Assembly (NCBI GenBank): GCA_039802005.1
Contig: JBDRVV010000014.1
Span: 1,451-64,415, forward strand
Source: a candidate division WOR-3 bacterium
Lineage (GTDB): Bacteria > Hydrothermota > Tepidihabitantia > SM23-42 > JAOAFX01
Reading direction: 5' to 3'
Length of the DNA: 62,965 nt
In this document: one piece after another, positions 1-62,965 of the stretch
Layout of the letters: every line of letters begins with the position of its first letter
Numbering within the stretch: the first letter of the stretch is position 1
Translations under genes and position numbers: made by a program
Notes under the pieces: model-generated
Database searches by the model: none
What the model was told of the DNA's origin: nothing
Seen by the model: the letters and a program-made list of their open reading frames with translations, nothing else

Positions 1-101
1 CCAGAATGTCTTTTGAGAAATTTTTTATTCAGTTTCATACAAAACATCTCAATTTATGTTCTAAAAATATTTTGTAAATAAACTAACATTTTTTTAATCC
101 C

Positions 102-125
102 CTGGGGTGCCCACAGGCACCCCAG
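102..125 (-). terminator. Stem-loop after the BNR-repeat gene
   Basis: A perfect 10-bp stem (CTGGGGTGCC / GGCACCCCAG) with a 4-nt loop lies 24 nt past the stop of the minus-strand gene. It is GC-rich in an AT-rich background, which fits a transcription end. No U-run follows it on the minus strand, so it is not a textbook intrinsic terminator. Bases 1-101 show no gene. Confidence 0.4.
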
Positions 126-148
126 AGGCCAGAAAGGGGGTTGGGTTT

Positions 149-2536
149 TTACTTTATTTTAACCACCCGTGCGGGTGAGCAATTCTTATCCTCAGAGACA
201 ATAAAATAGACACCGGCAGGTAATTCACGACCCAGATTGTCATCGCCGAACCAGATGATACTGGATTCATGATTCAAGATACAGGATTCAAGACTGAAAG
301 ACTTAACAACCCTGCCTGAAACATCATAGATACTTAATAAAATTTCGGATTTCGGATTGCGCAATGCGGATTTGTTTGTAATTTGGGATTTGGGATTTGT
401 TTGGTCATTGGGATTTGGGATTTGGAATTTAATCAAACATTGATTCCTGAAGGGATTCGGATAAACCCACAAACTTTGATAATGATTATCAACCTTTATA
501 TCTCCATCACCTTTATCTTCCTCAATCCAAACGCTTCCACCATTTGTTGTCTTGCGGATCATTCCGCCCCTGCCCACTGCATAAACGACATTTGCATTGA
601 TCGCCTGGATATCCTCATAACCGTGCCAGGTCATAGAATTGATAGCAAACCAGTTTGAACCACCATTCGTTGTCTTCATCATCATATGGTATCCACCCGG
701 TCTGAAAACTGCGTATCCAATAAGATTATCCGCAAAGGATACGCCAACAGCGGGAACAATACCACCCCCCAGGCTTTGTCCTGTCCAGGAATTGCCCCCA
801 TTGGTTGTCTTTATCATTTTATAAGTCCCGGTACCTCCCATTAAACCTGAAATATAACCAACCTGTGAATTTTCTGGAAAATCTATGGCATAGAAATTTG
901 CTGAAGATGGTGCATAGTTTTCAACCCAGATCTGACCACCATTAGTGGTTTTATATACAAGTCCAACTGCACCACCATAAGAAGGTGTGGCACCCGCAAC
1001 TGCATAACCAGTATCCGCATTAAAGAAAAATAAATCCTGGATTGCCCGATAAGTATTATTATTAGGAATGTTTTGACTTATCCAGTTATCACCACCATCC
1101 GTAGACTTCATTATCACTCCACCAGTACTTCCCAGTCCAGCAATGTAACCAATTTGCGAATTTATGAATTTCACTGCATACAGGGTGGCTGTAGTATTTG
1201 AATTTTTTGGAGTCCAGACATTACCACCGTTGGTTGTCTTGAAAAATGTTCCATTAGCACCAACTGCAAAACCGAGTTGATTATCAAGAAAATCAACATC
1301 ATAGAATACCTGCCCGGTTCCTGTTGTTTGCTGTACCCAGGTTGCACCTCCATCAGTTGTCTTGCATATATATCCTGCATCGCCAACCGCATAACCAACC
1401 TGGTCGCTCTCCGGAAAATCAACAGCCCAAAAAATTCCTTCAGGACCTGTATTTAAGAAATTCCAGGATGTGCCCGCATCCGTAGTTTTCAAAAGTTGGC
1501 CATGGCCACCATTCTGGTCATAGACATATCCTGCAGCATAGCCAGTCTGTGTATTGGCAAAACCAATCGGTAAAACATAAGTCATAAATTTCGGAAGAAA
1601 GACTGGAGTCCAGCTACTACCTCCGTTTGTTGTTTTCATAATGAAACTTCCACTCCAGCCCGAATTTGAGTGTGCCCAACCACCGGCATACCCGACCTGG
1701 GCATTCAAAAAATGTACTGAATAAATTTCACGGTATTGTTGATACCATATCTGTTGCCACGTACTACCTCCATTGGTTGTTTTAATAATTGTACCATTGC
1801 CACCACTACCTAATGTATACCCCCCTGCATAACCGTTCTGATTATCAATAAAACACACATCCCAGTAAGTCACATTTGCTGGACTTGTCTGGCTATTCCA
1901 GTTGGAACCACCGTTCGTTGTTTTTAAGATTACCGGGGTTGTAGTTCTATTCCCACCAACAACATATCCAGTATTTGCATCAACGGGAAAATGTACTGCA
2001 AGCAATTCATAGGTTGTGCCAGAATTTTGCTGAACCCAATTTTGCCCACCATTTGTCGTTTTTAATATCATTCCATTTCTCCCTACTGCATATCCGACCT
2101 GATTGTTTCCCTGCGGAAAATCAACATCCATAAGCCAGGTATTCTGTGCGCCAAGATACTGGAATGTCCAGGTTGCACCCTGGTTTGTGGTTTTTAAAAT
2201 TACAGCATGATATGTTGTATTCCAGTTTGAACCCCAGAAATTACCGACTGCATAGCCAGTTAGCGAATCAGGAAAATCAATACCATAAAGTTCATAATAA
2301 CCAGGCTGGGAATCAGGATAAGGTGTGAAACTTACATCCCAGGCCAAGCCACCATTTGTCGTCTTTAAAATGGTTCCTGCCTCTTCTTCAACAACAAAAA
2401 TAATATTTTCGTTGATTACACAGACATCAGTGTATTCATTACCTTCAGGTAATGGATTCTGCCAGGCCCAGGGGAGGTTAGCTGAATGAACAAAAGAAAC
2501 GATTAAGAACATACCAAACCAAATTCCAATTTTCAT
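149..2536 (-). CDS. Secreted YCF48/BNR-repeat protein with C-terminal sorting domain
   Basis: Predicted secreted, cell-surface or extracellular beta-propeller protein of 795 aa; no enzymatic function can be read. About 14 copies of a KTTNGG-x-x-W motif, spaced roughly 45-60 residues, fill the body, as in YCF48/photosystem II assembly-factor-like and BNR repeats. The last ~90 residues form a FlgD-Ig/T9SS type A sorting domain (YPNPF, then IYDVSGRVVKSF, then LPAGVYF). The ATG at 2536 was chosen over an upstream in-frame start at 2605 because GAAAGGGGG precedes it and MKIGIWFGMFLIVSFVHSA is a clean signal peptide. Two low-complexity repeats (about 341-434 and 253-298) are translated in frame inside the sorting domain. 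It is divergent from the regulator at 2682. Confidence 0.88.
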   Translation of the reverse strand: MKIGIWFGMFLIVSFVHSANLPWAWQNPLPEGNEYTDVCVINENIIFVVEEEAGTILKTTNGGLAWDVSFTPYPDSQPGYYELYGIDFPDSLTGYAVGNFWGSNWNTTYHAVILKTTNQGATWTFQYLGAQNTWLMDVDFPQGNNQVGYAVGRNGMILKTTNGGQNWVQQNSGTTYELLAVHFPVDANTGYVVGGNRTTTPVILKTTNGGSNWNSQTSPANVTYWDVCFIDNQNGYAGGYTLGSGGNGTIIKTTNGGSTWQQIWYQQYREIYSVHFLNAQVGYAGGWAHSNSGWSGSFIMKTTNGGSSWTPVFLPKFMTYVLPIGFANTQTGYAAGYVYDQNGGHGQLLKTTDAGTSWNFLNTGPEGIFWAVDFPESDQVGYAVGDAGYICKTTDGGATWVQQTTGTGQVFYDVDFLDNQLGFAVGANGTFFKTTNGGNVWTPKNSNTTATLYAVKFINSQIGYIAGLGSTGGVIMKSTDGGDNWISQNIPNNNTYRAIQDLFFFNADTGYAVAGATPSYGGAVGLVYKTTNGGQIWVENYAPSSANFYAIDFPENSQVGYISGLMGGTGTYKMIKTTNGGNSWTGQSLGGGIVPAVGVSFADNLIGYAVFRPGGYHMMMKTTNGGSNWFAINSMTWHGYEDIQAINANVVYAVGRGGMIRKTTNGGSVWIEEDKGDGDIKVDNHYQSLWVYPNPFRNQCLIKFQIPNPNDQTNPKSQITNKSALRNPKSEILLSIYDVSGRVVKSFSLESCILNHESSIIWFGDDNLGRELPAGVYFIVSEDKNCSPARVVKIK

Positions 2537-2643
2537 AATACCCCCTTTCTCTAAATATTTATATATAAATGTGTACCAAATTAACCACACACAACACAAT
2601 CGCAATAGTAACTACTGGTTACAGCGATACATATTATAATTAC

Positions 2644-2672
2644 TTGACATATTCTGAATTATAGTATATAAT
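2644..2672 (+). promoter_or_regulatory. Promoter of the HTH/SARP-like regulator gene
   Basis: TTGACA at 2644-2649, 17-nt spacer, TATAAT at 2667-2672: both hexamers match the sigma-70 consensus exactly. The predicted start of transcription (~2679) is about 3 nt before the ATG at 2682, so the message is almost leaderless. Confidence 0.85.
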
Positions 2673-2681
2673 TTACCGCAG

Positions 2682-4907
2682 ATGCATAACAAACAAAGAG
2701 AATTATTTTATGGGGTCATTGACGAATATTTTAAAAATAAATCTTCAATCAGAAAGACCGCAAAAAAATTTAATCTCCATTATCAAACAGTCTTTAAATG
2801 GCTGAAATATTTTAAAAAATTTAGGACGCAACCGCTGTTTCGTCCCTGGAATCGGTCTCCAGGGTATATTGAAAATAAGGTTATAAAGTATAAAGAAAAT
2901 TACCCGTGGCTCACGCTGGAACAGACACGGAAGGTATTGCTCAAGAAGAAAATAAAAATCACCAGCCGTGGAATATGGAATATCTGGAAAAGATATGGAT
3001 ATTCTGGCTTTGATCGTTTGAACATTTGCAATGACTTTACCGAATTCATTATTCCTTCTCAGGAAACAAAGTTAAAGTTAGAAGATGCAGAGCGGCTATT
3101 TAATGATGGCAAAATGAAAGAATCAGCGATAATTTTAAATTCCTTACCCCCGCTACCAAAGAATGAATTAGTTTTAAAATTACCGGAAAAACTCTTGAAT
3201 ACAAGGCGCAAGATTGAAAGATTGACAATGGAATTCGGCAAAATCCCATTGTCGGAATATATCAAAAAAGCAAAAATACTCTATAAAAAATCTATCAAGA
3301 ATGAGTGGAATTATTCGGCATTAAGAATTGGTATGGCTTTGCTTGTTGCATTATCCTGGCTTGGCAATCCTGAAGAACAAAGGAGGTGGACAGAAAAAAT
3401 TGAAAAACTTCTACCTGATAATAATAGAAAAGCCAAAGATTTAATGCCAATTCGTTTTACCCTACTTATTTCAAAATGCCACACCCTGGTGCAAATGTTA
3501 AAATTGACTGAAGCATTCCGTCTTGCCCGTCATTGCTATCATCTTGTATCACAACACAAAAGTCCATTTTATGAACTCCTCTATGACCTTGCAGTCCAGT
3601 TCATAGACCTTGAAGACTATAATACTGCAGAAAAATTGCTTCTCAAAGCCCTTGAAGGCGTTGACGAACAAAGAAAGAAAAGGTTGAAGATGTTACTCGC
3701 TATTTATGTTCATTTATTGAGATGCAACAAAAATAATGCATTGAAACTTCTAAATGAAGCAGAAATCTATGATTGGGCAAAGGATGCCCAGTTGTCACGA
3801 TTTCGGGCTCTGTTTGCATTGATTGAAGGTAGGCCATCAGAAGCTTTTAGCTTAGCACAAAATGCTTTAAATGCCTCAAGAGGAGCAGGACTTCTGAACG
3901 ATATTAACAATGCCTATCTGGCAATGGCAAGTGCTTATATGTGTCTGGGTGAAAAAGAAAGAGCAAGGTCGTTATTGATTGATTTGAAGAAATTTTTGAA
4001 AAAAAGAAAAATGAAAAGGCAGTTGTTGATTACCAACATCCTTCTGCAAAAAATTCCACAAAATAAAGAATTTTTCAAATTATCTACAATCAAACTTGCC
4101 TGGGTATTAAAAAACAGGGGTTATATGGAAGCATATCAGTTTGCCGTCAGGAAAGGCATCCTGTTTTATTTTTATCGTTATCTATTCTTCTACCCCGATT
4201 TTGTTCAGAAAAGGATTGCAAAGAATAGACCAACTTATCTACCTAAGGCAATTCTGCGCCTGCCGATATTTAATACAAAAACCGATGTGTACCACATAAA
4301 TTTATTAGGCAAATTAATCATTTTCCGCAATCAAAGATATCACAAATTTTATCTTTCGCCAAAGGATGGTGCAATACTTTTGTTTATTATCACCAGAATC
4401 AATGAACCAGAAAAATCATTGAATTTAAATGAACTCTACGAAAATTTCTGGTCAAAAAGTAAGAATCCAGCAAGGATTTTCTCCCACAGTTTAGTCCGAA
4501 TAAAAAGGGCTCTTAAAATTCCTGCCCATTATTTAGAGATAAAAAGACATAACGGGGAATCTTATCTAATCAATCAAAACATTTATTTTACCACCGACTA
4601 TCAGGAATTTGAGCAGACCATTACCCGGGCAAAGGCGCTGGAGCGGGCAGGTGAATGGGGATTTGCAAAAAAAGAATATTTAAGGGCATTTAAGTTGTTT
4701 CGTGGCGAGCCGTTTAAGAAGAATTTTGATAGCTGGTCGGTGGATATGAGATTTAGAATTTTGAGTCAGTTTGAGACCGAGGCGATAAATTTTGCTAAGA
4801 GTTGTATAGAACATGGCAATAAAAACGATGCACGAAAAATTTTGCAAAAAGTCTTGAGAATAATCCCTGATTCAGAAGAGTCTCAAAAAATATTTGAGAC
4901 TCTTTGA
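2682..4907 (+). CDS. Large transcriptional regulator: transposase-type HTH, TPR-like helices, SARP-like C-terminus
   Basis: Predicted DNA-binding regulator of 741 aa; target unknown. Residues ~1-110 hold two helix-turn-helix segments (SIRKTAKKFNLHYQTVFKWL, then TLEQTRKVLLKKKIKITSRG) like the N-terminal HTH of IS630-type transposases, but no DDE catalytic domain follows. Residues ~130-480 are helical and look TPR-like (repeated AL..A...G...A patterns). Residues ~540-741 resemble a winged helix followed by a bacterial transcriptional activator (BTAD) region, with an AGEWGFAKKEYLRAFKLFRG stretch typical of SARP/LuxR-type activators. No Shine-Dalgarno is visible and the ATG is about 3 nt from the predicted transcript start. 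It is divergent from the BNR-repeat gene and could regulate it. Two DNA-binding ends in one chain is unusual. Confidence 0.78.
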   Translation: MHNKQRELFYGVIDEYFKNKSSIRKTAKKFNLHYQTVFKWLKYFKKFRTQPLFRPWNRSPGYIENKVIKYKENYPWLTLEQTRKVLLKKKIKITSRGIWNIWKRYGYSGFDRLNICNDFTEFIIPSQETKLKLEDAERLFNDGKMKESAIILNSLPPLPKNELVLKLPEKLLNTRRKIERLTMEFGKIPLSEYIKKAKILYKKSIKNEWNYSALRIGMALLVALSWLGNPEEQRRWTEKIEKLLPDNNRKAKDLMPIRFTLLISKCHTLVQMLKLTEAFRLARHCYHLVSQHKSPFYELLYDLAVQFIDLEDYNTAEKLLLKALEGVDEQRKKRLKMLLAIYVHLLRCNKNNALKLLNEAEIYDWAKDAQLSRFRALFALIEGRPSEAFSLAQNALNASRGAGLLNDINNAYLAMASAYMCLGEKERARSLLIDLKKFLKKRKMKRQLLITNILLQKIPQNKEFFKLSTIKLAWVLKNRGYMEAYQFAVRKGILFYFYRYLFFYPDFVQKRIAKNRPTYLPKAILRLPIFNTKTDVYHINLLGKLIIFRNQRYHKFYLSPKDGAILLFIITRINEPEKSLNLNELYENFWSKSKNPARIFSHSLVRIKRALKIPAHYLEIKRHNGESYLINQNIYFTTDYQEFEQTITRAKALERAGEWGFAKKEYLRAFKLFRGEPFKKNFDSWSVDMRFRILSQFETEAINFAKSCIEHGNKNDARKILQKVLRIIPDSEESQKIFETL

Positions 4908-4973
4908 TTTCCCTTTATATCCCCTGACTCGGACAAAGCCGAAACCAAATAAGATATCAATATAAAATCCTCT

Positions 4974-5062
4974 GTTTCGTTTGTCGGTTGCGAAAAGCGC
5001 TTCGTCCGTCGTTGGTCGTGAAACGAAACCGACTTTCTAAACCGTTACGCATTTCGCAACCG
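4974..5062. repeat. Nested inverted repeat
   Basis: CGGTTGCGAAA at 4985-4995 pairs with TTTCGCAACCG at 5052-5062, and GTTTCGTTT at 4974-4982 pairs with AAACGAAAC at 5021-5029. The two pairings overlap, so alternative folds are possible. It may be a decayed MITE or a structured RNA; no function is known. Confidence 0.55.
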
Positions 5063-5112
5063 TTTTCCGAGTTTCAATTTACCCCATAAAAAATCTTTGG
5101 ATGGTGGGAGTT

Positions 5113-5126
5113 AAGGCGTGAGCCTT
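5113..5126. repeat. GTGA-loop hairpin, copy 1
   Basis: AAGGC-GTGA-GCCTT forms a 5-bp stem with a GNRA-type loop. A second copy at 5628-5641 has AAGCC-GTGA-GGCTT: the stem pair is swapped while the loop is kept, a compensatory change. Flanks are similar too (GTTAAG before, TTT-AT after). Confidence 0.5.
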
Positions 5127-5300
5127 TCATAAAATTCTTACGAATTAAATCCACTTCCCTGATAACCCTTGCTTGAGTTGTTCAATAGTTTTATGGTTGG
5201 ATGGTTACATAATCGGATTGTCTCATAATTCTGTAAGGCAATTTTTGGAGCCTGTGTCATAACTAACATTTAACCAGTATTGTCATGCTGAACAATGTCA

Positions 5301-5405
5301 TGCCGAATCTATTTCGGCATCTCATGCCATTTTCAGCATCCCGATCTTCAGCGCGACGGCGCTTGAAAAATCAACACTTTTTAGGACCCTGAAATAAATT
5401 CAGGG
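5301..5405. repeat. Two REP-like hairpins
   Basis: TGCCGAA (5301-5307) pairs with TTCGGCA (5313-5319). CCCTGAA (5387-5393) pairs with TTCAGGG (5399-5405), followed by TGACAGAG. The second resembles the CCTGAA/TTCAGG REP-type sequences common between genes in many uncultured bacteria. Confidence 0.55.
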
Positions 5406-5416
5406 TGACAGAGTAT

Positions 5417-5511
5417 TGTAGGGCAAACCTTTAGGTTTGCTTATTTCTGTTGCAAGGCTAACCTCTGGTTCTGAAAGAACCATCGGTTCTTGAAGAAAGC
5501 CTCGCCCTACA
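5417..5511. repeat. MITE/REP-like element with terminal inverted repeats
   Basis: Outer ends TGTAGGGC (5417-5424) and GCCCTACA (5504-5511) are inverted repeats. Inside are smaller palindromes: CAAACC-TTTA-GGTTTG (5424-5439) and GGTTCT-GAA-AGAACC (5467-5481). The same plan, outer ends around small inner hairpins, recurs at 53726-53783. Confidence 0.6.
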
Positions 5512-5627
5512 TTCAACAAAACCGCTAACCAAACCCTATCTTATTTCCAATCCCAAACCCCACACCTTGCTGCCCCAAGCGAGAGCAAGAATTATGTTCA
5601 TGGGCGGATAGTTTTATGATTAGAGTT

Positions 5628-5641
5628 AAGCCGTGAGGCTT
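5628..5641. repeat. GTGA-loop hairpin, copy 2
   Basis: AAGCC-GTGA-GGCTT, the partner of the hairpin at 5113-5126, with a compensatory swap of the third stem position. Confidence 0.5.
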
Positions 5642-5725
5642 TTATCTCCATTCCCCATTAATACGAAATAGCAAGCTAATGCTCACCAGAGCACTAAATC
5701 AAAATTCGCTCACTTAATTTTTTCC

Positions 5726-5753
5726 TTGACATTAAAAATTTTTAAATTAAAAT
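5726..5753 (+). promoter_or_regulatory. Promoter of the small sorting-domain protein gene
   Basis: TTGACA (5726-5731), 16-nt spacer, TAAAAT (5748-5753). The predicted transcript start (~5760) falls inside the AGGAGG Shine-Dalgarno at 5759-5764, giving a leader of only about 10 nt before ATG 5770. Confidence 0.75.
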
Positions 5754-5769
5754 ATATCAGGAGGACTTT

Positions 5770-6897
5770 ATGAAGAGATTGGCTGTAAACTTTTTATTGT
5801 TTATTTTTCCGGTTTTTGCCAATCCCTTGCTTACCGGTGTTATCAATGAATTCCAGACTGATACGCTCCTTGGACAGAAATTTGAATTTCATCCAATAAA
5901 TTACGGCTGGGAAATACCTCTATTGGGAGCCTTGGTTTATACGCCCGGATGTTCAGCCTATGTTGATACCAATATCTCTAATCCGCCTTACGGTTATACG
6001 GTGATTGATAGATCAATTTTGAATGGAACATTCCACCTAAACCAACAAAATGGATATATATATATTTACAAATCAGACTATTTCATGGATGACATTTCCT
6101 ACGCTGATACTTTTCATTCTCCTATTCTTGCACCACCTCCTAACACCTCTGCTTCAAGATTTTTGTTCACCTTGTATTATAATTATCCTACACCTGCAGA
6201 GGATTGGTATATTGATTACACACCAACATTGGGTAGTGAAAATGACGATTATCCAGGATGTGTAATCAGCGGTTATGTATATCTAAATAGTATTCCAATT
6301 GAAAATGCTAGAGTAACTGCCACTGTTTATGATAGCATTATAACCCAGGGACCTTTTTGTAAATGCTGTACTACTTTCACGAACAGCAATGGTTTTTATT
6401 CTTTTGATAGTCTCTGGCCTGTCCGCTACTGGATGACTGCGTCTTTTGGAAATCATCCACCTATAGGTGAATTATCACCTTCCCTTTGTGCTTTATGGGA
6501 AAAACATTTGAATTTCTATTTTGTTGATATAGAAGAACCTGGAGTAGAAACCTTTAACCCATCGGCGTCATTGATAATTTTTCCCAATCCATTCCGGAAC
6601 CACTGCGTGATTAAATTCCAAATTCCAAATCCCAAATCCCAGACAAATCCCAATGGCCAAAATCCAAACAAATCCGCAATCCGAAATCCGAAATCCGAAA
6701 TTTCGTTAATGGTTTATGACGTTGCGGGTCGGGTGGTTAAATCTTTTAATCCTGAATCCTGTATCCTGAATCATGCATCAGGTATCATCTGGGATGGCTG
6801 TGATTTTCTTGGTCGTAGGCTTCCTGCAGGTATTTATTTTGTGCGGTTGGAGGCTGGCGATTATAAGCAGATTGAGAAAGCGGTTCTGTTGAGATAA
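5770..6897 (+). CDS. Secreted protein with carboxypeptidase-regulatory-like fold and sorting domain
   Basis: Exported protein of 375 aa, function unknown. A short signal peptide (MKRLAVNFLLFIFPVFA) is followed by ~150 residues of no recognised family. Residues ~165-235 look like a carboxypeptidase regulatory-like/CNA-B beta sandwich (ISGYVYLNSIPIENARVTA, later NSNGFYSF). The C-terminus is a FlgD-Ig/T9SS type A sorting domain (FPNPFRNHCVIKFQIP, then VYDVAGRVVKSF, then LPAGIYFVRLEAG). Its start is fixed by AGGAGG six bases upstream. In-frame low-complexity repeats occupy two loops of the sorting domain (DNA about 6611-6706 and 6744-6786). It stands alone with its own promoter. Confidence 0.82.
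   Translation: MKRLAVNFLLFIFPVFANPLLTGVINEFQTDTLLGQKFEFHPINYGWEIPLLGALVYTPGCSAYVDTNISNPPYGYTVIDRSILNGTFHLNQQNGYIYIYKSDYFMDDISYADTFHSPILAPPPNTSASRFLFTLYYNYPTPAEDWYIDYTPTLGSENDDYPGCVISGYVYLNSIPIENARVTATVYDSIITQGPFCKCCTTFTNSNGFYSFDSLWPVRYWMTASFGNHPPIGELSPSLCALWEKHLNFYFVDIEEPGVETFNPSASLIIFPNPFRNHCVIKFQIPNPKSQTNPNGQNPNKSAIRNPKSEISLMVYDVAGRVVKSFNPESCILNHASGIIWDGCDFLGRRLPAGIYFVRLEAGDYKQIEKAVLLR
6611..6786 (+). repeat. Two in-frame low-complexity repeats inside the sorting domain
   Basis: At 6611-6706 the DNA repeats AAATTCCAAATCCC and CCGAAAT units, translated as NPKSQTNPNGQNPNKSAIRN. At 6744-6786 it repeats ATCCTGAATCCTG units, translated as NPESCILNHAS. Near-identical blocks lie in the same two loops of the genes ending at 149, 19099 and 26544. 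The first type also occurs at 16025-16060, at 54995-55040 and outside genes at 15433-15480. Confidence 0.85.
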
Positions 6898-6974
6898 TGT
6901 GAAGTTTGGTGAGGGAGTGAGTTAGGAGGTTGGATACCGATTTCTATTTTTTAGTGTTGTCTTTAATCCTCCTT

Positions 6975-7047
6975 TTTCAAATCCCCCTTAATCCCCCTTT
7001 TCTAAAGGGGGATTAGACTAGTAGCGAAACCGTATAATGATAGACAA
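6975..7047. repeat. Dispersed repeat with AATCCCCCTTT hairpin
   Basis: AATCCCCCTTT (6990-7000), TCT loop, AAAGGGGGATT (7004-7014). It is followed by a unit whose reverse complement reads GTCTATCATTATACGGTTTC and ends next to the hairpin. The same unit and hairpin occur in the opposite orientation at about 15603-15692. Of the rest of the gap between 6898 and 7100, nothing else stands out. Confidence 0.65.
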
Positions 7048-7100
7048 AAGGGAAGAAGAAGGTCCTTATCCCTTATTATCACATTCAGGGTATTCAAATA

Positions 7101-7128
7101 TTGACTTTCTTATAAAATCAAATATAAT
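7101..7128 (+). promoter_or_regulatory. Promoter of tRNA-Pro
   Basis: TTGACT (7101-7106), 16-nt spacer, TATAAT (7123-7128). Predicted start ~7135, 40 nt before the tRNA. No separate promoter is visible before the peptidase gene at 7271, so it likely drives both. Confidence 0.8.
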
Positions 7129-7174
7129 TTTAAACAACGGGTTTTGAAGCCGTATAACAATTAAAGACCATTTA

Positions 7175-7248
7175 CGGGGCGTGGCGCAGCGGCTTAGCGC
7201 ACTTGGTTTGGGACCAAGGGGTCGTGGGTTCAAATCCCTCCGCCCCGA
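7175..7248 (+). tRNA. tRNA-Pro (anticodon TGG)
   Basis: A 74-nt cloverleaf: acceptor CGGGGCG pairs with CGCCCCG, the anticodon arm is CTTGG-TTTGGGA-CCAAG with TGG at the anticodon, and the T-arm loop is GGTTCAAATCC-type. Discriminator A. CCA is not encoded. It lies 22 nt before the C25-like peptidase gene. Confidence 0.96.
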
Positions 7249-7270
7249 TATTAAATATTAAAGGGAAACA

Positions 7271-8812
7271 ATGAAGCATATTTTTACATTTTTGTCTATA
7301 ACTTCATTACTACCAGCAATTGATTACAGCGATATACCGTTATTAAAATGGGTCGGACCAGAAGGTTCAAGACCAGAAACCTATGAAGAATGGATAGCGC
7401 AAAATCCGTATACAGAATTTTTCTGTTCACTTGATAAAATTGTCTATGGAGATGGAAGGGCTGGGAATGTTGCTATTTTAACCCAGCAGAGCATTGCAGG
7501 TGCATTGACAGGCGAGATTAATCAATTGATCAACAATCTACAATTAGAAGGATACACTATATTCAGTTATCAAATCTCTGGTGGCACACCAGAATCCCTG
7601 CGAACATTTTTACAAAATCTCTATAGCAGCAACAATATTGAAGGTGCACTATTTATTGGCAACCTGCCAGTTGCCTGGTTTGAAATTGCAAATGATTTTG
7701 GACAATATGGGTATGCCCAATTTCCCATAGATTTGTTTTATATGGACTTGAATGGGACCTGGCTTGATACAATGAGCACCGGGAATGGAAAGTACGATGG
7801 TCATACTGGAAACATAAATCCTGAAATCTATATTGGAAGGCTCACACCTACCGGTATTGGAGTAGATACTGTTACTTTAAAAAATTATTTTCGTAAGGAT
7901 AATGCCTATCGTCATGATACACTGCAATTACAACGCAAAGCACTTTTCTTTTGTGATGATGACTGGATTCCATGGGCACCCCAGTGGGCTTATGAAGTCT
8001 CAGTATTATATCCAGATACAATGAACTACTGGGATGCGGAGACAACAAGGGCATCTATCTATCGAATAAAATTAAATACACCCCAGGCATGGGTTGCAGT
8101 ATTTGCCCATTCTTCACCGAGTTTGCATCAATTTAAATATAATAACGGAAATTCTTATGACTATTACTATGCAAATGAATATATGACTCAAAACCCACCT
8201 GCAAATTTCTACAATCATTTTGCCTGTTCATTTGCCCGATATACGACAAATGGATATGGAGGTGGACAATCTATTTTTAATCAGGGCTATGGACTTGGTG
8301 AAGTTGGCTCTACAAAGACCGGCAGTATGCTTGATTTTTATTATTTTTACCAACCACTTTCACAGCAAAAGACACTTGGACAGGCATTTAAAGATTGGTT
8401 TACACATATAACTGCAAATGGTGTTACATTTGATGAACTCTGCTGGCATTATGGTATGACCTTACTTGGAGATCCATGGTTAAAACCCACCGGTCATAAT
8501 TTCTCTATTGCAGAAAACAGAAAAAACATTGTCCAGAATGGACCAATCAAAATTATTGGAAATCCATCTAAAGAACAGGTAATCATACACTTGACTGTTC
8601 CGCCTTCTTCTGTTGTAAATTTAGCAATCTATGATTGTCTTGGGAATCAAGTTAAGAAATTAATCAATAGCAACTATATTTATCAGGATAATTATAAAAT
8701 TGTATGGCGTTTTGATGATGATGCTGGTAGACAACTACCAGCCGGCGTTTATAGTGTCAAGGCAGAAATTTCAGGTAAAATTTTTACTGCAAATTTAGTC
8801 CATCTGAAATAG
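7271..8812 (+). CDS. C25-like (gingipain-type) cysteine peptidase with sorting domain
   Basis: Secreted peptidase-like protein of 513 aa. Residues ~60-400 follow the C25 layout: a Rossmann-like N-terminal part ending GALFIGNLPVAWFE, a substrate-side acidic segment, then a His-containing VFAHSSPSLHQF (His280) and a Cys-containing FYNHFACSFARY (Cys319) at the positions of the gingipain catalytic dyad, and HYGMTLLGDPWLKP closing the fold. The His motif is AHSS rather than the usual GHGS, so activity is likely but not certain. Residues ~430-513 form a FlgD-Ig sorting domain without repeat insertions. Start supported by AAAGGG and a signal-like N-terminus. It is downstream of tRNA-Pro with no promoter of its own. 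Confidence 0.82.
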   Translation: MKHIFTFLSITSLLPAIDYSDIPLLKWVGPEGSRPETYEEWIAQNPYTEFFCSLDKIVYGDGRAGNVAILTQQSIAGALTGEINQLINNLQLEGYTIFSYQISGGTPESLRTFLQNLYSSNNIEGALFIGNLPVAWFEIANDFGQYGYAQFPIDLFYMDLNGTWLDTMSTGNGKYDGHTGNINPEIYIGRLTPTGIGVDTVTLKNYFRKDNAYRHDTLQLQRKALFFCDDDWIPWAPQWAYEVSVLYPDTMNYWDAETTRASIYRIKLNTPQAWVAVFAHSSPSLHQFKYNNGNSYDYYYANEYMTQNPPANFYNHFACSFARYTTNGYGGGQSIFNQGYGLGEVGSTKTGSMLDFYYFYQPLSQQKTLGQAFKDWFTHITANGVTFDELCWHYGMTLLGDPWLKPTGHNFSIAENRKNIVQNGPIKIIGNPSKEQVIIHLTVPPSSVVNLAIYDCLGNQVKKLINSNYIYQDNYKIVWRFDDDAGRQLPAGVYSVKAEISGKIFTANLVHLK

Positions 8813-8821
8813 AGAGATATC

Positions 8822-8849
8822 TTGACACTGCAAAATAATTAAATATAAT
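8822..8849 (+). promoter_or_regulatory. Promoter of topA-nfo
   Basis: TTGACA (8822-8827), 16-nt spacer, TATAAT (8844-8849), a perfect consensus match. Predicted transcript start 8856-8857 coincides with the GTG start codon. Confidence 0.88.
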
Positions 8850-8856
8850 AAAAATT

Positions 8857-10998
8857 GTGAGCAAAGGCAAAAAAGTCATAGTTGTGGAGTCTCCAACAAA
8901 AGCCAAGACGATAAAATCATTTCTTGGCAGGGAATATACAATTGTATCATCAAGGGGACATATCAAGGATCTGCCAAAATCAGATCTTGGGGTAAAAATA
9001 GAAAATAACTTTGAACCAAAATATATAAAAATAAAGGGAAAGGCAAAAATAATTAACGAAATCAAGAATGTTTGTAAGAATTCGGCGAAAATTTACATAG
9101 CGTCAGACCCTGACCGTGAAGGTGAAGCAATTGCCCAGCATATCGCTGAAGAATTGAATTCAAGTGCACCAATTATAAAAAGGGCATTATTTCATGAAAT
9201 CACCCCCGAATATGTAAGAAAAGCACTTCAAAACCCGGTTTCAATAGACCCCAATCTGGTTGATGCGCATAAGGCACGCCGGGTTCTTGACCGTATTGTA
9301 GGTTATTTTACAAGTCCATTTTTATGGAAGGTCATAAAATCGGGACTCTCAGCAGGAAGGGTACAGAGCGTTGCATTAAGGCTAATATGTGAAAGAGAAA
9401 AAGAAATTGAATCTTTCCAACCAACGCCTTACTGGAATATTTCGGGCACATTTTTAACAAATGCAAATGAATCCTTCAATGCCAATCTGATAAAAATTGA
9501 AGGTGTCCAAAGAAAAGTGCTATCAGAAGAAGAGCTCAATAATATCAAAAATATTTTGAAACCGAACACAAAGTTTACGGTAACGATTTACAGAATAACA
9601 ACCCCCGAGAAGATCCCGGCTCCACCCTTCATCACATCTACGCTTCAGCAGGAGGCTTCAAGGCAATTCAACATAACTCCCAAAAAAACAATGCAGATCG
9701 CCCAGAGCTTGTACGAAGGAATACACCTTCCGCAAGGGACAATTGGTTTGATTACATATATGAGAACCGATTCCACAAGGGTGAATGACCAGGCAATCGA
9801 ATCGGTAAGAGAATACATTGATGGAAAGTTTGGAAGCGACTATCTTCCCAAGGAACCAAGAAAGTTCAAAGATAAAAAAAGTGCGCAGTCCGGGCATGAA
9901 GCAATCAGACCAACAAGAATCAACATTGAACCTGATTCAATAATTGATTACCTTACCCCTGATCAGTATAAAATATATAAATTGATATTCGACCGTTTTG
10001 TTGCATCACAGATGGCAAATGCTCGATATGAATTAAAAGAAGTCTTTTTTGAATATATGGGTCTTGAATTCAAGGCAGAAGAAACAAAGCCTCTATTCCT
10101 TGGTTATCAGCTGTTAACCGGTGAAACAATCCAAAGAGGTTTTGTACCAAAACTCAAGGTCGGTGATACGGTAATCTTACAGCAAATCAATATTGAAGAA
10201 AAACAGACCGAACCCCTGCCAAGATTTACTGAAGCAACATTAATCAAAAAATTAGAAGAAAATGGAATTGGCAGACCTTCTACCTATGCCCATATCATAC
10301 AAACTTTATTTGACCGTAGATATATAATTAAAAATAATGGAAAATTAATTCCAACCGACCTGGGCAGAGAAGTATATAATATAATTATCCCCAGATTCAA
10401 CAATATCTTTGAAATACCATTCACCGCCCGAATGGAAGAAGAACTTGACCTCGTTGAAGCAGGAAAGAAAAAATGGCAAGAAGTTGTTAAAGAATTTTAC
10501 GAACCGTTTGCAAAAGTTGTAAATCAAGCAAATGCAGATGCAGAAAGTATAAAGAAAAATATTCAGCAGACAATTGATAAAATTTGTCCGCAGTGTGGGA
10601 GACCTATGGTGATTAGATGGGGTAAATACGGCAAATTTCTTGCCTGTTCAGGATTTCCTGAGTGTAAATATTCAGAAAATCTTGAAGTTCAAATCACAAA
10701 TAAAACCTGTCCAAAATGCGGTAAGGCACTCGTGATTAAAAAAGGAAAATATGGTGAATTCCTTGCCTGCAGTGGTTATCCAGAATGCAAATACACGGAA
10801 AACCTTACCCACGATGTTCCTTGTCCTGTTTGTAGCGGCACGGTGATAATCTTATCTGGTAAAAAGGGTCGGATATATAAATGTAAGGCATGTGGATTCA
10901 GTTCTTTTTATCCACCTACAGAACAAAAATGCCCGCAATGTGGTAAAGGCACGGTTTTAAAGAAAAACAAACCATTCTGTCTCAGTTGCAAAAAATAA
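8857..10998 (+). CDS. topA: DNA topoisomerase I
   Basis: Type IA topoisomerase that relaxes negative supercoils through a 5'-phosphotyrosine intermediate; 713 aa. Toprim at the N-terminus (VIVVESPTKAKTI, then ASDPDREGEAIA at ~82-93), the DAHKARRVLDRIVGY segment, and the active-site Tyr301 in GLITYMRTDSTRV. The C-terminus has four Cys4-type zinc ribbons (first CPQCG at ~577; a fourth shorter one ends the protein). The start is GTG, with no Shine-Dalgarno; the -10 box ends 7 nt before it, so translation is probably leaderless. nfo follows 13 nt after the stop and should be co-transcribed. Confidence 0.97.
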   Translation: MSKGKKVIVVESPTKAKTIKSFLGREYTIVSSRGHIKDLPKSDLGVKIENNFEPKYIKIKGKAKIINEIKNVCKNSAKIYIASDPDREGEAIAQHIAEELNSSAPIIKRALFHEITPEYVRKALQNPVSIDPNLVDAHKARRVLDRIVGYFTSPFLWKVIKSGLSAGRVQSVALRLICEREKEIESFQPTPYWNISGTFLTNANESFNANLIKIEGVQRKVLSEEELNNIKNILKPNTKFTVTIYRITTPEKIPAPPFITSTLQQEASRQFNITPKKTMQIAQSLYEGIHLPQGTIGLITYMRTDSTRVNDQAIESVREYIDGKFGSDYLPKEPRKFKDKKSAQSGHEAIRPTRINIEPDSIIDYLTPDQYKIYKLIFDRFVASQMANARYELKEVFFEYMGLEFKAEETKPLFLGYQLLTGETIQRGFVPKLKVGDTVILQQINIEEKQTEPLPRFTEATLIKKLEENGIGRPSTYAHIIQTLFDRRYIIKNNGKLIPTDLGREVYNIIIPRFNNIFEIPFTARMEEELDLVEAGKKKWQEVVKEFYEPFAKVVNQANADAESIKKNIQQTIDKICPQCGRPMVIRWGKYGKFLACSGFPECKYSENLEVQITNKTCPKCGKALVIKKGKYGEFLACSGYPECKYTENLTHDVPCPVCSGTVIILSGKKGRIYKCKACGFSSFYPPTEQKCPQCGKGTVLKKNKPFCLSCKK

Positions 10999-11011
10999 GT
11001 TTTTATCCCTA

Positions 11012-11845
11012 ATGAAATTAGGCTTTCACATTTCAATTGCTGGTGGTTTTAGATATGTTTACACAAGGGCTAAAGAAACAAACTCTGAAACAATACAGAT
11101 TTTTTCCCGAAATCCAAGAAGTTGGAAATATAAAGACATTGACGATGAAGATTGTTTAATCTTTACAAAACAAATAAAAGAGAATGGTATAGCACCGGTC
11201 TTTATCCATCTCCCCTATTTGAACAACCTTGGTTCTAATAATGACCTATTATATAAAAGGTCAGTCGATTCATTAATTGAAGATTTAAAAAGGGCAGAAA
11301 AATTGAAGGCAGAATATTTAATAACCCATAGTGGTTCTAACCCGCATTTAAAATCAGGGATAAAAAAAATGATTGAGGCAATTATTAGGGCATTGTCTGT
11401 TATCAATAATAATGTCATAATACTTATAGAAAATACAGCAGGAAGTGGGAATGAGTTCGGTTATAGATTTGAGCAATTGAGTGAAATATTAAAGGGAGTG
11501 AATTCCAATAGGTTAGGCATTGTATTTGATACTGCCCATGCATTTGCCGCGGGTTATGAATTAAGAACAGAAAAAGGGGTTAATGAAACAATAAAAAATT
11601 TAGAAAGATATATTGGTTTTGAAAATATTCACCTCATTCATTTTAATGATTCACTGGCAAAATTGGGTTCAAAAAAGGATAGACACTGGCATATTGGAAA
11701 AGGAGAGATTGGAAAAGGTATGAAATTTATAATAAACCATCCTGGACTTAAAGACCTACCCTTTATTATGGAAACACCAAGGGCAGGGATTAAAGAAGAC
11801 CTAATGAATATGGCGATGGCAAGAGAAATGATAAGAAATCCTTGA
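11012..11845 (+). CDS. nfo: Endonuclease IV (AP endonuclease)
   Basis: Deoxyribonuclease IV, a TIM-barrel enzyme with a trinuclear zinc site that cleaves 5' to abasic sites in base excision repair; 277 aa, a normal length. Seen: LGFHISIAGG at the N-terminus, IHLPYLNNLGS, IENTAGSGNEFG (metal Glu), GIVFDTAHAFAAGYE, HFNDSLAKLGSKKDRHWHIG and FIMETPR, the conserved AP_endonuc_2 signature series. It lies 13 nt after topA, so the two form a DNA-maintenance unit. No Shine-Dalgarno is visible before the ATG. Confidence 0.96.
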   Translation: MKLGFHISIAGGFRYVYTRAKETNSETIQIFSRNPRSWKYKDIDDEDCLIFTKQIKENGIAPVFIHLPYLNNLGSNNDLLYKRSVDSLIEDLKRAEKLKAEYLITHSGSNPHLKSGIKKMIEAIIRALSVINNNVIILIENTAGSGNEFGYRFEQLSEILKGVNSNRLGIVFDTAHAFAAGYELRTEKGVNETIKNLERYIGFENIHLIHFNDSLAKLGSKKDRHWHIGKGEIGKGMKFIINHPGLKDLPFIMETPRAGIKEDLMNMAMAREMIRNP

Positions 11846-11869
11846 CCTTAGTAAAAAAATATATATAAT
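11842..11869 (+). promoter_or_regulatory. Promoter of the lipoyl-like/PorV/accA operon
   Basis: TTGACC (11842-11847, overlapping the nfo stop), 16-nt spacer, TATAAT (11864-11869). Predicted start ~11876, leaving a ~15-nt leader that carries AAAGGAGG. Confidence 0.82.
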
Positions 11870-11890
11870 ATATGTTCAAAGGAGGCTTCA

Positions 11891-13015
11891 TTGGCACATG
11901 CTTATACTCCAGGCTTAAAGGTTCTTGCTTATACGGTCGTTGAGAAACAGAGACGTCTGCCCTTGCCGGGTGAGGTCCTTGTTAAGGAAGGCGATAAAGT
12001 CAAGGCGGAGCAAATTGTTGCAAAGACATCCCTTCCGGGCAGTGTCCAGACCGTTAATGTTGCCGGGCTATTAGGAATACTTCCTGAGGAAATTGAAGAA
12101 GCAATGATGAAAAGGGCTGGAGACGATGTGCAAAAGGATGAAGTCATTGCCCGGAGTAAGGGATTTTTTGGACTATTCAAATCAACGGTCAAGAGTCCAA
12201 TAACTGGTAAGGTAGAAAGTATTTCAAAGATAACAGGACAGGTAATATTGAGAGAACCACCTATTCCGGTACAGGTGATTGCTTATATTGATGGTCAGGT
12301 TAGTAAAGTATTTCCAAATGAAGGAGTCTTAATAAAAACCGAAGGAAGTTTTATCCAGGGTATATTCGGCATAGGTGGTGAGACGATTGGCGAACTTGCT
12401 ATCGCCACGGATAGTCCTGATAAAATCCTTACTGAACAAGATATAAATGAATCATTTAAAGATAAGATAATAATTGGTGGTTCACTTGCGCCTTACGAGA
12501 CCCTAATCAAGGCACGTAATGTTGGTGCAAAAGGTGTTATCGTCGGCGGCATTGAGGACCAGGATTTAAAAAAGTTTATGGGTTATGACATTGGTGTCGC
12601 CATTACGGGTTCGGAAAATGTTGGATTAACGATTATCGTTACCGAAGGCTTTGGTAGACTAAGAATGGCAGATAGAACATACAATCTTCTCAAATCGCTT
12701 GTTGGTAAAAAAGCTTCGATCAACGGTGCTACTCAGATCAGGGCAGGGGTTATGCGTCCTGAGGTCATAGTTCCCCTTGAAAAGGCACCAGATAAAAAGA
12801 TTGCCCACATCTCTACCGGTTCAGGTTTGGAGATCGGAATGGCAGTAAGAATCATAAGAGAACCTTATTTTGGAATGATTGGTAAGGTCGTTGACCTTCC
12901 AGTTCCATTAGAAAATATAGAGACTGAATCAAAGGTGCGTGTTCTTGAGGTAGAACTTGAAAATAATAAAAGGGTAAAATTACCAAGGGCAAATGTTGAA
13001 ATAATTGAGGAGTAA
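11891..13015 (+). CDS. Conserved protein with lipoyl-like (barrel-sandwich) and KOW-like segments, function unknown
   Basis: I do not recognise a named family. The 374-aa protein has no signal peptide or membrane segment. Two short beta-rich segments resemble barrel-sandwich/lipoyl folds (GEVLVKEGDKVKAEQIVAKT at ~27-46; SPITGKVESISKITGQV at ~103-119), but no biotinyl or lipoyl Lys motif is evident. The middle has glycine-rich alpha/beta stretches (KARNVGAKGVIVGGIEDQDL; AITGSENVGLTIIVTEGFG). The C-terminus (GMAVRIIREPYFGMIGKVVDLP) is KOW-like. The start is TTG, chosen because GGAGG lies 5 nt upstream and the next in-frame starts would cut the first segment. It leads the operon with a PorV-like gene and accA, a hint of an envelope-related role only. 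Confidence 0.75.
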   Translation: MAHAYTPGLKVLAYTVVEKQRRLPLPGEVLVKEGDKVKAEQIVAKTSLPGSVQTVNVAGLLGILPEEIEEAMMKRAGDDVQKDEVIARSKGFFGLFKSTVKSPITGKVESISKITGQVILREPPIPVQVIAYIDGQVSKVFPNEGVLIKTEGSFIQGIFGIGGETIGELAIATDSPDKILTEQDINESFKDKIIIGGSLAPYETLIKARNVGAKGVIVGGIEDQDLKKFMGYDIGVAITGSENVGLTIIVTEGFGRLRMADRTYNLLKSLVGKKASINGATQIRAGVMRPEVIVPLEKAPDKKIAHISTGSGLEIGMAVRIIREPYFGMIGKVVDLPVPLENIETESKVRVLEVELENNKRVKLPRANVEIIEE

Positions 13016-13849
13016 ATGGTGTTAATATTTATATTGCTTTCTTCAGCAGGAATAAATGGACTTTTAATGCCAGCGTCAGCGAAGGGTGTCATGACTTATT
13101 ATTCCACTTCGGTTGGTAGCGAGGCGATATTCTATAATCCGTCGCTCTTTGTTGCCAGACAAGACGGATATAGCTTAAGTTTTTTTTACACCAGCATATA
13201 TACTTCAATGAAAAATATGAATCTTGGTATTAGCAGAAAATTCAACGATTTTGACATCGGCGTCAATATAATGAACTATGACTATGGGATGATCGAAGCA
13301 AGACCTGATTACCCAACCGAAGATTCAACAGGATTTTATACAGGTAGTGATTTTTCCCTTGGATTTTGTATCGCAAAAAATTTTTCTGCCAATGGAAGAA
13401 TCGGAATAAAGGCAAAATATATTTATGAGAATTTATATATCTATTCAGATGCAACTCTGGGTATTGATTTTTCGCTTGCCTATATAAACAGTTTTAGCGG
13501 TTTGAGTGCCGGGGCGACAAATTTAGGCGGGACCATTAAAATTGCAAACGAAGAAGTGAATTTACCGGCAAAATTTAGTCTTGGATATTATAGAATGATT
13601 AACAAATTTACAGTGAGTTGTGATATACATTATCTTGTAAATACCACCTCATTTGAATCCGCTATCGCCGGTGAAATAAGGTTAACCGACAATTTTGAAA
13701 CTGGATTGTCAATAAATTATCGTGACCAAATTTACCCAGGTTTTTATATTGGCATTCACAACCGGAATCTGGCAATTAAATATGGTGCATCAATCTATCC
13801 ATATAATTTAGGTATGATAAATACAATTGGAATAGGTTTTTCATTTTAA
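13016..13849 (+). CDS. PorV/PorQ-family outer-membrane beta-barrel protein
   Basis: Predicted outer-membrane barrel of 277 aa. After a signal-like N-terminus (MVLIFILLSSAGINGLLMPASA) comes GSEAIFYNPSLF, which matches the GAEAIFxNPA signature of PorV/PorQ and FadL-like proteins. Alternating amphipathic strands continue to an aromatic C-terminus (NTIGIGFSF). In Bacteroidota, PorV is the shuttle that takes T9SS cargo to the attachment complex; whether this paralogue does that is inference. The ATG directly follows the previous stop and is preceded by GAGGAG, so the two are coupled. The nearby C-terminal-domain proteins make a secretion role attractive. Confidence 0.72.
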   Translation: MVLIFILLSSAGINGLLMPASAKGVMTYYSTSVGSEAIFYNPSLFVARQDGYSLSFFYTSIYTSMKNMNLGISRKFNDFDIGVNIMNYDYGMIEARPDYPTEDSTGFYTGSDFSLGFCIAKNFSANGRIGIKAKYIYENLYIYSDATLGIDFSLAYINSFSGLSAGATNLGGTIKIANEEVNLPAKFSLGYYRMINKFTVSCDIHYLVNTTSFESAIAGEIRLTDNFETGLSINYRDQIYPGFYIGIHNRNLAIKYGASIYPYNLGMINTIGIGFSF

Positions 13850-13855
13850 TAGACT

Positions 13856-14800
13856 ATGAACGGCGGCATTTACCTTGATTTTGAAAAACCAGTTATTGAA
13901 CTGGAAAGGAAGATTGAGGAATTAAAGAAACTCAGTGGTGTTGACGATGAAATTGAAAGACTTCAGCAGCAGGCTGAGCGGTTAAAGCGGAAGATTTATT
14001 CAAATCTAAGTCGGTGGCAGAGAGTCCAACTTGCCCGCCATCCCCGTAGACCGTACGCGATTGATATTATCAATGCCACAACCACTGATTTTATTGAACT
14101 ACACGGTGACCGCAGATTCAGCGATGACCCGGCAATCGTTGCCGGATTGGGTAAAATTGGTAAATACTCTATTGCCATCGTTGCCCAACAGAAGGGCCGT
14201 GATACAAAAGAAAAAATAAAACGAAACTTCGGAATGCCCCATCCTGAAGGATACCGCAAGGCACTTAGAATAGTAAAAATGGCAGAAAAATTCAGCATAC
14301 CCGTGTTAAGCATTGTTGACACACCCGGGGCATATCCAGGTGTTGGTGCTGAAGAACGGGGTCAATTTGAGGCAATTGCCTACAACCTTTTTGAATTTGC
14401 CTTATTAAAGGTTCCCATTCTTGTTGTTATATTAGGTGAAGGTGGTTCTGGCGGTGCCCTTGCCATTGCTCAAGGGGACAGGGTCCTGATGATGGAAAAC
14501 GCAATATATTCTGTAATATCACCGGAAGGATGTGCATCAATACTCTGGCGTGATGCCTCAAAAAATAAAGACGCTGCTGAGGCATTAAAAATTACTGCCC
14601 AGGACTTGCTACAATTCAAAATCATTGACGAAATCATTCCTGAACCACTCGGCGGTGCCCATATGGATTATCAAAAGACTGCCGAAAACATAAAATCAGC
14701 GGTATTAAAAAATCTTGAAGAACTGCTCCAAATCCCGGTTGATGAATTGATTGAAAAAAGGATTGAGAAATATAGAAAAATGGGGGTATATAAGGAATAA
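13856..14800 (+). CDS. accA: Acetyl-CoA carboxylase carboxyltransferase subunit alpha
   Basis: Alpha half of the carboxyltransferase that moves the carboxyl group from biotin to acetyl-CoA to make malonyl-CoA, the first step of fatty acid synthesis. It is 314 aa against ~319 in E. coli. Seen: [79 protein letters not shown] and [15 protein letters not shown], the crotonase-fold signature blocks. The N-terminal ~50 residues are helical, as usual. No accD, accB or accC is in the window. The ATG is 6 nt after the PorV-like stop, with no clear Shine-Dalgarno; its stop overlaps the next start (TAATG). Confidence 0.96.
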
Positions 14801-15435
14801 TGGCTTTAGAGGGAAATTTAGAAGATTTTGAATTAACTGATGTATTTCAATTAATACAATTAGGCGCCAAAGATGGTAGTTTAAGAATTCAGACCCCAAG
14901 CGATGTTGGGGTTGTCTATTTTAAAAACGGTATGGTCGTTCATGCAAAAACCAATAACTTAATAGGTGAACAGGCGATTGACTCAATATTACAGTGGCGT
15001 AAAGGTAGATTTTTATTCAAGCCGGGTGAAGAAACCCTTGAGAAAACTGTGGAGCTGCCGATACAACAAGTCATACTTGATGCAGCAAGACGTATTGATG
15101 AGTTAAATAAAATTCAGCGGTTGATTCCTTCTTTTGATATGGTCCCAAAGATTGTTGAGGTTCCTGATGTAGGGATTGAAAAAATAAATCTCAGGCCTGA
15201 AGAATGGAAGGTTCTGGCATTCGTTGATGGTTCTCTGTCAATCAGGGAAATTTCACAAAGAGTAAAACTTTCTGAATTTGAAACCGGAAGAATCCTTTAT
15301 GGACTGATTTCTTCCGGGCTTGTTAAACTAATTCAAGAAAAATCAGAAGAAAAACAGAAGATAGAACCAACCCCACCCGGTTCAGATGAGGATGATAAAA
15401 AGGGTGGCATTTTTGGAATATTTAAGAAAAAATAA
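14800..15435 (+). CDS. DUF4388 (PATAN-type) domain protein
   Basis: A cytoplasmic 211-aa protein. Residues 1-100 match DUF4388: LEGNLEDFELTDVFQLIQLG, then GSLRI, GVVYFKNGMVVHAKT and GEQAIDSILQWRKGRFLF. This domain is known in signalling proteins of motile and gliding bacteria. Residues ~140-185 look like a small winged-helix-type segment (WKVLAFVDGSLSIREISQRV, SEFETGRILYGLISSGLV). The tail is charged and ends GGIFGIFKKK. It overlaps the accA stop by one base and ends the operon. Role here unknown. Confidence 0.82.
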   Translation: MALEGNLEDFELTDVFQLIQLGAKDGSLRIQTPSDVGVVYFKNGMVVHAKTNNLIGEQAIDSILQWRKGRFLFKPGEETLEKTVELPIQQVILDAARRIDELNKIQRLIPSFDMVPKIVEVPDVGIEKINLRPEEWKVLAFVDGSLSIREISQRVKLSEFETGRILYGLISSGLVKLIQEKSEEKQKIEPTPPGSDEDDKKGGIFGIFKKK

Positions 15436-15469
15436 ATTCCAAGCGCCAAATCCCAAACAACAATTAAAT

Positions 15470-15560
15470 TCCAATAATTCAACAACGGCGCATTAGCAAG
15501 CTAATGCACTCCCTTCTCCGTTTCACTAAAGCTACGATACTCTGTCCAACTTTTTTTACC
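15470..15560. repeat. Dispersed repeat, copy 1
   Basis: Shares CAACAACG, GCATTAGCAAGC-AATGCA, CCGTTYCAC and CTCTGTCCAA in the same order with 18975-19060. The GCATTAG-CAAG-CTAATGC core (15489-15506) is a hairpin. Both copies lie just past the end of a secreted-protein gene on one side. Confidence 0.6.
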
Positions 15561-15602
15561 CTTCTTCTCCCCTCTTTACCCTTCTTTACCCCTATTTAAT
15601 TC

Positions 15603-15692
15603 GTCTATCGTTATATGGTTTCGCCGCCCGTATCGGCTAACGAGTTCGTCTATCAGTCTAATCCCCCTATTTCCCCCTTTAGAAAAGGGGGA
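15603..15692. repeat. Dispersed AATCCCCC/GGTTTCGC repeat
   Basis: Contains GTCTATCGTTATATGGTTTC, then CTAATCCCCC and TCCCCCTTT-AGA-AAAGGGGGA (15672-15692). It is an inverted relative of 6975-7047, with an extra stretch in the middle. Confidence 0.6.
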
Positions 15693-15835
15693 TTTGAAAC
15701 ACGGGACTAAAGTCCCTACTCCAGCAACAGCCCTAATCTCTATCCTACAAGCAAGGGATATCAGGAGAGATAAAGAAATATCAAGGGAGAAGCCCTTTTT
15801 CACCCCTCTTCACCCTTGTTCACCCTTCTTTACCC

Positions 15836-18800
15836 TTATCTCAACAACACCGCCTTCTCAATCTGCTTATAATCTCCAGCCTCCAACCGCACAAAATAAA
15901 CACCGGCAGGCAACTTGCGACCTAAATCATCACGACCATCCCAAACCAACTGGTTAAATGGTTGAATGGTTAAATGGTTAAATTGCTTAACTACCCGACC
16001 CGAAACATCGTATACACTCAATGAGATTTCGGATTTCGGATTTCGAATTTCGAATTTAATCACAAGGTGATCCCTGCAAGGATTCGGGCAAATCTGCAAA
16101 TCTAATTTTACAGGTTGTAGTTTTGAAGTTTTATCTTCAGCGATTCCGTGTAAACAACCAAAAAAATGCATAATTGAATCAAGCAAAACAGCCCTGGTTG
16201 AAGGTGGTGTTCCATCAAAAAGTGCTCCAAGTTCAAAAGAAGTCGCAACTGTACGATAGATTCCCGCATCATAGGCAACCCCGCAATCAAAATAATTATC
16301 TGTGTCTCTAAAGATTAAAAATGAACCGGGATTTAAAGGACTTATATGGTCCATCCATTCATTCTCACCAGCGTAATTAAAATCCATTCCCTGGGTAAAT
16401 GTTCCAGCAATACCTCCGATTGGTCCCATATTTGACCCACCGTCATCAATTGGGTTTAATCCAAATAGATTTGAAAAATCATAGCCACCCATCATCGGAT
16501 CGTAATACCACACATCACCACCTTCCATATACAATCTACCACCAGACAATGCAAAATCAACCAACCTCTGCGCTTCGGCACTACCCGATTGAATAACATA
16601 GTTATTTGGGAATACCCCTAAACAGACAAATACACAATTGTAGAGATTCAAAATTTGAGGTAGATTTGCACTGATTTCACCTGAGTAGCCCAGACTGGTT
16701 AGTATATTGTGCATATTCTGCCCCGGCTGTGGGGTCAAATCAGGATTCCAAATAAAATAATCTTTCTTTCCGATAACGATAGAAAATGATATTGTATCAT
16801 GATAGAATAAAGAATATAATACCATCTGAAATTCTGCGGATGTTCCCGGAAGGGTTAATGAGTCTGCATATACAATGAATGGGTCTAAATCATTTACTGC
16901 TGAAGAATCAATACCAATATGCGGATAACTTCCAGTTGAATCAGTAATGACCGTATAATTTGAAAGGCCTTGCAATATTGCATACACACTATCAATTGGT
17001 GAATGTCCCGTATTTTTTATCTTTACCTTGACAAATACGGTCTCACCCGGTTCCAGATTAGAATTGCCATTTCCACCACTGATTAAAATTTCAAGGAGAG
17101 TCAATTCCGGAGCAAAAACCGGATGGTTGAAATGCGAAATCCATATCGAATCATTCATATCTTTACAGATCAAATCAAAAGTTATATTGTGTAGGTCAGG
17201 ACAATTTGTGGCTATAGAAAAAACATATCCACTATCACCCGTATAAGATGAATCTCTGCCCTGAATTTCACCAAACCATTTTATTGAATCAAAAATCGTT
17301 GTATATATATCGTTCGTCCTCAATAATCCAAAAACATTATGGGCTGTGCTGTCTCCCCAGTTTTTTATCCACAATGGTAAATTAATCATTTCCCCCGGAT
17401 TAATAAGATTATTGTTATTACCGTATAATGAATCATCAATAACGGATTTCAAATATACTACATAAGGTATTTCTGAGTTTTGAACAGTCATATAACCTTC
17501 ATACGGTTTTAAGTTTTTCCCTGTTACCGTGACATAAATTGTATCTTGAACAATCAATGGATTTATTGAAAAGTAAGCCTGACCATTAATGTCCGTTGTA
17601 TCAAGGACATAGACCCCGGAATCCTGTTTTGCCATTACACAAACAAAGGCATTACTTATTGGTGATAAATCCACTGCTTTATTGACTGCTACTGTAAAGT
17701 TTGCACTACCATAAGGAATCATTTGCGGATGTATTACCAGAAGTGAGCAGGGCGGTGCAGTCCAGATACCCATCTCCGGGTCGCCGATTGTAGTGAACCC
17801 AACATATTCCTCATCACCCCCGGAATATGGATACATAGTATAAACCCTTACTCTGCCGCCCTCACACGCTTCGCCAAAAGTCCTTTTCCCATCAAAAAAT
17901 ACTGCATCAAAAAAGCCGCGCGATACCGCGCTCCTCAAGAATGTAATAAACCCGCCACCGACTGTAGTTGTAGCAAACAAACCAGCGCCGCCTCTCAAAT
18001 TTGTGGGTGAACCGGTGAGAAACCATCTCTCTACCTGGGCAGGTGTCGAACCGGTGCCAATGGTTCTACAAGTAATTGAAAGAACGATAGGTAATTTTGT
18101 GCCATTTGTGGTCAGATCTGGGTTACAATCAAAAGGTGGATACCATTGTCCAAGGCCTGTTCCACGATAAAGCAAAAATCCCCTGCCACTATTTATTGAT
18201 TGATATACACTGTAGGCATTATTACCAAGACCAGCGGACAGGGTATCAATCAAATCATAGCCATTAGAAAGCATTAGATTCTTTGCTTGACGAACATCAT
18301 TCCAATAGACTGTATCATTACCGATTGGTGGATAATAACCATTGTCTTCATTGGCAATAAGACATGCCCGCTTGAACCAGAAGGTATCTGCAGTATTCGG
18401 GTAACGCTCATAAGCAATAATCTTTTGAACAACGGTCTGAACTTCGGTTGTATTATGGACAGTCAACCTTCCTGAGAGAATTTCATTATATAAATTGTCA
18501 TCCATGTTAGTATAATAATTATCTGAATTCCAACCAAGTACAAGAGGAAAGGGTATATAATTGGGGGCACCAACAAAAAGAATGTACTCAGGTTTTACAA
18601 TCCAGTTATTATAAGCATTAACAATATAATCCCTTATCTGGGGCGCAGTTGAGCCAATTTCAGATAATCTTACAACCTTTGTGCGCATTCCTTTCTTATG
18701 TTTCCACTGCGCAAGTGGTAGAATATCATTATAAAAATTATCATGGGTGATTATTAAATATCGCGCACCAATCTCCTGACAATATCCTGTAATAACAAAA

Positions 18801-18838
18801 ATTGCAATCATAAAAAGCCATCTTCGGAAGTAATGCAT
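15836..18838 (-). CDS. C25-family (gingipain-like) protein with substituted catalytic His, sorting domain
   Basis: Secreted 1000-aa protein with a signal peptide (MHYFRRWLFMIAIFVITGYC). Residues ~25-400 form the C25 fold: YLIITHDNFYNDILPLAQWK, YILFVGAPNYIPF, the expected Cys at 257 (IVLSITCRTIG), and TTIGDPEMGIW at its end. Where family members have a GHG motif, this one reads YRGTGLGQW, so Thr227 replaces the catalytic His. It may be inactive, or a binding protein. Residues ~480-690 are Ig-like/CARDB-type repeats, and a ~150-aa ThuA-like or FlhF-like stretch follows (PDLTPQPGQNMHNILTSLGY). The C-terminus is a sorting domain with a short NPKSE repeat and, in the second loop, a different repeat (NHLTIQPFNQ). 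AGGA precedes the ATG. Confidence 0.82.
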   Translation of the reverse strand: MHYFRRWLFMIAIFVITGYCQEIGARYLIITHDNFYNDILPLAQWKHKKGMRTKVVRLSEIGSTAPQIRDYIVNAYNNWIVKPEYILFVGAPNYIPFPLVLGWNSDNYYTNMDDNLYNEILSGRLTVHNTTEVQTVVQKIIAYERYPNTADTFWFKRACLIANEDNGYYPPIGNDTVYWNDVRQAKNLMLSNGYDLIDTLSAGLGNNAYSVYQSINSGRGFLLYRGTGLGQWYPPFDCNPDLTTNGTKLPIVLSITCRTIGTGSTPAQVERWFLTGSPTNLRGGAGLFATTTVGGGFITFLRSAVSRGFFDAVFFDGKRTFGEACEGGRVRVYTMYPYSGGDEEYVGFTTIGDPEMGIWTAPPCSLLVIHPQMIPYGSANFTVAVNKAVDLSPISNAFVCVMAKQDSGVYVLDTTDINGQAYFSINPLIVQDTIYVTVTGKNLKPYEGYMTVQNSEIPYVVYLKSVIDDSLYGNNNNLINPGEMINLPLWIKNWGDSTAHNVFGLLRTNDIYTTIFDSIKWFGEIQGRDSSYTGDSGYVFSIATNCPDLHNITFDLICKDMNDSIWISHFNHPVFAPELTLLEILISGGNGNSNLEPGETVFVKVKIKNTGHSPIDSVYAILQGLSNYTVITDSTGSYPHIGIDSSAVNDLDPFIVYADSLTLPGTSAEFQMVLYSLFYHDTISFSIVIGKKDYFIWNPDLTPQPGQNMHNILTSLGYSGEISANLPQILNLYNCVFVCLGVFPNNYVIQSGSAEAQRLVDFALSGGRLYMEGGDVWYYDPMMGGYDFSNLFGLNPIDDGGSNMGPIGGIAGTFTQGMDFNYAGENEWMDHISPLNPGSFLIFRDTDNYFDCGVAYDAGIYRTVATSFELGALFDGTPPSTRAVLLDSIMHFFGCLHGIAEDKTSKLQPVKLDLQICPNPCRDHLVIKFEIRNPKSEISLSVYDVSGRVVKQFNHLTIQPFNQLVWDGRDDLGRKLPAGVYFVRLEAGDYKQIEKAVLLR

Positions 18839-18853
18839 CGCAGTTCCTATAAA

Positions 18854-18881
18854 ATTATAAACAGACCAAGGTTTAAGTCAA
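18854..18881 (-). promoter_or_regulatory. Promoter of the C25-like gene
   Basis: Minus strand TTGACT (18881-18876), 16-nt spacer, TATAAT (18859-18854). Predicted start ~18847, about 9 nt before ATG 18838; the short leader carries AGGAAC. Confidence 0.8.
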
Positions 18882-18974
18882 GAATAAGTCTGTTTTTGCC
18901 CTCTCAACCTTTAAATCTTAGGCCCAGAATTACAATCCGCTACATACCCCACAGATGGAGATCCAAATAGCAGA

Positions 18975-19060
18975 TAGACAACAACGCATTAGCAAGCCAA
19001 TGCACCTTGTTTTAGTCTCCCCAATGCTCCGTTCCACCGAGGCTCCGACACTCTGTCCAA
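18975..19060. repeat. Dispersed repeat, copy 2
   Basis: Second copy of the repeat at 15470-15560: CAACAACGCATTAGCAAGC, then CAATGCAC, CCGTTCCAC, GGCTCCGACACTCTGTCCAA. It fills most of the 260-bp gap after the M28 peptidase gene. Confidence 0.6.
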
Positions 19061-19098
19061 TTTCTTTTCTCTCTTCCCTTTTTAATCCCTCTTAACCC

Positions 19099-21732
19099 CT
19101 ATCTCAATAAAACAGCTTTTTCGTTCTGCTTAAAATCTCCCGCCTCCAGCCGCACAAAATAAATACCCGCAGGAAGCCTACGACCAAGAAAATCACAGCC
19201 ATCCCAGATGATACCTGATGAATGATTCAGGATACAGGATTCAGGATTAAAAGATTTAACTACCCGCCCAGAAACATCATAAATCTTTAGCGAAATTTCG
19301 GATTGCGAACTGCGGAATGCGGAATTGTTTGGGATTTGGAATTTAATCATGCAATGATTCCGGAATGGATTCGGCATTAATACGATATTTAGATTTTCTG
19401 GTCTCAATGACAAACCATCTTTCTCTTCAATACCAACCGTCGGTGGCCAGGTCGTAAACTTTAAGGCAAACTGAGAAGTAATTGGAACGCCCCACTGGTG
19501 ATATGTCCCATCAAGGTAGTACTGAATACCGACATTCCGCGCATAATTTTGTATACCTATAGTATTATCTGTCTGCTGCATTGAATTCATATACTGGACT
19601 ATTATCTCACCATCCCCTGTTGGCGTCGGATAATAAGCGGGGTCATACAAAATTATCTCAAATGTCTCCAAAGTCGTATTGGCACCATAATGGGGAACCC
19701 TAAACCATTCCACCACAAACCGATGATTTGCCGCATCATTATAATAATAAACATCGCCTGGCGCACCACTAACCCCAGGATCCAAATCATCCCATAAACC
19801 TGCAATACAAGTTCGTGGTGCATTTGTACTCGGCAAACCATAATTCGTTGCATAACTGGATGTTGCTGAATCCAAAGTTACAAATCCGTTTGATGATATT
19901 GAAATACGATTGTAATTCAGACCATAGTATTTAAAGGTAAAAGGCAACCCCACACGTCTCACCTGGTCATCGCTCAGATTTAACGATGTTCCAGGATTCT
20001 GAGTTTGTGTCGTATCTATCGCAAACCAGTTATATACCGGTGCCTGCTGATATGGGCAACCTGACCAGTAAACATAGTAATAACCGGTATCAGTGGGCAT
20101 TGGACGACCAACGGTTAAACTGAAATTCCTTGTCCAGGATGTTTCAGCACAAACTATATACAGTTGAAAGTCAACAGTATGACCAATAGGACAGGTTGAT
20201 GAGACAGAAACACGGAATGGATCCGAAGAATTATTTGCGGAATCACCCGCAGGTATCGTACCGTATGTTGTGGTTGAATCGATTAGTATAATATAATCAT
20301 CATTCTCACGCAAGCGTGCCGTTGTATTCGTCGCCTGCACACCACCTGCATTTCTGACATAGCATACAATCCCAGCATTCTCACCAGGATCAAGCCTACC
20401 ATTATTATTATTATCTTCCACAACTGCGGTACGATTGAGTAAAACATTTGGACGGTTAGATTCATAAGGTTTTATCAAAACACAAAGCGCAGCGACCTCG
20501 GCTTTTATAACTTCTGTAGCAAAGGCGTTATTATTATATCCTGCACCAATTGTGTCATGTGTTGTATGATAATGAGGATTTGTAGGCCAGTAATCTTCTA
20601 TATTACATAAACCATGATAACCGTTGTCATAAAAAGGTTGAATATCAGACGGAATTGACGATACAGTCTGCTTAATGGTGAGCAAATTCGTATAGGTATC
20701 AGCACAGGCGATAAAGAAATCTGCAAACGGGGTATTGGCACTGTTGGTTAAGACATTACAATCTTCAGGTGAAGCATCAACATACCCGATCATATCGCCA
20801 TTTAGAACACCAAGTATACTATCACCCTGCTGCCGGGCATTGTTTGCATAATATGTGCTTCCATAAAGTCCTTGCTCTTCACCGCTGAAGGCAATAAATC
20901 TTGCTGAATATTCAAATTGGTAGTTTCTCATTACCCTTGCTGCCTCAAGCGCGGCCACAGTGCCACTTGCATTATCATCCGCACCCGGTGCTATGCTCGG
21001 CGCCTGATTAGATGTCGCATCAAAATGTCCATCAATTATCGCATAAATATTGGGGTATAAAATTCCTCTTTTTATTCCGATCACATTTGGAGCATACCCA
21101 GAAGTATGATATTGAAAATAAACCGAATCACATCCATATTCCAGAAATTTATTCCTTATCCAGTTAGCAGCAGCAAAACAGGAGTCATGGGTTGAATACC
21201 TGGTTCTGAAATTTTGCAATCTCCTTACAAAACTTAAAATCGTATCTGGATTAACGCTGTTCACAATTTGTTGTATCGTTGGATTACTACGCACTTCTGG
21301 AAAAGTCATTGCATTAGTCTTTATTATTGGTTTAAACGATAACCGCACTATCTCAACCGGTTCTCGGTTTAAAAGCAAAAGTGCGTCAGTCTTTAATTTT
21401 AACAAAAAAACATTATTATCTTTTGTCAATAAATCTCCATATTTATCAAGTTCAACAGGCTTGTTAAACTGATAAAGTAAGTAGTAATCTCCTTCCTGTG
21501 GGCTCTTAGAAAGAATCTGATAATCAAAATCTCTTAGTTTTGTAAATTCTTTATCATCAATTATTGCAATTGCACAATTATCCAATTCTTTTATTATATC
21601 AATTTCTTTTTCAAAAAGTGGTGTAAGCCTTCCCCCTCCCAGTTCAATCCTCACCAGATTGCTTTCTGCATTCGCTAAAGTAAATAGAGCAAAAAAAGAA
21701 AAAAATATCAACACAACTCTAATACCCTTCAT
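19099..21732 (-). CDS. Secreted M28-family zinc peptidase with sorting domain
   Basis: Predicted exported aminopeptidase of 877 aa. Signal peptide MKGIRVVLIFFSFFALFTLANA. The M28 catalytic core spans ~155-410 with all expected zinc ligands and catalytic residues in order: His236 (IIDGHFDAT), Asp in GADDNASGT (~252), Glu285/286 in AFSGEEQGLYGS, Asp313 in LNGDMIGY and His389 in HYHTTHDT. A CARDB-like Ig segment (~425-530) and a beta-rich domain (~545-780; contains RVGLPFTFKYYGLNYNRISI) follow. The C-terminal sorting domain carries both in-frame repeats (DNA ~19292-19347 and 19209-19251). AAGGAAG precedes the ATG. It sits in a same-strand run of secreted peptidases. Confidence 0.9.
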   Translation of the reverse strand: MKGIRVVLIFFSFFALFTLANAESNLVRIELGGGRLTPLFEKEIDIIKELDNCAIAIIDDKEFTKLRDFDYQILSKSPQEGDYYLLYQFNKPVELDKYGDLLTKDNNVFLLKLKTDALLLLNREPVEIVRLSFKPIIKTNAMTFPEVRSNPTIQQIVNSVNPDTILSFVRRLQNFRTRYSTHDSCFAAANWIRNKFLEYGCDSVYFQYHTSGYAPNVIGIKRGILYPNIYAIIDGHFDATSNQAPSIAPGADDNASGTVAALEAARVMRNYQFEYSARFIAFSGEEQGLYGSTYYANNARQQGDSILGVLNGDMIGYVDASPEDCNVLTNSANTPFADFFIACADTYTNLLTIKQTVSSIPSDIQPFYDNGYHGLCNIEDYWPTNPHYHTTHDTIGAGYNNNAFATEVIKAEVAALCVLIKPYESNRPNVLLNRTAVVEDNNNNGRLDPGENAGIVCYVRNAGGVQATNTTARLRENDDYIILIDSTTTYGTIPAGDSANNSSDPFRVSVSSTCPIGHTVDFQLYIVCAETSWTRNFSLTVGRPMPTDTGYYYVYWSGCPYQQAPVYNWFAIDTTQTQNPGTSLNLSDDQVRRVGLPFTFKYYGLNYNRISISSNGFVTLDSATSSYATNYGLPSTNAPRTCIAGLWDDLDPGVSGAPGDVYYYNDAANHRFVVEWFRVPHYGANTTLETFEIILYDPAYYPTPTGDGEIIVQYMNSMQQTDNTIGIQNYARNVGIQYYLDGTYHQWGVPITSQFALKFTTWPPTVGIEEKDGLSLRPENLNIVLMPNPFRNHCMIKFQIPNNSAFRSSQSEISLKIYDVSGRVVKSFNPESCILNHSSGIIWDGCDFLGRRLPAGIYFVRLEAGDFKQNEKAVLLR

Positions 21733-21778
21733 TTTATCTTCCTTTGTTTATTTCGTTTTAATTTTTATTCACTAATAA

Positions 21779-21816
21779 ATGGGTGGGGGATAGATTTTAT
21801 ATCATCCCCCACCCAT
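21779..21816 (-). terminator. Terminator after the S8 peptidase gene
   Basis: A perfect 13-bp stem (ATGGGTGGGGGAT at 21779-21791, ATCCCCCACCCAT at 21804-21816) with a 12-nt loop, followed on the minus strand by TTATTAG. It lies 8 nt beyond the S8 stop and before the M28 start, so the M28 gene probably has its own promoter. Confidence 0.75.
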
Positions 21817-21823
21817 TGTCTTT

Positions 21824-24800
21824 TTATTTCAGTAGTACCGTCTTCTTTGTATCAACGAAGTTATCAGAACTCATCTGGTAGAAATATATTCCTGCAGATA
21901 GTTTTCTTCCTGCATCATCCTTTCCATCCCAGATTATGGAATAGAAGCCGGGCTCTTTTTCAACATCAACAAGCGTTCGCACAACCTGTCCGAGACAATT
22001 GTATATCTTCAAGGTCACTCTACCAGCCTTCGGAATTGCATAATTAATACGAACCATTCCCTTTGTCGGATTGGGCATCGGGTTTGATAAATTGTAGATC
22101 AATGGTGAAAGATTAGCCTCTTCTATACCTACATTGGGACGAATATCGCCGTTAATGAGTGTAAATGTCCTGTAATACCAGGCACCCCAGTTTTGTGCAC
22201 GGAATGTTGCATTGTCACGGCCACGGACAAATAGTGAACAAACACGGTCAACGCCAGGAGTATATAATAGTCTGATTGAACCGATGACATCCTCAACAAT
22301 TTCATCCCAGGCACCATCAACGACCTGCATTGGCACTTCACCACTGGAATTTCCGCTTGGACTTTTAACAATATAACTTGCCGCACCAATTGTGCTCAAC
22401 CCGGTTTCAGAATCGCTGACCACGGCAGTGAATGTTAATAGTGTATCAGTGGCAGTCACAAATTTCGGATTGTTTGCAACGACTATTGAATTCGGAATAA
22501 CCTTTGGTCCAAGGTCATCATTGCCTGCAATATTAATACGGAAATTACCGGTCTCAGCAAAGCCCTTCATAGAAGGATAGACATTTTTATCATTTACGGT
22601 CACACGGACGCGGTATTTGGTGCCGTTCTGTAAGGCAGAAATATTCCAGGAATAAGGTGATGTAAGATTGGTTCCTGAAGTGATGAGATACCAGGTTGAA
22701 CCACCATCCGGTGAATATTCAATCCAGGTGGTATCAATCTGGGCACCACCATAAGCAGTGGCAGTCCAGGCGATTGAGATCGGGCTTGATGTATAAGTCT
22801 GTCCTCCCACTGGTGAAGATATAGTAACATCCGGGTGATCATGACCTATTAGCCAAATGAACATATTATTGAGAATATCAGTTCTCGTTGTGCTATTAGG
22901 ATTGGTAGTATCAATTTGAGTAATTTCAAAGCAGTTAGTTACAACCCTTGTACGCTGACCACCCCATACACCATCACCCGGCGTTCCCATATTATTAGTA
23001 GATTCCCATTTGATACCGCAAGAATCATTTGCTACGTTACCGTGCCAGACATAGGTTCCAGTACCTGACGCTCCGGTGCCCGACAGTCTAATTGAATCAC
23101 CAGCCGCGCCCTGACGGAAAGGCTGGTAGACAACACCGCCAGTATAATTACCCGATATCGGATCACCCGCTATACCCCGCAATGAAGTCCATGAAGTCGC
23201 AGTAATATCACCTATGTACCGAAAATGCAGATAATCCTTAGCAAATAGCGTATCAACCCGGCTGTACTGCCATGTATCCCAGCCAATATCATGACCAGTC
23301 ATTGCAAATCTTGCACCACCATTATGGTAGGTTTTTATTGTTTCTTTCTGAGCAACAGTCCAAACCGGATAATTTTCCTGCCCAACCTGGAAATATACTG
23401 CCTTAAACCACTTGAGATTATCCCGTCTGTACTGTCCCTGGTCTTTTGTTGACCACCAGTTGTATGTCCAACCACCAGCATTTAGGGCATTCTTCATAAA
23501 ATCAGGATGAGCAAATTCAGTTCCCTGGAGATTATTGTTAAGAAGAACAACGAGCACATCAATTCCTGCCTGTGCCTTGGTCTTGAATGTATAATGTGCT
23601 CCACCATTGTTATCACGAACTGCATTACCCCTGAAATCTTTGGATTCAACATCATAATAATAAATTGTATTCGGTGTCAAACCAGTAAGTTTTACCCGAT
23701 GCGGCATACAATATGGTGTGTCAACCTGCGCAACAAGGTTAAGATTGCTCGGGTTTGTTCCATAATAAATCTTTGAATTTGCACCTTCATTCGTTGTCCA
23801 GCAAACATCTACTGAAGTGGCATCAATATTTTCACAATGGACATTAGAGATCGTGAAATACCAGGCATCTACTGCTGCCCAGGTCGTAGAAATATAAGAA
23901 GGATTGTTATCGGTATAAGAAACATAAATCGTATCACCCTGGCAGACCGATAACCTGCCATCACCATGTACTGCTCCACGGAAAAGCAAAGGCATTTCAC
24001 CTTTGAATACATAGGCACTCTCAGCAAGTTCAACACACTTTAATGTCTCAGGTTGTGTCTCAATATATTTTCCTGTCAAAACAACACGAACTGTATCACG
24101 AATACCAACGGCCCCATAATTCGGGTCTTCAACCCTTACCCTTACAGTATCAATGATAAAATCATTAGCACGATAAGCAGGTTTATCTGTAGAAACAACC
24201 CCAGCAACAGTCGCTGCCGAGTAGGTGATTACCAGTGCATAAGGTTGTGGACCATATGGAACATTCCTGCCTTCTATCCGTACAAGCCAATCTCCCGCGG
24301 TCGGCGAATCTATTCTTGCACACTCCTCCACATTCAAAGAATCTCTTCCTGCCGGATTCGCTACCGAATAGCCACCCGAATATTGATTACCACGATAATA
24401 AGTAGAGCCTATCTGGACATACAAATCAAGGTCATTGACAATTTGTTTGTTGGCGGCAGGATTACCCGGATAATCAGTCCAGACAACTGTTATCTTCAAA
24501 TTCGTTGCGCCCGAAGGGACATTAAAACGATAATCCTTTCTCTCGCCAGTCAGGACACCAATTGTATCATCAAGCAATAATGTTTTTCGGGTATCACCGG
24601 CAAAATATAGTGTGGAATCAAGGTCAACCCGACCCCAACCCACATTGTTATCCGGAACCGTATAACCAGTGATATTTGGATCTGCACAATTAATCAAGAT
24701 TGCCTTTATCATTGCCGCACTGATATAAGACCAGGCATTTCCGGCGACCTTTTTACCGGTAGGATACCAACCCTCTCTTAAGTATTGTCTAACCAGTGCA

Positions 24801-26407
24801 CCTGCACCACATGCTCCAGGCGAAGCCATACTCGTTCCAGACATACCTGAAAAGCCCGTGGTTCCAGTTGTAGCGGACGATATACTTACCCCCGGTGTGA
24901 GAATCGTTGGCTTTATCCTGTTGTCATCAGTTGGACCACGGCTTGTCGTTGTGTAATATGTCCGACAGGATGTGCTGTTATATGTTCCACCAACTGACAC
25001 ACAGTTTTTTGCTGCCGCAGGGGAACCCACAGTATTGACGCCACCTGCATTACCATTGGAGAAAAACAACAAGAAGTCTTTATGCGACCACATAAACTGG
25101 TCAACATTGAGACACATACTTGTATATGCACCGCCTGCGTCTGCCCCCCAGGAGTTCGTACTCAAATAAGCCCTGATACCATGGCTCGCATAATACTTGT
25201 TATAAGGTCTTATGTAAAGGTCGTTTAGGTCACCAAATGTGTAAATGGAACTGCTCGTATTATCGCCGCAGTCATTGTGGTATAACCGAGCCATTTTCGC
25301 AATACCATCCCGATAATCAGTTCCCAATGTAGTATCATTGCCCGCAGTCGTGCACCCGGTATGGGTTCCATGGTATGAAGCACCCGAGCCATCACCAAAT
25401 ACTATCTGGGCAGGTGCGCCCGAATCATAGGCAACGATCTTATTATGGGTTGGATATACACCCCAGGTCGTGATCTGGGCACTACCAGCACGATGCATAT
25501 AGTGCTGTGTATTAATCCCAGAGTCACAGTGGTTTATTATTTCACCCTGACCATAAATACCCATTGCCCACATACGACGATAGGTATTGTCATTTCCACC
25601 CGGCGCTGTTGCAAGATATCCGCACTGGACGACCCACTGATATTGCTGGTTGTGCATTACCGGCTGGATATAAGGTTCAATCCAGTAAACCTCTTTTATG
25701 TTTGCAAGCCTGTTGATATCAGTCTTATTAATCACACACCAGACCATTTTATTAATGCCATTATCAGAAGTCACAACCTCATTATTTTTTGCGATTGCCT
25801 TTATCTGTTCCACAGTAGAATTCATATCTGCATCATTGAATAAGAGTATCGTAACCTTATGCTCAGTACCAACCCGGTCAAAAAGAGTTGAGAGCTTATA
25901 TGCAGGTTGGTAGATACCCATCCAGTTCACAGCGGGATTTGCAAGTATTGCATTCTGTGGTGTTTTGCCTTTTATTGAAACGACAAAGCCGTAATTTGGA
26001 ATATAAAAATGAATCTTTGCACCCTGTGACTCAAGCCAATCTTTTTCTGGACCATAGATCGGCCCTGAAAATTGAACAATGTAGTATCCAGTTTCATCAT
26101 CCCGATACTGCGTCTTCAAATCAACTGGTAAATCAGGCTCACCATTCTTGCCAAGGGTTTTTGTATCAAAAGAAATTCCGTTTGAAAAGGCAATCTTTGT
26201 TGCATCACCATAAGCAACAGGAATAAATTGGGAGCTTACCTTACTGGAGAATGTTGGGATTATGTCTGAACGCTGGACATCCCCTTCCACACTCTCCTTT
26301 TGCAATTCTATTTTTGCCGTTTGGACGGGCATTTGCACCTGAGTTACCGATTTGGTTGCACCCAGGGCAAATATTGCAATAATCATCAATAGCATTATTT
26401 TTTTCAT
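21824..26407 (-). CDS. Secreted subtilisin-like (S8) serine peptidase, multidomain, sorting domain
   Basis: Exported subtilase of 1527 aa. A signal peptide (KKIMLLMIIAIFALGA) is followed by a ~240-aa prodomain that is paralogous to the one in the S8 gene ending at 31179 (NWMGIYQPAYKLSTLF). The catalytic triad is complete: Asp295 (NHCDSGINTQH), His346 (YHGTHTGCT), Ser526 (SGTSMASPGA). A P-domain/PPC-like sandwich (~600-720), an FN3-like domain (~850-940), a ThuA-like Rossmann segment (~945-1180; IDVLVVLLNNNLQG) and further Ig-like domains follow. The sorting domain (MPNPTKGMVRINYAIP) lacks repeat insertions. The ATG at 26407 is preferred to GTG 26413 because GGAG sits 5 nt before it and overlaps the GTG. 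A putative 23-aa leader ORF ends 2 nt upstream. Confidence 0.9.
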   Translation of the reverse strand: MKKIMLLMIIAIFALGATKSVTQVQMPVQTAKIELQKESVEGDVQRSDIIPTFSSKVSSQFIPVAYGDATKIAFSNGISFDTKTLGKNGEPDLPVDLKTQYRDDETGYYIVQFSGPIYGPEKDWLESQGAKIHFYIPNYGFVVSIKGKTPQNAILANPAVNWMGIYQPAYKLSTLFDRVGTEHKVTILLFNDADMNSTVEQIKAIAKNNEVVTSDNGINKMVWCVINKTDINRLANIKEVYWIEPYIQPVMHNQQYQWVVQCGYLATAPGGNDNTYRRMWAMGIYGQGEIINHCDSGINTQHYMHRAGSAQITTWGVYPTHNKIVAYDSGAPAQIVFGDGSGASYHGTHTGCTTAGNDTTLGTDYRDGIAKMARLYHNDCGDNTSSSIYTFGDLNDLYIRPYNKYYASHGIRAYLSTNSWGADAGGAYTSMCLNVDQFMWSHKDFLLFFSNGNAGGVNTVGSPAAAKNCVSVGGTYNSTSCRTYYTTTSRGPTDDNRIKPTILTPGVSISSATTGTTGFSGMSGTSMASPGACGAGALVRQYLREGWYPTGKKVAGNAWSYISAAMIKAILINCADPNITGYTVPDNNVGWGRVDLDSTLYFAGDTRKTLLLDDTIGVLTGERKDYRFNVPSGATNLKITVVWTDYPGNPAANKQIVNDLDLYVQIGSTYYRGNQYSGGYSVANPAGRDSLNVEECARIDSPTAGDWLVRIEGRNVPYGPQPYALVITYSAATVAGVVSTDKPAYRANDFIIDTVRVRVEDPNYGAVGIRDTVRVVLTGKYIETQPETLKCVELAESAYVFKGEMPLLFRGAVHGDGRLSVCQGDTIYVSYTDNNPSYISTTWAAVDAWYFTISNVHCENIDATSVDVCWTTNEGANSKIYYGTNPSNLNLVAQVDTPYCMPHRVKLTGLTPNTIYYYDVESKDFRGNAVRDNNGGAHYTFKTKAQAGIDVLVVLLNNNLQGTEFAHPDFMKNALNAGGWTYNWWSTKDQGQYRRDNLKWFKAVYFQVGQENYPVWTVAQKETIKTYHNGGARFAMTGHDIGWDTWQYSRVDTLFAKDYLHFRYIGDITATSWTSLRGIAGDPISGNYTGGVVYQPFRQGAAGDSIRLSGTGASGTGTYVWHGNVANDSCGIKWESTNNMGTPGDGVWGGQRTRVVTNCFEITQIDTTNPNSTTRTDILNNMFIWLIGHDHPDVTISSPVGGQTYTSSPISIAWTATAYGGAQIDTTWIEYSPDGGSTWYLITSGTNLTSPYSWNISALQNGTKYRVRVTVNDKNVYPSMKGFAETGNFRINIAGNDDLGPKVIPNSIVVANNPKFVTATDTLLTFTAVVSDSETGLSTIGAASYIVKSPSGNSSGEVPMQVVDGAWDEIVEDVIGSIRLLYTPGVDRVCSLFVRGRDNATFRAQNWGAWYYRTFTLINGDIRPNVGIEEANLSPLIYNLSNPMPNPTKGMVRINYAIPKAGRVTLKIYNCLGQVVRTLVDVEKEPGFYSIIWDGKDDAGRKLSAGIYFYQMSSDNFVDTKKTVLLK

Positions 26408-26409
26408 CT

Positions 26410-26481
26410 TCACTCCTTTCTATAGTTATTCAAAAGTTGACCATATGTCTTGTTTTTTTCCCTATCATCACCTCCTTTCAT
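26410..26481 (-). CDS. Putative 23-aa leader ORF before the S8 peptidase
   Basis: ATG at 26481, TGA at 26412-26410; product begins MKGGDDREKNK and ends NNYRKE. The ATG lies about 3 nt from the predicted transcript start, so it would be read without a leader. The stop overlaps the Shine-Dalgarno region of the main gene and leaves 2 nt to its ATG, a layout that permits translational coupling. Codons 2-6 contain the 13-nt GAAAGGAGGTGAT, a full match to the canonical complement of the 16S 3' end. It may be only a structured 5' UTR; nothing in the peptide is recognisable. Confidence 0.3.
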   Translation of the reverse strand: MKGGDDREKNKTYGQLLNNYRKE

Positions 26482-26490
26482 ATATAGAAT

Positions 26491-26518
26491 ATTATATTTA
26501 AATTCAAATTGATGTCAA
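26491..26518 (-). promoter_or_regulatory. Promoter of the S8 peptidase gene
   Basis: Minus strand TTGACA (26518-26513), 16-nt spacer, TATAAT (26496-26491). Predicted start ~26484, giving a 77-nt leader. Confidence 0.85.
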
Positions 26519-26543
26519 ATATCAAATTACTATGCAATTTCAT

Positions 26544-29500
26544 TTATTTCAAAAGAACTGTCTTTCTCACTTCTTTGAAGTCCGATGCTTCAAGTTTAAC
26601 AAAATAAACACCGGCAGGCAATCTACGACCTAAATCATCACAACCATCCCAGATGATACCTGATGCATGATTCAGGATACAGAATTCAGGATTAAAAGAT
26701 TTAACCACCCGACCCGTTACATCATAAACCATTAACGAAATTTCGGATTTCGGATTGCGAATTGCGGAATTGTTGGGGATTCGGGATTTGGAATTTGTTT
26801 GGAATTCGGTATTTGGAATTTGGAATTTAATCACAAGGTGATTCCGGAACGGATTTGGCGATATACCGAAGTAAAATCCATTATTATTCTTTTTTGAGAT
26901 TGCATCTTTTACGCCCGCCCAATAATGAGACCTATACCATCCTGAATTGTATGGATCATAGCGGAACTTAGGCCAATCATAAGAACTTCCATTCAAATCA
27001 AATACCCAGAATTTGAAATCATTCGCTCCAACCATCAGTTCAAGTCTTCCATCATTGTCAATATCATAAACTGCTGGCGACTGTTCAATCCTTATTCCAA
27101 AGTGTATAGGAAACCCACTCATGAGTTGAGCCTTGTTATTAAAAGCGTATAAATTCCAATCCGCAGCACCACACAAGATATCCATAACCTCATCTCCATC
27201 TATGTCAGCTGCAATCGGCAATTTGAAATCATGCCCGTATGATGTGGGAAATCTCGGAATCATATTACCCAGCGAATCAAGAACTGATAAGAACAGTGAA
27301 CCCTGATTGCTACCAACAATTATCTCAGGCCTTTCATTTCCAGTAATATCTGCCAAAACTGGATATGCCTCAACATCTCCAAGCGATGGGATATCTTTCT
27401 GCCACAATAAATGACCGCTGGCATCAACAAGGTTAACCATATCCGTAGAATCTGTGTAAAAACATATCTCAAGGTCTGCATCACCACTCACATTTCCCAA
27501 AACCGGTGAATAAACCATCTTCTTTGCTACCGCAATTGGAAAAGGATTTAGATAATTGCCGTAACGATCCCACACAAATAAAGAATCAGAATTTATTCCC
27601 CCGCAGACGACTATCTCAAGATTTCCATCATTATTTAAATCACCGACTGCAGGAGAACCCGCATGCCAGCCATACAAATTTTTTAGCAACCCATCAGGTG
27701 AATATACCCCGGTTCCATCGTGATGGAATGCATATAATTTACCATCTTCAGTTATAACAAAAATTTCAAGGTCTCCATCATCATCAATATCAGCAAGTGC
27801 TGGCGAGCCGAGAATGCCGCCACCTAATGTCTTGGGCCATCCTACCAGAGGCGTCCAGGTTGTATCAACTTTTGTTAAAATATAAAAATTATCCCACCAT
27901 CGTCTTATTCCAAAACAAACTTCTAATGTTCCATTATCATCAACATCACCAACTGCTGGTGAAGACCAGATCTCAGCGCCACAGGTAAAAATTCTTCCAT
28001 AAATGTCACTGTTCACTGGTGTTCCATCACTATGCCACATATATACATCCCCATTTCTTGAACAGACGACAATTTCCAAACCGGGATAAGATGGGTCAAG
28101 GTCCCCGAAATTTGGTGAAGAAAAGAGATAACCGAATACAGTCCTTGGCCAACCCTGGGCAACTATAGGATTAACCCTTGCCTTGATCGTATCTGATGAC
28201 AAGCCCTCGTTCAGTGAAGTATCAACCGCAACAATGTAATAATAATAATCTCTATTTTTTTCAACATTTAGATCTTCAAAATATGCAGCAGGCAATAATG
28301 GATTTTTAATAAACTCAAAATTATTATTGGGAACCGTTGAGCGATATATCCTATACCCCTTCGCATTCATTACCATAGTCCAATTAAGGATTATTGAATT
28401 CTGCGTTCCGTATGACCATAGTGAATCAATCCGTGAGGGAGAGCCAAGTGTGACCTTTTTTTCCTGAACTTTAAGATTTTTAGTATATAAAGAGAATTTA
28501 TAAGAAACATTCCCGGGATATACTTTTAAAACTTTTAAAGTATCATTTGCGGATACGATTTCATTGGGCCTAACATCATCAAATTGCACAATACTATCAA
28601 TGACTGTAATCGTATCTGAAAGGCTCGTAATTTTTGCATAGACTGACTCGGCAATACAATGTCCATTGTTTTCAACAAAAGGCACGATTTTATATACACT
28701 TCCATTTGTAGTGAATTTCTGCGTAAAAAGTGTTAACACAGGAGATTCAACAACAAACTGACAGGTATCATAAATCACTTCTGAATTAAAATTGATATCC
28801 ATATAAAGCAATGGTCCATAACCATCTGGTGTTGCCGGATTAATATCAATTATAAAAGGCGTTAAATTTTCTTTAAATTCTCCTGGTGGAATACCTACAA
28901 AATGAGCAGTATCACATAAAATATCAATAAAACTGTCTGAACTATAGATCTTTAAAAATACTGAATCCGATATCTGATTACCATTGTTTACCATACTTAG
29001 ATACAGTGCAATTCTCTCACCCGGATTCGGAATTCCATTATTGTTGCCCATTGTATCAATCATTCTGAGGTGGTGATAAACAACATACGGTGCATCAGGT
29101 TTAACAAATACTGAATCTATATACGGTATAATATTTTCACTAATTATTGTGTACTTTAGATATCCAGGCGATTTTGTCCTTACCGGTGTTTCTGATATAC
29201 CAACGAATCCAGAATCTTTTAAAAATATTTCATTTTCTTTGTAAAGAATAACTTTAAACTTATCTACGGGTGGGAATATTCTTAACGCGATTGTATCATC
29301 ACCAATCTGAAGTGTATCCTTAATTGCTATAACGGAATCTATGTTATGGGGAACACTTGACCACAATTTGACTGTAGGGTCACCAAGTAGATTCAATGAA
29401 TACTGAAAAACTCTGTGCCAGTTGTCAAACTGAGAATAAGGTATCCATGGAATTTTAGAAAAACCGAGGGCAGAACCCAATGAGGTTGAAAATAGTAATG

Positions 29501-31121
29501 GGAATAATGTTCTGACATAATCAAGATGATTATACGCCGCACTGGAACTCGTCGGACCGATATAGCCAATGCCACCGCCCTGTGGATTCATAACCCAATG
29601 CTCGCCAATACAATCTTCCTGAAAAGGACCTGTATAACAAGAAATGACCACAAGCAGGGGATAAATATTATTTGTTAATGAATCAAAAGAAAAATTCGTC
29701 ACATATTCACGCGGGCTTGTTCGCACTCGCAACATATTCACATCCCCGTGAGAAAGCCAGGTAACTAAATTGTACCCATCGTTCATTCCATCCAAAACCT
29801 TCTGTTTAGGTTCTTCGTTAAAATAATACTTATTGAAATAAATAGGAAGGAGAGGACTTAACTGATTTCTTGCAAGATAATAAGAATCATTCTGAGACCA
29901 GAACATACTCGTAACAAATAACGCCTTTTTGTAATATGGCTCAAGCGAATTTGGGGGATTTACTCGTTCAAATAAATAGGCAACTATCTTATTCAAATAT
30001 GCGTGGACATTTTCAGCATTGTGTGCAGGAATTCTTCCCACAAAAACATCTGGATATAAATCAATTGAATCAGCAACTTCACCGAATCGGTCATCGCCAT
30101 CAAAATTCCAATTTCCATCAAGGTCTGAAAAATAAAGGTCCGTGGTTACATTAGCAGGGTAATTTCCCATCACATACTCTACCCACACCCAGCGTGTGGG
30201 GATTTCTGGAACATCATTCCCTAAAATAACAATACTCACACCCCATTTTTCAACTGCATCTTTTATGAAATTTCTCAGTTTTTCCGCGTCGTCAATTCCC
30301 TGATAATGCTGTTTAATCCAGGACATTGTTTTTATTGCCGTATTCAACCCAAGCAATCTTTTGTAACGGGCAAATTTTTCATAAGCAGAAATCATTGAAT
30401 CGGTGGTGATTATCAGGAGGTCAACTGGAGGTCCTAAAAGTGAAGGTAGTTCAGATGGGATTAAATCCTCTACATTCTCCTCAATATGAAAGTCTGGAGT
30501 ATTAGAAAGTATTGAGGCATTTGATTGTTTTACTACTGAAAAAACAAATTCATCAAAAATTGATTTTGAAAATATTGTCTGACGAATCGGTTTTATACCA
30601 GTTTTTTGATTTCCAGTTTTGATATCCAGTTCTAACTTCTTTAAAACTTCAAGTTTTTTTAATACTGGGTTATATCTAAACGGCGCAATCAATATCTGCC
30701 CAATACTATAACCCCTCAAGTTTCCAGAATGAAAACCAAGTATTAAATTATTCGGATAAAATTCATTTCTGTTATAAATTTCAAAGTCTGGTTTAGTAAA
30801 TTCTATTGGTTCTCCAATGATTGCACTTTTCTGGGCTGGATAAATATAAAATTCTCCAGAAATTTCTGACCATTCTATATTGCTCACATTTACTGCTATT
30901 ATTTTTTCATCTGGAGAAAACAGAAATGTATAAATAAATCCCGGAATTTCTGGTGTACCCGGCTTACCAAAATTTCCCCCATCCTCAAGAAAAATTCTCT
31001 GGTATCCATCAAAATTCGTTATTTCATACTTAAGTTTATCAACAGGAATATTTATATGGAAAGAAAAACAAAAACTCAAAACGAGGCAAATGCTTGCGAA
31101 TAATCTCATTTTACTAAACAT
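26544..31121 (-). CDS. C25-family cysteine peptidase with VCBS/FG-GAP propeller and sorting domain
   Basis: Secreted gingipain-like peptidase of 1525 aa. Signal peptide MFSKMRLFASICLVLSFCFS, then a C25 propeptide-like region (~25-220). The catalytic fold spans ~230-590: DLLIITTDSMISAYEKFARY, VSIVILGNDVPEIPTRW, GDDRFGEVADSIDLYPDVFVGR, His458 in LSHGDVNM and Cys495 in VVISCYTG. Both dyad residues are present, so it looks active. Ig/CARDB-like domains and an FN3-like domain (~950-1045) follow. A beta-propeller of FG-GAP/VCBS repeats (VGDVDDNGTLEVCFG, ADIDDDGDLEIF, GDLNNDGNLEIVV) covers ~1060-1420. The sorting domain carries the longest in-frame repeat (DNA ~26736-26830) and the second loop repeat (~26651-26696). 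AAAGG lies 5 nt before ATG. Confidence 0.9.
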   Translation of the reverse strand: MFSKMRLFASICLVLSFCFSFHINIPVDKLKYEITNFDGYQRIFLEDGGNFGKPGTPEIPGFIYTFLFSPDEKIIAVNVSNIEWSEISGEFYIYPAQKSAIIGEPIEFTKPDFEIYNRNEFYPNNLILGFHSGNLRGYSIGQILIAPFRYNPVLKKLEVLKKLELDIKTGNQKTGIKPIRQTIFSKSIFDEFVFSVVKQSNASILSNTPDFHIEENVEDLIPSELPSLLGPPVDLLIITTDSMISAYEKFARYKRLLGLNTAIKTMSWIKQHYQGIDDAEKLRNFIKDAVEKWGVSIVILGNDVPEIPTRWVWVEYVMGNYPANVTTDLYFSDLDGNWNFDGDDRFGEVADSIDLYPDVFVGRIPAHNAENVHAYLNKIVAYLFERVNPPNSLEPYYKKALFVTSMFWSQNDSYYLARNQLSPLLPIYFNKYYFNEEPKQKVLDGMNDGYNLVTWLSHGDVNMLRVRTSPREYVTNFSFDSLTNNIYPLLVVISCYTGPFQEDCIGEHWVMNPQGGGIGYIGPTSSSAAYNHLDYVRTLFPLLFSTSLGSALGFSKIPWIPYSQFDNWHRVFQYSLNLLGDPTVKLWSSVPHNIDSVIAIKDTLQIGDDTIALRIFPPVDKFKVILYKENEIFLKDSGFVGISETPVRTKSPGYLKYTIISENIIPYIDSVFVKPDAPYVVYHHLRMIDTMGNNNGIPNPGERIALYLSMVNNGNQISDSVFLKIYSSDSFIDILCDTAHFVGIPPGEFKENLTPFIIDINPATPDGYGPLLYMDINFNSEVIYDTCQFVVESPVLTLFTQKFTTNGSVYKIVPFVENNGHCIAESVYAKITSLSDTITVIDSIVQFDDVRPNEIVSANDTLKVLKVYPGNVSYKFSLYTKNLKVQEKKVTLGSPSRIDSLWSYGTQNSIILNWTMVMNAKGYRIYRSTVPNNNFEFIKNPLLPAAYFEDLNVEKNRDYYYYIVAVDTSLNEGLSSDTIKARVNPIVAQGWPRTVFGYLFSSPNFGDLDPSYPGLEIVVCSRNGDVYMWHSDGTPVNSDIYGRIFTCGAEIWSSPAVGDVDDNGTLEVCFGIRRWWDNFYILTKVDTTWTPLVGWPKTLGGGILGSPALADIDDDGDLEIFVITEDGKLYAFHHDGTGVYSPDGLLKNLYGWHAGSPAVGDLNNDGNLEIVVCGGINSDSLFVWDRYGNYLNPFPIAVAKKMVYSPVLGNVSGDADLEICFYTDSTDMVNLVDASGHLLWQKDIPSLGDVEAYPVLADITGNERPEIIVGSNQGSLFLSVLDSLGNMIPRFPTSYGHDFKLPIAADIDGDEVMDILCGAADWNLYAFNNKAQLMSGFPIHFGIRIEQSPAVYDIDNDGRLELMVGANDFKFWVFDLNGSSYDWPKFRYDPYNSGWYRSHYWAGVKDAISKKNNNGFYFGISPNPFRNHLVIKFQIPNTEFQTNSKSRIPNNSAIRNPKSEISLMVYDVTGRVVKSFNPEFCILNHASGIIWDGCDDLGRRLPAGVYFVKLEASDFKEVRKTVLLK

Positions 31122-31140
31122 ATTTGCCTTTACTTCTCAA

Positions 31141-31172
31141 AAGGGGCTCTGGCTTAAAAGCCAGAGCCCCTT
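31141..31172 (-). terminator. Intrinsic terminator after the second S8 gene
   Basis: A perfect 15-bp stem (AAGGGGCTCTGGCTT at 31141-31155 with its complement at 31158-31172) and a 2-nt formal loop, followed on the minus strand by TTTTGAG. It ends the S8 transcript 6 nt after the stop codon. Confidence 0.88.
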
Positions 31173-31178
31173 AATCAA

Positions 31179-34100
31179 TTATTTAGTCAAAACGAGTTTG
31201 CGCACGACTGAACCGTGGTCGGTTTCAAGATAGCAGAGATAGACACCACTGGCACATTCTTTATTGTCATCAGCAAGACCATTCCAGATAACCGTTTTAG
31301 GTCCTGGTTCAACCTCACCATTTGCAAATGTCTTTACGAGTCTTCCCGAAATATCATAGACCGCAAGCTTTACCCGCATCTTAACCGGAACCGAATAAGT
31401 AAATTTCACATTCTTGCTAAATGGGGTTGGCATTCCAGGAGAAAGGCTTATGTGCTCTATAGGAGATGGAGTTAGATTTTCATCAACTCCCACACCAGGA
31501 ATACCGCGGAAACCGAGGATTTTTACTATCGCCCTATTTGGATTCTGGGCAATCGTCAACCAGTAGTTTCCATCTCTCGGGTCATATTCAACACCACGGA
31601 CATTCCAGCCCGGTAGGGTCACTGAGTTTAAAACTGCACCATCACTTCTACGCAGTTCATATAGTGCAATCTTAAGTAATACCGGGGTTGCATCACTACT
31701 GAAATGTGTGTATACAAGTAACAGCGTTGTATCGGGGCCATAAGGCTCAATCGCCAATCCCCGCGGTCCATAGTTATCGCCGATTGTCAGATTGACTGAA
31801 GAAACATTTCCACCCAGGGTATCGCAACGATAAATTATTGGTGTCGCACCAGCCGATGTTCTGCGGTCTGCCGCATATAACCACCTTCGTGTAGGCATCC
31901 AGGCAAGTCCGGTTGGATAATCATTTGCTGGATTGGCAAATTGTCTCAAAACCGTGCCACTTGTGTTGATTTTATAGATTATCTTACTCGGCGCGGTAGG
32001 ATTGGGGTCTGCCGCAACCCAGAATGTGTTGTCGTAAGCACAGTACTTAATATCGGTTGGACAGGAATCGGGTGACGGGATATAACCAAGATAGGTAACA
32101 TTGCTATCCGAACTGTACATCACAATACCGGTTGTTCTACGATAGAAATTGGTGACATAAATCCGGTCATTCTGTGGATTGTAACCCAAGCCATAAAGGA
32201 AGTGTGTATCTCCCGGTGCAACCTGGACTGTCTTTGGACCCCATATAATATGGACTTCATTCACACCAATCTCAACGCTGAATCCGATATCCTGTACATA
32301 TCCACCGTCACCAGTGAGATGGAGAATCATATCAACGAATGTCCCGGCAGGCGTTGTAGACGAAATAGAAAATCTGAAAGGTGAACTGCCATTATTACCT
32401 GTTCCACCAACTGCGATATTCCCAAAATTGCCGACAGAATCAAGCAATGTGATATATGGGCTTGACTCTCTTAATACACCGACGCAGTTGCTCACCGCAA
32501 CACCGGAAAGATTTTTTAGTGTATCAGTCAGATAGACTGTTTCACCTGCATCGCAACGACCATTGAAATTCCCATTTGGTGGCGGGTCATAAAACCGCTG
32601 TCCAGAAATGTGCAAAACTGGATTTGCGGTAGGACCGAGCCCACCTGAGACAACAAGGGCATAAGGCTGATTTGTCCCTTGTGGAACATTTGTTCCTGTT
32701 ACCCTTATCACCCAGTTACCCAGCTCTGGTACATTCCGGCGCACATTTTCTTCAACATTGCGATTATCAGCAGAGCCACCCGGGACTGATTGACCACCGC
32801 TATACACATTACCCAGATATACGGTGGCACTCGGGCTTGTAACCTGCAGGTCAAGGTTGTTAATAAGTGTTACTGTTGCACCAGCCGCGGCCGGATAGTC
32901 GGTCCAGACAAGGGTTATCTTTAATGGTTCGGACTGGTCATTTACTGTAATTGTAAATTCATCATACTGCCCGGTTGAAACACTATCATAAGTGACCCAT
33001 AGTTTACGAACATCACCACTAAAATACAAAGCATCATCAAGGCATACCCTGCCCCAACCAGTATTGTTATCAGGGATTGTTGAACCAATAATTGATGGGT
33101 GTGCACCATTAACGATAATAGCCTTGACCAATGATGCGGGGATAAAACTCCACTGGTTTGCGGGATTTGAATCACCACTTGGATAAAATCCCTTTGCAAA
33201 ATATTGTCTGACAAGTGCTGCATTACCTGCGGCACAGGGCGTTGCCATACTCGTACCAGCCATGCCGAGATAGGAGTTATTATTTGGACCAACTGATGAG
33301 TATAAGAAATAACCAGGTGCAGTTACGGTTGGTTTGATTCTATTGTCTGATGTTGGGCCACGACTTGAAAAATCTGCCATCATTGTGGCTGAAGTGCTGT
33401 TCATTGTTGCGCCGAGTGTAAGGATATTCTTTGATGTCCCCGGTGGATATACAGTTCCAGCACCCGGTCCACTATTACCTGCTGCATAAACAATCAAAAA
33501 ATCACGATTATTCCACATAAACTGGTCGGTATTGACACAATAAGATGAATAAGAACCCGCACCACTCGTTGAACCCCAGGAATTAGAAGAAATTCGTGCT
33601 GCACCACCTGCATTTCCATTATAAGCGGGTTGATACATATTGGCAAGGTTTGAAGGAACTGAAAGGGTACCACTTGATGTGCCGATATCAATAAAGAAAT
33701 TCTTTGCCTTTAATGGCATACCATCATTCGGGTTTGTTCCACCAACATAAGAATCGTCACCGCAGATTGTTCCTGCAGTATGGGTTCCATGCCAGGAACC
33801 ACTCGCATTATCACCAAATGAAGCAGATGAACCTGTAGGTAAAATGTATGCAATGATTTTTCTATGGGTCGGATAGTTACCAAAGGTAGAAATATTGACT
33901 GCTGGGTCCCTGAACATATCATGGGTCGTCAATATTCCAGTATCGCAGGTGCTAACAACCTGTCCCTGCCCCTGAAGATTCTTACGCCATATCTTCCTGT
34001 CCACCTGTTTCCAGGTCTGGGTAACCCATTGACCTGATTGATTATAGGCAACCGGATGGAGATATGGTTCTATATGCATTACCTCGTTCATCCGCGCAAT

Positions 34101-34655
34101 TTCATTGAGATGAGAACGATCAGAACGAATCTTTAAAATCTTACCATATTCGGTATCAGACACCTCAAGGATTTCACAACCGATCTTCTCCAGACGATTT
34201 TTAACAAGATATATGTTTTCATCCATAAATAAAATCACCAGCCATTCCCTTTCATTTGGTAACTCCTTAAATAAAGTGCTAATCTTGTAAGCGGGTTCAT
34301 AGTTTCCAATCCAGTTAACAAAAGGTAATCCTTCAACAACTGCCTTTCTACTTCTATCCATCTTTGCAATGAATGCGTTAAACGGAATGTATTGAATCAG
34401 TTTCACTCCATGGGATTCAATTGCCTGTTTCATATCCTCATAGATAGGACCTTTAATATGGATAAGATAATAATCTGATTCACCAGTGAGCTCTGCCGGA
34501 ATCTCCGGAAGTTTTTCTCTCGGGTTGAAATAATATTCCCCTATCGCAACATAATCATATTCTGGCAGATAGGGTGGTGTAAATGTCCCACTCTGTTGTG
34601 ATACCAGATATGGGTCTACAACAGTCATAAGACTCAATATCAAAATGATTTGCAT
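31179..34655 (-). CDS. Secreted subtilisin-like (S8) serine peptidase with sorting domain
   Basis: Exported subtilase of 1158 aa, paralogue of the gene ending at 21824. A weak signal peptide (MQIILILSLMTVVDPYLVSQ) and a ~200-aa prodomain (FVNWIGNYEPAYKISTLF) precede the catalytic domain with a complete triad: Asp238 (STCDTGILTTHD), His289 (WHGTHTAGT), Ser469 (AGTSMATPCA). A P-domain/PPC-like sandwich (~545-670) follows, then an Ig-like stretch, then a beta-propeller-like region (~790-1040; GLAWMPTRRWLYAADRRT). The final ~85 residues are a sorting domain (SPGMPTPFSKNVKFTYSVP) without repeat insertions. AAGGGAGGT precedes the ATG, and a possible 16-aa ORF overlaps it. The transcript has a ~137-nt leader. 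Confidence 0.9.
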   Translation of the reverse strand: MQIILILSLMTVVDPYLVSQQSGTFTPPYLPEYDYVAIGEYYFNPREKLPEIPAELTGESDYYLIHIKGPIYEDMKQAIESHGVKLIQYIPFNAFIAKMDRSRKAVVEGLPFVNWIGNYEPAYKISTLFKELPNEREWLVILFMDENIYLVKNRLEKIGCEILEVSDTEYGKILKIRSDRSHLNEIARMNEVMHIEPYLHPVAYNQSGQWVTQTWKQVDRKIWRKNLQGQGQVVSTCDTGILTTHDMFRDPAVNISTFGNYPTHRKIIAYILPTGSSASFGDNASGSWHGTHTAGTICGDDSYVGGTNPNDGMPLKAKNFFIDIGTSSGTLSVPSNLANMYQPAYNGNAGGAARISSNSWGSTSGAGSYSSYCVNTDQFMWNNRDFLIVYAAGNSGPGAGTVYPPGTSKNILTLGATMNSTSATMMADFSSRGPTSDNRIKPTVTAPGYFLYSSVGPNNNSYLGMAGTSMATPCAAGNAALVRQYFAKGFYPSGDSNPANQWSFIPASLVKAIIVNGAHPSIIGSTIPDNNTGWGRVCLDDALYFSGDVRKLWVTYDSVSTGQYDEFTITVNDQSEPLKITLVWTDYPAAAGATVTLINNLDLQVTSPSATVYLGNVYSGGQSVPGGSADNRNVEENVRRNVPELGNWVIRVTGTNVPQGTNQPYALVVSGGLGPTANPVLHISGQRFYDPPPNGNFNGRCDAGETVYLTDTLKNLSGVAVSNCVGVLRESSPYITLLDSVGNFGNIAVGGTGNNGSSPFRFSISSTTPAGTFVDMILHLTGDGGYVQDIGFSVEIGVNEVHIIWGPKTVQVAPGDTHFLYGLGYNPQNDRIYVTNFYRRTTGIVMYSSDSNVTYLGYIPSPDSCPTDIKYCAYDNTFWVAADPNPTAPSKIIYKINTSGTVLRQFANPANDYPTGLAWMPTRRWLYAADRRTSAGATPIIYRCDTLGGNVSSVNLTIGDNYGPRGLAIEPYGPDTTLLLVYTHFSSDATPVLLKIALYELRRSDGAVLNSVTLPGWNVRGVEYDPRDGNYWLTIAQNPNRAIVKILGFRGIPGVGVDENLTPSPIEHISLSPGMPTPFSKNVKFTYSVPVKMRVKLAVYDISGRLVKTFANGEVEPGPKTVIWNGLADDNKECASGVYLCYLETDHGSVVRKLVLTK

Positions 34656-34705
34656 TATACCTCCCTTTTTTTCATTTTATTCCACTCATTTTTCTTATTT
34701 GTCAT
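34655..34705 (-). CDS. Possible 16-aa leader ORF overlapping the S8 start
   Basis: ATG at 34705, product MTNKKNEWNKMKKREV; its TAA overlaps the ATG of the S8 gene (TAATG). Its last codons are the Shine-Dalgarno of the S8 gene, so the C-terminal KKREV is forced by that signal. No good ribosome site precedes it (AAAGGGGGTGG lies too far, at ~34727). It is noted mainly because the other S8 gene has a similar arrangement. Confidence 0.2.
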   Translation of the reverse strand: MTNKKNEWNKMKKREV

Positions 34706-34798
34706 TTTTATCCGTACCACCCCCTTTCTTTTTTTAATCAATAATTGTGCATAATTATAAGTTAGAATCCATAACATTTAATCCACCATCTATTGTAA

Positions 34799-34826
34799 AT
34801 TATAATAAAAATCTATTAAATGTCAA
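34799..34826 (-). promoter_or_regulatory. Promoter of the second S8 gene
   Basis: Minus strand TTGACA (34826-34821), 16-nt spacer, TATAAT (34804-34799), a perfect match. The -35 lies inside the last codons of the upstream PHP gene. Predicted start ~34792. Confidence 0.85.
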
Positions 34827-35652
34827 GGGGGAAACGACAGCGTCTATTGAATACATACACCTTTGAAAAACCAGAAGATTTTGCATATTCAAGTCCATCT
34901 TTTATTCCTCTCCCAAGGTCTTCCACCTTATGAGAATCAGAACCAATTGTGATTATCTCAATACCGGCTTCTTTCGCAAGTTTGATAAATTCAACCGATG
35001 GATAAAATTCGTTATTTCTTCTAAGCCCTGCAGTATTTATCTCCAGCCCTGTTTCATATTCTGCCATAAGTTGGAAAATTTGATATACATACTCACGATT
35101 AAATTTTTTAATCCTTTCTCCATAAAAATTCAATCCATATTTCTTATATACATCAAAATGAGCAACAGCATCAAAAAGCCTTGAACGGACAAGGATTTCC
35201 ATTGTTGAAAAATATTTATCAAGCAAAACTTCCGCGTTATGTTTTTCAAAATAATAATTGCATTCTCTGGAACTATCAATACAGATATGGTCAAGACAAT
35301 GGATACCAGCAAGAAGATAATCAAGAGAAAGCCCTTTAATCACTTCTTTTAAACGTTCTTCCACGCCATCAAAGAATCCCACTTCAATACCAAATTTTAT
35401 GTTCAAACCTTTACTTCGGTATTGCTCTCTTAAATCAAATATTTCGTTCTGTAATTTCAAGAGGCTTTTATTACCAATTGGCTTAATTTCACCATTGAAT
35501 CTTATTAAATTATCATTTCTTTCTTTATCCAGTTCACAATGGTTAGTAAAACAGATTTCTTTTAACCCAAGACTAAGCGCCTTTTCACAATAATCGCGTA
35601 GGCTGCCATCCGCATCTATTGAATGACCTGTGTGGATATGATAATCAACCAT
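34816..35652 (-). CDS. PHP-family phosphoesterase (histidinol-phosphatase-like)
   Basis: Predicted cytoplasmic metal-dependent phosphatase of 278 aa. PHP motifs in order: DYHIHTGHSIDADGS (His/His/Asp), CFTNHCE, FGIEVGFF, AHFDVYKKYG and GSDSHKVEDLGRG, all the metal ligands of a PHP TIM-like barrel. Length fits HisK-type histidinol-phosphate phosphatases, but no other his genes are near, so the substrate is open (a nucleotide or sugar phosphate is possible). Its ATG is one base after the stop of the NYN gene. It is last in the hsp20-lon operon; the next promoter begins within its final codons. Confidence 0.85.
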   Translation of the reverse strand: MVDYHIHTGHSIDADGSLRDYCEKALSLGLKEICFTNHCELDKERNDNLIRFNGEIKPIGNKSLLKLQNEIFDLREQYRSKGLNIKFGIEVGFFDGVEERLKEVIKGLSLDYLLAGIHCLDHICIDSSRECNYYFEKHNAEVLLDKYFSTMEILVRSRLFDAVAHFDVYKKYGLNFYGERIKKFNREYVYQIFQLMAEYETGLEINTAGLRRNNEFYPSVEFIKLAKEAGIEIITIGSDSHKVEDLGRGIKDGLEYAKSSGFSKVYVFNRRCRFPLDI

Positions 35653-35653
35653 A

Positions 35654-36307
35654 TTATAAAATCACTCGATCATCAAGAGGTTCAAATCTATCTGCCTTTT
35701 CTTTCAAATCATAAGCCGTATTATCTGGAAATGAAAAAATCTCAACCTTTTTATGTTTGTTCTTAACAAATTCCACGAGCGGCACAAAATCACCATCGCC
35801 TGATGCAAGGACTATTGTATCAACATAATCAATCATTCCTAAAATATCAAGGGCAATACCCATATCCCAGTTTGCCTTTGCTGAACCGTCGGCACGGGTG
35901 CGCACATCTTTTATTTTAACAATGTAACCGATATGCTCAAGGCTGGTTGCGAAAGGTTTTACATCTCCTTCCGGTGGCTGCACAATATAAGCATATGCCT
36001 TAACCAGATTTCTGTCCCCGGTGATTAATCTCAATAATTTCTCATAATTCACCTTTGCACCATAACTCATCTTCGCCGAATAATATAAGTTTTGCGAATC
36101 AACAAATATTGCAATGTTCTCTTTCTTTGTTAGACTGGAGGCAGCAAGCAAGGTTCTGAGCAAACGGACTTCTTCATAAACCTTGCTGTTCCATTCAATA
36201 CTTTTTGTCATTAGGGATTTAATATCTTCCAAGGTTTGAAATAAAAGGGTGAATTTTTTTTCCAAAATTTCATTTATATCTTCTTTTTTAATTTCTATTG
36301 TCTCCAT
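35654..36307 (-). CDS. NYN-domain (LabA/DUF88-like) putative ribonuclease
   Basis: 217-aa cytoplasmic protein. The first ~65 residues are helical (MTKSIEWNSKVYEEVRLLRT), possibly for oligomerisation. The NYN/PIN-like domain covers ~65-210: IAIFVDSQNLYYSAK (first Asp and Asn), KANWDMGIALDIL (second acidic site), VLASGDGDFVPLVEFVKN (third acidic cluster), then KVEIFSFPDNTAYDLKEKAD. This matches the LabA-like branch, several of which are metal-dependent RNases. It lies 3 nt after the GWxTD gene in the hsp20-lon operon. Target RNA unknown. Confidence 0.85.
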   Translation of the reverse strand: METIEIKKEDINEILEKKFTLLFQTLEDIKSLMTKSIEWNSKVYEEVRLLRTLLAASSLTKKENIAIFVDSQNLYYSAKMSYGAKVNYEKLLRLITGDRNLVKAYAYIVQPPEGDVKPFATSLEHIGYIVKIKDVRTRADGSAKANWDMGIALDILGMIDYVDTIVLASGDGDFVPLVEFVKNKHKKVEIFSFPDNTAYDLKEKADRFEPLDDRVIL

Positions 36308-36310
36308 ATA

Positions 36311-37591
36311 TTACTCCTTGTCTTTTCCTAATTCACGTCTTTTAAAAAGCGGTAGATAATTATACAAAGAAGGCTTTGATTTTTCATTCGGGGCATTGGT
36401 CCATACCAGAGTATATTCTTGTGTCCCCCGTATATCAACAAAGATAAATTCTTGCCCATTATAATACTGCCAGTATTCATAGGGTTTGGATTCTTCAAAT
36501 TGTTTATTATCAATCTCGTCCGGTGGGCCAAATTTTATATATATACGTCCCCGATCAGTCTTTGAGCCCGGCAGATATCCCTCCTGAAAATTTGCATCAG
36601 CATATTCATAACGACGAGAAATTTCCTTATAGTCGTGTTTCTCCCAGAATCTCTTTAAATATAACCTCCTTCCCTCATCCTTGAGTGTTTTAAAATATTT
36701 ATATTCCTGACTGCTTACAAAGTATTCAATTGCATCATAATAAGGTAAATCTTCAGAAGTAATTTCTATCTTTTCTTTTGTTTTCCTTATTGCAAAACTG
36801 ATTGATTTTTCTAATTTACGATTGATAAGTGAATCAAAAACAACAACCTTAAGCTGATAGTTCCCGGGTTTTAGGGTTTCAATATTGATACCTAAATTCA
36901 GTGCCTGTTGGATGAATTTTTTTTCAATAGATTTAGTAACTTTTCTTATAATTTTTTCGCTTGTATCTGTAATTATATATGAGACCGTTAATTTTGTGGT
37001 ATCCGGGATGATATTATATATTTCGTAATATAAAAATAGATTCTTGGTACCTTCTTCAAAAATACCTGAAGGATTAGGCATAATTCTTAAATTGCCTTTT
37101 GTCAGATACCCCCCAGTTGTGTCACTTATTATTGAACTTGCCAGTAAAAGATCACTCATAAAATAATCTAATTCAGTGATTGATTTCTTACCTTTAACCA
37201 CTCCTTTATTCGCGCCACAAACTAATTCAACACTCCAATTGTAATCATCGTAAGGCAGATATTTACCAAATTGCAGATAAAATACCATCTCTTCCTTTGC
37301 TGCTTGAGAAAAGGAAGGAATTGTAAATTTATTTGATAAGGAATCATAAATAGAATCAGTTCCTGATTGATTTACTATTTTACATTTTAAAAGACAATCA
37401 GCAATTATCCTTCCGTCAATTTCTTTATAATAAAGTTCATTATAAGGTATCGCACAATTAAATTCAAGGTAAAAAATATTTTCAACTCTTGTCTGAATAC
37501 CGAGTGAGTCTTTGACATTTAATGGGGTGTAGTACAGAACAGGCTGAACATAAAAATTTATTGAACAAAACAATATCTGTATAAAAATCAT
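36311..37591 (-). CDS. GWxTD-domain protein, second of a pair
   Basis: Exported 426-aa protein of the GWxTD family, which is restricted to Bacteroidota/FCB-type lineages and has no known biochemical role. The N-terminus is a signal-like segment (MIFIQILFCSINFYVQP). Beta-rich Ig-like repeats fill ~20-260. The GWxTD domain lies at ~290-410: DEGRRLYLKRFWEKHD, YADANFQEGYLPGSKTDRGR, IYIKFGPPDEI, YEYWQYY and FIFVDIRGTQEYTLVW. The name motif is altered to PGSKTD. It overlaps the preceding gene by 4 nt (ATGA), with GGAGAAAG before the start. Confidence 0.85.
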   Translation of the reverse strand: MIFIQILFCSINFYVQPVLYYTPLNVKDSLGIQTRVENIFYLEFNCAIPYNELYYKEIDGRIIADCLLKCKIVNQSGTDSIYDSLSNKFTIPSFSQAAKEEMVFYLQFGKYLPYDDYNWSVELVCGANKGVVKGKKSITELDYFMSDLLLASSIISDTTGGYLTKGNLRIMPNPSGIFEEGTKNLFLYYEIYNIIPDTTKLTVSYIITDTSEKIIRKVTKSIEKKFIQQALNLGINIETLKPGNYQLKVVVFDSLINRKLEKSISFAIRKTKEKIEITSEDLPYYDAIEYFVSSQEYKYFKTLKDEGRRLYLKRFWEKHDYKEISRRYEYADANFQEGYLPGSKTDRGRIYIKFGPPDEIDNKQFEESKPYEYWQYYNGQEFIFVDIRGTQEYTLVWTNAPNEKSKPSLYNYLPLFKRRELGKDKE

Positions 37592-38637
37592 ATTCTTTCT
37601 CCCTGGGGATTTATGAGGATATATTCGCCGAATCCATGTCGGTCATAAAATACGAATTTTAAATTCAGTTTATAATAAAACCAAATTTCATAGGGTTTTG
37701 TTGAAAGTTCATAGGGTCTGGATTGTATTTCATCTGGAGGTCCGAATTTAATATATATTCTTCCACGATCACTCCGCCAGCCTTTGTCACCGAATGAAAA
37801 ATGCTCATCGGCATAGGCAATGCGGTCAAAATATTCCCGCTCTCTTTCATTATACTCAGTATTGGGTGTTGGGTCATATTGTTTCCAGAATGCCTTCCAG
37901 AGTGAATCCCTTTCTTCTAACCTTGCTCTCCTCAACTGGCTCAGTTCATTCGGTGTTGCTATATATTCAAGCTGGCTTACCCTTAAATACCAGGTCTTTT
38001 CATCTAAATAAAATGGCCTATCAATATCAATGGGAATGTTCAATACCTCAATTTTTTTCCCATTGTTTTCTATGACAAAATCTAATTTATATTTTCCATT
38101 TGAAAGATGCCCGACAAAAAAGTCAACTGTATCCTCATAGGTACCAGACTTCAACGACTCAGTTTTTTTCATATTCTGCAGATAGATATTGATATCTCCC
38201 GACCTGTTTTCAGGATTGATCACCGTAAATGTGATAATTATCGTATCATTTATAAATCGCGAACGCACATTGGCGAGATATTCAAAAGTCTGGATATTGT
38301 CATTTACATTCAGAAGTTCAGCACCCTGTAAATCAATTATTTTAAGATTAAACCTTGATGCTGTTCTCGGTATGATTAGATTGATTGAATCATAGTAATT
38401 TGTAGAATCTCTTTCCCTCTCTCTGAGCCAGTAATCGCCTGCAACCTGGTGTTTCTTTTTGTCAAATACTACCAATTGGATTTCATAGGTTGCCATAGTA
38501 ATTGAATCAACTGAAGTAAATCTCAAAATCTGGGCAGGAATTTCCAACATAACATTCATATTAAAAGATGAATCATCAAGAGGTGCGTATGCAACCTGCC
38601 ATTTTATTGTTGATAATATTAAATAAATTAACATCAT
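37588..38637 (-). CDS. GWxTD-domain protein, first of a pair
   Basis: 349-aa paralogue of the next gene downstream. Short signal-like N-terminus (MMLIYLILSTIKWQVAYA), then Ig-like beta repeats (~20-220), then the GWxTD domain: RARLEERDSLWKAFWKQYDP, YFDRIAYADEHFSFGDKGWR with SDRG next, IYIKFGPPDEI, YEIWFYYKLNLKFVFYDRHG. The motif here is GWRSD. Its ATG overlaps the lon stop by one base (TAATG), so translation is probably coupled to Lon. Tandem GWxTD genes of different length suggest a heteromeric envelope complex, which is inference only. Confidence 0.85.
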   Translation of the reverse strand: MMLIYLILSTIKWQVAYAPLDDSSFNMNVMLEIPAQILRFTSVDSITMATYEIQLVVFDKKKHQVAGDYWLRERERDSTNYYDSINLIIPRTASRFNLKIIDLQGAELLNVNDNIQTFEYLANVRSRFINDTIIITFTVINPENRSGDINIYLQNMKKTESLKSGTYEDTVDFFVGHLSNGKYKLDFVIENNGKKIEVLNIPIDIDRPFYLDEKTWYLRVSQLEYIATPNELSQLRRARLEERDSLWKAFWKQYDPTPNTEYNEREREYFDRIAYADEHFSFGDKGWRSDRGRIYIKFGPPDEIQSRPYELSTKPYEIWFYYKLNLKFVFYDRHGFGEYILINPQGERI

Positions 38638-40976
38638 TATATCTTTTCCAGATTTTTGTTTTTAAACACTGAATTTAAAGCCTGGTCAATTTTCTTTACA
38701 AAATGAAATTTGAGTCCCTTTTTCACATGTGGGGGTATCTCAAGCAGATCCTTCTTATTTTCTTCGGGTAAATAAATCGTATCAATACCTGCGCGTTTTG
38801 CAGCAATAACCTTCTCCTTGATACCACCAACTGGTAAGACCCTTCCTGTTAAGGTTATTTCACCCGTGAAGGCAATCTTTGGATCTATCACCTGATTTCT
38901 AAATAATGAACTTAATGACATAATTACTGCCAGTCCAGCAGACGGCCCATCCTTGGGTATGGCGCCTGAAGGAATATGAATATGTAAATCGTAATCATCA
39001 AAATTTTCTTTTATACCCCACTTATCAAACTTTGTCTTGAGATATGAGACTGCCGCCTGACAGGACTCTTTCATCACATCACCTAATAGACCGGTCAGGA
39101 TCAAACCCTTTTTTCCTTTAACTTTTATTGATTCAATAAAAATTATCTCCCCGCCCGTAGGTGTCCAGGCAAGTCCTGTGGCAAGTCCTACTTCACCCCG
39201 GCGTGCAGCAACCTCAGAGAATGTTTTGGGTGGTCCAAGGAATTCACAAAGATTCTTTTCGTCCACACGTACGGGTTTCTTTTTCCCTTCAGCAAAACGC
39301 TTTGCAACCTTCCTGCATATTGAACCAATTTCTCGTTCAAGATTTCTCACCCCTGCTTCTTTAGTATAATTATTGATTATCATTTTTATTGCTGATTCTT
39401 CAAATTGAATATATTCTGGTTTCAAACCACTTTCAGCAGTCTGCCGTGGAACCAAATATTTTTTTGCAATCTCAACTTTCTCTTCAAGGATATAACCAGG
39501 CAGTTCTATTATCTCCATACGATCTTTCAATGCAGGAATTATTGGATCTATTAGATTGCCTGTGGCAATGAACATTACATTTGATAAATCAAAAGGAACT
39601 TCAAGATAATGGTCAGAAAAAGCATAATTTTGTTCAGGGTCAAGAACCTCCAAAAGGGCGCTTGAAGGGTCGCCTCTAAAATCAGTACCTACCTTGTCAA
39701 TTTCATCAAGCATAAAGACTGGATTCTTTGAACCACAATTCTTTATAGATTGAATAATTCTACCCGGAAGCGCACCGATATAAGTACGACGATGCCCTCG
39801 AATTTCTGCCTCATCCCTTATCCCACCGAGCGATATGCGAACAAATTTCCTGCCCAATGCACGGGCAATCGATTTTCCCAATGATGTTTTACCTACACCC
39901 GGTGGACCGATAAAACAAAGAATTGTGCCTTTTGAGTCTGGTTTTAATTTTTTCACTGCTAAATACTCAAGTATTCTTTCTTTTACTTTCTCAAGGTCAT
40001 AATGGTCTTCATCTAAGATTTTTTTTGCCCTTATGAGGTCATGATTATCCTCTGTTGAGATTGACCAGGGCAGAGAAATCAACCAATCAAGATATGTCCT
40101 TGAAACTGTATATTCTGCAGCCTGGGGTGGCATTTTGGAGAGGCGGTCAAGTTCTTTCAACGCAACCTTTTCCACATTTTCTGGCATTTTAGCTTCTTGA
40201 ATTTTTTTTCTTAATTCTTCAATTTCACGGGTATGTTCATCGGTCTCTCCGAGTTCCTTCTGGATTGCCTTTAACTGCTCCCTTAAATAAAATTCTTTCT
40301 GACCTTTGTCAAACTCATTCTTAACCTGAGTTCTAATCTTGGCTCCGAGTTCTAAGATACTAATCTCTTTCTGCAAAAGTGGGATCAATTTCAAAAATCT
40401 TTCCTTGGGTTCAGCAATTTCAAGAATTGCCTGTTTTTCATTCACATCCAGGTTTGTGTATCCGGTAACAAAATTAATGAGACGGTCCGGATCATCAATA
40501 TTTAATACAATTGCTCCAAGTTCATCGGGTAGGTATGGCGCCAATGATACAAGTTGCTGGAACATTGTTACCACATTCCGCATCAAAGCCTCAATTGATA
40601 CATTCTTTTTATACCCATCTGTATATAACTGAATTTTTGCCTTGAGATATGGTTCAACCTGAGTAAATTCCAGAACCTTGAAACGTTTCAGTCCCTTAAC
40701 CAGCAATCTGATTGTCCCATCAGGAAATCTAAGCATTTTTGTAATCTGTATAACACATCCCACCTGATAAACTTCTTCAGGTTTTGGTTCCTCAATATCG
40801 GGGTTTCGCTGGGTTATAGCACCAGCAAGTTTGTTTGTGGTGAGTATCTCATCAATCAATTTAGCAAGCCTTGGTGTTTGTATGATCAGAGGTACCATCT
40901 GATCAGGAAATATAACACCGCCCTTGATTGGAATAATACCTAATTCATCAGGAATCGCAATCTCTTTCTCTTCCAT
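38637..40976 (-). CDS. lon: ATP-dependent protease Lon
   Basis: Cytoplasmic AAA+ serine protease that degrades misfolded and regulatory proteins; 779 aa, the usual length. N-terminal LON substrate domain (~10-205), AAA+ module with Walker A GPPGVGKT at 357-364, Walker B PVFMLDEIDK, and the S16 protease domain with catalytic Ser679 (KDGPSAGLAV) and Lys720 (GGIKEK). GAGGAGAAC precedes the ATG. It follows hsp20 by 3 nt and overlaps the GWxTD gene, so heat-shock holdase, protease and envelope proteins are one transcript. Confidence 0.98.
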   Translation of the reverse strand: MEEKEIAIPDELGIIPIKGGVIFPDQMVPLIIQTPRLAKLIDEILTTNKLAGAITQRNPDIEEPKPEEVYQVGCVIQITKMLRFPDGTIRLLVKGLKRFKVLEFTQVEPYLKAKIQLYTDGYKKNVSIEALMRNVVTMFQQLVSLAPYLPDELGAIVLNIDDPDRLINFVTGYTNLDVNEKQAILEIAEPKERFLKLIPLLQKEISILELGAKIRTQVKNEFDKGQKEFYLREQLKAIQKELGETDEHTREIEELRKKIQEAKMPENVEKVALKELDRLSKMPPQAAEYTVSRTYLDWLISLPWSISTEDNHDLIRAKKILDEDHYDLEKVKERILEYLAVKKLKPDSKGTILCFIGPPGVGKTSLGKSIARALGRKFVRISLGGIRDEAEIRGHRRTYIGALPGRIIQSIKNCGSKNPVFMLDEIDKVGTDFRGDPSSALLEVLDPEQNYAFSDHYLEVPFDLSNVMFIATGNLIDPIIPALKDRMEIIELPGYILEEKVEIAKKYLVPRQTAESGLKPEYIQFEESAIKMIINNYTKEAGVRNLEREIGSICRKVAKRFAEGKKKPVRVDEKNLCEFLGPPKTFSEVAARRGEVGLATGLAWTPTGGEIIFIESIKVKGKKGLILTGLLGDVMKESCQAAVSYLKTKFDKWGIKENFDDYDLHIHIPSGAIPKDGPSAGLAVIMSLSSLFRNQVIDPKIAFTGEITLTGRVLPVGGIKEKVIAAKRAGIDTIYLPEENKKDLLEIPPHVKKGLKFHFVKKIDQALNSVFKNKNLEKI

Positions 40977-40979
40977 ATT

Positions 40980-41423
40980 TTAGTTCTCCTCAATCGGTAT
41001 AATATATTCTTTTAAAACAGAAAATTCTATTGTCAAAATCCCATGTTTTAATTTATATCTTCCATATTGTGGGTCAACGGGTAAAGGAAATTCTATCCTT
41101 CTAAAAAATCTACCATAGGCAATCTCAAGATTATGAAAAACCACATTTTGTCTCTTTGTACTTTGCTCTGCTATTTTAGGCTTTTTAGTTCCCGTAACTG
41201 TCATATGATTCTGTCCGACATATATCGTAATATCTTTTAATTCCACCCCGGGTATTTCAATAATAACAAATATCTTCTCATCGATGATATACAAATCATA
41301 AAGGGGTTGCCAGTTTATAAAATAATCTGTGCTATATTCTTCAGCCAATGTTTTATCTTTCTCAAAAATTATTCTGATTTCAGAAATATCAATATTATCC
41401 ATACCCGTATTATTCTGCTTCAT
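40980..41423 (-). CDS. Small heat-shock protein (Hsp20/alpha-crystallin)
   Basis: Holdase chaperone of 147 aa that binds unfolding proteins and passes them to other systems. The alpha-crystallin domain lies at ~35-140: WQPLYDLYIIDEKIFVIIEI, PGVELKDITIYVGQNHMTVTG, GRFFRRIEFPLPVD and YKLKHGILTIEF. The C-terminal I-x-I-type tail is weak (IIPIEEN). It is the first gene of a six-gene run to the PHP gene. No Shine-Dalgarno is present; TATAAT ends 5 nt before ATG, so the mRNA starts at the start codon. No CIRCE-type operator is visible. Confidence 0.93.
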   Translation of the reverse strand: MKQNNTGMDNIDISEIRIIFEKDKTLAEEYSTDYFINWQPLYDLYIIDEKIFVIIEIPGVELKDITIYVGQNHMTVTGTKKPKIAEQSTKRQNVVFHNLEIAYGRFFRRIEFPLPVDPQYGRYKLKHGILTIEFSVLKEYIIPIEEN

Positions 41424-41428
41424 AGTAA

Positions 41429-41456
41429 ATTATATATCAAATACTATTCCTGTCAA
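41429..41456 (-). promoter_or_regulatory. Promoter of the hsp20-lon operon
   Basis: Minus strand TTGACA (41456-41451), 16-nt spacer, TATAAT (41434-41429), then TTACT and the ATG. It is a perfect housekeeping-type promoter, so heat induction by a dedicated sigma factor is not indicated. It lies directly after the porX stop. Confidence 0.9.
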
Positions 41457-41463
41457 GAAAGGA

Positions 41464-42972
41464 TTAGCGGGGTCTCAAAAATCCTATAGGCAGAATCATC
41501 TCTTCCATTGAGATTCCACCATGCTGGAATGTGTATTTAAACTCTCTTTCGTATTCAGTCGGTTTGGTTGGATATATAAAATAATAATCTTCGCGTGCAA
41601 TAAGAAAACGGACCGAAGGGTCTTCAGCGGGTAAATACAATTCACCAGGATTGTTTAATAGTAATGCGGCCTTCTCATCAGCCCTCAATGCTGGACCATA
41701 TTTATATCTCAAATTTGGTGAAATATCTCTGCCCCCGTATACAATCGTTGGTCTCCGCACATGTATAAAACCATGGTCACTTGTAAGAATTACCTGCCGC
41801 TTTTTGTTTGCAATCAATTTAAATAATTCAAAAATAGGTGATATTGGAAACCAGTAGCTCAAAAGATTTAGCAATACGCGTTCATCATCTAAAAGTCCTT
41901 TCATATCTCCCCTTCCCGGAATTGAATGCAACAAAAGGTCAAAAAAGTTTATTATCACAATCGTTATATCACTACGGTCCTGGGCAATCTTCTGAATATT
42001 TTTTTCAAGGTCCTCAATAGTTGACAATTTATGAAAACTAAAAGTGATTTTGAGGTTGTTGCGTTTCAACAATTCTGTAAATAACTCTTTTTCAAAACGA
42101 TTTTGACCTTTTTCTTCAAAGAGCCAGTATTGTGGATATTTCTGAAGAATTTCAAGCGGTAATAAACCGGCAAAAATGCTATTTCTTGAATATGGCGTTG
42201 CCGATGGCAAAATTGAATAGTAATACTGTGTATTTATTTCAAAAAAATCACGCAGATAAGGCTGGAGTTTTAGATACTGGTCAAGACGCATGGAATCAAA
42301 TATAACAAAAAATAGCGGACCGTTTTTTAATGCCGGGAAAACGACCAAATTAAATAAATTATGGGAGAGTATTGGACCTTTATTTTTAATAAAATTTTTG
42401 TATTCATAAATAATATATTTTGAAAAACCAGAGTTCGCACTCTGTTTTCTTTCATCATGTATCTCTTTTAATTCCTTGCTCCCATATTCCAAAAAACGCA
42501 AATCCCAGGTCACAAGGTTCCGGTAGTAATCAATCCACTCATTATAATCAACAGGTTGAGAAATTGCATTAAACTGGTTCGCATATTCTTCAGCCATCTT
42601 TTCTTCAATCAATTGCCTTCTTTTTAAAATCCTGTTAAGTACAGAAAGAATCTGATTAAAACTGAACGGCTTTGTGATGTAATCATCAACCCAACCACTG
42701 TAAGCCTGTTTCATCAGTGTTTCTTCTTCACTCTTAGTCACCATCACAACAAGTTGCTGGGGATTATCAAGTTTTATTCTTTTCAAAACCTCAAGTCCAT
42801 CAACACCGGGCATAATCTCATCAAGAAAAATCAAATCAAACACCTCGTGGCTGGCAATCCTTACCCCATCCTCGCCACTTGTTGCTGTTTTTACTTCATA
42901 ACCTTCCTGATTTAAAAGATAAATAAATGGTTTCAAAAGTTCAATTTCATCATCAATCCATAAAATTTTCAT
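41464..42972 (-). CDS. porX: PorX-type response regulator with PglZ domain
   Basis: 502-aa response regulator: receiver domain (~1-115; ILWIDDE, phospho-acceptor Asp51 in FLDEIMPG, Lys101 in ITKPFS), a helical linker, and a PglZ/alkaline-phosphatase-fold domain from ~205 (FFVIFDSMRLDQY with Asp226; SATPYSRNS with Thr259; LTSDHGFIHVRRPTIVYGG). This is the architecture of PorX, the T9SS regulator of Bacteroidota, whose PglZ domain is a zinc phosphodiesterase acting on oligonucleotides. The ATG at 42972 is preferred over an upstream start 13 codons earlier because AAGGAG precedes it. It is one base after the kinase gene, its likely partner. It is last in the tRNA-Leu-tig-clp operon. Confidence 0.88.
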   Translation of the reverse strand: MKILWIDDEIELLKPFIYLLNQEGYEVKTATSGEDGVRIASHEVFDLIFLDEIMPGVDGLEVLKRIKLDNPQQLVVMVTKSEEETLMKQAYSGWVDDYITKPFSFNQILSVLNRILKRRQLIEEKMAEEYANQFNAISQPVDYNEWIDYYRNLVTWDLRFLEYGSKELKEIHDERKQSANSGFSKYIIYEYKNFIKNKGPILSHNLFNLVVFPALKNGPLFFVIFDSMRLDQYLKLQPYLRDFFEINTQYYYSILPSATPYSRNSIFAGLLPLEILQKYPQYWLFEEKGQNRFEKELFTELLKRNNLKITFSFHKLSTIEDLEKNIQKIAQDRSDITIVIINFFDLLLHSIPGRGDMKGLLDDERVLLNLLSYWFPISPIFELFKLIANKKRQVILTSDHGFIHVRRPTIVYGGRDISPNLRYKYGPALRADEKAALLLNNPGELYLPAEDPSVRFLIAREDYYFIYPTKPTEYEREFKYTFQHGGISMEEMILPIGFLRPR

Positions 42973-42973
42973 T

Positions 42974-44143
42974 TTAACTCCTTGGTATAAAAATTTGAAA
43001 TGTTGTACCACCAGGACCGGTCTTTTTTAATATCAATCTTCCATTATGATAGCCCTCAATTATTCTTTTTGTCAACACCAATCCCAGACCCCATCCATAT
43101 TTTTTTGTTGTATATCCGGGCTTGAATATATCCTTCGCCTGTTTTATTCCACCACCGGTATCGGTTATTTCAATCAATGCCCCACCATCAGCGGTTTGGG
43201 TTTTGACTGACACAATTCCTGGCTTTGAACCTATCGCATCAAGGCCATTCTTTAAAATATTTTCAACTGCCCAATCAAGTAAAATATCATCAAATTTTAT
43301 CATGGGCAATGGTTGATAATTTTCAATGAATTGAATTTGATTGTGGGCACGCCGTTTTACATAGTTTACTGCCTTTTGTATAATTGGTATAGGGTCTTTC
43401 TCCACAAGTCGCGGCGGCATACCGATTCTGGAAAATTTTTCTAATACCTCTTTCATTCTCTGGGCATCCTCAGCAATACCTTCGTAGATCTCTTTGGGTA
43501 CACTCTTTCTTAATGTTTCAAGCCAACCCGAAAGAGAAGAAAGTGGAGTTGCAAGTTGATGTGCAGTCTCTTTGGCAAGTGAATACCATATCTTTTCTTC
43601 TTCACTCCTTCTATAAATAAGATACCCCCAGAAACCCAAAAACAAAAAGGCAAGTAAAAATGCGGTCATTAGAAAAGGAAGAATTCTAAGCGACCTTGTG
43701 AATGGTGATAGCCCATAATGGACATACCCCACAAAAGTAGAGTCAGAACCGCTTCTTATTACTATCGGTATCGGTTTGTGCTCACGATCAAGATTCCTCG
43801 CTACCCTTACCAGATTCGTATCTGAAACATTCTTTGCTGAATATGGTCTACCCTGTGCATCGGTTAAGACCACCGGAAAATCAATTTTTTCAATCACCTC
43901 ACGGAATAACAATGCAAGCAACTCTTCTTCACTTGCCCCGGGACCCGATGCATAACTGGCAAATATCCTTGATGTAGTTTCGGTTTCTTTGCGTATTCGT
44001 TGGATTAAAAAGTTGGAATAAATATATGTGCCGATACCAATCAGACCGATGCCAATTAAGAAATATATGACCAGAGTCCGCGATGTAAATCCGCTGGTCT
44101 CAGGCAAAACTCCTTTTTCTTCTCTACGCCTTAATAGCCTCAT
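42974..44143 (-). CDS. Membrane sensor histidine kinase, likely partner of PorX
   Basis: 389-aa kinase. Two membrane segments (~23-45 and ~155-176) bracket a ~105-aa periplasmic or extracytoplasmic sensor with a PAS/Cache-like look (PVVLTDAQGRPYSAKNV). The H-box has His195 (AKETAHQLATPLSSL). The ATP-binding part has ENILKNGLDAIGSKPG (N box), DTGGGIKQAKDIF (G1), YTTKKYGWGLGLVLTKRI (G2) and GPGGTTFQIF. Position next to porX suggests the PorY role, but PorY proteins are defined by partner, not by sequence. The ATG at 44143 was chosen over 44188 because it gives a shorter overlap (20 nt) with the upstream gene. The ribosome site is weak (AGAAAG). Confidence 0.85.
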   Translation of the reverse strand: MRLLRRREEKGVLPETSGFTSRTLVIYFLIGIGLIGIGTYIYSNFLIQRIRKETETTSRIFASYASGPGASEEELLALLFREVIEKIDFPVVLTDAQGRPYSAKNVSDTNLVRVARNLDREHKPIPIVIRSGSDSTFVGYVHYGLSPFTRSLRILPFLMTAFLLAFLFLGFWGYLIYRRSEEEKIWYSLAKETAHQLATPLSSLSGWLETLRKSVPKEIYEGIAEDAQRMKEVLEKFSRIGMPPRLVEKDPIPIIQKAVNYVKRRAHNQIQFIENYQPLPMIKFDDILLDWAVENILKNGLDAIGSKPGIVSVKTQTADGGALIEITDTGGGIKQAKDIFKPGYTTKKYGWGLGLVLTKRIIEGYHNGRLILKKTGPGGTTFQIFIPRS

Positions 44144-45962
44144 ATTTCTTTCTTTTTTCAAGATATAATCTCTTATCTGCATTATCAATCAGTATTCCAA
44201 AGTCTTTACCGTCCTCAGGATAAGTAGCAATGCCGCAAGAGAAATTGACAAACAATTCATCCTTTTTCAATCTGGTTATCAGTGCCCTTGCCTTTTCAAT
44301 ACGAGATCTTATTGCACGGGCACCCGCATTTGGCAAGATTATTATAAATTCATCACCGCCATACCGGGTGACATAACCGTCTTTTATAATTTCTTTAAAT
44401 ATCTGTGAAATTCTTTTTAACAAATGGTCTCCTGCGATATGCCCGTATTGATCGTTATATTCTTTGAATCGATCAAGATCAATCATTGCAATCGCAAATT
44501 GTTTATGCGACTTTTCAATTAGTTCATTCAATTTTTCCCTTAAAAATCTATAATTGTAAACACCGGTAAGTTCATCCGTATACGAAATTATTAGGTTCCT
44601 TTCAAAGAGTCTGTTATTTTCCATTGCCAGACCGAGAAAATCACCAAATGCCTCTAATAATCTAATCTTATTAAGGTCTGGCACACGGTTATCCACTGGA
44701 TCGGCAAGGGATAAAATACCCAATATCTCACCGTTCCTTGAATAGATTGGACTGATCAAAATATCACCCTGCGACCATAGATTATGCACCCTTTTTGGCA
44801 CCGATGGGATTTTATATACTTCATAATTTCTTATTTCTTTAAAAACTTCTTCGCTTGGTACATAATATGAATTAGAAATTCGGAACCGGTCTTCCATTAA
44901 AATTTTTATCAGTTTATACGGAGGGTGGACCTTTTTTGCTTCACGGAATTTTTTCAATGAAATGCCTGCACTATGAAAACGCTCAAACGAGTCTGTTTCA
45001 GGGTCATAAACTGAGCACATAATTTTCTTAAAACCAAGAATCTGCTGAGCACGGCGTAAAACCTCGGTGAAGAAATGTTTTAATTCATAAGGAGATAATA
45101 AAAGTTTTGCAATATCCTGCAGTCCCCTGCTTTCAAGGAGTGCCTTATTCAATGCCTGGAACAGTTCAATCCTTTCCAGGGCAATAGATGCCTGATTTCC
45201 AAGAAATTTCAAGCGCATTATTGCATTTGTCTGATTTCTCATTTTATCATAGTCATCCAGTAAAAAGAATCCCCTGCCCATATTTTTTACTGTAAAAGGA
45301 ACGATAAGTACGACACCCGGATTCAAACTATCAAGAAAAAATTTCAAAAATTTATTTTTGGACTTTTCCAATTTCAAAATCTGTCTGCTTTGTGATATCT
45401 GACGATATACTGCATCGGGAAGTAATTTTATAGATTTTTTTTTATTCCTGCCTACAAGATGGTCTTCAACCATATAATATAAAAATACCTTATTTGTATC
45501 AAGAAGTTTCTGGGCAGCACTTTCTACAAACCATACAACCTTATTCAATTCAAGGGTTGTAATAACATTCAAGTTTAATTCATTGATTACCTGAAACTCA
45601 GAAATCCTTTCCCTCGCAACATTGCTGACCGCAATAATTTGAGTTATGAGTTTAACGATACTTCTCAATTTTCCCATAATATTGCTGTCTAACATTTCCC
45701 CGGGTTCAAACATCATATACAGACTATATTTTAATCCACTTATTTCGAATTCTTCAAAAAAGTAATTTTCTCGCAGATACTTAATCTGGTCCGGTGTACT
45801 CTTATATTGATATAAAATCTTATTGTCCTGCATAAGTAGACAACCCTGACTCGCAATATTTGTCCCCAGAAGCCGCGCAAACTCCTTTACATCAATTTCC
45901 TGTATTCTAATGCTGTTTAGAACGGAAAGAAATTTATCTATTCTCTTCTCAATCGTGATCAT
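44124..45962 (-). CDS. GAF-GAF diguanylate cyclase
   Basis: Predicted cytoplasmic c-di-GMP synthase of 612 aa. Two GAF-like regions (~85-280 and ~290-445) are followed by a complete GGDEF domain (~450-610): SYTDELTGVYNYRFLREKL, AMIDLDRFKEYNDQYGHIAGD, active site RYGGDEFIII at ~531-540, and SCGIATYPEDGKDFGILIDNADKRLY. The RxxD inhibitory site upstream of GGDEF is not present, so product inhibition is likely weak. It sits between an unknown gene and the histidine kinase, overlapping both (4 nt and 20 nt). That suggests c-di-GMP output is wired into the same regulatory unit as PorX, and perhaps to the pilus genes; this is inference. Confidence 0.9.
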   Translation of the reverse strand: MITIEKRIDKFLSVLNSIRIQEIDVKEFARLLGTNIASQGCLLMQDNKILYQYKSTPDQIKYLRENYFFEEFEISGLKYSLYMMFEPGEMLDSNIMGKLRSIVKLITQIIAVSNVARERISEFQVINELNLNVITTLELNKVVWFVESAAQKLLDTNKVFLYYMVEDHLVGRNKKKSIKLLPDAVYRQISQSRQILKLEKSKNKFLKFFLDSLNPGVVLIVPFTVKNMGRGFFLLDDYDKMRNQTNAIMRLKFLGNQASIALERIELFQALNKALLESRGLQDIAKLLLSPYELKHFFTEVLRRAQQILGFKKIMCSVYDPETDSFERFHSAGISLKKFREAKKVHPPYKLIKILMEDRFRISNSYYVPSEEVFKEIRNYEVYKIPSVPKRVHNLWSQGDILISPIYSRNGEILGILSLADPVDNRVPDLNKIRLLEAFGDFLGLAMENNRLFERNLIISYTDELTGVYNYRFLREKLNELIEKSHKQFAIAMIDLDRFKEYNDQYGHIAGDHLLKRISQIFKEIIKDGYVTRYGGDEFIIILPNAGARAIRSRIEKARALITRLKKDELFVNFSCGIATYPEDGKDFGILIDNADKRLYLEKRKKYEAIKA

Positions 45963-46717
45963 ATTATACTGATATCTTTTTTGAAAATTCTTGCAATTTC
46001 ACATAATGCATCGTCGGGTCCGCAATAGGCATCGCATAAATATAATTTTTTCAATCCAATCTCTATCTCATCATTTTTATTATGATATACAATCGCACCC
46101 TGCCATTGTATTTTTTCCAATTCTTTAATGCTTTTATCAACCTGATTAAAAAACAATCTTGGCTGTTCCTGGGGTAACTCTTTCAATATACTTTTGAGCT
46201 CAAGTTTGTTAAATTTAAACAACGAAATCGGATCAACTGAAGGAATTTGGAAAAAATTTTTCATTGCTTCAATCCCGCCTTTGATTAAAATATTATAAAA
46301 TGGAAAATTCCCCTTATCATAAAAGGCAACCCTTTTTTCGGCATCTACGAGGTCGGGTAAATTAAGATTTGCCCTCTGGTTAAGGTCAATAAGCCAATGA
46401 AAATTTATTTTTTTAAATTCAGTTTTTAGTTGATTAAACTCGCGTGTTAAAATTTTGGGAATTTCTTTATAATAGAAAATTTGGAAATAATTTGTCCTTA
46501 ACAACTTTAGATACGGCGAGAAGACCTCGGGGACAAAGAGTGTAACACTACCCAGTTTTCTTATCCCAGCAATAAACGGAAGTTCCTTTAAAAAATCTTT
46601 TATATTGTCGGTTGGTGCGATAAAAAAACTCTCTCTCCTGCCGATACCAATTGGTTTGAAAGCTCTATAAAATTTGCGTTTCTGAGCTTTTAGATAAAGG
46701 TTACGAATCAAATTCAT
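45959..46717 (-). CDS. Protein of unknown function, weakly GT9-like
   Basis: 252-aa soluble protein that I do not recognise. It has no signal peptide or membrane segment. The first half has short hydrophobic strands (SVTLFVPEVFSPYLKLL; FHWLIDLNQRANLNLPDLVD; KRVAFYD) in an order that recalls the N-terminal Rossmann lobe of heptosyltransferase-type (GT9) enzymes, but no nucleotide-sugar motif can be named. The C-terminal part has paired cysteines (LYLCDAYCGPDDALCEIARI). It lies 16 nt after clpX and overlaps the diguanylate cyclase gene by 4 nt, so it is co-expressed with both. Confidence 0.7.
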   Translation of the reverse strand: MNLIRNLYLKAQKRKFYRAFKPIGIGRRESFFIAPTDNIKDFLKELPFIAGIRKLGSVTLFVPEVFSPYLKLLRTNYFQIFYYKEIPKILTREFNQLKTEFKKINFHWLIDLNQRANLNLPDLVDAEKRVAFYDKGNFPFYNILIKGGIEAMKNFFQIPSVDPISLFKFNKLELKSILKELPQEQPRLFFNQVDKSIKELEKIQWQGAIVYHNKNDEIEIGLKKLYLCDAYCGPDDALCEIARIFKKDISII

Positions 46718-46733
46718 AAACAGTTTTTAGACT

Positions 46734-47951
46734 TTACTGAGCACGTCTCTTTGTTGCCTTCACATATTCTGGGGACGCATTATTTATTATCACATCTTTG
46801 GTAATCACACATTTTTCAATCCCCGTAAGATTGGGAAGATTGAACATTATATCCAGCATATGGTTTTCAACAATAGAACGTAATGCCCTGGCACCCGTAT
46901 TGTACTTCATAGCCTGTAGAACAATTTCTTCAACCGCCTCATCTGTAAATTCAAGTTTTACACCTTCCATTTCAAAATACTTGGCATATTGTTTTAATAG
47001 TGCATTTTTAGGTTTTGTCAGTATTTCAATCATTGCGTTCTTGGATAATTTATGGAATGGAGCGATTACCGGAACCCTGCCCACGAATTCAGGAATCATT
47101 CCATATTTAATTAAATCTTCAGGTTCAACCCGGGCGATGATTTCGTCATAGCTCAAGTCTTTTATCTCGGCATCCGTAAGAAATCCTATCTTGGTCTTTT
47201 TTAATCTCCGCATTATTATATCCTCAATACCTGCGAATGTACCACCGAGTATAAATAAAATCTTTTTTGTATTTATCGGTATATAATCCTGTTCTGGATG
47301 TTTTCTCCCTCCGTGGGGCGGGCAATTGGCAATAGTTCCTTCAAGGATTTTCAGTAAAGCCTGTTGAACACCTTCACCTGAAACATCCCTGGTTATAGAA
47401 GGAGAATCACTCTTCCGCGCAATCTTATCAACCTCATCAAGATATACAATGCCCATCTCAGCTGCCTTTATATCATAATTGGCTGCCTGTATCAATCTAA
47501 GAAGTATATTTTCCACATCTTCACCAACATATCCTGCCTCGGTGAGTGGTGTAGCATCAGAAATGGAAAATGGTACATGGAGCAGACGGGAAAGGGTTTC
47601 AGCAAGTAGTGTTTTACCGGTGCCTGTCGGTCCAATGAGAAGAATATTACTCTTCTGTAATTCAATATCATCATCTGTTATCATTGTGCGCTTATAATGA
47701 TTATAAACCGCAACTGATATGACCTTCTTTGCTCGTTCCTGTCCAATTATATACTGGTCAAGGAAAGATTTTATATCTTGAGGTTTGGGAAGAACAAAAT
47801 TTGGCTGCTGTAAAGATTTCTTCTCATCCTCAAGCAACTCATTACACAATTTGACACATTCATCACAGATATAAGCATGATTACCACGAAAGAGTCTTTT
47901 AACCGCAGTCCTGGGCCTTTGGCAAAATGAACAGAAGATCTTTGTCATCAT
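46734..47951 (-). CDS. clpX: ClpX ATPase subunit of ClpXP
   Basis: AAA+ unfoldase that recognises tagged or misfolded substrates and feeds them to ClpP; 405 aa. N-terminal Cys4 zinc finger (CSFCQRP, then CDECVKLC), Walker A GPTGTGKT, Walker [11 protein letters not shown], sensor and arginine segments ([21 protein letters not shown]), and the ClpP-contact IGF loop in the expected place (KTKIGFL). It overlaps clpP by 4 nt (ATGATG start, ATGA overlap). Confidence 0.98.
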
Positions 47952-48535
47952 CCCTTCCTCGTCTCAATCACCTCATCAATAATACCGTATTCTTTTGCCT
48001 CATCAGCCGACATAAAATAATTGCGATCGGTATCTTTTGCAATTTTATCCTCTGTTTTTCCGGTATGTTTTGCCAGAAGTTTATTTAAAAGTTCGCGAAT
48101 CTTCAATACCTCGCGGGCGTGAATCTCAATATCGGTAGCCTGTCCCTGAAATGCACCTTCAGGCTGGTGAATCATAATCCGTGAATGTGGCAATGCATAT
48201 CTCTTGCCTTTGGCACCGCCGGCGAGTAATAATGCCGCCATACTTGCTGCCATGCCAATACAGATCGTTGATACTGCAGGTTTAATATATTGCATTGTAT
48301 CATATATTGCCAATCCGGATGATACAATTCCACCAGGTGAGTTTATATAAAGGTATATTTCTTTTGCTGCATCCTCTGCCTCAAGGAATAGAAGCTGGGC
48401 AATGACAAGGTTGGCTACAGTATCGTCAATCGGTGTGCCGATAAAAACAATCCTTTCCTTCAACAAACGAGAATAGATATCATATGCCCGCTCCCCCCGG
48501 CCGGTCTGTTCAATGACGAATGGAACGGTTAGCAT
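47948..48535 (-). CDS. clpP: ClpP serine protease subunit
   Basis: Proteolytic chamber of ClpXP; 195 aa. Catalytic triad Ser98 ([11 protein letters not shown]), His123 (MIHQPEG), Asp170 (DTDRNYFM), with the INSPGG handle region before it. The ATG at 48535 ([19 protein letters not shown]) is the family start and has GAGGAGG in the right place; the longer reading from 48577 lies inside tig. Overlaps the tig stop by 26 nt. Confidence 0.98.
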
Positions 48536-49721
48536 TTTTTGCCTCCTCTGGCGATAAAATTCTACCTTTTTGTACAATATTTGAATTTTTTAATAAAAAT
48601 TGAACGACCATATCACGCATTAGTGCCCTTCTAAAATATTCTTTAAGTTCCTCATTGACTTCATCAATGTTAAATCCATTTTTCTGAATTAGATTAATTA
48701 GTTCCTCTTCACTCACCTGTATATTCTCTTTCTGAGCAATCTTATCAAGAATCATATTATACCTTGCCCTTTTCTCCGCTATAGGTATAAATCTTTCACG
48801 ATTGCTTTCGTTATCATTAAGGTTTGAACTCCTGAGCATAACCTGATATTCCCTTTCGATCAGTGATTTGGGCACGGGAAAATGGAACCGTTCAAGGAGT
48901 ATCTGGGCTAAATTTTCCTTCAATTCATCATTCAATCTTTCTTCTTCCTGTTTCTGAAGCATATCTTTTAAACCCTTTTCCATTTCCTCAAGACTATTGT
49001 AATTTAACATTTTTGCAAATTCTTCATCTACCTTGGCTAAGATTTTCTCTTCAACTTTTTTAATTTTTAGCCGATAAATCTGCTTATTAATCTGGACATC
49101 CTTCTTTTCACCCTTTTTAACTCCCACAAGCGCCCGATTCAATTCATCAGGAAAACTTCTATCGCCGAGTTTTATAACAAGGTCTGACTGTTTATCAACG
49201 ACATTGTTATTTTCAATGATCTCCAAATCAAGCGTTATGAAGTCATCAACTGCAGCAGGTTTTGATGTCTCAACAACATCAGCATAATTCTCTTTAAGGC
49301 GATTCAATGTCTGTTCATATAAATAGTCTAAGGGTAAAGGTTCTTCCCTGAACAATTCCAAACCTTTATAATCATTTACATCAAATTCGGGTTGGACTTC
49401 AAACCTGAGATTGAATTTTATCTCACCCGTATCATTAAAACTTACCAATTCTGGATTTGATACAGGTTTCCAGTTTTTTTCCTGTAATACCTTTTTATAA
49501 AGATCAAGTATTAAATCATTTATAGCCTCAGCCTTGAGTGTATCATAATACCTGGTTCTGATCAAAGACTTTGGAGCCCTGCCCTTCCGATAACCCTTTA
49601 TTGAAATTCTGTCTTTCAATTTCTCAATAGAATTATCTATAAAAGGTTCAAGTTCCTGGGTACCGAGTTTAAACTCAATCTCTTTCTCGGTCTCGGTTTC
49701 ATTTACTATCTGATATTCCAA
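48510..49721 (-). CDS. tig: Trigger factor (ribosome-associated chaperone/PPIase)
   Basis: Nascent-chain chaperone of 403 aa. The N-terminal ribosome-binding domain has the signature region [12 protein letters not shown] (family GFRxGxxP). The FKBP-type PPIase domain lies at ~145-225 ([29 protein letters not shown]). The C-terminal helical arms follow ([21 protein letters not shown]). The start is TTG at 49721 with AAAGGGGG just upstream. A longer in-frame ORF to 49835 exists only because the tRNA-Leu gene is open in that frame, and its first ~26 codons are tRNA sequence. tig, clpP and clpX are adjacent as in many bacteria; here they are transcribed behind tRNA-Leu. Confidence 0.95.
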
Positions 49722-49759
49722 AAAACCCCCTTTATTTATCCTTAATGATATTAAAATAG

Positions 49760-49841
49760 TGCGAGGAGGGGGAGTTGAACCCCCAACCTTTGCAGGACTG
49801 GATCCTAAATCCAGCGCGTATGCCAGTTCCGCCATCCTCGC
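49760..49841 (-). tRNA. tRNA-Leu (anticodon TAG)
   Basis: 82-nt class II tRNA. Acceptor GCGAGGA pairs with TCCTCGC, the anticodon arm is CTGGA-TTTAGGA-TCCAG with TAG as anticodon, the variable arm is long and the T-loop is GGTTCAACTCC-type. Discriminator A; CCA is not encoded. It is 38 nt upstream of the tig start. Confidence 0.95.
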
Positions 49842-49869
49842 AAAAACTAAAATAAACGCTCATTACTTA

Positions 49870-49897
49870 ATTATATCCTAAAAAAATATGATGTCAA
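49870..49897 (-). promoter_or_regulatory. Promoter of tRNA-Leu and the tig-clp-por operon
   Basis: Minus strand TTGACA (49897-49892), 16-nt spacer, TATAAT (49875-49870), a perfect match. Predicted start ~49863, 22 nt before the tRNA. No other promoter is visible before tig. Confidence 0.88.
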
Positions 49898-49998
49898 TAT
49901 CACGGAGAAAATAGCTCACTACTTATATTATCTACCCCTGATGTGGCAGTTATATGCAACTGAAAAAAAGTGAATTTTAAATCAACCAATATTCAAAA

Positions 49999-50018
49999 CG
50001 ATAAAAGAAACGTTTATC
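49999..50018 (-). terminator. Terminator after the barrel-like protein gene
   Basis: CGATAAA (49999-50005) pairs with TTTATCG (50012-50018); on the minus strand it is followed by TTTTGAA. Modest stem, right place (36 nt after the stop). Confidence 0.5.
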
Positions 50019-50053
50019 GCAACCGTATGACGATGGATGTTCTATTTTCCAAA

Positions 50054-51034
50054 TCACCTCACTGTAAACCCCGCAATCAAATTATGGGTCTGGTAATGGG
50101 GCACAAAATTATAGTCATAATGAATGAAGAAAATTCCCAGTTTAAATGTAGCACCTAAAATTGCTCGATAACTATTCTGGGCAACAAGTTCAACATCCAC
50201 CTCCTTGGTAGTCTTTATTTTATTTCCGGGATTTAATGTATCAGGGATTTCGAATTCAAATTCATAAGTAAAGTGAACTTTTGTGCCTTCAAAGCCGAAT
50301 CCTGCCATGGGTTCAAAAACAATCAAGTTTTTGGAAATAATCATCTGCACATTCCAGGTATGGCTTGCAACAATCTTATAACCTGTAGAATCCATTATCC
50401 CAAAATCCTGGGTAGCACCACCAATAGCAATATCAAAAGGTAGGGACACATTCTTCATAAACGGCAGACTATTTATATGCTGTTTCAATCCTACCCCAAG
50501 AAATTGTACCCTTGAACCCTTAAAAGTAAATGGCATATACCTGATGCAAATCTCTGACCCCATTATAAGACCAACATTCAATTGGGGTATTGCAAGTGGA
50601 ACGACCGGAAGATTAAAACCACCAGGGATATAGGGTGGGATACCAACTGCATTACCTGTAACTGGCACATTTGTTCTCTCTTTAGGTCCGAATATTGTAC
50701 TCACACTATCAAGAACCAGGGAATCATAAACAAGTGTATTATTGGCAAGCGAACAGGTTAGAACCTTTGCGTCAAAATACTTACCCATTTCTGGTATCTG
50801 AATGAACATACCCCTTACGCCGATATCAAATCCCAGAAATTTATGACTCCTTGCGCTATGAAAAAGGCCTGTTGAAATTCCGGTTCCGAATGATGTTATT
50901 AACGGCTGCGTATAGCCTTCAAGCAGGTCCTCGCTTACTTTTTTTATCTTCTCTGCCAGTGCCTCATAATTCTGCTGTGCAAAGAGAGAAGCGATACATA
51001 AAACGACCAATAATATGATTTTTTTTACTTTCAT
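50054..51034 (-). CDS. Exported beta-barrel-like protein (DUF6588-like), function unknown
   Basis: 326 aa with a clear signal peptide (MKVKKIILLVVLCIASLFA, cut before QQNYEAL). The rest is strand-rich with alternating polar and hydrophobic residues. It begins with a short helix (EALAEKIKKVSEDLLEGYTQ) and a GFDIGVRGMFIQIP strand, and ends FNVPH-type: YDYNFVPHYQTHNLIAGFTVR. This pattern suggests an outer-membrane barrel like DUF6588 proteins. It is a single gene with its own promoter and terminator. There is no Shine-Dalgarno; ATG is 8 nt after the -10. Confidence 0.72.
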   Translation of the reverse strand: MKVKKIILLVVLCIASLFAQQNYEALAEKIKKVSEDLLEGYTQPLITSFGTGISTGLFHSARSHKFLGFDIGVRGMFIQIPEMGKYFDAKVLTCSLANNTLVYDSLVLDSVSTIFGPKERTNVPVTGNAVGIPPYIPGGFNLPVVPLAIPQLNVGLIMGSEICIRYMPFTFKGSRVQFLGVGLKQHINSLPFMKNVSLPFDIAIGGATQDFGIMDSTGYKIVASHTWNVQMIISKNLIVFEPMAGFGFEGTKVHFTYEFEFEIPDTLNPGNKIKTTKEVDVELVAQNSYRAILGATFKLGIFFIHYDYNFVPHYQTHNLIAGFTVR

Positions 51035-51042
51035 AGTAGATA

Positions 51043-51070
51043 AGTATAACTATATATGACAATCTGTCAA
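51043..51070 (-). promoter_or_regulatory. Promoter of the barrel-like protein gene
   Basis: Minus strand TTGACA (51070-51065), 16-nt spacer, TATACT (51048-51043). Predicted start ~51036, about 2 nt before ATG 51034. Confidence 0.83.
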
Positions 51071-51137
51071 GAACCAAAAATATTGATTCCTTTACAAATT
51101 TTGCAATATTATAAGAGTTAGTTCTTTATTTAATAAT

Positions 51138-51180
51138 TCCCCATTATCCCCATTTACAAAAGGGGGAAAGAAGGGGATTG
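51138..51180. repeat. AATCCCC-type hairpin repeat
   Basis: TTCCCCATTATCCCCATTT faces AAAGGGGGAAAGAAGGGGA across a short loop: an imperfect relative of the repeats at 6975-7047 and 15603-15692. The rest of the 51071-51277 gap shows nothing else. Confidence 0.5.
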
Positions 51181-51277
51181 AAAGTAAGATTACCTGCATA
51201 TCTGTGGAAATACAACAGAAAAAATGCATAATGACATTTAGTATGAAGACTTAATATCTCAAGAGTATAAGATATGG

Positions 51278-51305
51278 CAAAAATCCAGCAATTTTTATGC
51301 TGGAT
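51278..51305 (-). terminator. Terminator of tRNA-Asp
   Basis: ATCCAGCA (51283-51290) pairs with TGCTGGAT (51298-51305) around an A/T loop, followed on the minus strand by TTTTTGCC. It lies 20 nt past the tRNA 3' end, so tRNA-Asp is a single-gene transcript. Confidence 0.8.
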
Positions 51306-51324
51306 ACCTCAGAGCTAAGGAAAA

Positions 51325-51399
51325 CGGGGCCGACGAGATTTGAACTCGCGACCTCCTGCGTGACAGGCAGGCGTTCTAACCAAGCTGAACTACGACCCC
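51325..51399 (-). tRNA. tRNA-Asp (anticodon GTC)
   Basis: 75-nt cloverleaf. Acceptor GGGGTCG pairs with CGGCCCC (one G-T pair), the anticodon arm is CCTGC-CTGTCAC-GCAGG with GTC, and the T-loop is GAGTTCAAATCTC. Discriminator G, as expected for Asp. No encoded CCA. Confidence 0.96.
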
Positions 51400-51425
51400 G
51401 TTTATTGCATTGAACAAGCAAGATA

Positions 51426-51453
51426 ATTATATAAAATTTTTTCTTTATGTCAA
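51426..51453 (-). promoter_or_regulatory. Promoter of tRNA-Asp
   Basis: Minus strand TTGACA (51453-51448), 16-nt spacer, TATAAT (51431-51426). It lies directly behind the stop of the nucleoside kinase gene (51457). Predicted start ~51419. Confidence 0.87.
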
Positions 51454-51456
51454 GAC

Positions 51457-52941
51457 TTAATAAACAAATGAACTGCCGCCGATAAATTCTCTCAAAATTG
51501 AATTTGAAGGGACATCGCGGTCGTTTAAATCATAAAAAAATGCAAAATAATCAAGAAGTCTTTTTGCTTCAGGATAAAGGGGATCATCTTTATTTACTTT
51601 TTTAAGGAGCGGTACACAATATTTCTTCAACACCGCTGATTCGTATATAAGGGCAGAATTAAACATTTCATCCGCCTCTTCCTGGAACGGATAAATATTT
51701 TGTTCTTCACCCGCCCTGACCCTACCCCATTGTGTCAAAACACCCTGGACCGTATAACCGCGATAATGTGTATCCCTGACAATCCTGCGCATCATTCTCG
51801 TATCAGTCGTTGAAATGCGATTATGGTCGTCAATATTTAACTGGGTAAGGGCACTGATATATATCTTGAATTTTATATTTTTGGGAACAAGCGGCGTCAA
51901 TTCTTCATTCAAAGAGTGTATCCCTTCAACCATAACAATTCCGTTTCTTGGTAATTTTACAACCCTTCCTTTTTCACGCCTGCCTTTTATAAAATTGAAT
52001 TTTGGTATTAAAACCCTTTCACCCTTTATAATAGAAAGGAGATGCTTATTTAATAGAGGTATATCTACCGCCCTTATTGTCTCAAAATCAAGCCTGCCAA
52101 ATTTATCTTTTGGAGTTTTACTATGGGGCAAAAAATAATCATCTGTTGAAATCAAAATCGGTCTAAAACCATTTACCATTAACTGCACAGCGAGCCTTTT
52201 TGTAAATGTTGTTTTTCCTGCGCTACTTGGACCAGCAATTAATAATACACGCCTCTTTTCTGATGTGATGCGGTCAGCTATATAGACAATCTTTTTTTCA
52301 TGAAGTGCCTCTGCCACTCTAATTATATCCGGACCCTCTCCATTTTTTATAGCAATGTTTAAATCAGCAATATCAGTAATACCAAGAATCTGGACCCACT
52401 TCAGGTATTCACTAAAAATCCGTGCTAATTTTGGCTGTGGTATGTATGGTGGTAAGGAATCAAGATTCTGCCAGTTCGGAAATACAATTATAAAACCCGG
52501 GGGGAAATTGGTTAAATAAAATTTATCAACCATACCAGTTCTTTCAAATGGTGGGTTGGGATAAAAATCAAAATATTTATCTATCTTAAAAACCTTTATT
52601 TTATTTATATTTATGTTTCTAAAAAGTCTTACCTTATCCTTCTGCCCCTGTCTTTCAAATATTCTTATAGCCTCACCTCTTGGCAATAAAAATTTCTGAA
52701 TCGGTAAATCTGCCCTGATTATTTCGCGCATCTTTAAATCAATTGCAATCAAATCCTTATCAATCAATTTTCTATTGAGAAGACAATAAAATCCCTGACT
52801 CATTGAATGTTCAATACGCAACGCAGAATCTGGAAATAATTTTTTTGTTGCCACATAAAGGATAAAAGAAAGCGTTGATTGATAACGACGCCATTGATTC
52901 AGACAATTTATTTCGTCAATGCATTTTTTTTGATTGTCCAT
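51457..52941 (-). CDS. Nucleoside (uridine-type) kinase with ThrRS-SAD-like N-terminus
   Basis: Cytoplasmic kinase of 494 aa expected to phosphorylate uridine/cytidine or a similar nucleoside. The first ~200 residues match the second-additional-domain-like region of these enzymes (STLSFILYVATKKLFPDSAL, HSMSQGFYCLL), but the TGS domain often found before it is absent. The P-loop kinase domain starts at ~235 with Walker A GPSSAGKTTFTKRL, then ISTDDYFLPHSKTP, FDFET-type GRLDFETIRAVDIP and VMVEGIHSLNEELTPLV. The ATG at 52941 is preferred to GTG 52947 because AAGGGG sits correctly for it. It overlaps the yggS end by 26 nt and is probably expressed from the yggS promoter. Confidence 0.9.
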   Translation of the reverse strand: MDNQKKCIDEINCLNQWRRYQSTLSFILYVATKKLFPDSALRIEHSMSQGFYCLLNRKLIDKDLIAIDLKMREIIRADLPIQKFLLPRGEAIRIFERQGQKDKVRLFRNININKIKVFKIDKYFDFYPNPPFERTGMVDKFYLTNFPPGFIIVFPNWQNLDSLPPYIPQPKLARIFSEYLKWVQILGITDIADLNIAIKNGEGPDIIRVAEALHEKKIVYIADRITSEKRRVLLIAGPSSAGKTTFTKRLAVQLMVNGFRPILISTDDYFLPHSKTPKDKFGRLDFETIRAVDIPLLNKHLLSIIKGERVLIPKFNFIKGRREKGRVVKLPRNGIVMVEGIHSLNEELTPLVPKNIKFKIYISALTQLNIDDHNRISTTDTRMMRRIVRDTHYRGYTVQGVLTQWGRVRAGEEQNIYPFQEEADEMFNSALIYESAVLKKYCVPLLKKVNKDDPLYPEAKRLLDYFAFFYDLNDRDVPSNSILREFIGGSSFVY

Positions 52942-53620
52942 ATTCACCCCTTGGTCCGAAGATTGCAGTTCCGATACGGACCATATTTGAGCCTTCTTCT
53001 ATTGCTATTTCAAAATCAGAAGTCATCCCCATTGATAAAATAGGAAAATCCTGGTCAAACGCCTGTGCTAATTCATCACGCAGGTCATGCAATAATTTAA
53101 AAGAACCCCTTGATGCCTCAGGGTCAGTGATTGCCCAGCCCGGTCCGATAGTCATCAATCCTTGAATACGGATTTTCTTAAAATCTTTTATAGATTCATA
53201 AAATTCAAATAGTTGTTCTGGTTTGACCCCAAATTTTGTTGGCTCACCCGATGTATTAACCTCAATCAAACAATCAACCATCCCAGTTGCCCTTTTCTCA
53301 ATCTCTTCAGCAAGTTTTATCGAATCAAGGCTATGGATAAGGCTAAATATCTTCAAGGCATCCTTGACTTTATTCGTCTGAAGATGCCCGACCAGATGCC
53401 ACTGTACTTTATTGCCAATAATTGCGAATTTCTCCTTTGCCTCCTGTACCCTATTTTCACCAATGATCGCAATCCCGCAATCAATCGCCTGTTGGATAAT
53501 ATCTGGCGGCACGGTCTTGGTCACGGCAATGATTGTTATTTCTTCGGGGTTTCTGCCCACCCGCTCTGCCGCATTTTTTATCCTTTCTTTGAGCCGGGCA
53601 ATATTCTCTTTGATCTCCAT
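52916..53620 (-). CDS. yggS: YggS/PLPBP-family pyridoxal phosphate homeostasis protein
   Basis: 234-aa PLP-binding alanine-racemase-fold protein that buffers PLP and affects amino-acid pools. Seen: TIIAVTKTVPPD with the PLP-binding Lys, IGENRVQEAKEK, WHLVGHLQTNKVK, CLIEVNTSGEPTKFG, IQGLMTIGPG, LSMGMTSDFEIAIEEGSNMVRIGTAIFG, the full family series. ATG 53620 is chosen over TTG 53626, because the TTG lies inside the -10 region. There is no Shine-Dalgarno: the -10 ends 5 nt before the ATG. Confidence 0.96.
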   Translation of the reverse strand: MEIKENIARLKERIKNAAERVGRNPEEITIIAVTKTVPPDIIQQAIDCGIAIIGENRVQEAKEKFAIIGNKVQWHLVGHLQTNKVKDALKIFSLIHSLDSIKLAEEIEKRATGMVDCLIEVNTSGEPTKFGVKPEQLFEFYESIKDFKKIRIQGLMTIGPGWAITDPEASRGSFKLLHDLRDELAQAFDQDFPILSMGMTSDFEIAIEEGSNMVRIGTAIFGPRGEYGQSKKMH

Positions 53621-53625
53621 TGTCA

Positions 53626-53653
53626 ATTATACAAAAATGAAAAAAATTGTCAA
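53626..53653 (-). promoter_or_regulatory. Promoter of yggS-nucleoside kinase
   Basis: Minus strand TTGACA (53653-53648), 16-nt spacer, TATAAT (53631-53626), then TGACA and ATG. Perfect hexamers; the predicted transcript begins at the start codon. Confidence 0.9.
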
Positions 53654-53725
53654 TGTTGCGATTTGAAATTCTGAATAACGGATAAACCCAAAATTAAAAA
53701 ATAGTAGATAAAAATTTCGTAAGAT

Positions 53726-53783
53726 TGTAGTGGCAGACCTTGGTCTGCAGATATTTAAAAGCCGAGTAAACTCAGCCACTACA
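53726..53783. repeat. MITE/REP-like element with nested hairpins
   Basis: Outer ends TGTAGTGGC (53726-53734) and GCCACTACA (53775-53783) are inverted. Inside are AGACC-TT-GGTCT and GAG-TAAA-CTC hairpins. Same design as 5417-5511. It sits between the divergent yggS and PEGA-like genes. Confidence 0.6.
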
Positions 53784-53841
53784 TTTCAACAGATTAAGAA
53801 AAATTTGAACAAATGTGGGGAGAATTCAGTTTCAATTTATC

Positions 53842-53869
53842 TTGACTAAAGATTGTTTTTAAATATAAT
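53842..53869 (+). promoter_or_regulatory. Promoter of the PEGA-like protein gene
   Basis: TTGACT (53842-53847), 16-nt spacer, TATAAT (53864-53869), then TTTCT and ATGATG. The predicted transcript starts at the start codon. Confidence 0.85.
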
Positions 53870-53874
53870 TTTCT

Positions 53875-54285
53875 ATGATGATATTTTTATTATTTCTCCA
53901 ACTAAATGATGGTTATTTAACTGTAAAGGCAGATAAAGATGGTCTGCCTGTATTTGTTGATGATGACTATATCGGCAATACTCCAATAGTCAAATATCCG
54001 CTCAAACCTGACGAATATAATGTGGGATTCTTCCCCCAGGATTCAATTGAAACTGCATCCTATCAGTTCAAAAGCGGGAATATTGGTGCCTTGTGGCGTA
54101 TTGCAAAATTCGGCGAAGGAACTGTAAAGGTACGGATTGAAGCGAATAAAGAGACAATTGTTGAATTAAACTATCAGGCTGTGCGCTCAGCACCAAGTAA
54201 AGCAAAGGCAAAAGTCTTCAGTTGTCTTGGTGGGGTATTTATTCTTGGCATCCTCGCAACCTTAGGCTTCCAGGCAATTTTTTAG
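53875..54285 (+). CDS. Small PEGA-domain-like membrane protein
   Basis: 136 aa. A short hydrophobic N-terminus (MMIFLLFLQL) precedes a PEGA-like beta domain (GYLTVKADKDGLPVFVDDDY, IGNTPIVKYPLKPDEYNVGF), found in surface proteins of many bacteria. A Lys-rich linker (APSKAKAKV) and a C-terminal membrane helix (GGVFILGILATLGFQAIF) follow, so it is likely anchored in the inner membrane with the domain outside the cytoplasm. No Shine-Dalgarno; ATGATG follows the -10 by 5 nt, so the first or second ATG could be used. It is convergent with the next gene, 31 nt apart. Confidence 0.72.
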   Translation: MMIFLLFLQLNDGYLTVKADKDGLPVFVDDDYIGNTPIVKYPLKPDEYNVGFFPQDSIETASYQFKSGNIGALWRIAKFGEGTVKVRIEANKETIVELNYQAVRSAPSKAKAKVFSCLGGVFILGILATLGFQAIF

Positions 54286-54316
54286 TGTTCTCTGCGAAAC
54301 TTTTTAGGTCTTTGCG

Positions 54317-55072
54317 CTAATCCAATTTCACAAATACATCAATCAGATTCCCCTCTTTATCAAAAATCCTATGCTCATTTCTATAAATCACTTCACTCTT
54401 GCCATCATCATATACTTTTAAATCAATCCAACCCCTTTTACAGGAAAAACAAAAAGGGAATAAGTACTCCCATGATTTATTTGTCTGCAGGTCTAAAAAA
54501 TAGATATAATCCCAGAGTCTGTTGTTATAAGGTTTTCTGGCGTGGAATAAAATATATTTTCCACCTGGTGAAAATGCATAATTAGCAATACCCGTCCAGT
54601 GTCTCAAATCAATTGTCTTTCTATTATTACTATTTTTTATTATCACCATCACCGGGTTGTCATTCAAGCGATCGGTGACAAAAAAAACAATCTTATCCGG
54701 ATAGACCCTTGTAAGGTCTGCACATATTTTTCTACTACCGCCCATTATATGGGTAAATATTCTTTTCTGATTGGAATAATACACACTTAGTTTTGTATAT
54801 ATGCTATCCTTTTCAGGAAAATATCTCTCTTCACATATAAAAAATCTTTTATTATCTGGTGATACACCAGCCTTTTCAATATAATAACTTCCATCATTTG
54901 TATTCTCTTCTCTTTTCAGAACCCTTTGTTCTATCAGACTATCATTTTTATAAAATTTTAATGTATCTCCAGTTTGGAAAACAAGTGATTGAGTAAATCC
55001 CAAATCCCAAATCCCAAAACCCAAACAAATTCCAATAAATAAACATTTTCTGATTCTAAATTTAAGACCCAT
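54317..55072 (-). CDS. Exported protein of unknown function with a repeat-derived signal peptide
   Basis: 251 aa, no family recognised. The mature part has WD40/TolB-like strands (YYIEKAGVSPDNKRFFICEE, YAFSPGGKYILFHARKP, WDYIYFLDLQTNKSWEY), consistent with a small beta-propeller. The N-terminus MGLKFRIRKCLFIGICLGFG continues IWDLGFTQS. Its hydrophobic core is encoded by the TTGGGATTTGGGATTT-type repeat (54995-55040), which elsewhere in the window occurs in sorting-domain loops and between genes. The start is supported by GAGGTG 8 nt upstream. The 165-nt gap upstream shows no clear promoter. Confidence 0.7.
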   Translation of the reverse strand: MGLKFRIRKCLFIGICLGFGIWDLGFTQSLVFQTGDTLKFYKNDSLIEQRVLKREENTNDGSYYIEKAGVSPDNKRFFICEERYFPEKDSIYTKLSVYYSNQKRIFTHIMGGSRKICADLTRVYPDKIVFFVTDRLNDNPVMVIIKNSNNRKTIDLRHWTGIANYAFSPGGKYILFHARKPYNNRLWDYIYFLDLQTNKSWEYLFPFCFSCKRGWIDLKVYDDGKSEVIYRNEHRIFDKEGNLIDVFVKLD

Positions 55073-55237
55073 TATTTTTCACCTCATAATACTTATGATC
55101 CTTAATCATACTTTATGCCCATTTATTTCCTTACTTATTACTTTAAAATTTATCGCTCCTAAAATCACTACTCCTTACTATTCTTGTTGTCTGTCAGTGC
55201 TTAATGATTACCGGCTACTGTCCTACTGACTACTCTT

Positions 55238-56152
55238 TTACGGCGCAGTCAGTGTAAACTTCGCATCAAGATAAGCACCATCGGTATCGGTCGCGCGAAC
55301 CAGAACTTCAAAGGAATTGACATCGCCTGCATTTCCGGAAATCACACCCGTATTATTATCTATTATAACCCCTTTAGGTGCGGAGAGTATTTCAAATGTC
55401 AATCTATCGCCATCCGGGTCAACAATCGGCACCTGATAATATATCTCATTCGGCTTTGCCTTTATAGAATCAATCTTGGTACTAAAGACAGGCGCAGAAT
55501 TTGCGATATGAATTTCAAATGGGAAAGGCTCTGATTTAAATTCACCGTCAGATGCAAAGGCTACACCAGTTATCACATCATTTTTTTTCAGATTGTATTT
55601 TTTTAAATCAAGAACATTCGAGGTATCAGGTATTACCTCATCTTTAACCAACCAGTGAACAAATAACTGTACCGAATCCTTGTCTGGATCTTCTACCATT
55701 GCAGAGACCACAACACTTGGGGTAGTAGCAAAGATTGTCTCCGGAGTAATTTTGAGTGAAATAATTTTTGGTGGTAAACCTCCAATTTTGACTTCCCTGG
55801 TCCTTACTGTTTTACCCCAATCTTTCCCATCAAATGGTGTCACCTCTGCAAAAATTTTGTCGCCTTTTTTTGCATCTTCATATTTTAATGACATCCCTTC
55901 GCCAATCTCTTTGTCATTCACAAACCATTTTACTTTATATGTCAAGGGGTCGCCGTCGCTATCTGATGCCAGAATCCTAACTGTGATCTCTGATTGAATC
56001 GTAGGATTTAAAGGCAATAGAGAAACCTCGTGTATTTCAGGTGGGTGATTTCCTGCAGTGCCTTCCTCTTTTTTACCACCGCAAAAGACGACAAAAAATA
56101 GCAAAAATATTGGTGCAATCCATAATCCATAATATCTCTTAATTTTTCTCAA
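55238..56152 (-). CDS. Putative lipoprotein with Ig/cadherin-like repeats
   Basis: 304-aa envelope protein. The N-terminus (IAPIFLLFFVVFCGGKKEEG) looks like a lipoprotein signal with Cys at ~24, although Phe just before the Cys is unusual for a lipobox. Three Ig/PKD-like domains follow, each with a D.DGD.L or D-P-D-K-D turn (ASDSDGDPLTYKVKWFVND, VEDPDKDSVQLFVHWLVKD, VDPDGDRLTFEILSAPKG), ending in a cadherin-like VRATDTDGAYLDAKFTL. The start is TTG with GGAGG 5 nt upstream. It has its own promoter and is separate from the pilus operon upstream. Confidence 0.78.
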   Translation of the reverse strand: MRKIKRYYGLWIAPIFLLFFVVFCGGKKEEGTAGNHPPEIHEVSLLPLNPTIQSEITVRILASDSDGDPLTYKVKWFVNDKEIGEGMSLKYEDAKKGDKIFAEVTPFDGKDWGKTVRTREVKIGGLPPKIISLKITPETIFATTPSVVVSAMVEDPDKDSVQLFVHWLVKDEVIPDTSNVLDLKKYNLKKNDVITGVAFASDGEFKSEPFPFEIHIANSAPVFSTKIDSIKAKPNEIYYQVPIVDPDGDRLTFEILSAPKGVIIDNNTGVISGNAGDVNSFEVLVRATDTDGAYLDAKFTLTAP

Positions 56153-56177
56153 TTGAGCCTCCAGTTTCCATTTTAAT

Positions 56178-56205
56178 ATTTTATCCAGAATTTTTAAGGA
56201 GTCAA
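56178..56205 (-). promoter_or_regulatory. Promoter of the lipoprotein gene
   Basis: Minus strand TTGACT (56205-56200), 16-nt spacer, TAAAAT (56183-56178). Predicted start ~56171, leader about 19 nt with GGAGG. Confidence 0.7.
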
Positions 56206-56209
56206 GGGA

Positions 56210-56245
56210 GGGGTCGGAACCATTATATTATCAATGTCCGACCCC
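56210..56245 (-). terminator. Stem-loop at the end of the pilus operon
   Basis: GGGGTCGGA (56210-56218) pairs with TCCGACCCC (56237-56245), and the loop contains a smaller CATT/AATG stem. It follows the last gene of the operon by 14 nt. No U-run follows on the minus strand. Confidence 0.55.
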
Positions 56246-56258
56246 TTTTCTTTGCAGA

Positions 56259-56612
56259 TTATTTTTTGTCTACGAGCCTGCCGTCTTTGAATTCGCAGAA
56301 ATTATGGACTTTAACCTTAACCAAATGTCCGAATCCGGGTTTTACTCCCGTTTCAGTCAATATATCAGAGATATCGCGGGCACGTTCGTCTATAACCAGG
56401 GATGCTTTTAGTGGAAAAGTAATGGCAGATACATCTAAGGGAATACCATTTTCAGAATAGAAATTTCCACCGGATAATCCAGGTACATAAATATTCAAAC
56501 CATCCACGAGGCATAATGTATCACCCTTCATACCATCCACCACACCGAGCCATATTTCCTTTGCAAGTAATGGCAGGCATAACAAAATCAAAGAAAGAAT
56601 GATCCTCTTCAT
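56259..56612 (-). CDS. Small exported protein at the end of the minor-pilin operon
   Basis: 117 aa. Signal peptide MKRIILSLILLCLPLLA, then a compact beta-rich protein (EIWLGVVDGMKGDTLCLVDG, GHLVKVKVHNFCEFKDGRLV) with two cysteines. There is no prepilin cleavage motif, so it is not a PilE-like pilin even though it occupies the pilE slot of the Pseudomonas order. AGGAGG-type sequence precedes the ATG, 12 nt after pilY1. Co-expression suggests a helper of PilY1 or of the pilus; function unknown. Confidence 0.7.
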   Translation of the reverse strand: MKRIILSLILLCLPLLAKEIWLGVVDGMKGDTLCLVDGLNIYVPGLSGGNFYSENGIPLDVSAITFPLKASLVIDERARDISDILTETGVKPGFGHLVKVKVHNFCEFKDGRLVDKK

Positions 56613-56624
56613 ATTAAACCTCCT

Positions 56625-59600
56625 TTATCTTCCCTTCCACAGTATCACACCACTTCTTGGCAAACCTGGGATACCTGTTTCAGGTGAAACTATACCACCA
56701 CCTACCTGAATGAAGACCTTTGTCTGGTCAGCGGTGATATAAAGTGATGGTTCTGATGGCATTCCAGGACCGAGTGATATAAAGACCCTATTTGTATCAC
56801 CCGAGACACCAAGGAATGGATCTTTGTATGCAGTACCAGTTCTATAGTATAAGGCATAAAGTTTTCCTTCACCACCATAAGAACATACTGCAGCACTCGG
56901 ACGGAATGTAGTAAATAATACAGCCCCGCCAATCACCAGTGTGGGATTCAAATTGCGCTCACCCGGTTTTGAAAACCACCTGTACCATCCTTTTTTGTTG
57001 TTAACAAGATTTATCAACGAATCATAGGTAATTGTCTGGGCACCTATATGTACAACATCATTAGTATCAACCCAGACATTTGTCGCATTAAACAATTGGA
57101 ATGGATCAAGGGTATGTGTAGTATCGTCCCTGAATCCAACATAGAGTTTAGGAATCGTTGTATCAGCCATATCAAATTCATTAAAGAGCCTACCGGTTCC
57201 AAAATATACCCAGAGGTGGTTATATTCATCAGTCGCAATGCTCCCTTCAGCGGTAATCGGGAGATTCAAACCGAGGTTCATAACAGTTGTTGTATCCCAA
57301 GATGCCGGGTCAGGGTTGTCGTTCGTCTTTATTCTATATATCTTCCCGTACCAGTTGGGTGAAGTCCCATAACACATTCCTGTATAAAGTCTGTCAACGG
57401 TATAATCAAGACCCCAATCGCAACCAAAAATGTTGGTAAAGAAAGAATTGTTCTCAGGGAAGACAAATGTTCGCAGGAGTGTTCCGCTCTTCAAATCAAG
57501 AACAAAAATTCTTGCCCGCTGTGCAGCCTCGCCAGAACAGTTTACGGGACCTGAGCCAAATACTAAATACCATTTGTCCTTTACCTTCACAACCGTAGAA
57601 TAACACACTGTGAGGTCAAGGTCATCCACAGTAAATTCCCACATCGGAACAGGGTCAAATGGGTCGGTAATATCAATCATAAAGTATGCCGATCTACAGG
57701 TATCACTGGGAATCGCTGCATCCATACCCCCCAGCCTCATACCACCGATCAAAACCGTACCCCATCCTCCAGGGTATTTGGCATCGGTAGAATCAAAGAG
57801 TTTGGCATCCGTCACATAAACCCGCAGATCAACATAATTCACATGACAGAAATAATAGTTCTTCTCTTTCAGAAATTTCAAGTGCGGAAGCAGATTATAG
57901 GGTATGTATGCCCAGAGTTCCTGCCCAAGCGTGTATCCTGAACCGGGGTCCAGTTTAAATGGAGTAAGTGCGTTGTCAAGTTGAATAGTCTTACCTACAT
58001 TGAAGGCATGAAGCATACCATCGTTAGCACCAACATATATCACTTTGTGGCGATCTTTATACTGGTTATAATAATTGAAATACGAGCGGTCACCGTAGAT
58101 AAAGTCATACCTCTCCAATGGTTCACCAACGAGCACCGGACCTGAATTGACAATATCACCGAGCTTCCATGTCATACCCTGGACAGTTCGTGACCGAAGT
58201 GTTGAAGTATCAATATCATTCCCTCTGATATACTTGACTATAGTATCTGCCGCAGCGGCTGAACTGGCTTTTAAATAAGGCTGTAGGAGTCCAGCAATGG
58301 CTGTTGTAAAATCAAGCAATTCGCCACCATCAACCACATTGTTATTATTGAAATCAACGAAGACCTTTATATTCCTTGTATTTGGAGAATTTGTGTATAA
58401 CCATTTGCCTGCATCACAGACCGGTATCATATCTTCAACAGGGATAGCACCAATTGAATCTGCTGAAGTGACATAGCCATCACCGTCGTTATCATAATAG
58501 CGAACCACCGTAACTCCCGAGGGAGTAGATTTCATTCTAATGACATAGTCATTTATCATATGAAGTATTCCGTCTTTTTGATTATCCTCTCGCAAATTAC
58601 CCTTGGGATCAATCCACAGGGTATGGGTCGTACCCAACCAATCAACCTGCTCACCAGTAGGGAAGAATCTCGTCTGATAGAATTGCGACTGGGTAACGAG
58701 ACCACCATATTGTGTCCCGGTAGAAACTACCGCAACTGGCGAAGCAGAAGCAACTCGTGCCATCATTGCTTTAATTGCCTTCATGATAGCGTCTTCTAAC
58801 TCATAACCACTCTCGGCATAAAAGTAATTATCTGGTAATCCATCGTTATCCGCATCCCATTCCGATTGTAGATCGGGTCTATTATTTCCATTCTTATCAA
58901 CGAATCCACCAAATTTACAGGCTAAACTGAGTGTAGGATTGCTTTCAAATGCGGCAACACCATATAATACAACATTTTGCTTATCAGGAAGGTGTCTATC
59001 TTTCCATTGGCTTCCCGGTATCGCGGTATCGGGCCTCAAATCATTGATATTGCCGTAATAGGCAAGATGGATGAGATAATTACTACCATTCTGTGTATAA
59101 CTCCCCGGGCCAGGAGGCACACCCGACCCAGGATAAGCCGCGTAGCTGCGCAAATTTGTAGCATTAGGAAGGGTATCGGCGACCGAGTAGGCAGGAATAT
59201 GTAAATCCTGCGTTGGCTCACCATCAGTTATGAGTAATATGAATGACCTTCTACAGGGTGTCATCTTACCCCAACCTGCCGGACCGGGTAAACTCTTATC
59301 ATAGAATGGGTCCTTCTCGCTCACCGGGTTCGGAGTATAATTGGCATTTGAATAAGAAGGTTTTGCCTGGGAGAAATAACGGAGCATCTCATAATAACTC
59401 TCGCCGAGTGGGGTCCAGGTATTAAATTCGATATTCCTTATCGCTGAATACATATCGGTATATTTGATTTCTCCAATGTAACCGCCACCTTCAATATGGC
59501 CACCATTGTTGGCAAAAGTGTTATTACCGCCGCCCTCATCATATCCTCCCCAGTTTCCATCGATACCGTAATTAAAACAGGCAAGACCGAATCTCGGTGC

Positions 59601-60266
59601 CATATCATCCCATTTTCCATCATCGTTTTTATCCGCAATCTGTCTTAAAATACCGCCCCAGGTCTTGCGTGGTATATCAACCTCAACACTAACTCCAGAA
59701 CCAGACGGAGATTCAAGGTCAGGCAATGGTCCATTGCCATATTTTGTAATCTTCACCGTTGTGGGGCCGGGAGTTGCAGTGTGGTTAACATAAATCACAC
59801 TATAATTAGAATATGGATTAACATTTGAACGATAATATACTGTCCAACTATACCTACCTTCACTCTGAATTCTTACCGGATCCGATGCTGCACCCCAGGT
59901 AGAAGGACCTTTGCCACCAATTAAAACCTTCTTTGCAATATCACCCCTGGACATACATGCCCAGTTGAGAATCCTTCCTGGATAAGGTCCGGTTGGAGAT
60001 GACCTGAATCGATTTGTTGCCCATTCGTAGTTACTATCCGGATTAAAATATCCGTAATATCTTACTGTATCATCAGGTGTTCCTATTGTAATACTTGTTG
60101 TTGTGTATGCCCTACCAGCCATTGATCCCGAATTATCTAAGAATATCAAAATGTTTGGCATCGGCACCTTCCACATAAAAACCGGGGAACAACAATAAGA
60201 GGTGTCAATCTGGCTATAGCCCAATGATAGAAAGCCAAAGATAATTATTATTAAAATTTTCTTCAT
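56625..60266 (-). CDS. pilY1: PilY1-like pilus-tip adhesin with VWA and PilC propeller domains
   Basis: 1213-aa exported protein. Signal peptide MKKILIIIIFGFLSLGYS. A VWA domain (~36-560) has a complete MIDAS start (Asp44-Ser46-Ser48 in FLDNSGSM) and the second part GWGKMTPCRRSFILLITDGE. A calcium-loop-like DNDGDGYVTSAD (~630) and a DFNNNNVVDGGE segment precede the PilC/PilY1 beta-propeller (~740-1200: KVIYVGANDGMLHAFNVGKT, GTVLIGGMRLGG, MWEFTVDDLDLT). In type IV pili PilY1 sits at the tip with the minor pilins, promotes adhesion and controls retraction. AAAGGAGG precedes the ATG. It has no T9SS-like sorting domain, unlike the other large exported proteins here. Confidence 0.9.
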   Translation of the reverse strand: MKKILIIIIFGFLSLGYSQIDTSYCCSPVFMWKVPMPNILIFLDNSGSMAGRAYTTTSITIGTPDDTVRYYGYFNPDSNYEWATNRFRSSPTGPYPGRILNWACMSRGDIAKKVLIGGKGPSTWGAASDPVRIQSEGRYSWTVYYRSNVNPYSNYSVIYVNHTATPGPTTVKITKYGNGPLPDLESPSGSGVSVEVDIPRKTWGGILRQIADKNDDGKWDDMAPRFGLACFNYGIDGNWGGYDEGGGNNTFANNGGHIEGGGYIGEIKYTDMYSAIRNIEFNTWTPLGESYYEMLRYFSQAKPSYSNANYTPNPVSEKDPFYDKSLPGPAGWGKMTPCRRSFILLITDGEPTQDLHIPAYSVADTLPNATNLRSYAAYPGSGVPPGPGSYTQNGSNYLIHLAYYGNINDLRPDTAIPGSQWKDRHLPDKQNVVLYGVAAFESNPTLSLACKFGGFVDKNGNNRPDLQSEWDADNDGLPDNYFYAESGYELEDAIMKAIKAMMARVASASPVAVVSTGTQYGGLVTQSQFYQTRFFPTGEQVDWLGTTHTLWIDPKGNLREDNQKDGILHMINDYVIRMKSTPSGVTVVRYYDNDGDGYVTSADSIGAIPVEDMIPVCDAGKWLYTNSPNTRNIKVFVDFNNNNVVDGGELLDFTTAIAGLLQPYLKASSAAAADTIVKYIRGNDIDTSTLRSRTVQGMTWKLGDIVNSGPVLVGEPLERYDFIYGDRSYFNYYNQYKDRHKVIYVGANDGMLHAFNVGKTIQLDNALTPFKLDPGSGYTLGQELWAYIPYNLLPHLKFLKEKNYYFCHVNYVDLRVYVTDAKLFDSTDAKYPGGWGTVLIGGMRLGGMDAAIPSDTCRSAYFMIDITDPFDPVPMWEFTVDDLDLTVCYSTVVKVKDKWYLVFGSGPVNCSGEAAQRARIFVLDLKSGTLLRTFVFPENNSFFTNIFGCDWGLDYTVDRLYTGMCYGTSPNWYGKIYRIKTNDNPDPASWDTTTVMNLGLNLPITAEGSIATDEYNHLWVYFGTGRLFNEFDMADTTIPKLYVGFRDDTTHTLDPFQLFNATNVWVDTNDVVHIGAQTITYDSLINLVNNKKGWYRWFSKPGERNLNPTLVIGGAVLFTTFRPSAAVCSYGGEGKLYALYYRTGTAYKDPFLGVSGDTNRVFISLGPGMPSEPSLYITADQTKVFIQVGGGIVSPETGIPGLPRSGVILWKGR

Positions 60267-60277
60267 TTTAACCTCCT

Positions 60278-60766
60278 TTAAGGTTGGACTGTAAACCGCT
60301 CTAATATTTCAAGACCAACCCTTTCACCACCGCGGGCAATCGCCGTTGCAGTGATGTAATAAGTTCTATAACTTCCTGAGGCCGGGGTTGCACCGGGTCC
60401 AGCGACTGCACGGGCAAATTTGATTGCTGTTCCTGACATTGTTATCACAGTCGCCGCTGTCCTTTCAGCAGTAATGATTACATCATACTGCCCCAGATGG
60501 ACAACGGTACTGTCCCGTGGTGGTGCATCCAAGAATGTATTGAGGCTCTCTGCCTTTGCCTTTCCTATTTCCAGGCCAGCAACAGCCGCCTCATACACAG
60601 TTTCATACCTTGCCTGGCCACTGGTAACATTCAATCCTCTCATCACGAGATATATCACCAGGGAACCCGCAATTAAGACAACAATCATTGTACCCAGTGC
60701 AACAAGCAAGGCAATACCCTTATTTTTAGATATATTAGAATTTAGTTGTTTCGAATATTTCATCAT
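60278..60766 (-). CDS. PilX-like minor pilin
   Basis: 162-aa prepilin. After a 17-residue leader (ISKNKG, cut before IALLVALG) comes the hydrophobic helix ALGTMIVVLIAGSLVIYLV. The usual Glu at +5 is Val, as in PilX_N-family and GspK-type minor pilins that cap the pilus. The mature domain is short (AAVAGLEIGKAKAESL, then VIITAERTAATVI). AGGGGGA precedes the first of two ATGs. It lies between pilW and pilY1. Confidence 0.8.
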   Translation of the reverse strand: MMKYSKQLNSNISKNKGIALLVALGTMIVVLIAGSLVIYLVMRGLNVTSGQARYETVYEAAVAGLEIGKAKAESLNTFLDAPPRDSTVVHLGQYDVIITAERTAATVITMSGTAIKFARAVAGPGATPASGSYRTYYITATAIARGGERVGLEILERFTVQP

Positions 60767-60775
60767 AAAATCCCC

Positions 60776-61744
60776 CTAAGGTTGTAGATTTTGCGGGTAC
60801 ACAACACTGCTCAAAAACACCCTTTTTCTTCTTCTTTGAAGGTCATTTAAAGGGTATGTATAAGGCGGATTATTCTCAATCGTAACAAAATTCTCAGGAT
60901 ATCTGTATCCTGAAACCGGGTCGGACGTTACAACCATTGTAAATCTCAATGCCCAGGTTCTACCAAAACTCGGATTAAAAGGCGGATTATTTCTGTTAGC
61001 CCAAGTATCAATTATTCGGTCACCATCAGTATCTATCCCGTATCTGATTGCAATCGCCTCTACATTAGTTAAAAGTGGTTCTGAACCACGCATTAGTGTA
61101 TCCCCCAAGACTCTATAATTTATTCCACCAGTATATGCATTCCCGCGCATACTGAAAACCATCAATCCTTGCCGTGCAGAAATTGGGACACCTACATTCA
61201 CCCTTGATGCAGGTATTGAATCACCCCACAGCGAATCTATATACCATGTGGTATCAGAACGAGGGTCGTTCATTACGACTAAATTCGTATAAATGGGTTC
61301 GCGCATCTCATTGAGAATAACAAGCGTATCAAATTGGGAAAAATTAGCAACTGTATCAGTCCACCTACGGACAAGAATTTGAACTCCTTTTGCGTCATCA
61401 ACAAGATAGCTCCAGTGGACTCTATTTATTTCAAAACCCAATCCTACCGCCTTTAATGCGATGCCTGCCCCATCTACTCCACCCACATTAAGCAATGTAA
61501 CAGCATCCTGTTTTGTATACGGATAGCCTAAACCAGCAAGTAACAAATCCCATTTTAAGAGGGTAAACGCCACCTGGGCATCAGTCTGTAATACTGTGGT
61601 TTTAGTGAGCTGCGTAGCCCTATTTTGCTGAATATTCATTATTGAATAGACTGCGCCAAGGACAAGCATCAAGATTATCAGTGAAACCATCAATTCTATG
61701 AGTGTCATACCATTTTTGGTATTTTGCAACCTGGTTTTTTTCAT
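60776..61744 (-). CDS. PilW-like minor pilin
   Basis: 322-aa prepilin with class III signal KNG, cut before MTLIELMVSLIILMLVLG (Glu at +5 present). The mature domain is long (AFTLLKWDLLLAGLGYPYTK, ADRII-type IRYGIDTDGDRIIDTWANR), the size expected of PilW. The DTDGDRIIDT segment resembles a calcium-binding loop. It lies between pilV and pilX with short gaps. Confidence 0.85.
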   Translation of the reverse strand: MKKTRLQNTKNGMTLIELMVSLIILMLVLGAVYSIMNIQQNRATQLTKTTVLQTDAQVAFTLLKWDLLLAGLGYPYTKQDAVTLLNVGGVDGAGIALKAVGLGFEINRVHWSYLVDDAKGVQILVRRWTDTVANFSQFDTLVILNEMREPIYTNLVVMNDPRSDTTWYIDSLWGDSIPASRVNVGVPISARQGLMVFSMRGNAYTGGINYRVLGDTLMRGSEPLLTNVEAIAIRYGIDTDGDRIIDTWANRNNPPFNPSFGRTWALRFTMVVTSDPVSGYRYPENFVTIENNPPYTYPLNDLQRRRKRVFLSSVVYPQNLQP

Positions 61745-61756
61745 TTTTGCCCCCTA

Positions 61757-62185
61757 TTAATATCTTTTAATCAACTCAGCCCTTAAAACTTTCCGCACCT
61801 GTGTTTGTCTTGGTATCACATGAATTCTCACTGTTTTAAACCTGTTATCAGGTATTGAATCATCTATGTTCCACACTACTCTGAATCTTCCGCCGCGGGT
61901 TGTTTCGTTTACATTATAATCACAACTGCCAGGAATTGTATCATCGAGGTTCACCGAAGAACGCCATTTCAAATAGGTAGTATCTGTCGTTGGCAAACCT
62001 TGTAGAAATTCGTAAGTTCTGTTTAACACATCCCGAGCATACATCTGTGTGTTAATCACCCTGCTTGTTCTTAAACCCAAAATGGTCATCTGTGAAACTG
62101 CCAGCACGCCCAATCCGAGTATTACAATTGCAACAAGGATTTCAACAAGTGTAAAACCTTTACTCTTAAAATTATTTATTTCCAT
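61757..62185 (-). CDS. PilV-like minor pilin
   Basis: 142-aa prepilin: leader MEINNFKSKG, cut before FTLVEILVAIVILGLGVLAV with Glu at +5. The rest has the PilV/GspI look (TSRVINTQMYARDVLNRTYE). The ATG at 62185 was chosen because GGAGG lies 5 nt upstream; an ATG 4 codons earlier has the ribosome site inside the gene. It is 12 nt after fimU. Confidence 0.85.
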   Translation of the reverse strand: MEINNFKSKGFTLVEILVAIVILGLGVLAVSQMTILGLRTSRVINTQMYARDVLNRTYEFLQGLPTTDTTYLKWRSSVNLDDTIPGSCDYNVNETTRGGRFRVVWNIDDSIPDNRFKTVRIHVIPRQTQVRKVLRAELIKRY

Positions 62186-62197
62186 AAATACCTCCAT

Positions 62198-62743
62198 TTA
62201 ATTCCAGCTGTTATTACCATATTTATAAACCCTGACCTTGCCCAACGTATTTATTCCTATTGCATAACTTTCGTGGTTATCAGTGATATATATTACTCCA
62301 CTCGTTGCACCTCCACGAGCATCTATTATCAGTGTATTTCCGGGAAAATCTATTCCGCCATTTCCTGGTGCTGGTAAAGAACCTTCGGGAGGATGACCTG
62401 TAGCGCCTGAAACAGCACCAAATTGTATGTTACCTCCAGTCGTTTGACCAAGAAGATAATTTTTTTGCCAAGTTGTGGTATCTTGCACGTACGAAATTAT
62501 ATACTTTCTATTTGGCAGATCAAAAGTAATGATATGACGGACACCCGTTGACAATGCCCGCTCCCGGATCTGTCTTAAATCTTGGGCTATTGTCTGAGCC
62601 GCTGCCTTGATCCGTGCTTTTCTTTGCATAGAAGAAAAATTTGGTACCGCAAGAGCAATAATAACCCCAATAATACCAATTACCACCATCAATTCAACAA
62701 GAGTCATACCTTTACTTAAGTGTTTTTTAATATTTTTTGCCAT
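62198..62743 (-). CDS. FimU/FimT (GspH)-like minor pilin
   Basis: 181-aa prepilin: leader ending HLSKG, cut before MTLVELMVVIGIIGVIIALA (Glu at +5), then FSSMQRKARIKAAAQTIAQD and LRQIRERALSTG, the GspH/FimT pattern. It is the first gene of fimU-pilV-pilW-pilX-pilY1, the same order as in Pseudomonas. AAGGAGGTG precedes the ATG. A sigma-54-like promoter lies ~55 nt upstream. Confidence 0.88.
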   Translation of the reverse strand: MAKNIKKHLSKGMTLVELMVVIGIIGVIIALAVPNFSSMQRKARIKAAAQTIAQDLRQIRERALSTGVRHIITFDLPNRKYIISYVQDTTTWQKNYLLGQTTGGNIQFGAVSGATGHPPEGSLPAPGNGGIDFPGNTLIIDARGGATSGVIYITDNHESYAIGINTLGKVRVYKYGNNSWN

Positions 62744-62797
62744 AACACCTCCTTAAAACTATATTAAGAGTAAATATCTTCATCCACTATATAATAT

Positions 62798-62813
62798 AGC
62801 AAAAAATATGCCT
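62798..62813 (-). promoter_or_regulatory. Candidate sigma-54 promoter of the minor-pilin operon
   Basis: Minus strand reads AGGCATATTTTTTGCT: GG and GC are 10 nt apart, as in the -24/-12 consensus TGGCAC-N5-TTGC, with TTGC exact and the -24 half partly matched. Predicted start ~62788. No good TTGACA-N16-TATAAT site lies upstream of this operon, in contrast to most others in the window. AT-richness makes a chance match possible. Confidence 0.45.
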
Positions 62814-62865
62814 GGTTTTTTAGAAAAGGTATTGAAATTTCATGCGTTTTTATGAAAAAAATAAA

Positions 62866-62891
62866 TTATTGGGTAAAAAATTACCCAATAA
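62866..62891 (-). terminator. Intrinsic terminator for a gene beyond the right edge
   Basis: An 11-bp stem (TTATTGGGTAA at 62866-62876, TTACCCAATAA at 62881-62891) with a 4-nt loop, followed on the minus strand by TTTATTTTTTTCAT. It faces minus-strand transcription arriving from outside the window. Confidence 0.7.
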
Positions 62892-62912
62892 ATGTAATTA
62901 ATTCTCCCCCCA

Positions 62913-62955
62913 AAAACTCAACATTTTTGCTTCTGCTGAAAAAATGTTGAGTTTT
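62913..62955. terminator. Second stem-loop at the right edge
   Basis: A perfect 16-bp stem (AAAACTCAACATTTTT at 62913-62928, its complement at 62940-62955) with an 11-nt loop. The minus strand continues into TTTTTGGGG. It may work with the terminator next to it. Confidence 0.55.
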
Positions 62956-62965
62956 GCGATTGATA

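Follow-up and report, generated by a model that had tools for sequence, protein, structure and literature searches.

In two flexible loops of the type A sorting domains of a candidate division WOR-3 bacterium, the C-terminal tags that direct proteins to type IX secretion, blocks of DNA are written in heptanucleotide repeats and translated in frame, and comparison with related genomes indicates that these loops and the adjoining domain ends are exchanged between genes, the remainder of each protein being retained. Growth of heptads and capture of repeats in tolerant loops, followed by exchange of blocks or domains between paralogs by recombination, probably account for the distribution. The pattern appears to be neither that of simple gene duplication nor that of one mobile repeat.

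The analysed stretch of 62,965 nucleotides (hereafter the window) belongs to contig C14 of a draft genome of 2.54 Mb (G000). The closest named relatives of one of its proteins are encoded in the WOR-3 chromosomes CP070686.1 and CP070802.1 (47-49% identity). A TIGR04183 profile search of G000 returns 142 places at E<=1, most of them above the cut-off, and the genome is predicted to encode about 140 T9SS type A sorting domains. Eight genes of the window carry such a domain at the C-terminus; among their bodies are peptidases of the C25 and S8 types, one of the M28 type, and beta-propeller proteins. Genes 5770, 15836, 19099, 21824, and 31179 (named by their lower coordinate) pass the TIGR04183 cut-off, genes 149 and 26544 pass it once neighbouring pieces of the frame are included, and gene 7271 scores 19.9 as a protein against a cut-off of 23, and 23.3 in the genome-wide profile search. 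By this profile, the window domains are assigned to the T9SS type A sorting domains (TIGR04183 / PF18962), with export and surface anchoring predicted. The close relatives used for comparison (G001, G002, and G003) are all drafts of 84-96% completeness.

Period-7 blocks in two loops of the sorting domain

The first-pass annotation had located translated repeat blocks in both loops of the genes ending at 149, 19099, and 26544 and of the gene at 5770, and had described the domains ending at 21824, 31179, and 8812 as free of both. Blocks and repeat-free domains are found at these places, and the observation as a whole is confirmed; the gene ending at 15836, which has repeats in both loops and is thereby a fifth carrier, had been overlooked. 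The features of the window are as follows.

257..295, minus strand: loop-2 ATCCTGA-type heptad block, gene 149-2605
341..430, minus strand: loop-1 AAATTCC/AAATCCC/AAATCCG block, C-terminal sorting domain of gene 149-2605
6613..6705, plus strand: loop-1 heptad block, gene 5770-6897, peptide KFQIPNPKSQTNPNGQNPNKSAIRNPKSEIS, modelled as disordered between two strands
6748..6786, plus strand: loop-2 ATCCTGA-type block, gene 5770-6897, its first 33 bases being those of two genes on contig C3
8537..8812, plus strand: repeat-free control sorting domain, gene 7271-8812
15434..15472, plus strand: intergenic copy of the dispersed AAGCACCAAATCCCAAACAAAT element
15951..15982, minus strand: loop-2 period-8 TTTAACCA block, gene 15836-18838
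16026..16057, minus strand: loop-1 block of AAATTCG/AAATCCG x4, gene 15836-18838
19210..19248, minus strand: loop-2 ATCCTGA-type block, gene 19099-21732
19291..19344, minus strand: loop-1 block, gene 19099-21732
21824..22078, minus strand: repeat-free control sorting domain, gene 21824-26413
26655..26693, minus strand: loop-2 ATCCTGA-type block, gene 26544-31121
26736..26828, minus strand: loop-1 block, gene 26544-31121, G001 and G003 orthologs being without such a block
31179..31439, minus strand: repeat-free control sorting domain, gene 31179-34655
54995..55033, plus strand: AAATCCC array, the opposite strand of which codes for the start of gene 54317-55072, hydrophobic and resembling a signal peptide (GFGIWDLGF)

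The blocks are written in period-7 DNA and are not due to chance. Among the 125 sorting domains of G000 with a findable core motif, periodicity at lag 7 (at least 18 of 24 matches at a lag) is present in loop 1 of 18 domains and in loop 2 of 12, the expectation from codon shuffling being 0-0.03. No loop of these 125 domains is periodic at lags 3-6 and 9-13, and none of their C-terminal tails shows periodicity; lag 8 is found in four loop-2 regions, and lag 14, a multiple of the heptad, also gives a signal. The degenerate pattern AAATYCSAAATYCS has 64 matches in G000 versus a single one for the reversed control. The tandem unit is exactly 7 bp, with the exception of the period-8 TTTAACCA.

Several unrelated repeats occupy the same two loops. 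In G000, loop 1 contains AAATCCC/AAATTCC/AAATCCG heptads, GAT heptads (DIRYTIHDTGL), or the hairpin GTAGGGCAAGGCTTCAGCCTTGC (VGQGFSLA), and loop 2 contains ATCCTGA heptads, CGGTNAA heptads, or TTTAACCA octads. The corresponding loops of G003 hold other heptads (ACTATGC, CTACCTA) together with hairpins of the CCCCCTTT..AAAGGGGG type, and those of G002 hold two tandem GTAGGGCAAGG copies (GTAGGGCAAGG..CCTTGC repeat). The hairpin-type repeats of G003 and G002 are also intergenic in their own genomes, and the AAATCCC/AAATCCG family and the hairpins of G000 are likewise dispersed between genes. The ATCCTGA family has 43 overlapping matches in about a dozen sorting domains, and outside them it has two sites, one next to a domain on C23 and the other elsewhere on C1; this block is essentially specific to sorting domains and not a genome-wide mobile repeat. 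Arrays of TTTAACCA lie at four places outside sorting domains. The carriers belong to one sub-family of sorting domains (PNPFRNHCVIKFQIP...YDVSGRVVKSFN).

The earlier reading of these blocks is supported in part. The two loops are struck repeatedly and the sorting signal remains intact, as had been proposed. The statement that insertions always keep frame mostly reflects survivorship, with stops in some related domain matches elsewhere (G000 C7:86846 and G001 C32:18378). The term landing pads is appropriate for tolerance but not for special targets: the same repeats also occur in the linker preceding the domain, at the N-termini of proteins, and within a giant protein, and most of them are intergenic (base-by-base reading covered about 400 kb of G000, picked for repeats and sorting domains, and the coding and intergenic counts apply to this selection and not genome-wide).

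In the structure model of the gene-5770 sorting domain (110 residues, mean pLDDT 78), seven strands are present. Loop 1 is located between strands 13-19 and 46-51, with residues 25-39 at pLDDT below 50, and strands 57-61 and 72-76 enclose loop 2. T9SS NucA and RemA C-terminal domains, PorZ, and PorU are among the best Foldseek matches of the model, none of which falls below an E-value of 0.001. On inspection of the sequences, the ends of the loop-1 block, KFQIP and SEISL, coincide with strands that follow [IV]x[FY]x[IL]P and EI[SA]L in domains free of inserts, so the peptide encoded by the heptads also provides parts of strands. The two loops are best read as hypervariable, tolerant sites exposed on the surface of T9SS type A sorting domains.

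Further repeats lie close to the domains or inside other frames. Heptads occupy a third site, the linker immediately preceding the sorting domain, with AAATCCG/GCAATCC units (NSQSAIRNPKLEVYPNP; L034 5409-5460, 8515-8560, and 13315-13367; L058 745-797). An approximately 80-residue stretch of an ORF of more than 2,900 aa (L043 5061-14000, minus strand) resembles an in-frame mosaic of intergenic-type repeats, with a repeat at 10132-10145. Period-10 CCCTTCTTCA arrays are located at 15555-15598 and 15793-15837, directly downstream of gene 15836-18838 on the minus strand, and the second extends to the stop codon of this gene. In L058 (G000 C2:13989) and L162 (G002 C104), the loop-1 and loop-2 blocks of the same gene are near reverse complements (GAT versus ATC heptads). 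Possible fold-back pairing of the two loops is clear in two genes only.

Loop and domain-end exchange among genes

Orthologs were found via upstream protein segments. Pairs with 84-95% identical bodies bear different loops, including different repeat families in the same loop, and protein bodies and loops evidently evolve apart. C2:48091 and its G001 ortholog share 95.3% DNA identity over 2,158 bp, and the match stops at the loop-1 repeat. By segment, their identity is 98% before the loop, 63% in the core, 46% in loop 2, and 67% in the tail; loop and core boundaries are set by motif and approximate, and the segments termed pre and loop1 are mis-cut where a repeat contains PNP, so it is from core, loop 2, and tail that conclusions are drawn. 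Within the window, positions 19420-26421 align unbroken with G001 (77%). At either end the alignment halts before it reaches a sorting domain (that of gene 19099 at one end, that of gene 26544 at the other), and it restarts at 26916, beyond the sorting domain of gene 26544. The tail of gene 19099 is 90% identical to that of gene 5770 of the same genome, and only 61% to that of its own ortholog. In other ortholog pairs (C22:42451 and C22:44856), the loops are kept intact.

An assembly artefact as the sole cause is unlikely, because gene 26544 is syntenic on both sides of the changed domain and AAATCCC-type elements are present in two chromosome records; genes 19099 and 26544 both lie in a stretch syntenic with G001. 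As a counterpoint, every close genome is a draft, and repeats may lead to misjoins in draft assemblies.

Paralogs display a similar mosaic. Among 15 domains with a 33-base loop 2, ten pairs combine loops at least 96% identical with tails at most 75% identical, only six genes being involved. Loop-2 blocks identical at 33/33 bases sit in genes with tails 59-72% alike (e.g., genes 5770 and C3:64106, with tails 59% and cores 80% identical), and tails 84-89% alike accompany unrelated loops in C14:17304 versus C50:7336, C7:84936, and C2:48091. Irregular interruptions are exactly common to the loop-2 blocks of several genes, which argues for copying and against parallel slippage; simple slippage in place is rejected for loop 2. 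Loops and domain ends are exchanged between genes, as these comparisons show. Part of the spread consists of whole loop-to-tail segments exchanged between paralogous domains and not of insertion into an empty loop, and landing pads, as worded, are not supported in this respect.

Simple duplication of genes or domains, whereby an ancestral domain with both blocks would have been copied many times and then diverged in the ordinary way, is unlikely. The confinement of carriers to one sub-family agrees with it, as do the identical blocks retained by some orthologs (C22:42451 versus L161a). Identities of loop 2 and core also correlate (Mantel 0.50 for the ATC set and 0.41 for all 25), which suggests that some of the resemblance comes from longer segments having descended together. 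Similarity of the bodies is, however, uncorrelated with that of the tails (Mantel 0.03), and blocks and flanks differ in their nearest neighbours; the first-pass annotation had named a single history of block and flank as the outcome that would leave duplication as the explanation. The exchange breakpoints, seen in draft assemblies, largely refute duplication, and in its pure form it is rejected, loops being replaced between orthologs.

Growth, capture, and orientation of the repeats

Change in copy number by whole units has taken place at the N-terminus of a hydrogenase-type large subunit (L041 3208-4428). Four AAATCCG units are present in G000 (MSELNPKSEIRNP) and a comparable array in G001; G002 has a single unit and G003 none, and G002 is exactly 21 bp, i.e., three heptads, shorter than G000 and G001. 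Copies of the AAATCCC type in sorting domains have the C-rich strand coding in 16/16 cases and yield hydrophilic peptides of the NPKSQI type; outside sorting domains, both orientations occur. In gene 54317-55072 (minus strand), it is the G-rich strand that codes, giving the signal-peptide-like start FIGICLGFGIWDLGFTQ where a signal peptide would be, and the G001 and G002 orthologs have unrelated N-termini at the position of the array. A pure AAATCCC array would, by sequence reasoning, encode the same peptide in all three frames with no stops and should therefore be unusually easy to tolerate. A pure ATCCTGA array would yield TGA stops, and the actual copies deviate from the unit at such positions.

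Among the intergenic AAATCCC copies are long imperfect palindromes (L043, L046, L049, L089), with hairpin arms in some of them (L089, L049, L046). Several copies are missing from the equivalent spacer in a sister species: the distance between aligned flanks is 209 bases with and 33 without the copy in L054, 142 and 36 in L036, 131 and 19 in L086, and 192 and 9 in L043. Inspection of these empty sites by eye revealed no evident target-site duplication. Dispersed AAATCCC-type elements are present in the chromosome records CP070802.1 and CP070686.1, and no blocks were found in sorting domains in the stretches examined from the two. A curated RNA family for the repeats is ruled out by Rfam at the gathering threshold, which gave only tRNAs in the window and six loci.

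A mobile repeat resembling a MITE, comparable to the Rickettsia palindromic elements (RPE) and transposing in frame into loops, is quite improbable. The AAATCCC family is indeed small and dispersed, with copies both between genes and in frame within them, its intergenic hairpins differ in presence between species, and the AAGCACCAAATCCCAAACAAAT core of intergenic copies recurs in sorting domains on C7 and C44 (mismatches: 0 and 1). The loop copies nevertheless consist of one C-rich arm only and lack the full palindrome, no transposase was identified in a search that was not systematic, and hardly any ATCCTGA or CGGTNAA blocks are intergenic. One mobile element for both loops is rejected, ATCCTGA being confined to sorting domains.

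According to the preferred reading, tandem heptad arrays would grow from native seeds by slippage or tandem duplication, dispersed hairpin-type repeats would be captured from intergenic DNA, and selection would retain only stop-free net changes divisible by three. Within loops, only the hydrophilic-peptide orientation of the AAATCCC family would survive. Homologous or homeologous recombination would then copy single loop blocks, or the segment from loop to C-terminus, between paralogs, with breakpoints in or near repeats; copying between paralogs is suggested because about 140 paralogous sorting domains exist and the sub-family has blocks in common. The orientation filter and the exchange are evident from the compared sequences, and the recombination machinery is presumed. 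Slippage, seen at one non-sorting gene, probably acts in the loops as well, where the repeats are presumably neutral. Intergenic capture does not explain ATCCTGA, which is almost without copies outside sorting domains, and this counts against the preferred reading.

Alternatively, the loops might be a dedicated diversification device, i.e., a selected contingency mechanism whose arrays are kept for fast recombination and change of surface-exposed loops; the same repeats at sites devoid of such a role (N-termini, spacers) make this very doubtful, and neutral tolerance accounts for the pattern, even though several unrelated heptad families share the two loops in several species of two genera and loops turn over faster than protein bodies. 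A standing diversification scheme, in which loop heptads would be maintained as a shared substrate for recombination and slippage that re-shuffles secretion tags among about 140 cargo genes, is likewise improbable; reverse-complement copies of one heptad family in the two loops of some genes would, on this reading, hint at fold-back templating.

Relation to known systems

The nearest precedent for in-frame dispersed repeats is RPE (Ogata 2000/2005, as reviewed in PMC10969869 and PMC2229807). RPEs are, like the WOR-3 repeats, small, dispersed, and hairpin-forming, found both between genes and in frame at tolerated positions of proteins; they are 105-150 bp long, encode a conserved peptide, and reside in unrelated genes. 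The WOR-3 repeats, in contrast, are heptads of several unrelated families, occupy two loops of one domain family, are exchanged between paralogs, and have loop copies without the full palindrome.

Heptameric simple repeats are known from Xanthomonas (GGGAATC) and Nostoc (GGGGATT/GGGGACT; PMC4692102), and the same paper cites heptanucleotide repeats of Calothrix. AAATCCC/GGGATTT is of the same type, with period 7, a G-rich and a C-rich strand, and a dispersed, mostly intergenic distribution near gene ends. The Xanthomonas and Nostoc heptamers are reported to be under-represented on the coding strand inside genes (PMC4692102), whereas those of WOR-3 are in frame in an extracellular domain and swapped between orthologs. 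A surface-protein system with 25-residue tandem protein repeats shares coding repeat DNA and intragenomic shuffling but, unlike WOR-3, has no heptads and lies outside the secretion-signal domain. Domain rearrangement and allelic exchange are described for surface proteins of Porphyromonas gingivalis in PMC5266723; recombination there also affects proteins exported by the type IX system, but concerns surface virulence factors of one species, while in this uncultured phylum it is the sorting domain, with its repeat loops, that undergoes exchange. A search of open-access papers found no report of period-7 repeats in sorting-domain loops, and none for WOR-3.

Repeats translated in frame have been described in Rickettsia and a handful of further groups, chiefly in the form of scattered insertions. 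In this WOR-3 genome, a single domain family, for which sister genomes serve as controls, provides numerous parallel examples in which capture of repeats, in-frame growth of units, and exchange between paralogs are distinguishable. The mechanism by which period-7 repeats spread in bacteria is largely unstudied, and the WOR-3 case makes the question testable. Part of an export signal can apparently be rewritten by simple repeats while the recognisable signal is kept, which is also a warning that sorting domains are unfit for inferring the ancestry of their cargo proteins.

Follow-up and report, generated by a model that had tools for sequence, protein, structure and literature searches.

The window, which is the whole stretch of 62,965 nt analysed here, belongs to a WOR-3 MAG and holds six genes whose start codons lie 5-9 nt behind a promoter. 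The features concerned are given below, together with one led gene for contrast.

41421-41456, minus strand: predicted leaderless promoter of hsp20; TTGACA 41456-41451, N16, TATAAT 41434-41429, N5, ATG 41423-41421
40980-41423, minus strand: Hsp20/alpha-crystallin gene, 147 aa, no SD; Pfam HSP20, E 1e-7
53618-53653, minus strand: predicted leaderless promoter of yggS; TTGACA 53653-53648, N16, TATAAT 53631-53626, N5, ATG 53620-53618
52916-53620, minus strand: YggS-type gene (alanine racemase N-terminal domain; PLP fold), 234 aa, no SD; Pfam Ala_racemase_N, E 4e-21
53842-53877, plus strand: predicted leaderless promoter of the 53875 gene; TTGACT 53842, N16, TATAAT 53864-53869, N5, ATG
53875-54285, plus strand: small protein with hydrophobic N-terminus, 136 aa; no Pfam match
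8822-8859, plus strand: predicted leaderless promoter of topA; TTGACA, N16, TATAAT, N7, GTG 8857
8857-10998, plus strand: topA, DNA topoisomerase I, GTG start, no SD; Pfam Topoisom_bac, E 9e-122
51032-51070, minus strand: promoter of the 51034 gene; TTGACA, N16, TATACT, N8, ATG
50054-51034, minus strand: gene for a DUF6588 protein with N-terminal signal, predicted leaderless (N8); Pfam DUF6588, E 1e-51
2644-2684, plus strand: promoter of the 2682 gene; TTGACA, N17, TATAAT, N9, ATG
2682-4907, plus strand: gene for a TPR-repeat protein, predicted leaderless or with an ultra-short leader (N9); Pfam TPR matches
15836-18838, minus strand: led gene for contrast, C25-peptidase surface protein; TTGACT...TATAAT 15 nt before ATG; Pfam Peptidase_C25, Por_Secre_tail

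All six sites were located in the sequence with the -10 boxes and distances to the start codon that the original prediction had described, and each of them also carries a near-perfect -35 box (TTGACA or TTGACT), which had gone unmentioned there. The spacer is 16 nt long (17 nt at 2682), the -10 box reads TATAAT or TATACT, and 5, 5, 5, 7, 8 or 9 nt then lead to the ATG or GTG; the hsp20 promoter reaches a PWM score of 13.0. The claim that the cited genes have no Shine-Dalgarno (SD) site also agrees with the sequence, as 6/6 of them have no GGAGG-type site 4-10 nt upstream of the start, while the description of the 53875 product as PEGA-like found no backing in Pfam. For yggS, whose orthologues align from residue 1, the true start is predicted to be ATG 53620, and TTG 53626, the start in the ORF list, is an artefact two codons early that coincides with the final base of the -10 box.

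Three further places in the window deserve mention. The C25 peptidase at 15836-18838 (minus strand) carries C-terminal sorting domains of the Por/CHU_C type, which in a genome of WOR-3 suggest type IX-like secretion. At 26410-26518 (minus strand), a strong promoter lies 9 nt ahead of a 23-codon ORF, MKGGDDREKNKTYGQLLNNYRKE, and the stop of this ORF runs into the start region of the large downstream gene (ATG 26407), an arrangement that resembles a leaderless coupled leader peptide. Finally, consensus TTGACA-N16-TATAAT sequences just upstream of tRNA-Leu and tRNA-Asp (49841-49897 and 51400-51453, both minus strand) offer a calibration of the sigma consensus.

Beyond the window, 857 kb of the 2.54-Mb MAG with 641 genes, a third of the genome, were analysed in detail, with gene starts called from coding potential alone by a home-made caller that is blind to upstream signals and that truncated some starts, notably shortening some signal-peptide genes. 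In this sample the distance from the end of TATAAT to the start codon has its mode at 5 nt (23 genes), followed by 6 nt (12 genes), against about one gene per position far upstream, and TTGAC peaks at 28-31 nt from the start. The peak at 5-9 nt that the original prediction proposed to look for is thus present in this third of the genome, at 5-6 nt. Scoring with a two-box matrix placed a promoter 3-11 nt before the start in 93 of the 641 genes (14.5%; 35 at N5 and 25 at N6), whereas shuffled upstream regions gave at most 0.5 matches at leaderless distances. A -10-like signal some 10 bp ahead of the start, by which TA-led genes are defined, therefore occurs beyond chance and culminates at N5-N6. 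An SD site is absent in 91 of these 93 genes and present in 298 of the 548 others. In the histogram of strong-promoter distances, counts are down to 0-1 at 12-13 nt, and a second rise at 14-24 nt marks the onset of the SD-led genes; about 42% of strong intergenic promoters run straight into a gene with no leader in between. A class of leaderless small ORFs or uORFs was rejected: promoters untied to called genes yielded only a handful of ORFs of 10-60 codons, and the excess ATGs mostly trace back to genes that the caller had truncated at the start.

The same arrangement was found in relatives. Pattern matches per genome number 80-190 in the order, 6-79 in the rest of the class and 0-62 elsewhere in the phylum, and in the MAG itself the ratio of N3-9 to N20-26 is about 2.4. 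For orthologue pairs whose alignment begins at the first residues, both members are leaderless in 18 of 20 cases for the congener and in 8 of 11 for an order-mate, while SD genes in this comparison mostly remain SD or drop below the SD threshold. The spacers of the leaderless pairs agree with an identity of 0.51 (congener) and 0.31 (order-mate); the identity of the -35 and -10 boxes is high, partly by construction, since a passing promoter score was required of both members. The window genes themselves follow suit: in the congener (G069), hsp20 has the same N5 arrangement, the 53875 orthologue likewise shows TATAAT-N5-ATG and the 2682 orthologue again has N9, and the 51034 orthologues have N10 in G069 and N7 in G087.

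The picture is clearest for yggS: of the order's 23 genomes, 22 have TTGAC-N16-TATAAT-N5/6 followed by ATG or GTG while the spacer diverges, and the arrangement is found at 27 of the 30 loci read in the class. At all loci read of the families f6 (3/3) and f10 (2/2), a promoter lies 6-7 nt ahead of a start codon. The sole exception in the order is yggS of G067 (L242), which has an AAGGA site where the others have the leaderless promoter and seems to have changed its initiation mode. In our reading, individual genes of the order have kept the leaderless state stably, apparently under selection, and yggS has done so through much of the class.

Since the genome has 38% GC, we were concerned that TATAAT might come to lie near an ATG by accident. 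The signal named by the original prediction, TATAAT-N5-ATG, is indeed not significant by itself, with four occurrences in the window, only twice the expectation of 2.02, and 15 of 100 shuffles reaching four. The -10-only criterion does not suffice, and the window case stands once the -35 box is included: TTGACN-N15-17-TATAAT-N5-9-RTG is found eight times against 0.04 expected, at five gene starts, at one place just upstream of tRNA-Leu and at the promoters of two led genes, in which the RTG is probably an accidental ATG. In the whole genome, the plain two-box pattern yields 202 matches compared with four for the reversed control, and 28 genomes of other phyla, Clostridia included, contain 0-18. 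Besides, the peak at N5-6 is repeated in the congener, in an order-mate of 49% GC and in a class member of 53% GC, so that AT-richness is not its cause. An accident of composition was therefore rejected on the strength of the two-box window count, the reversed control and the relatives of higher GC, and we consider its likelihood close to nil. The promoters may, on the other hand, be real and the adjacent ATG unused, with translation beginning at an internal in-frame codon that has its own SD site. An SD-preceded internal start within 30 codons is carried by 9 of the 93 leaderless genes of the MAG, but this rate is close to that of the controls (24/298 and 18/223), and for lack of any excess internal SD starts were rejected. 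Such starts would also sit poorly with orthologues that align from residue 1, with substitutions in leaderless orthologue pairs that fall predominantly on third codon positions from codon 2 on, and with a distance between promoter and ATG that is kept to within 1-2 nt in most orthologues; we regard this explanation as very unlikely.

RNA polymerases can initiate 5-9 nt after the -10 box. Transcription from 7-9 nt would cut into the ATG, and the protein might then be made from a promoter farther upstream with a normal leader; secondary upstream promoters are conceivable at individual genes. The position of the transcript start was calibrated on SD-led promoters, where an ATG cannot bias the outcome, and in three of four genomes the pyrimidine-purine (YR) step reaches its highest frequency 6 nt past the -10 box (0.48 in the MAG, 0.44 in G069 and 0.38 in G087), while the peak was not seen among the 30 promoters of the class-level genome G058. 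In N5 genes, position 6 is the A of the ATG; here T occupies -1 in 86% of leaderless genes compared with 40% of SD genes, and A dominates at +1. Moreover, a longer transcript would find no SD site in 91 of the 93 genes. In view of these data, a supply of the proteins from upstream promoters has only a slim chance of being the general answer, and initiation at the promoter-adjacent start codon is the reading we retain.

Which polymerase would be responsible can be approached from the promoters themselves. Of the leaderless promoters 89 of 93 have a 16-nt spacer, and of the led ones 68 of 71, within the 16-18 nt expected between TTGACA and TATAAT; in 84% of the leaderless promoters the base at spacer position 13 is T. 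The 16-nt spacer is likewise preferred in a distant WOR-3 family, while matches in phyla other than WOR-3 prefer 17 nt. A strong match to region 3 of a primary-type sigma-70 was obtained in 9 of the 11 genomes searched, including the MAG, where one primary-type protein and one shorter alternative matched. A separate sigma factor for the leaderless genes was considered and rejected, as the led promoters have identical hexamers and the same 16-nt spacer, and for this reason the same polymerase probably serves both.

The original prediction had also proposed that two initiation modes coexist. The anti-SD sequence at the 16S 3' end, GGATCACCTCCTTT, is intact in order-mates (the MAG itself is without a 16S), and with an SD site in more than half of the genes outside the leaderless set, the coexistence of leaderless and SD-led initiation in this genome is strongly supported. 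The further proposal, that housekeeping and stress genes are leaderless and surface peptidases led, holds only as a statistical tendency. An N-terminal signal or anchor is predicted for 31% of leaderless and 52% of SD-led proteins in promoter-anchored sets from four genomes (pooled p = 4e-5), and the difference is significant on its own in two of the four; the test was anchored on promoters because start truncation biases the version based on gene calls, although both point in the same direction. Among the leaderless genes sampled are those for ribosomal protein L13, a class II tRNA synthetase, an EPSP-synthase-family (MurA-type) enzyme, RibBA, ScpA and iPGM. The leaderless class, however, also holds lipoproteins, an S9-family peptidase and a surface protein with a Por-type secretion tail, and the SD-led class includes ribosomal protein L2, DAHP synthase and a CoA ligase, so a sharp functional division is unsupported.

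We propose that the primary sigma factor of this WOR-3 lineage recognises TTGACW-N16-TATAAT and that at roughly 40% of strong intergenic promoters the polymerase would start, for N5-N6, on the start codon's first base and, for N7-N11, 1-5 nt ahead of that codon. As the promoter is placed at the start codon, the resulting mRNA would have neither a leader nor an SD site, and the ribosome would have to recognise a 5'-terminal AUG or GUG, probably through 70S or IF2-dependent initiation, like that of the known cases; genes at N8-N11 may have leaders of 2-5 nt. Many other genes would use the same promoter class farther upstream, combined with a GGAGG-type site read by the intact anti-SD. The motif, its spacing, the absence of SD sites, the conservation, a reading frame that begins at that very codon and the anti-SD of the order-mates are all direct observations. 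We infer from them that the 5' ends of the transcripts lie at the start codon, that the leaderless mRNAs are translated and that the sigma factor acting is the primary one. We put the probability of this explanation as a whole at about 90%, and the claim that leaderless initiation is common is strongly supported at the sequence level by the distance peak, the conservation in relatives and the calibration of the start step.

A broader reading, to which we attach rather less than even odds and which we offer as a tentative idea, is that in the WOR-3 phylum leaderless initiation is ancient and tied to particular genes, that it became fixed at housekeeping genes such as yggS (in families f1, f2, f6 and f10) and is maintained there by selection, that the phylum is a further deeply leaderless-rich one beside Actinobacteria and Deinococcota, and that differential control of translation separates these genes from those for exported proteins. 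In any case, an uncultured phylum would join the bacterial groups with a large predicted leaderless share, and the persistence of the leaderless state with particular genes across large protein distances offers a case in which to examine how and why a gene keeps or changes its initiation mode, as in yggS of G067. There is a practical side as well: start codons assigned in WOR-3 MAGs by SD-oriented gene callers may often be wrong, ORF callers that accept TTG would begin yggS at 53626, with similar errors likely in other WOR-3 annotations, and the promoter model TTGACW-N16-TATAAT can be used to correct start annotation in WOR-3.

Leaderless genes with a -10 signal near the start are well documented, hence the mechanism itself is not new. 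In the open-access literature, no text was found that pairs 'leaderless' with 'WOR-3' or 'Shine-Dalgarno' with 'Stahlbacteria'; as far as this literature shows, the prevalence in WOR-3, the gene-by-gene conservation there and the promoter with a 16-nt spacer are new. Leaderless (TA-led) genes, in which the -10 signal precedes the start codon by about 10 bp, were reported in 207 of 953 genomes, typified by Actinobacteria, where they make up about 20% of genes (Zheng et al., 2011; PMC3160421). The WOR-3 genes resemble them in the TA-like -10 signal at about 10 bp, in the lack of an SD site and in their occurrence alongside SD-led genes; the phylum, however, is not among the groups listed there, and it differs in having both hexamers near consensus, a 16-nt spacer, a low-GC genome and a strict count of 14.5% of genes. 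In mycobacteria, two initiation modes share one genome and leaderless initiation is common, as demonstrated by RNA-seq and ribosome profiling (Shell et al., 2015; PMC4633059), whereas the WOR-3 case is made from sequence; small leaderless ORFs, likewise reported for mycobacteria, are not clearly enriched in the WOR-3 genome. In Deinococcus-Thermus, a -10 motif (TANNNT, most often TACACT) stands 6-7 bp before about 30% of ORFs (PMC12340547), and the WOR-3 gap of 5-6 nt between box and start is close to this, though in a different lineage. Both groups have the ORF-adjacent -10 box, its conservation among orthologues, coexisting GGAG sites and little functional bias, whereas WOR-3 combines TATAAT with a full TTGAC -35 box before about 12-15% of its genes.
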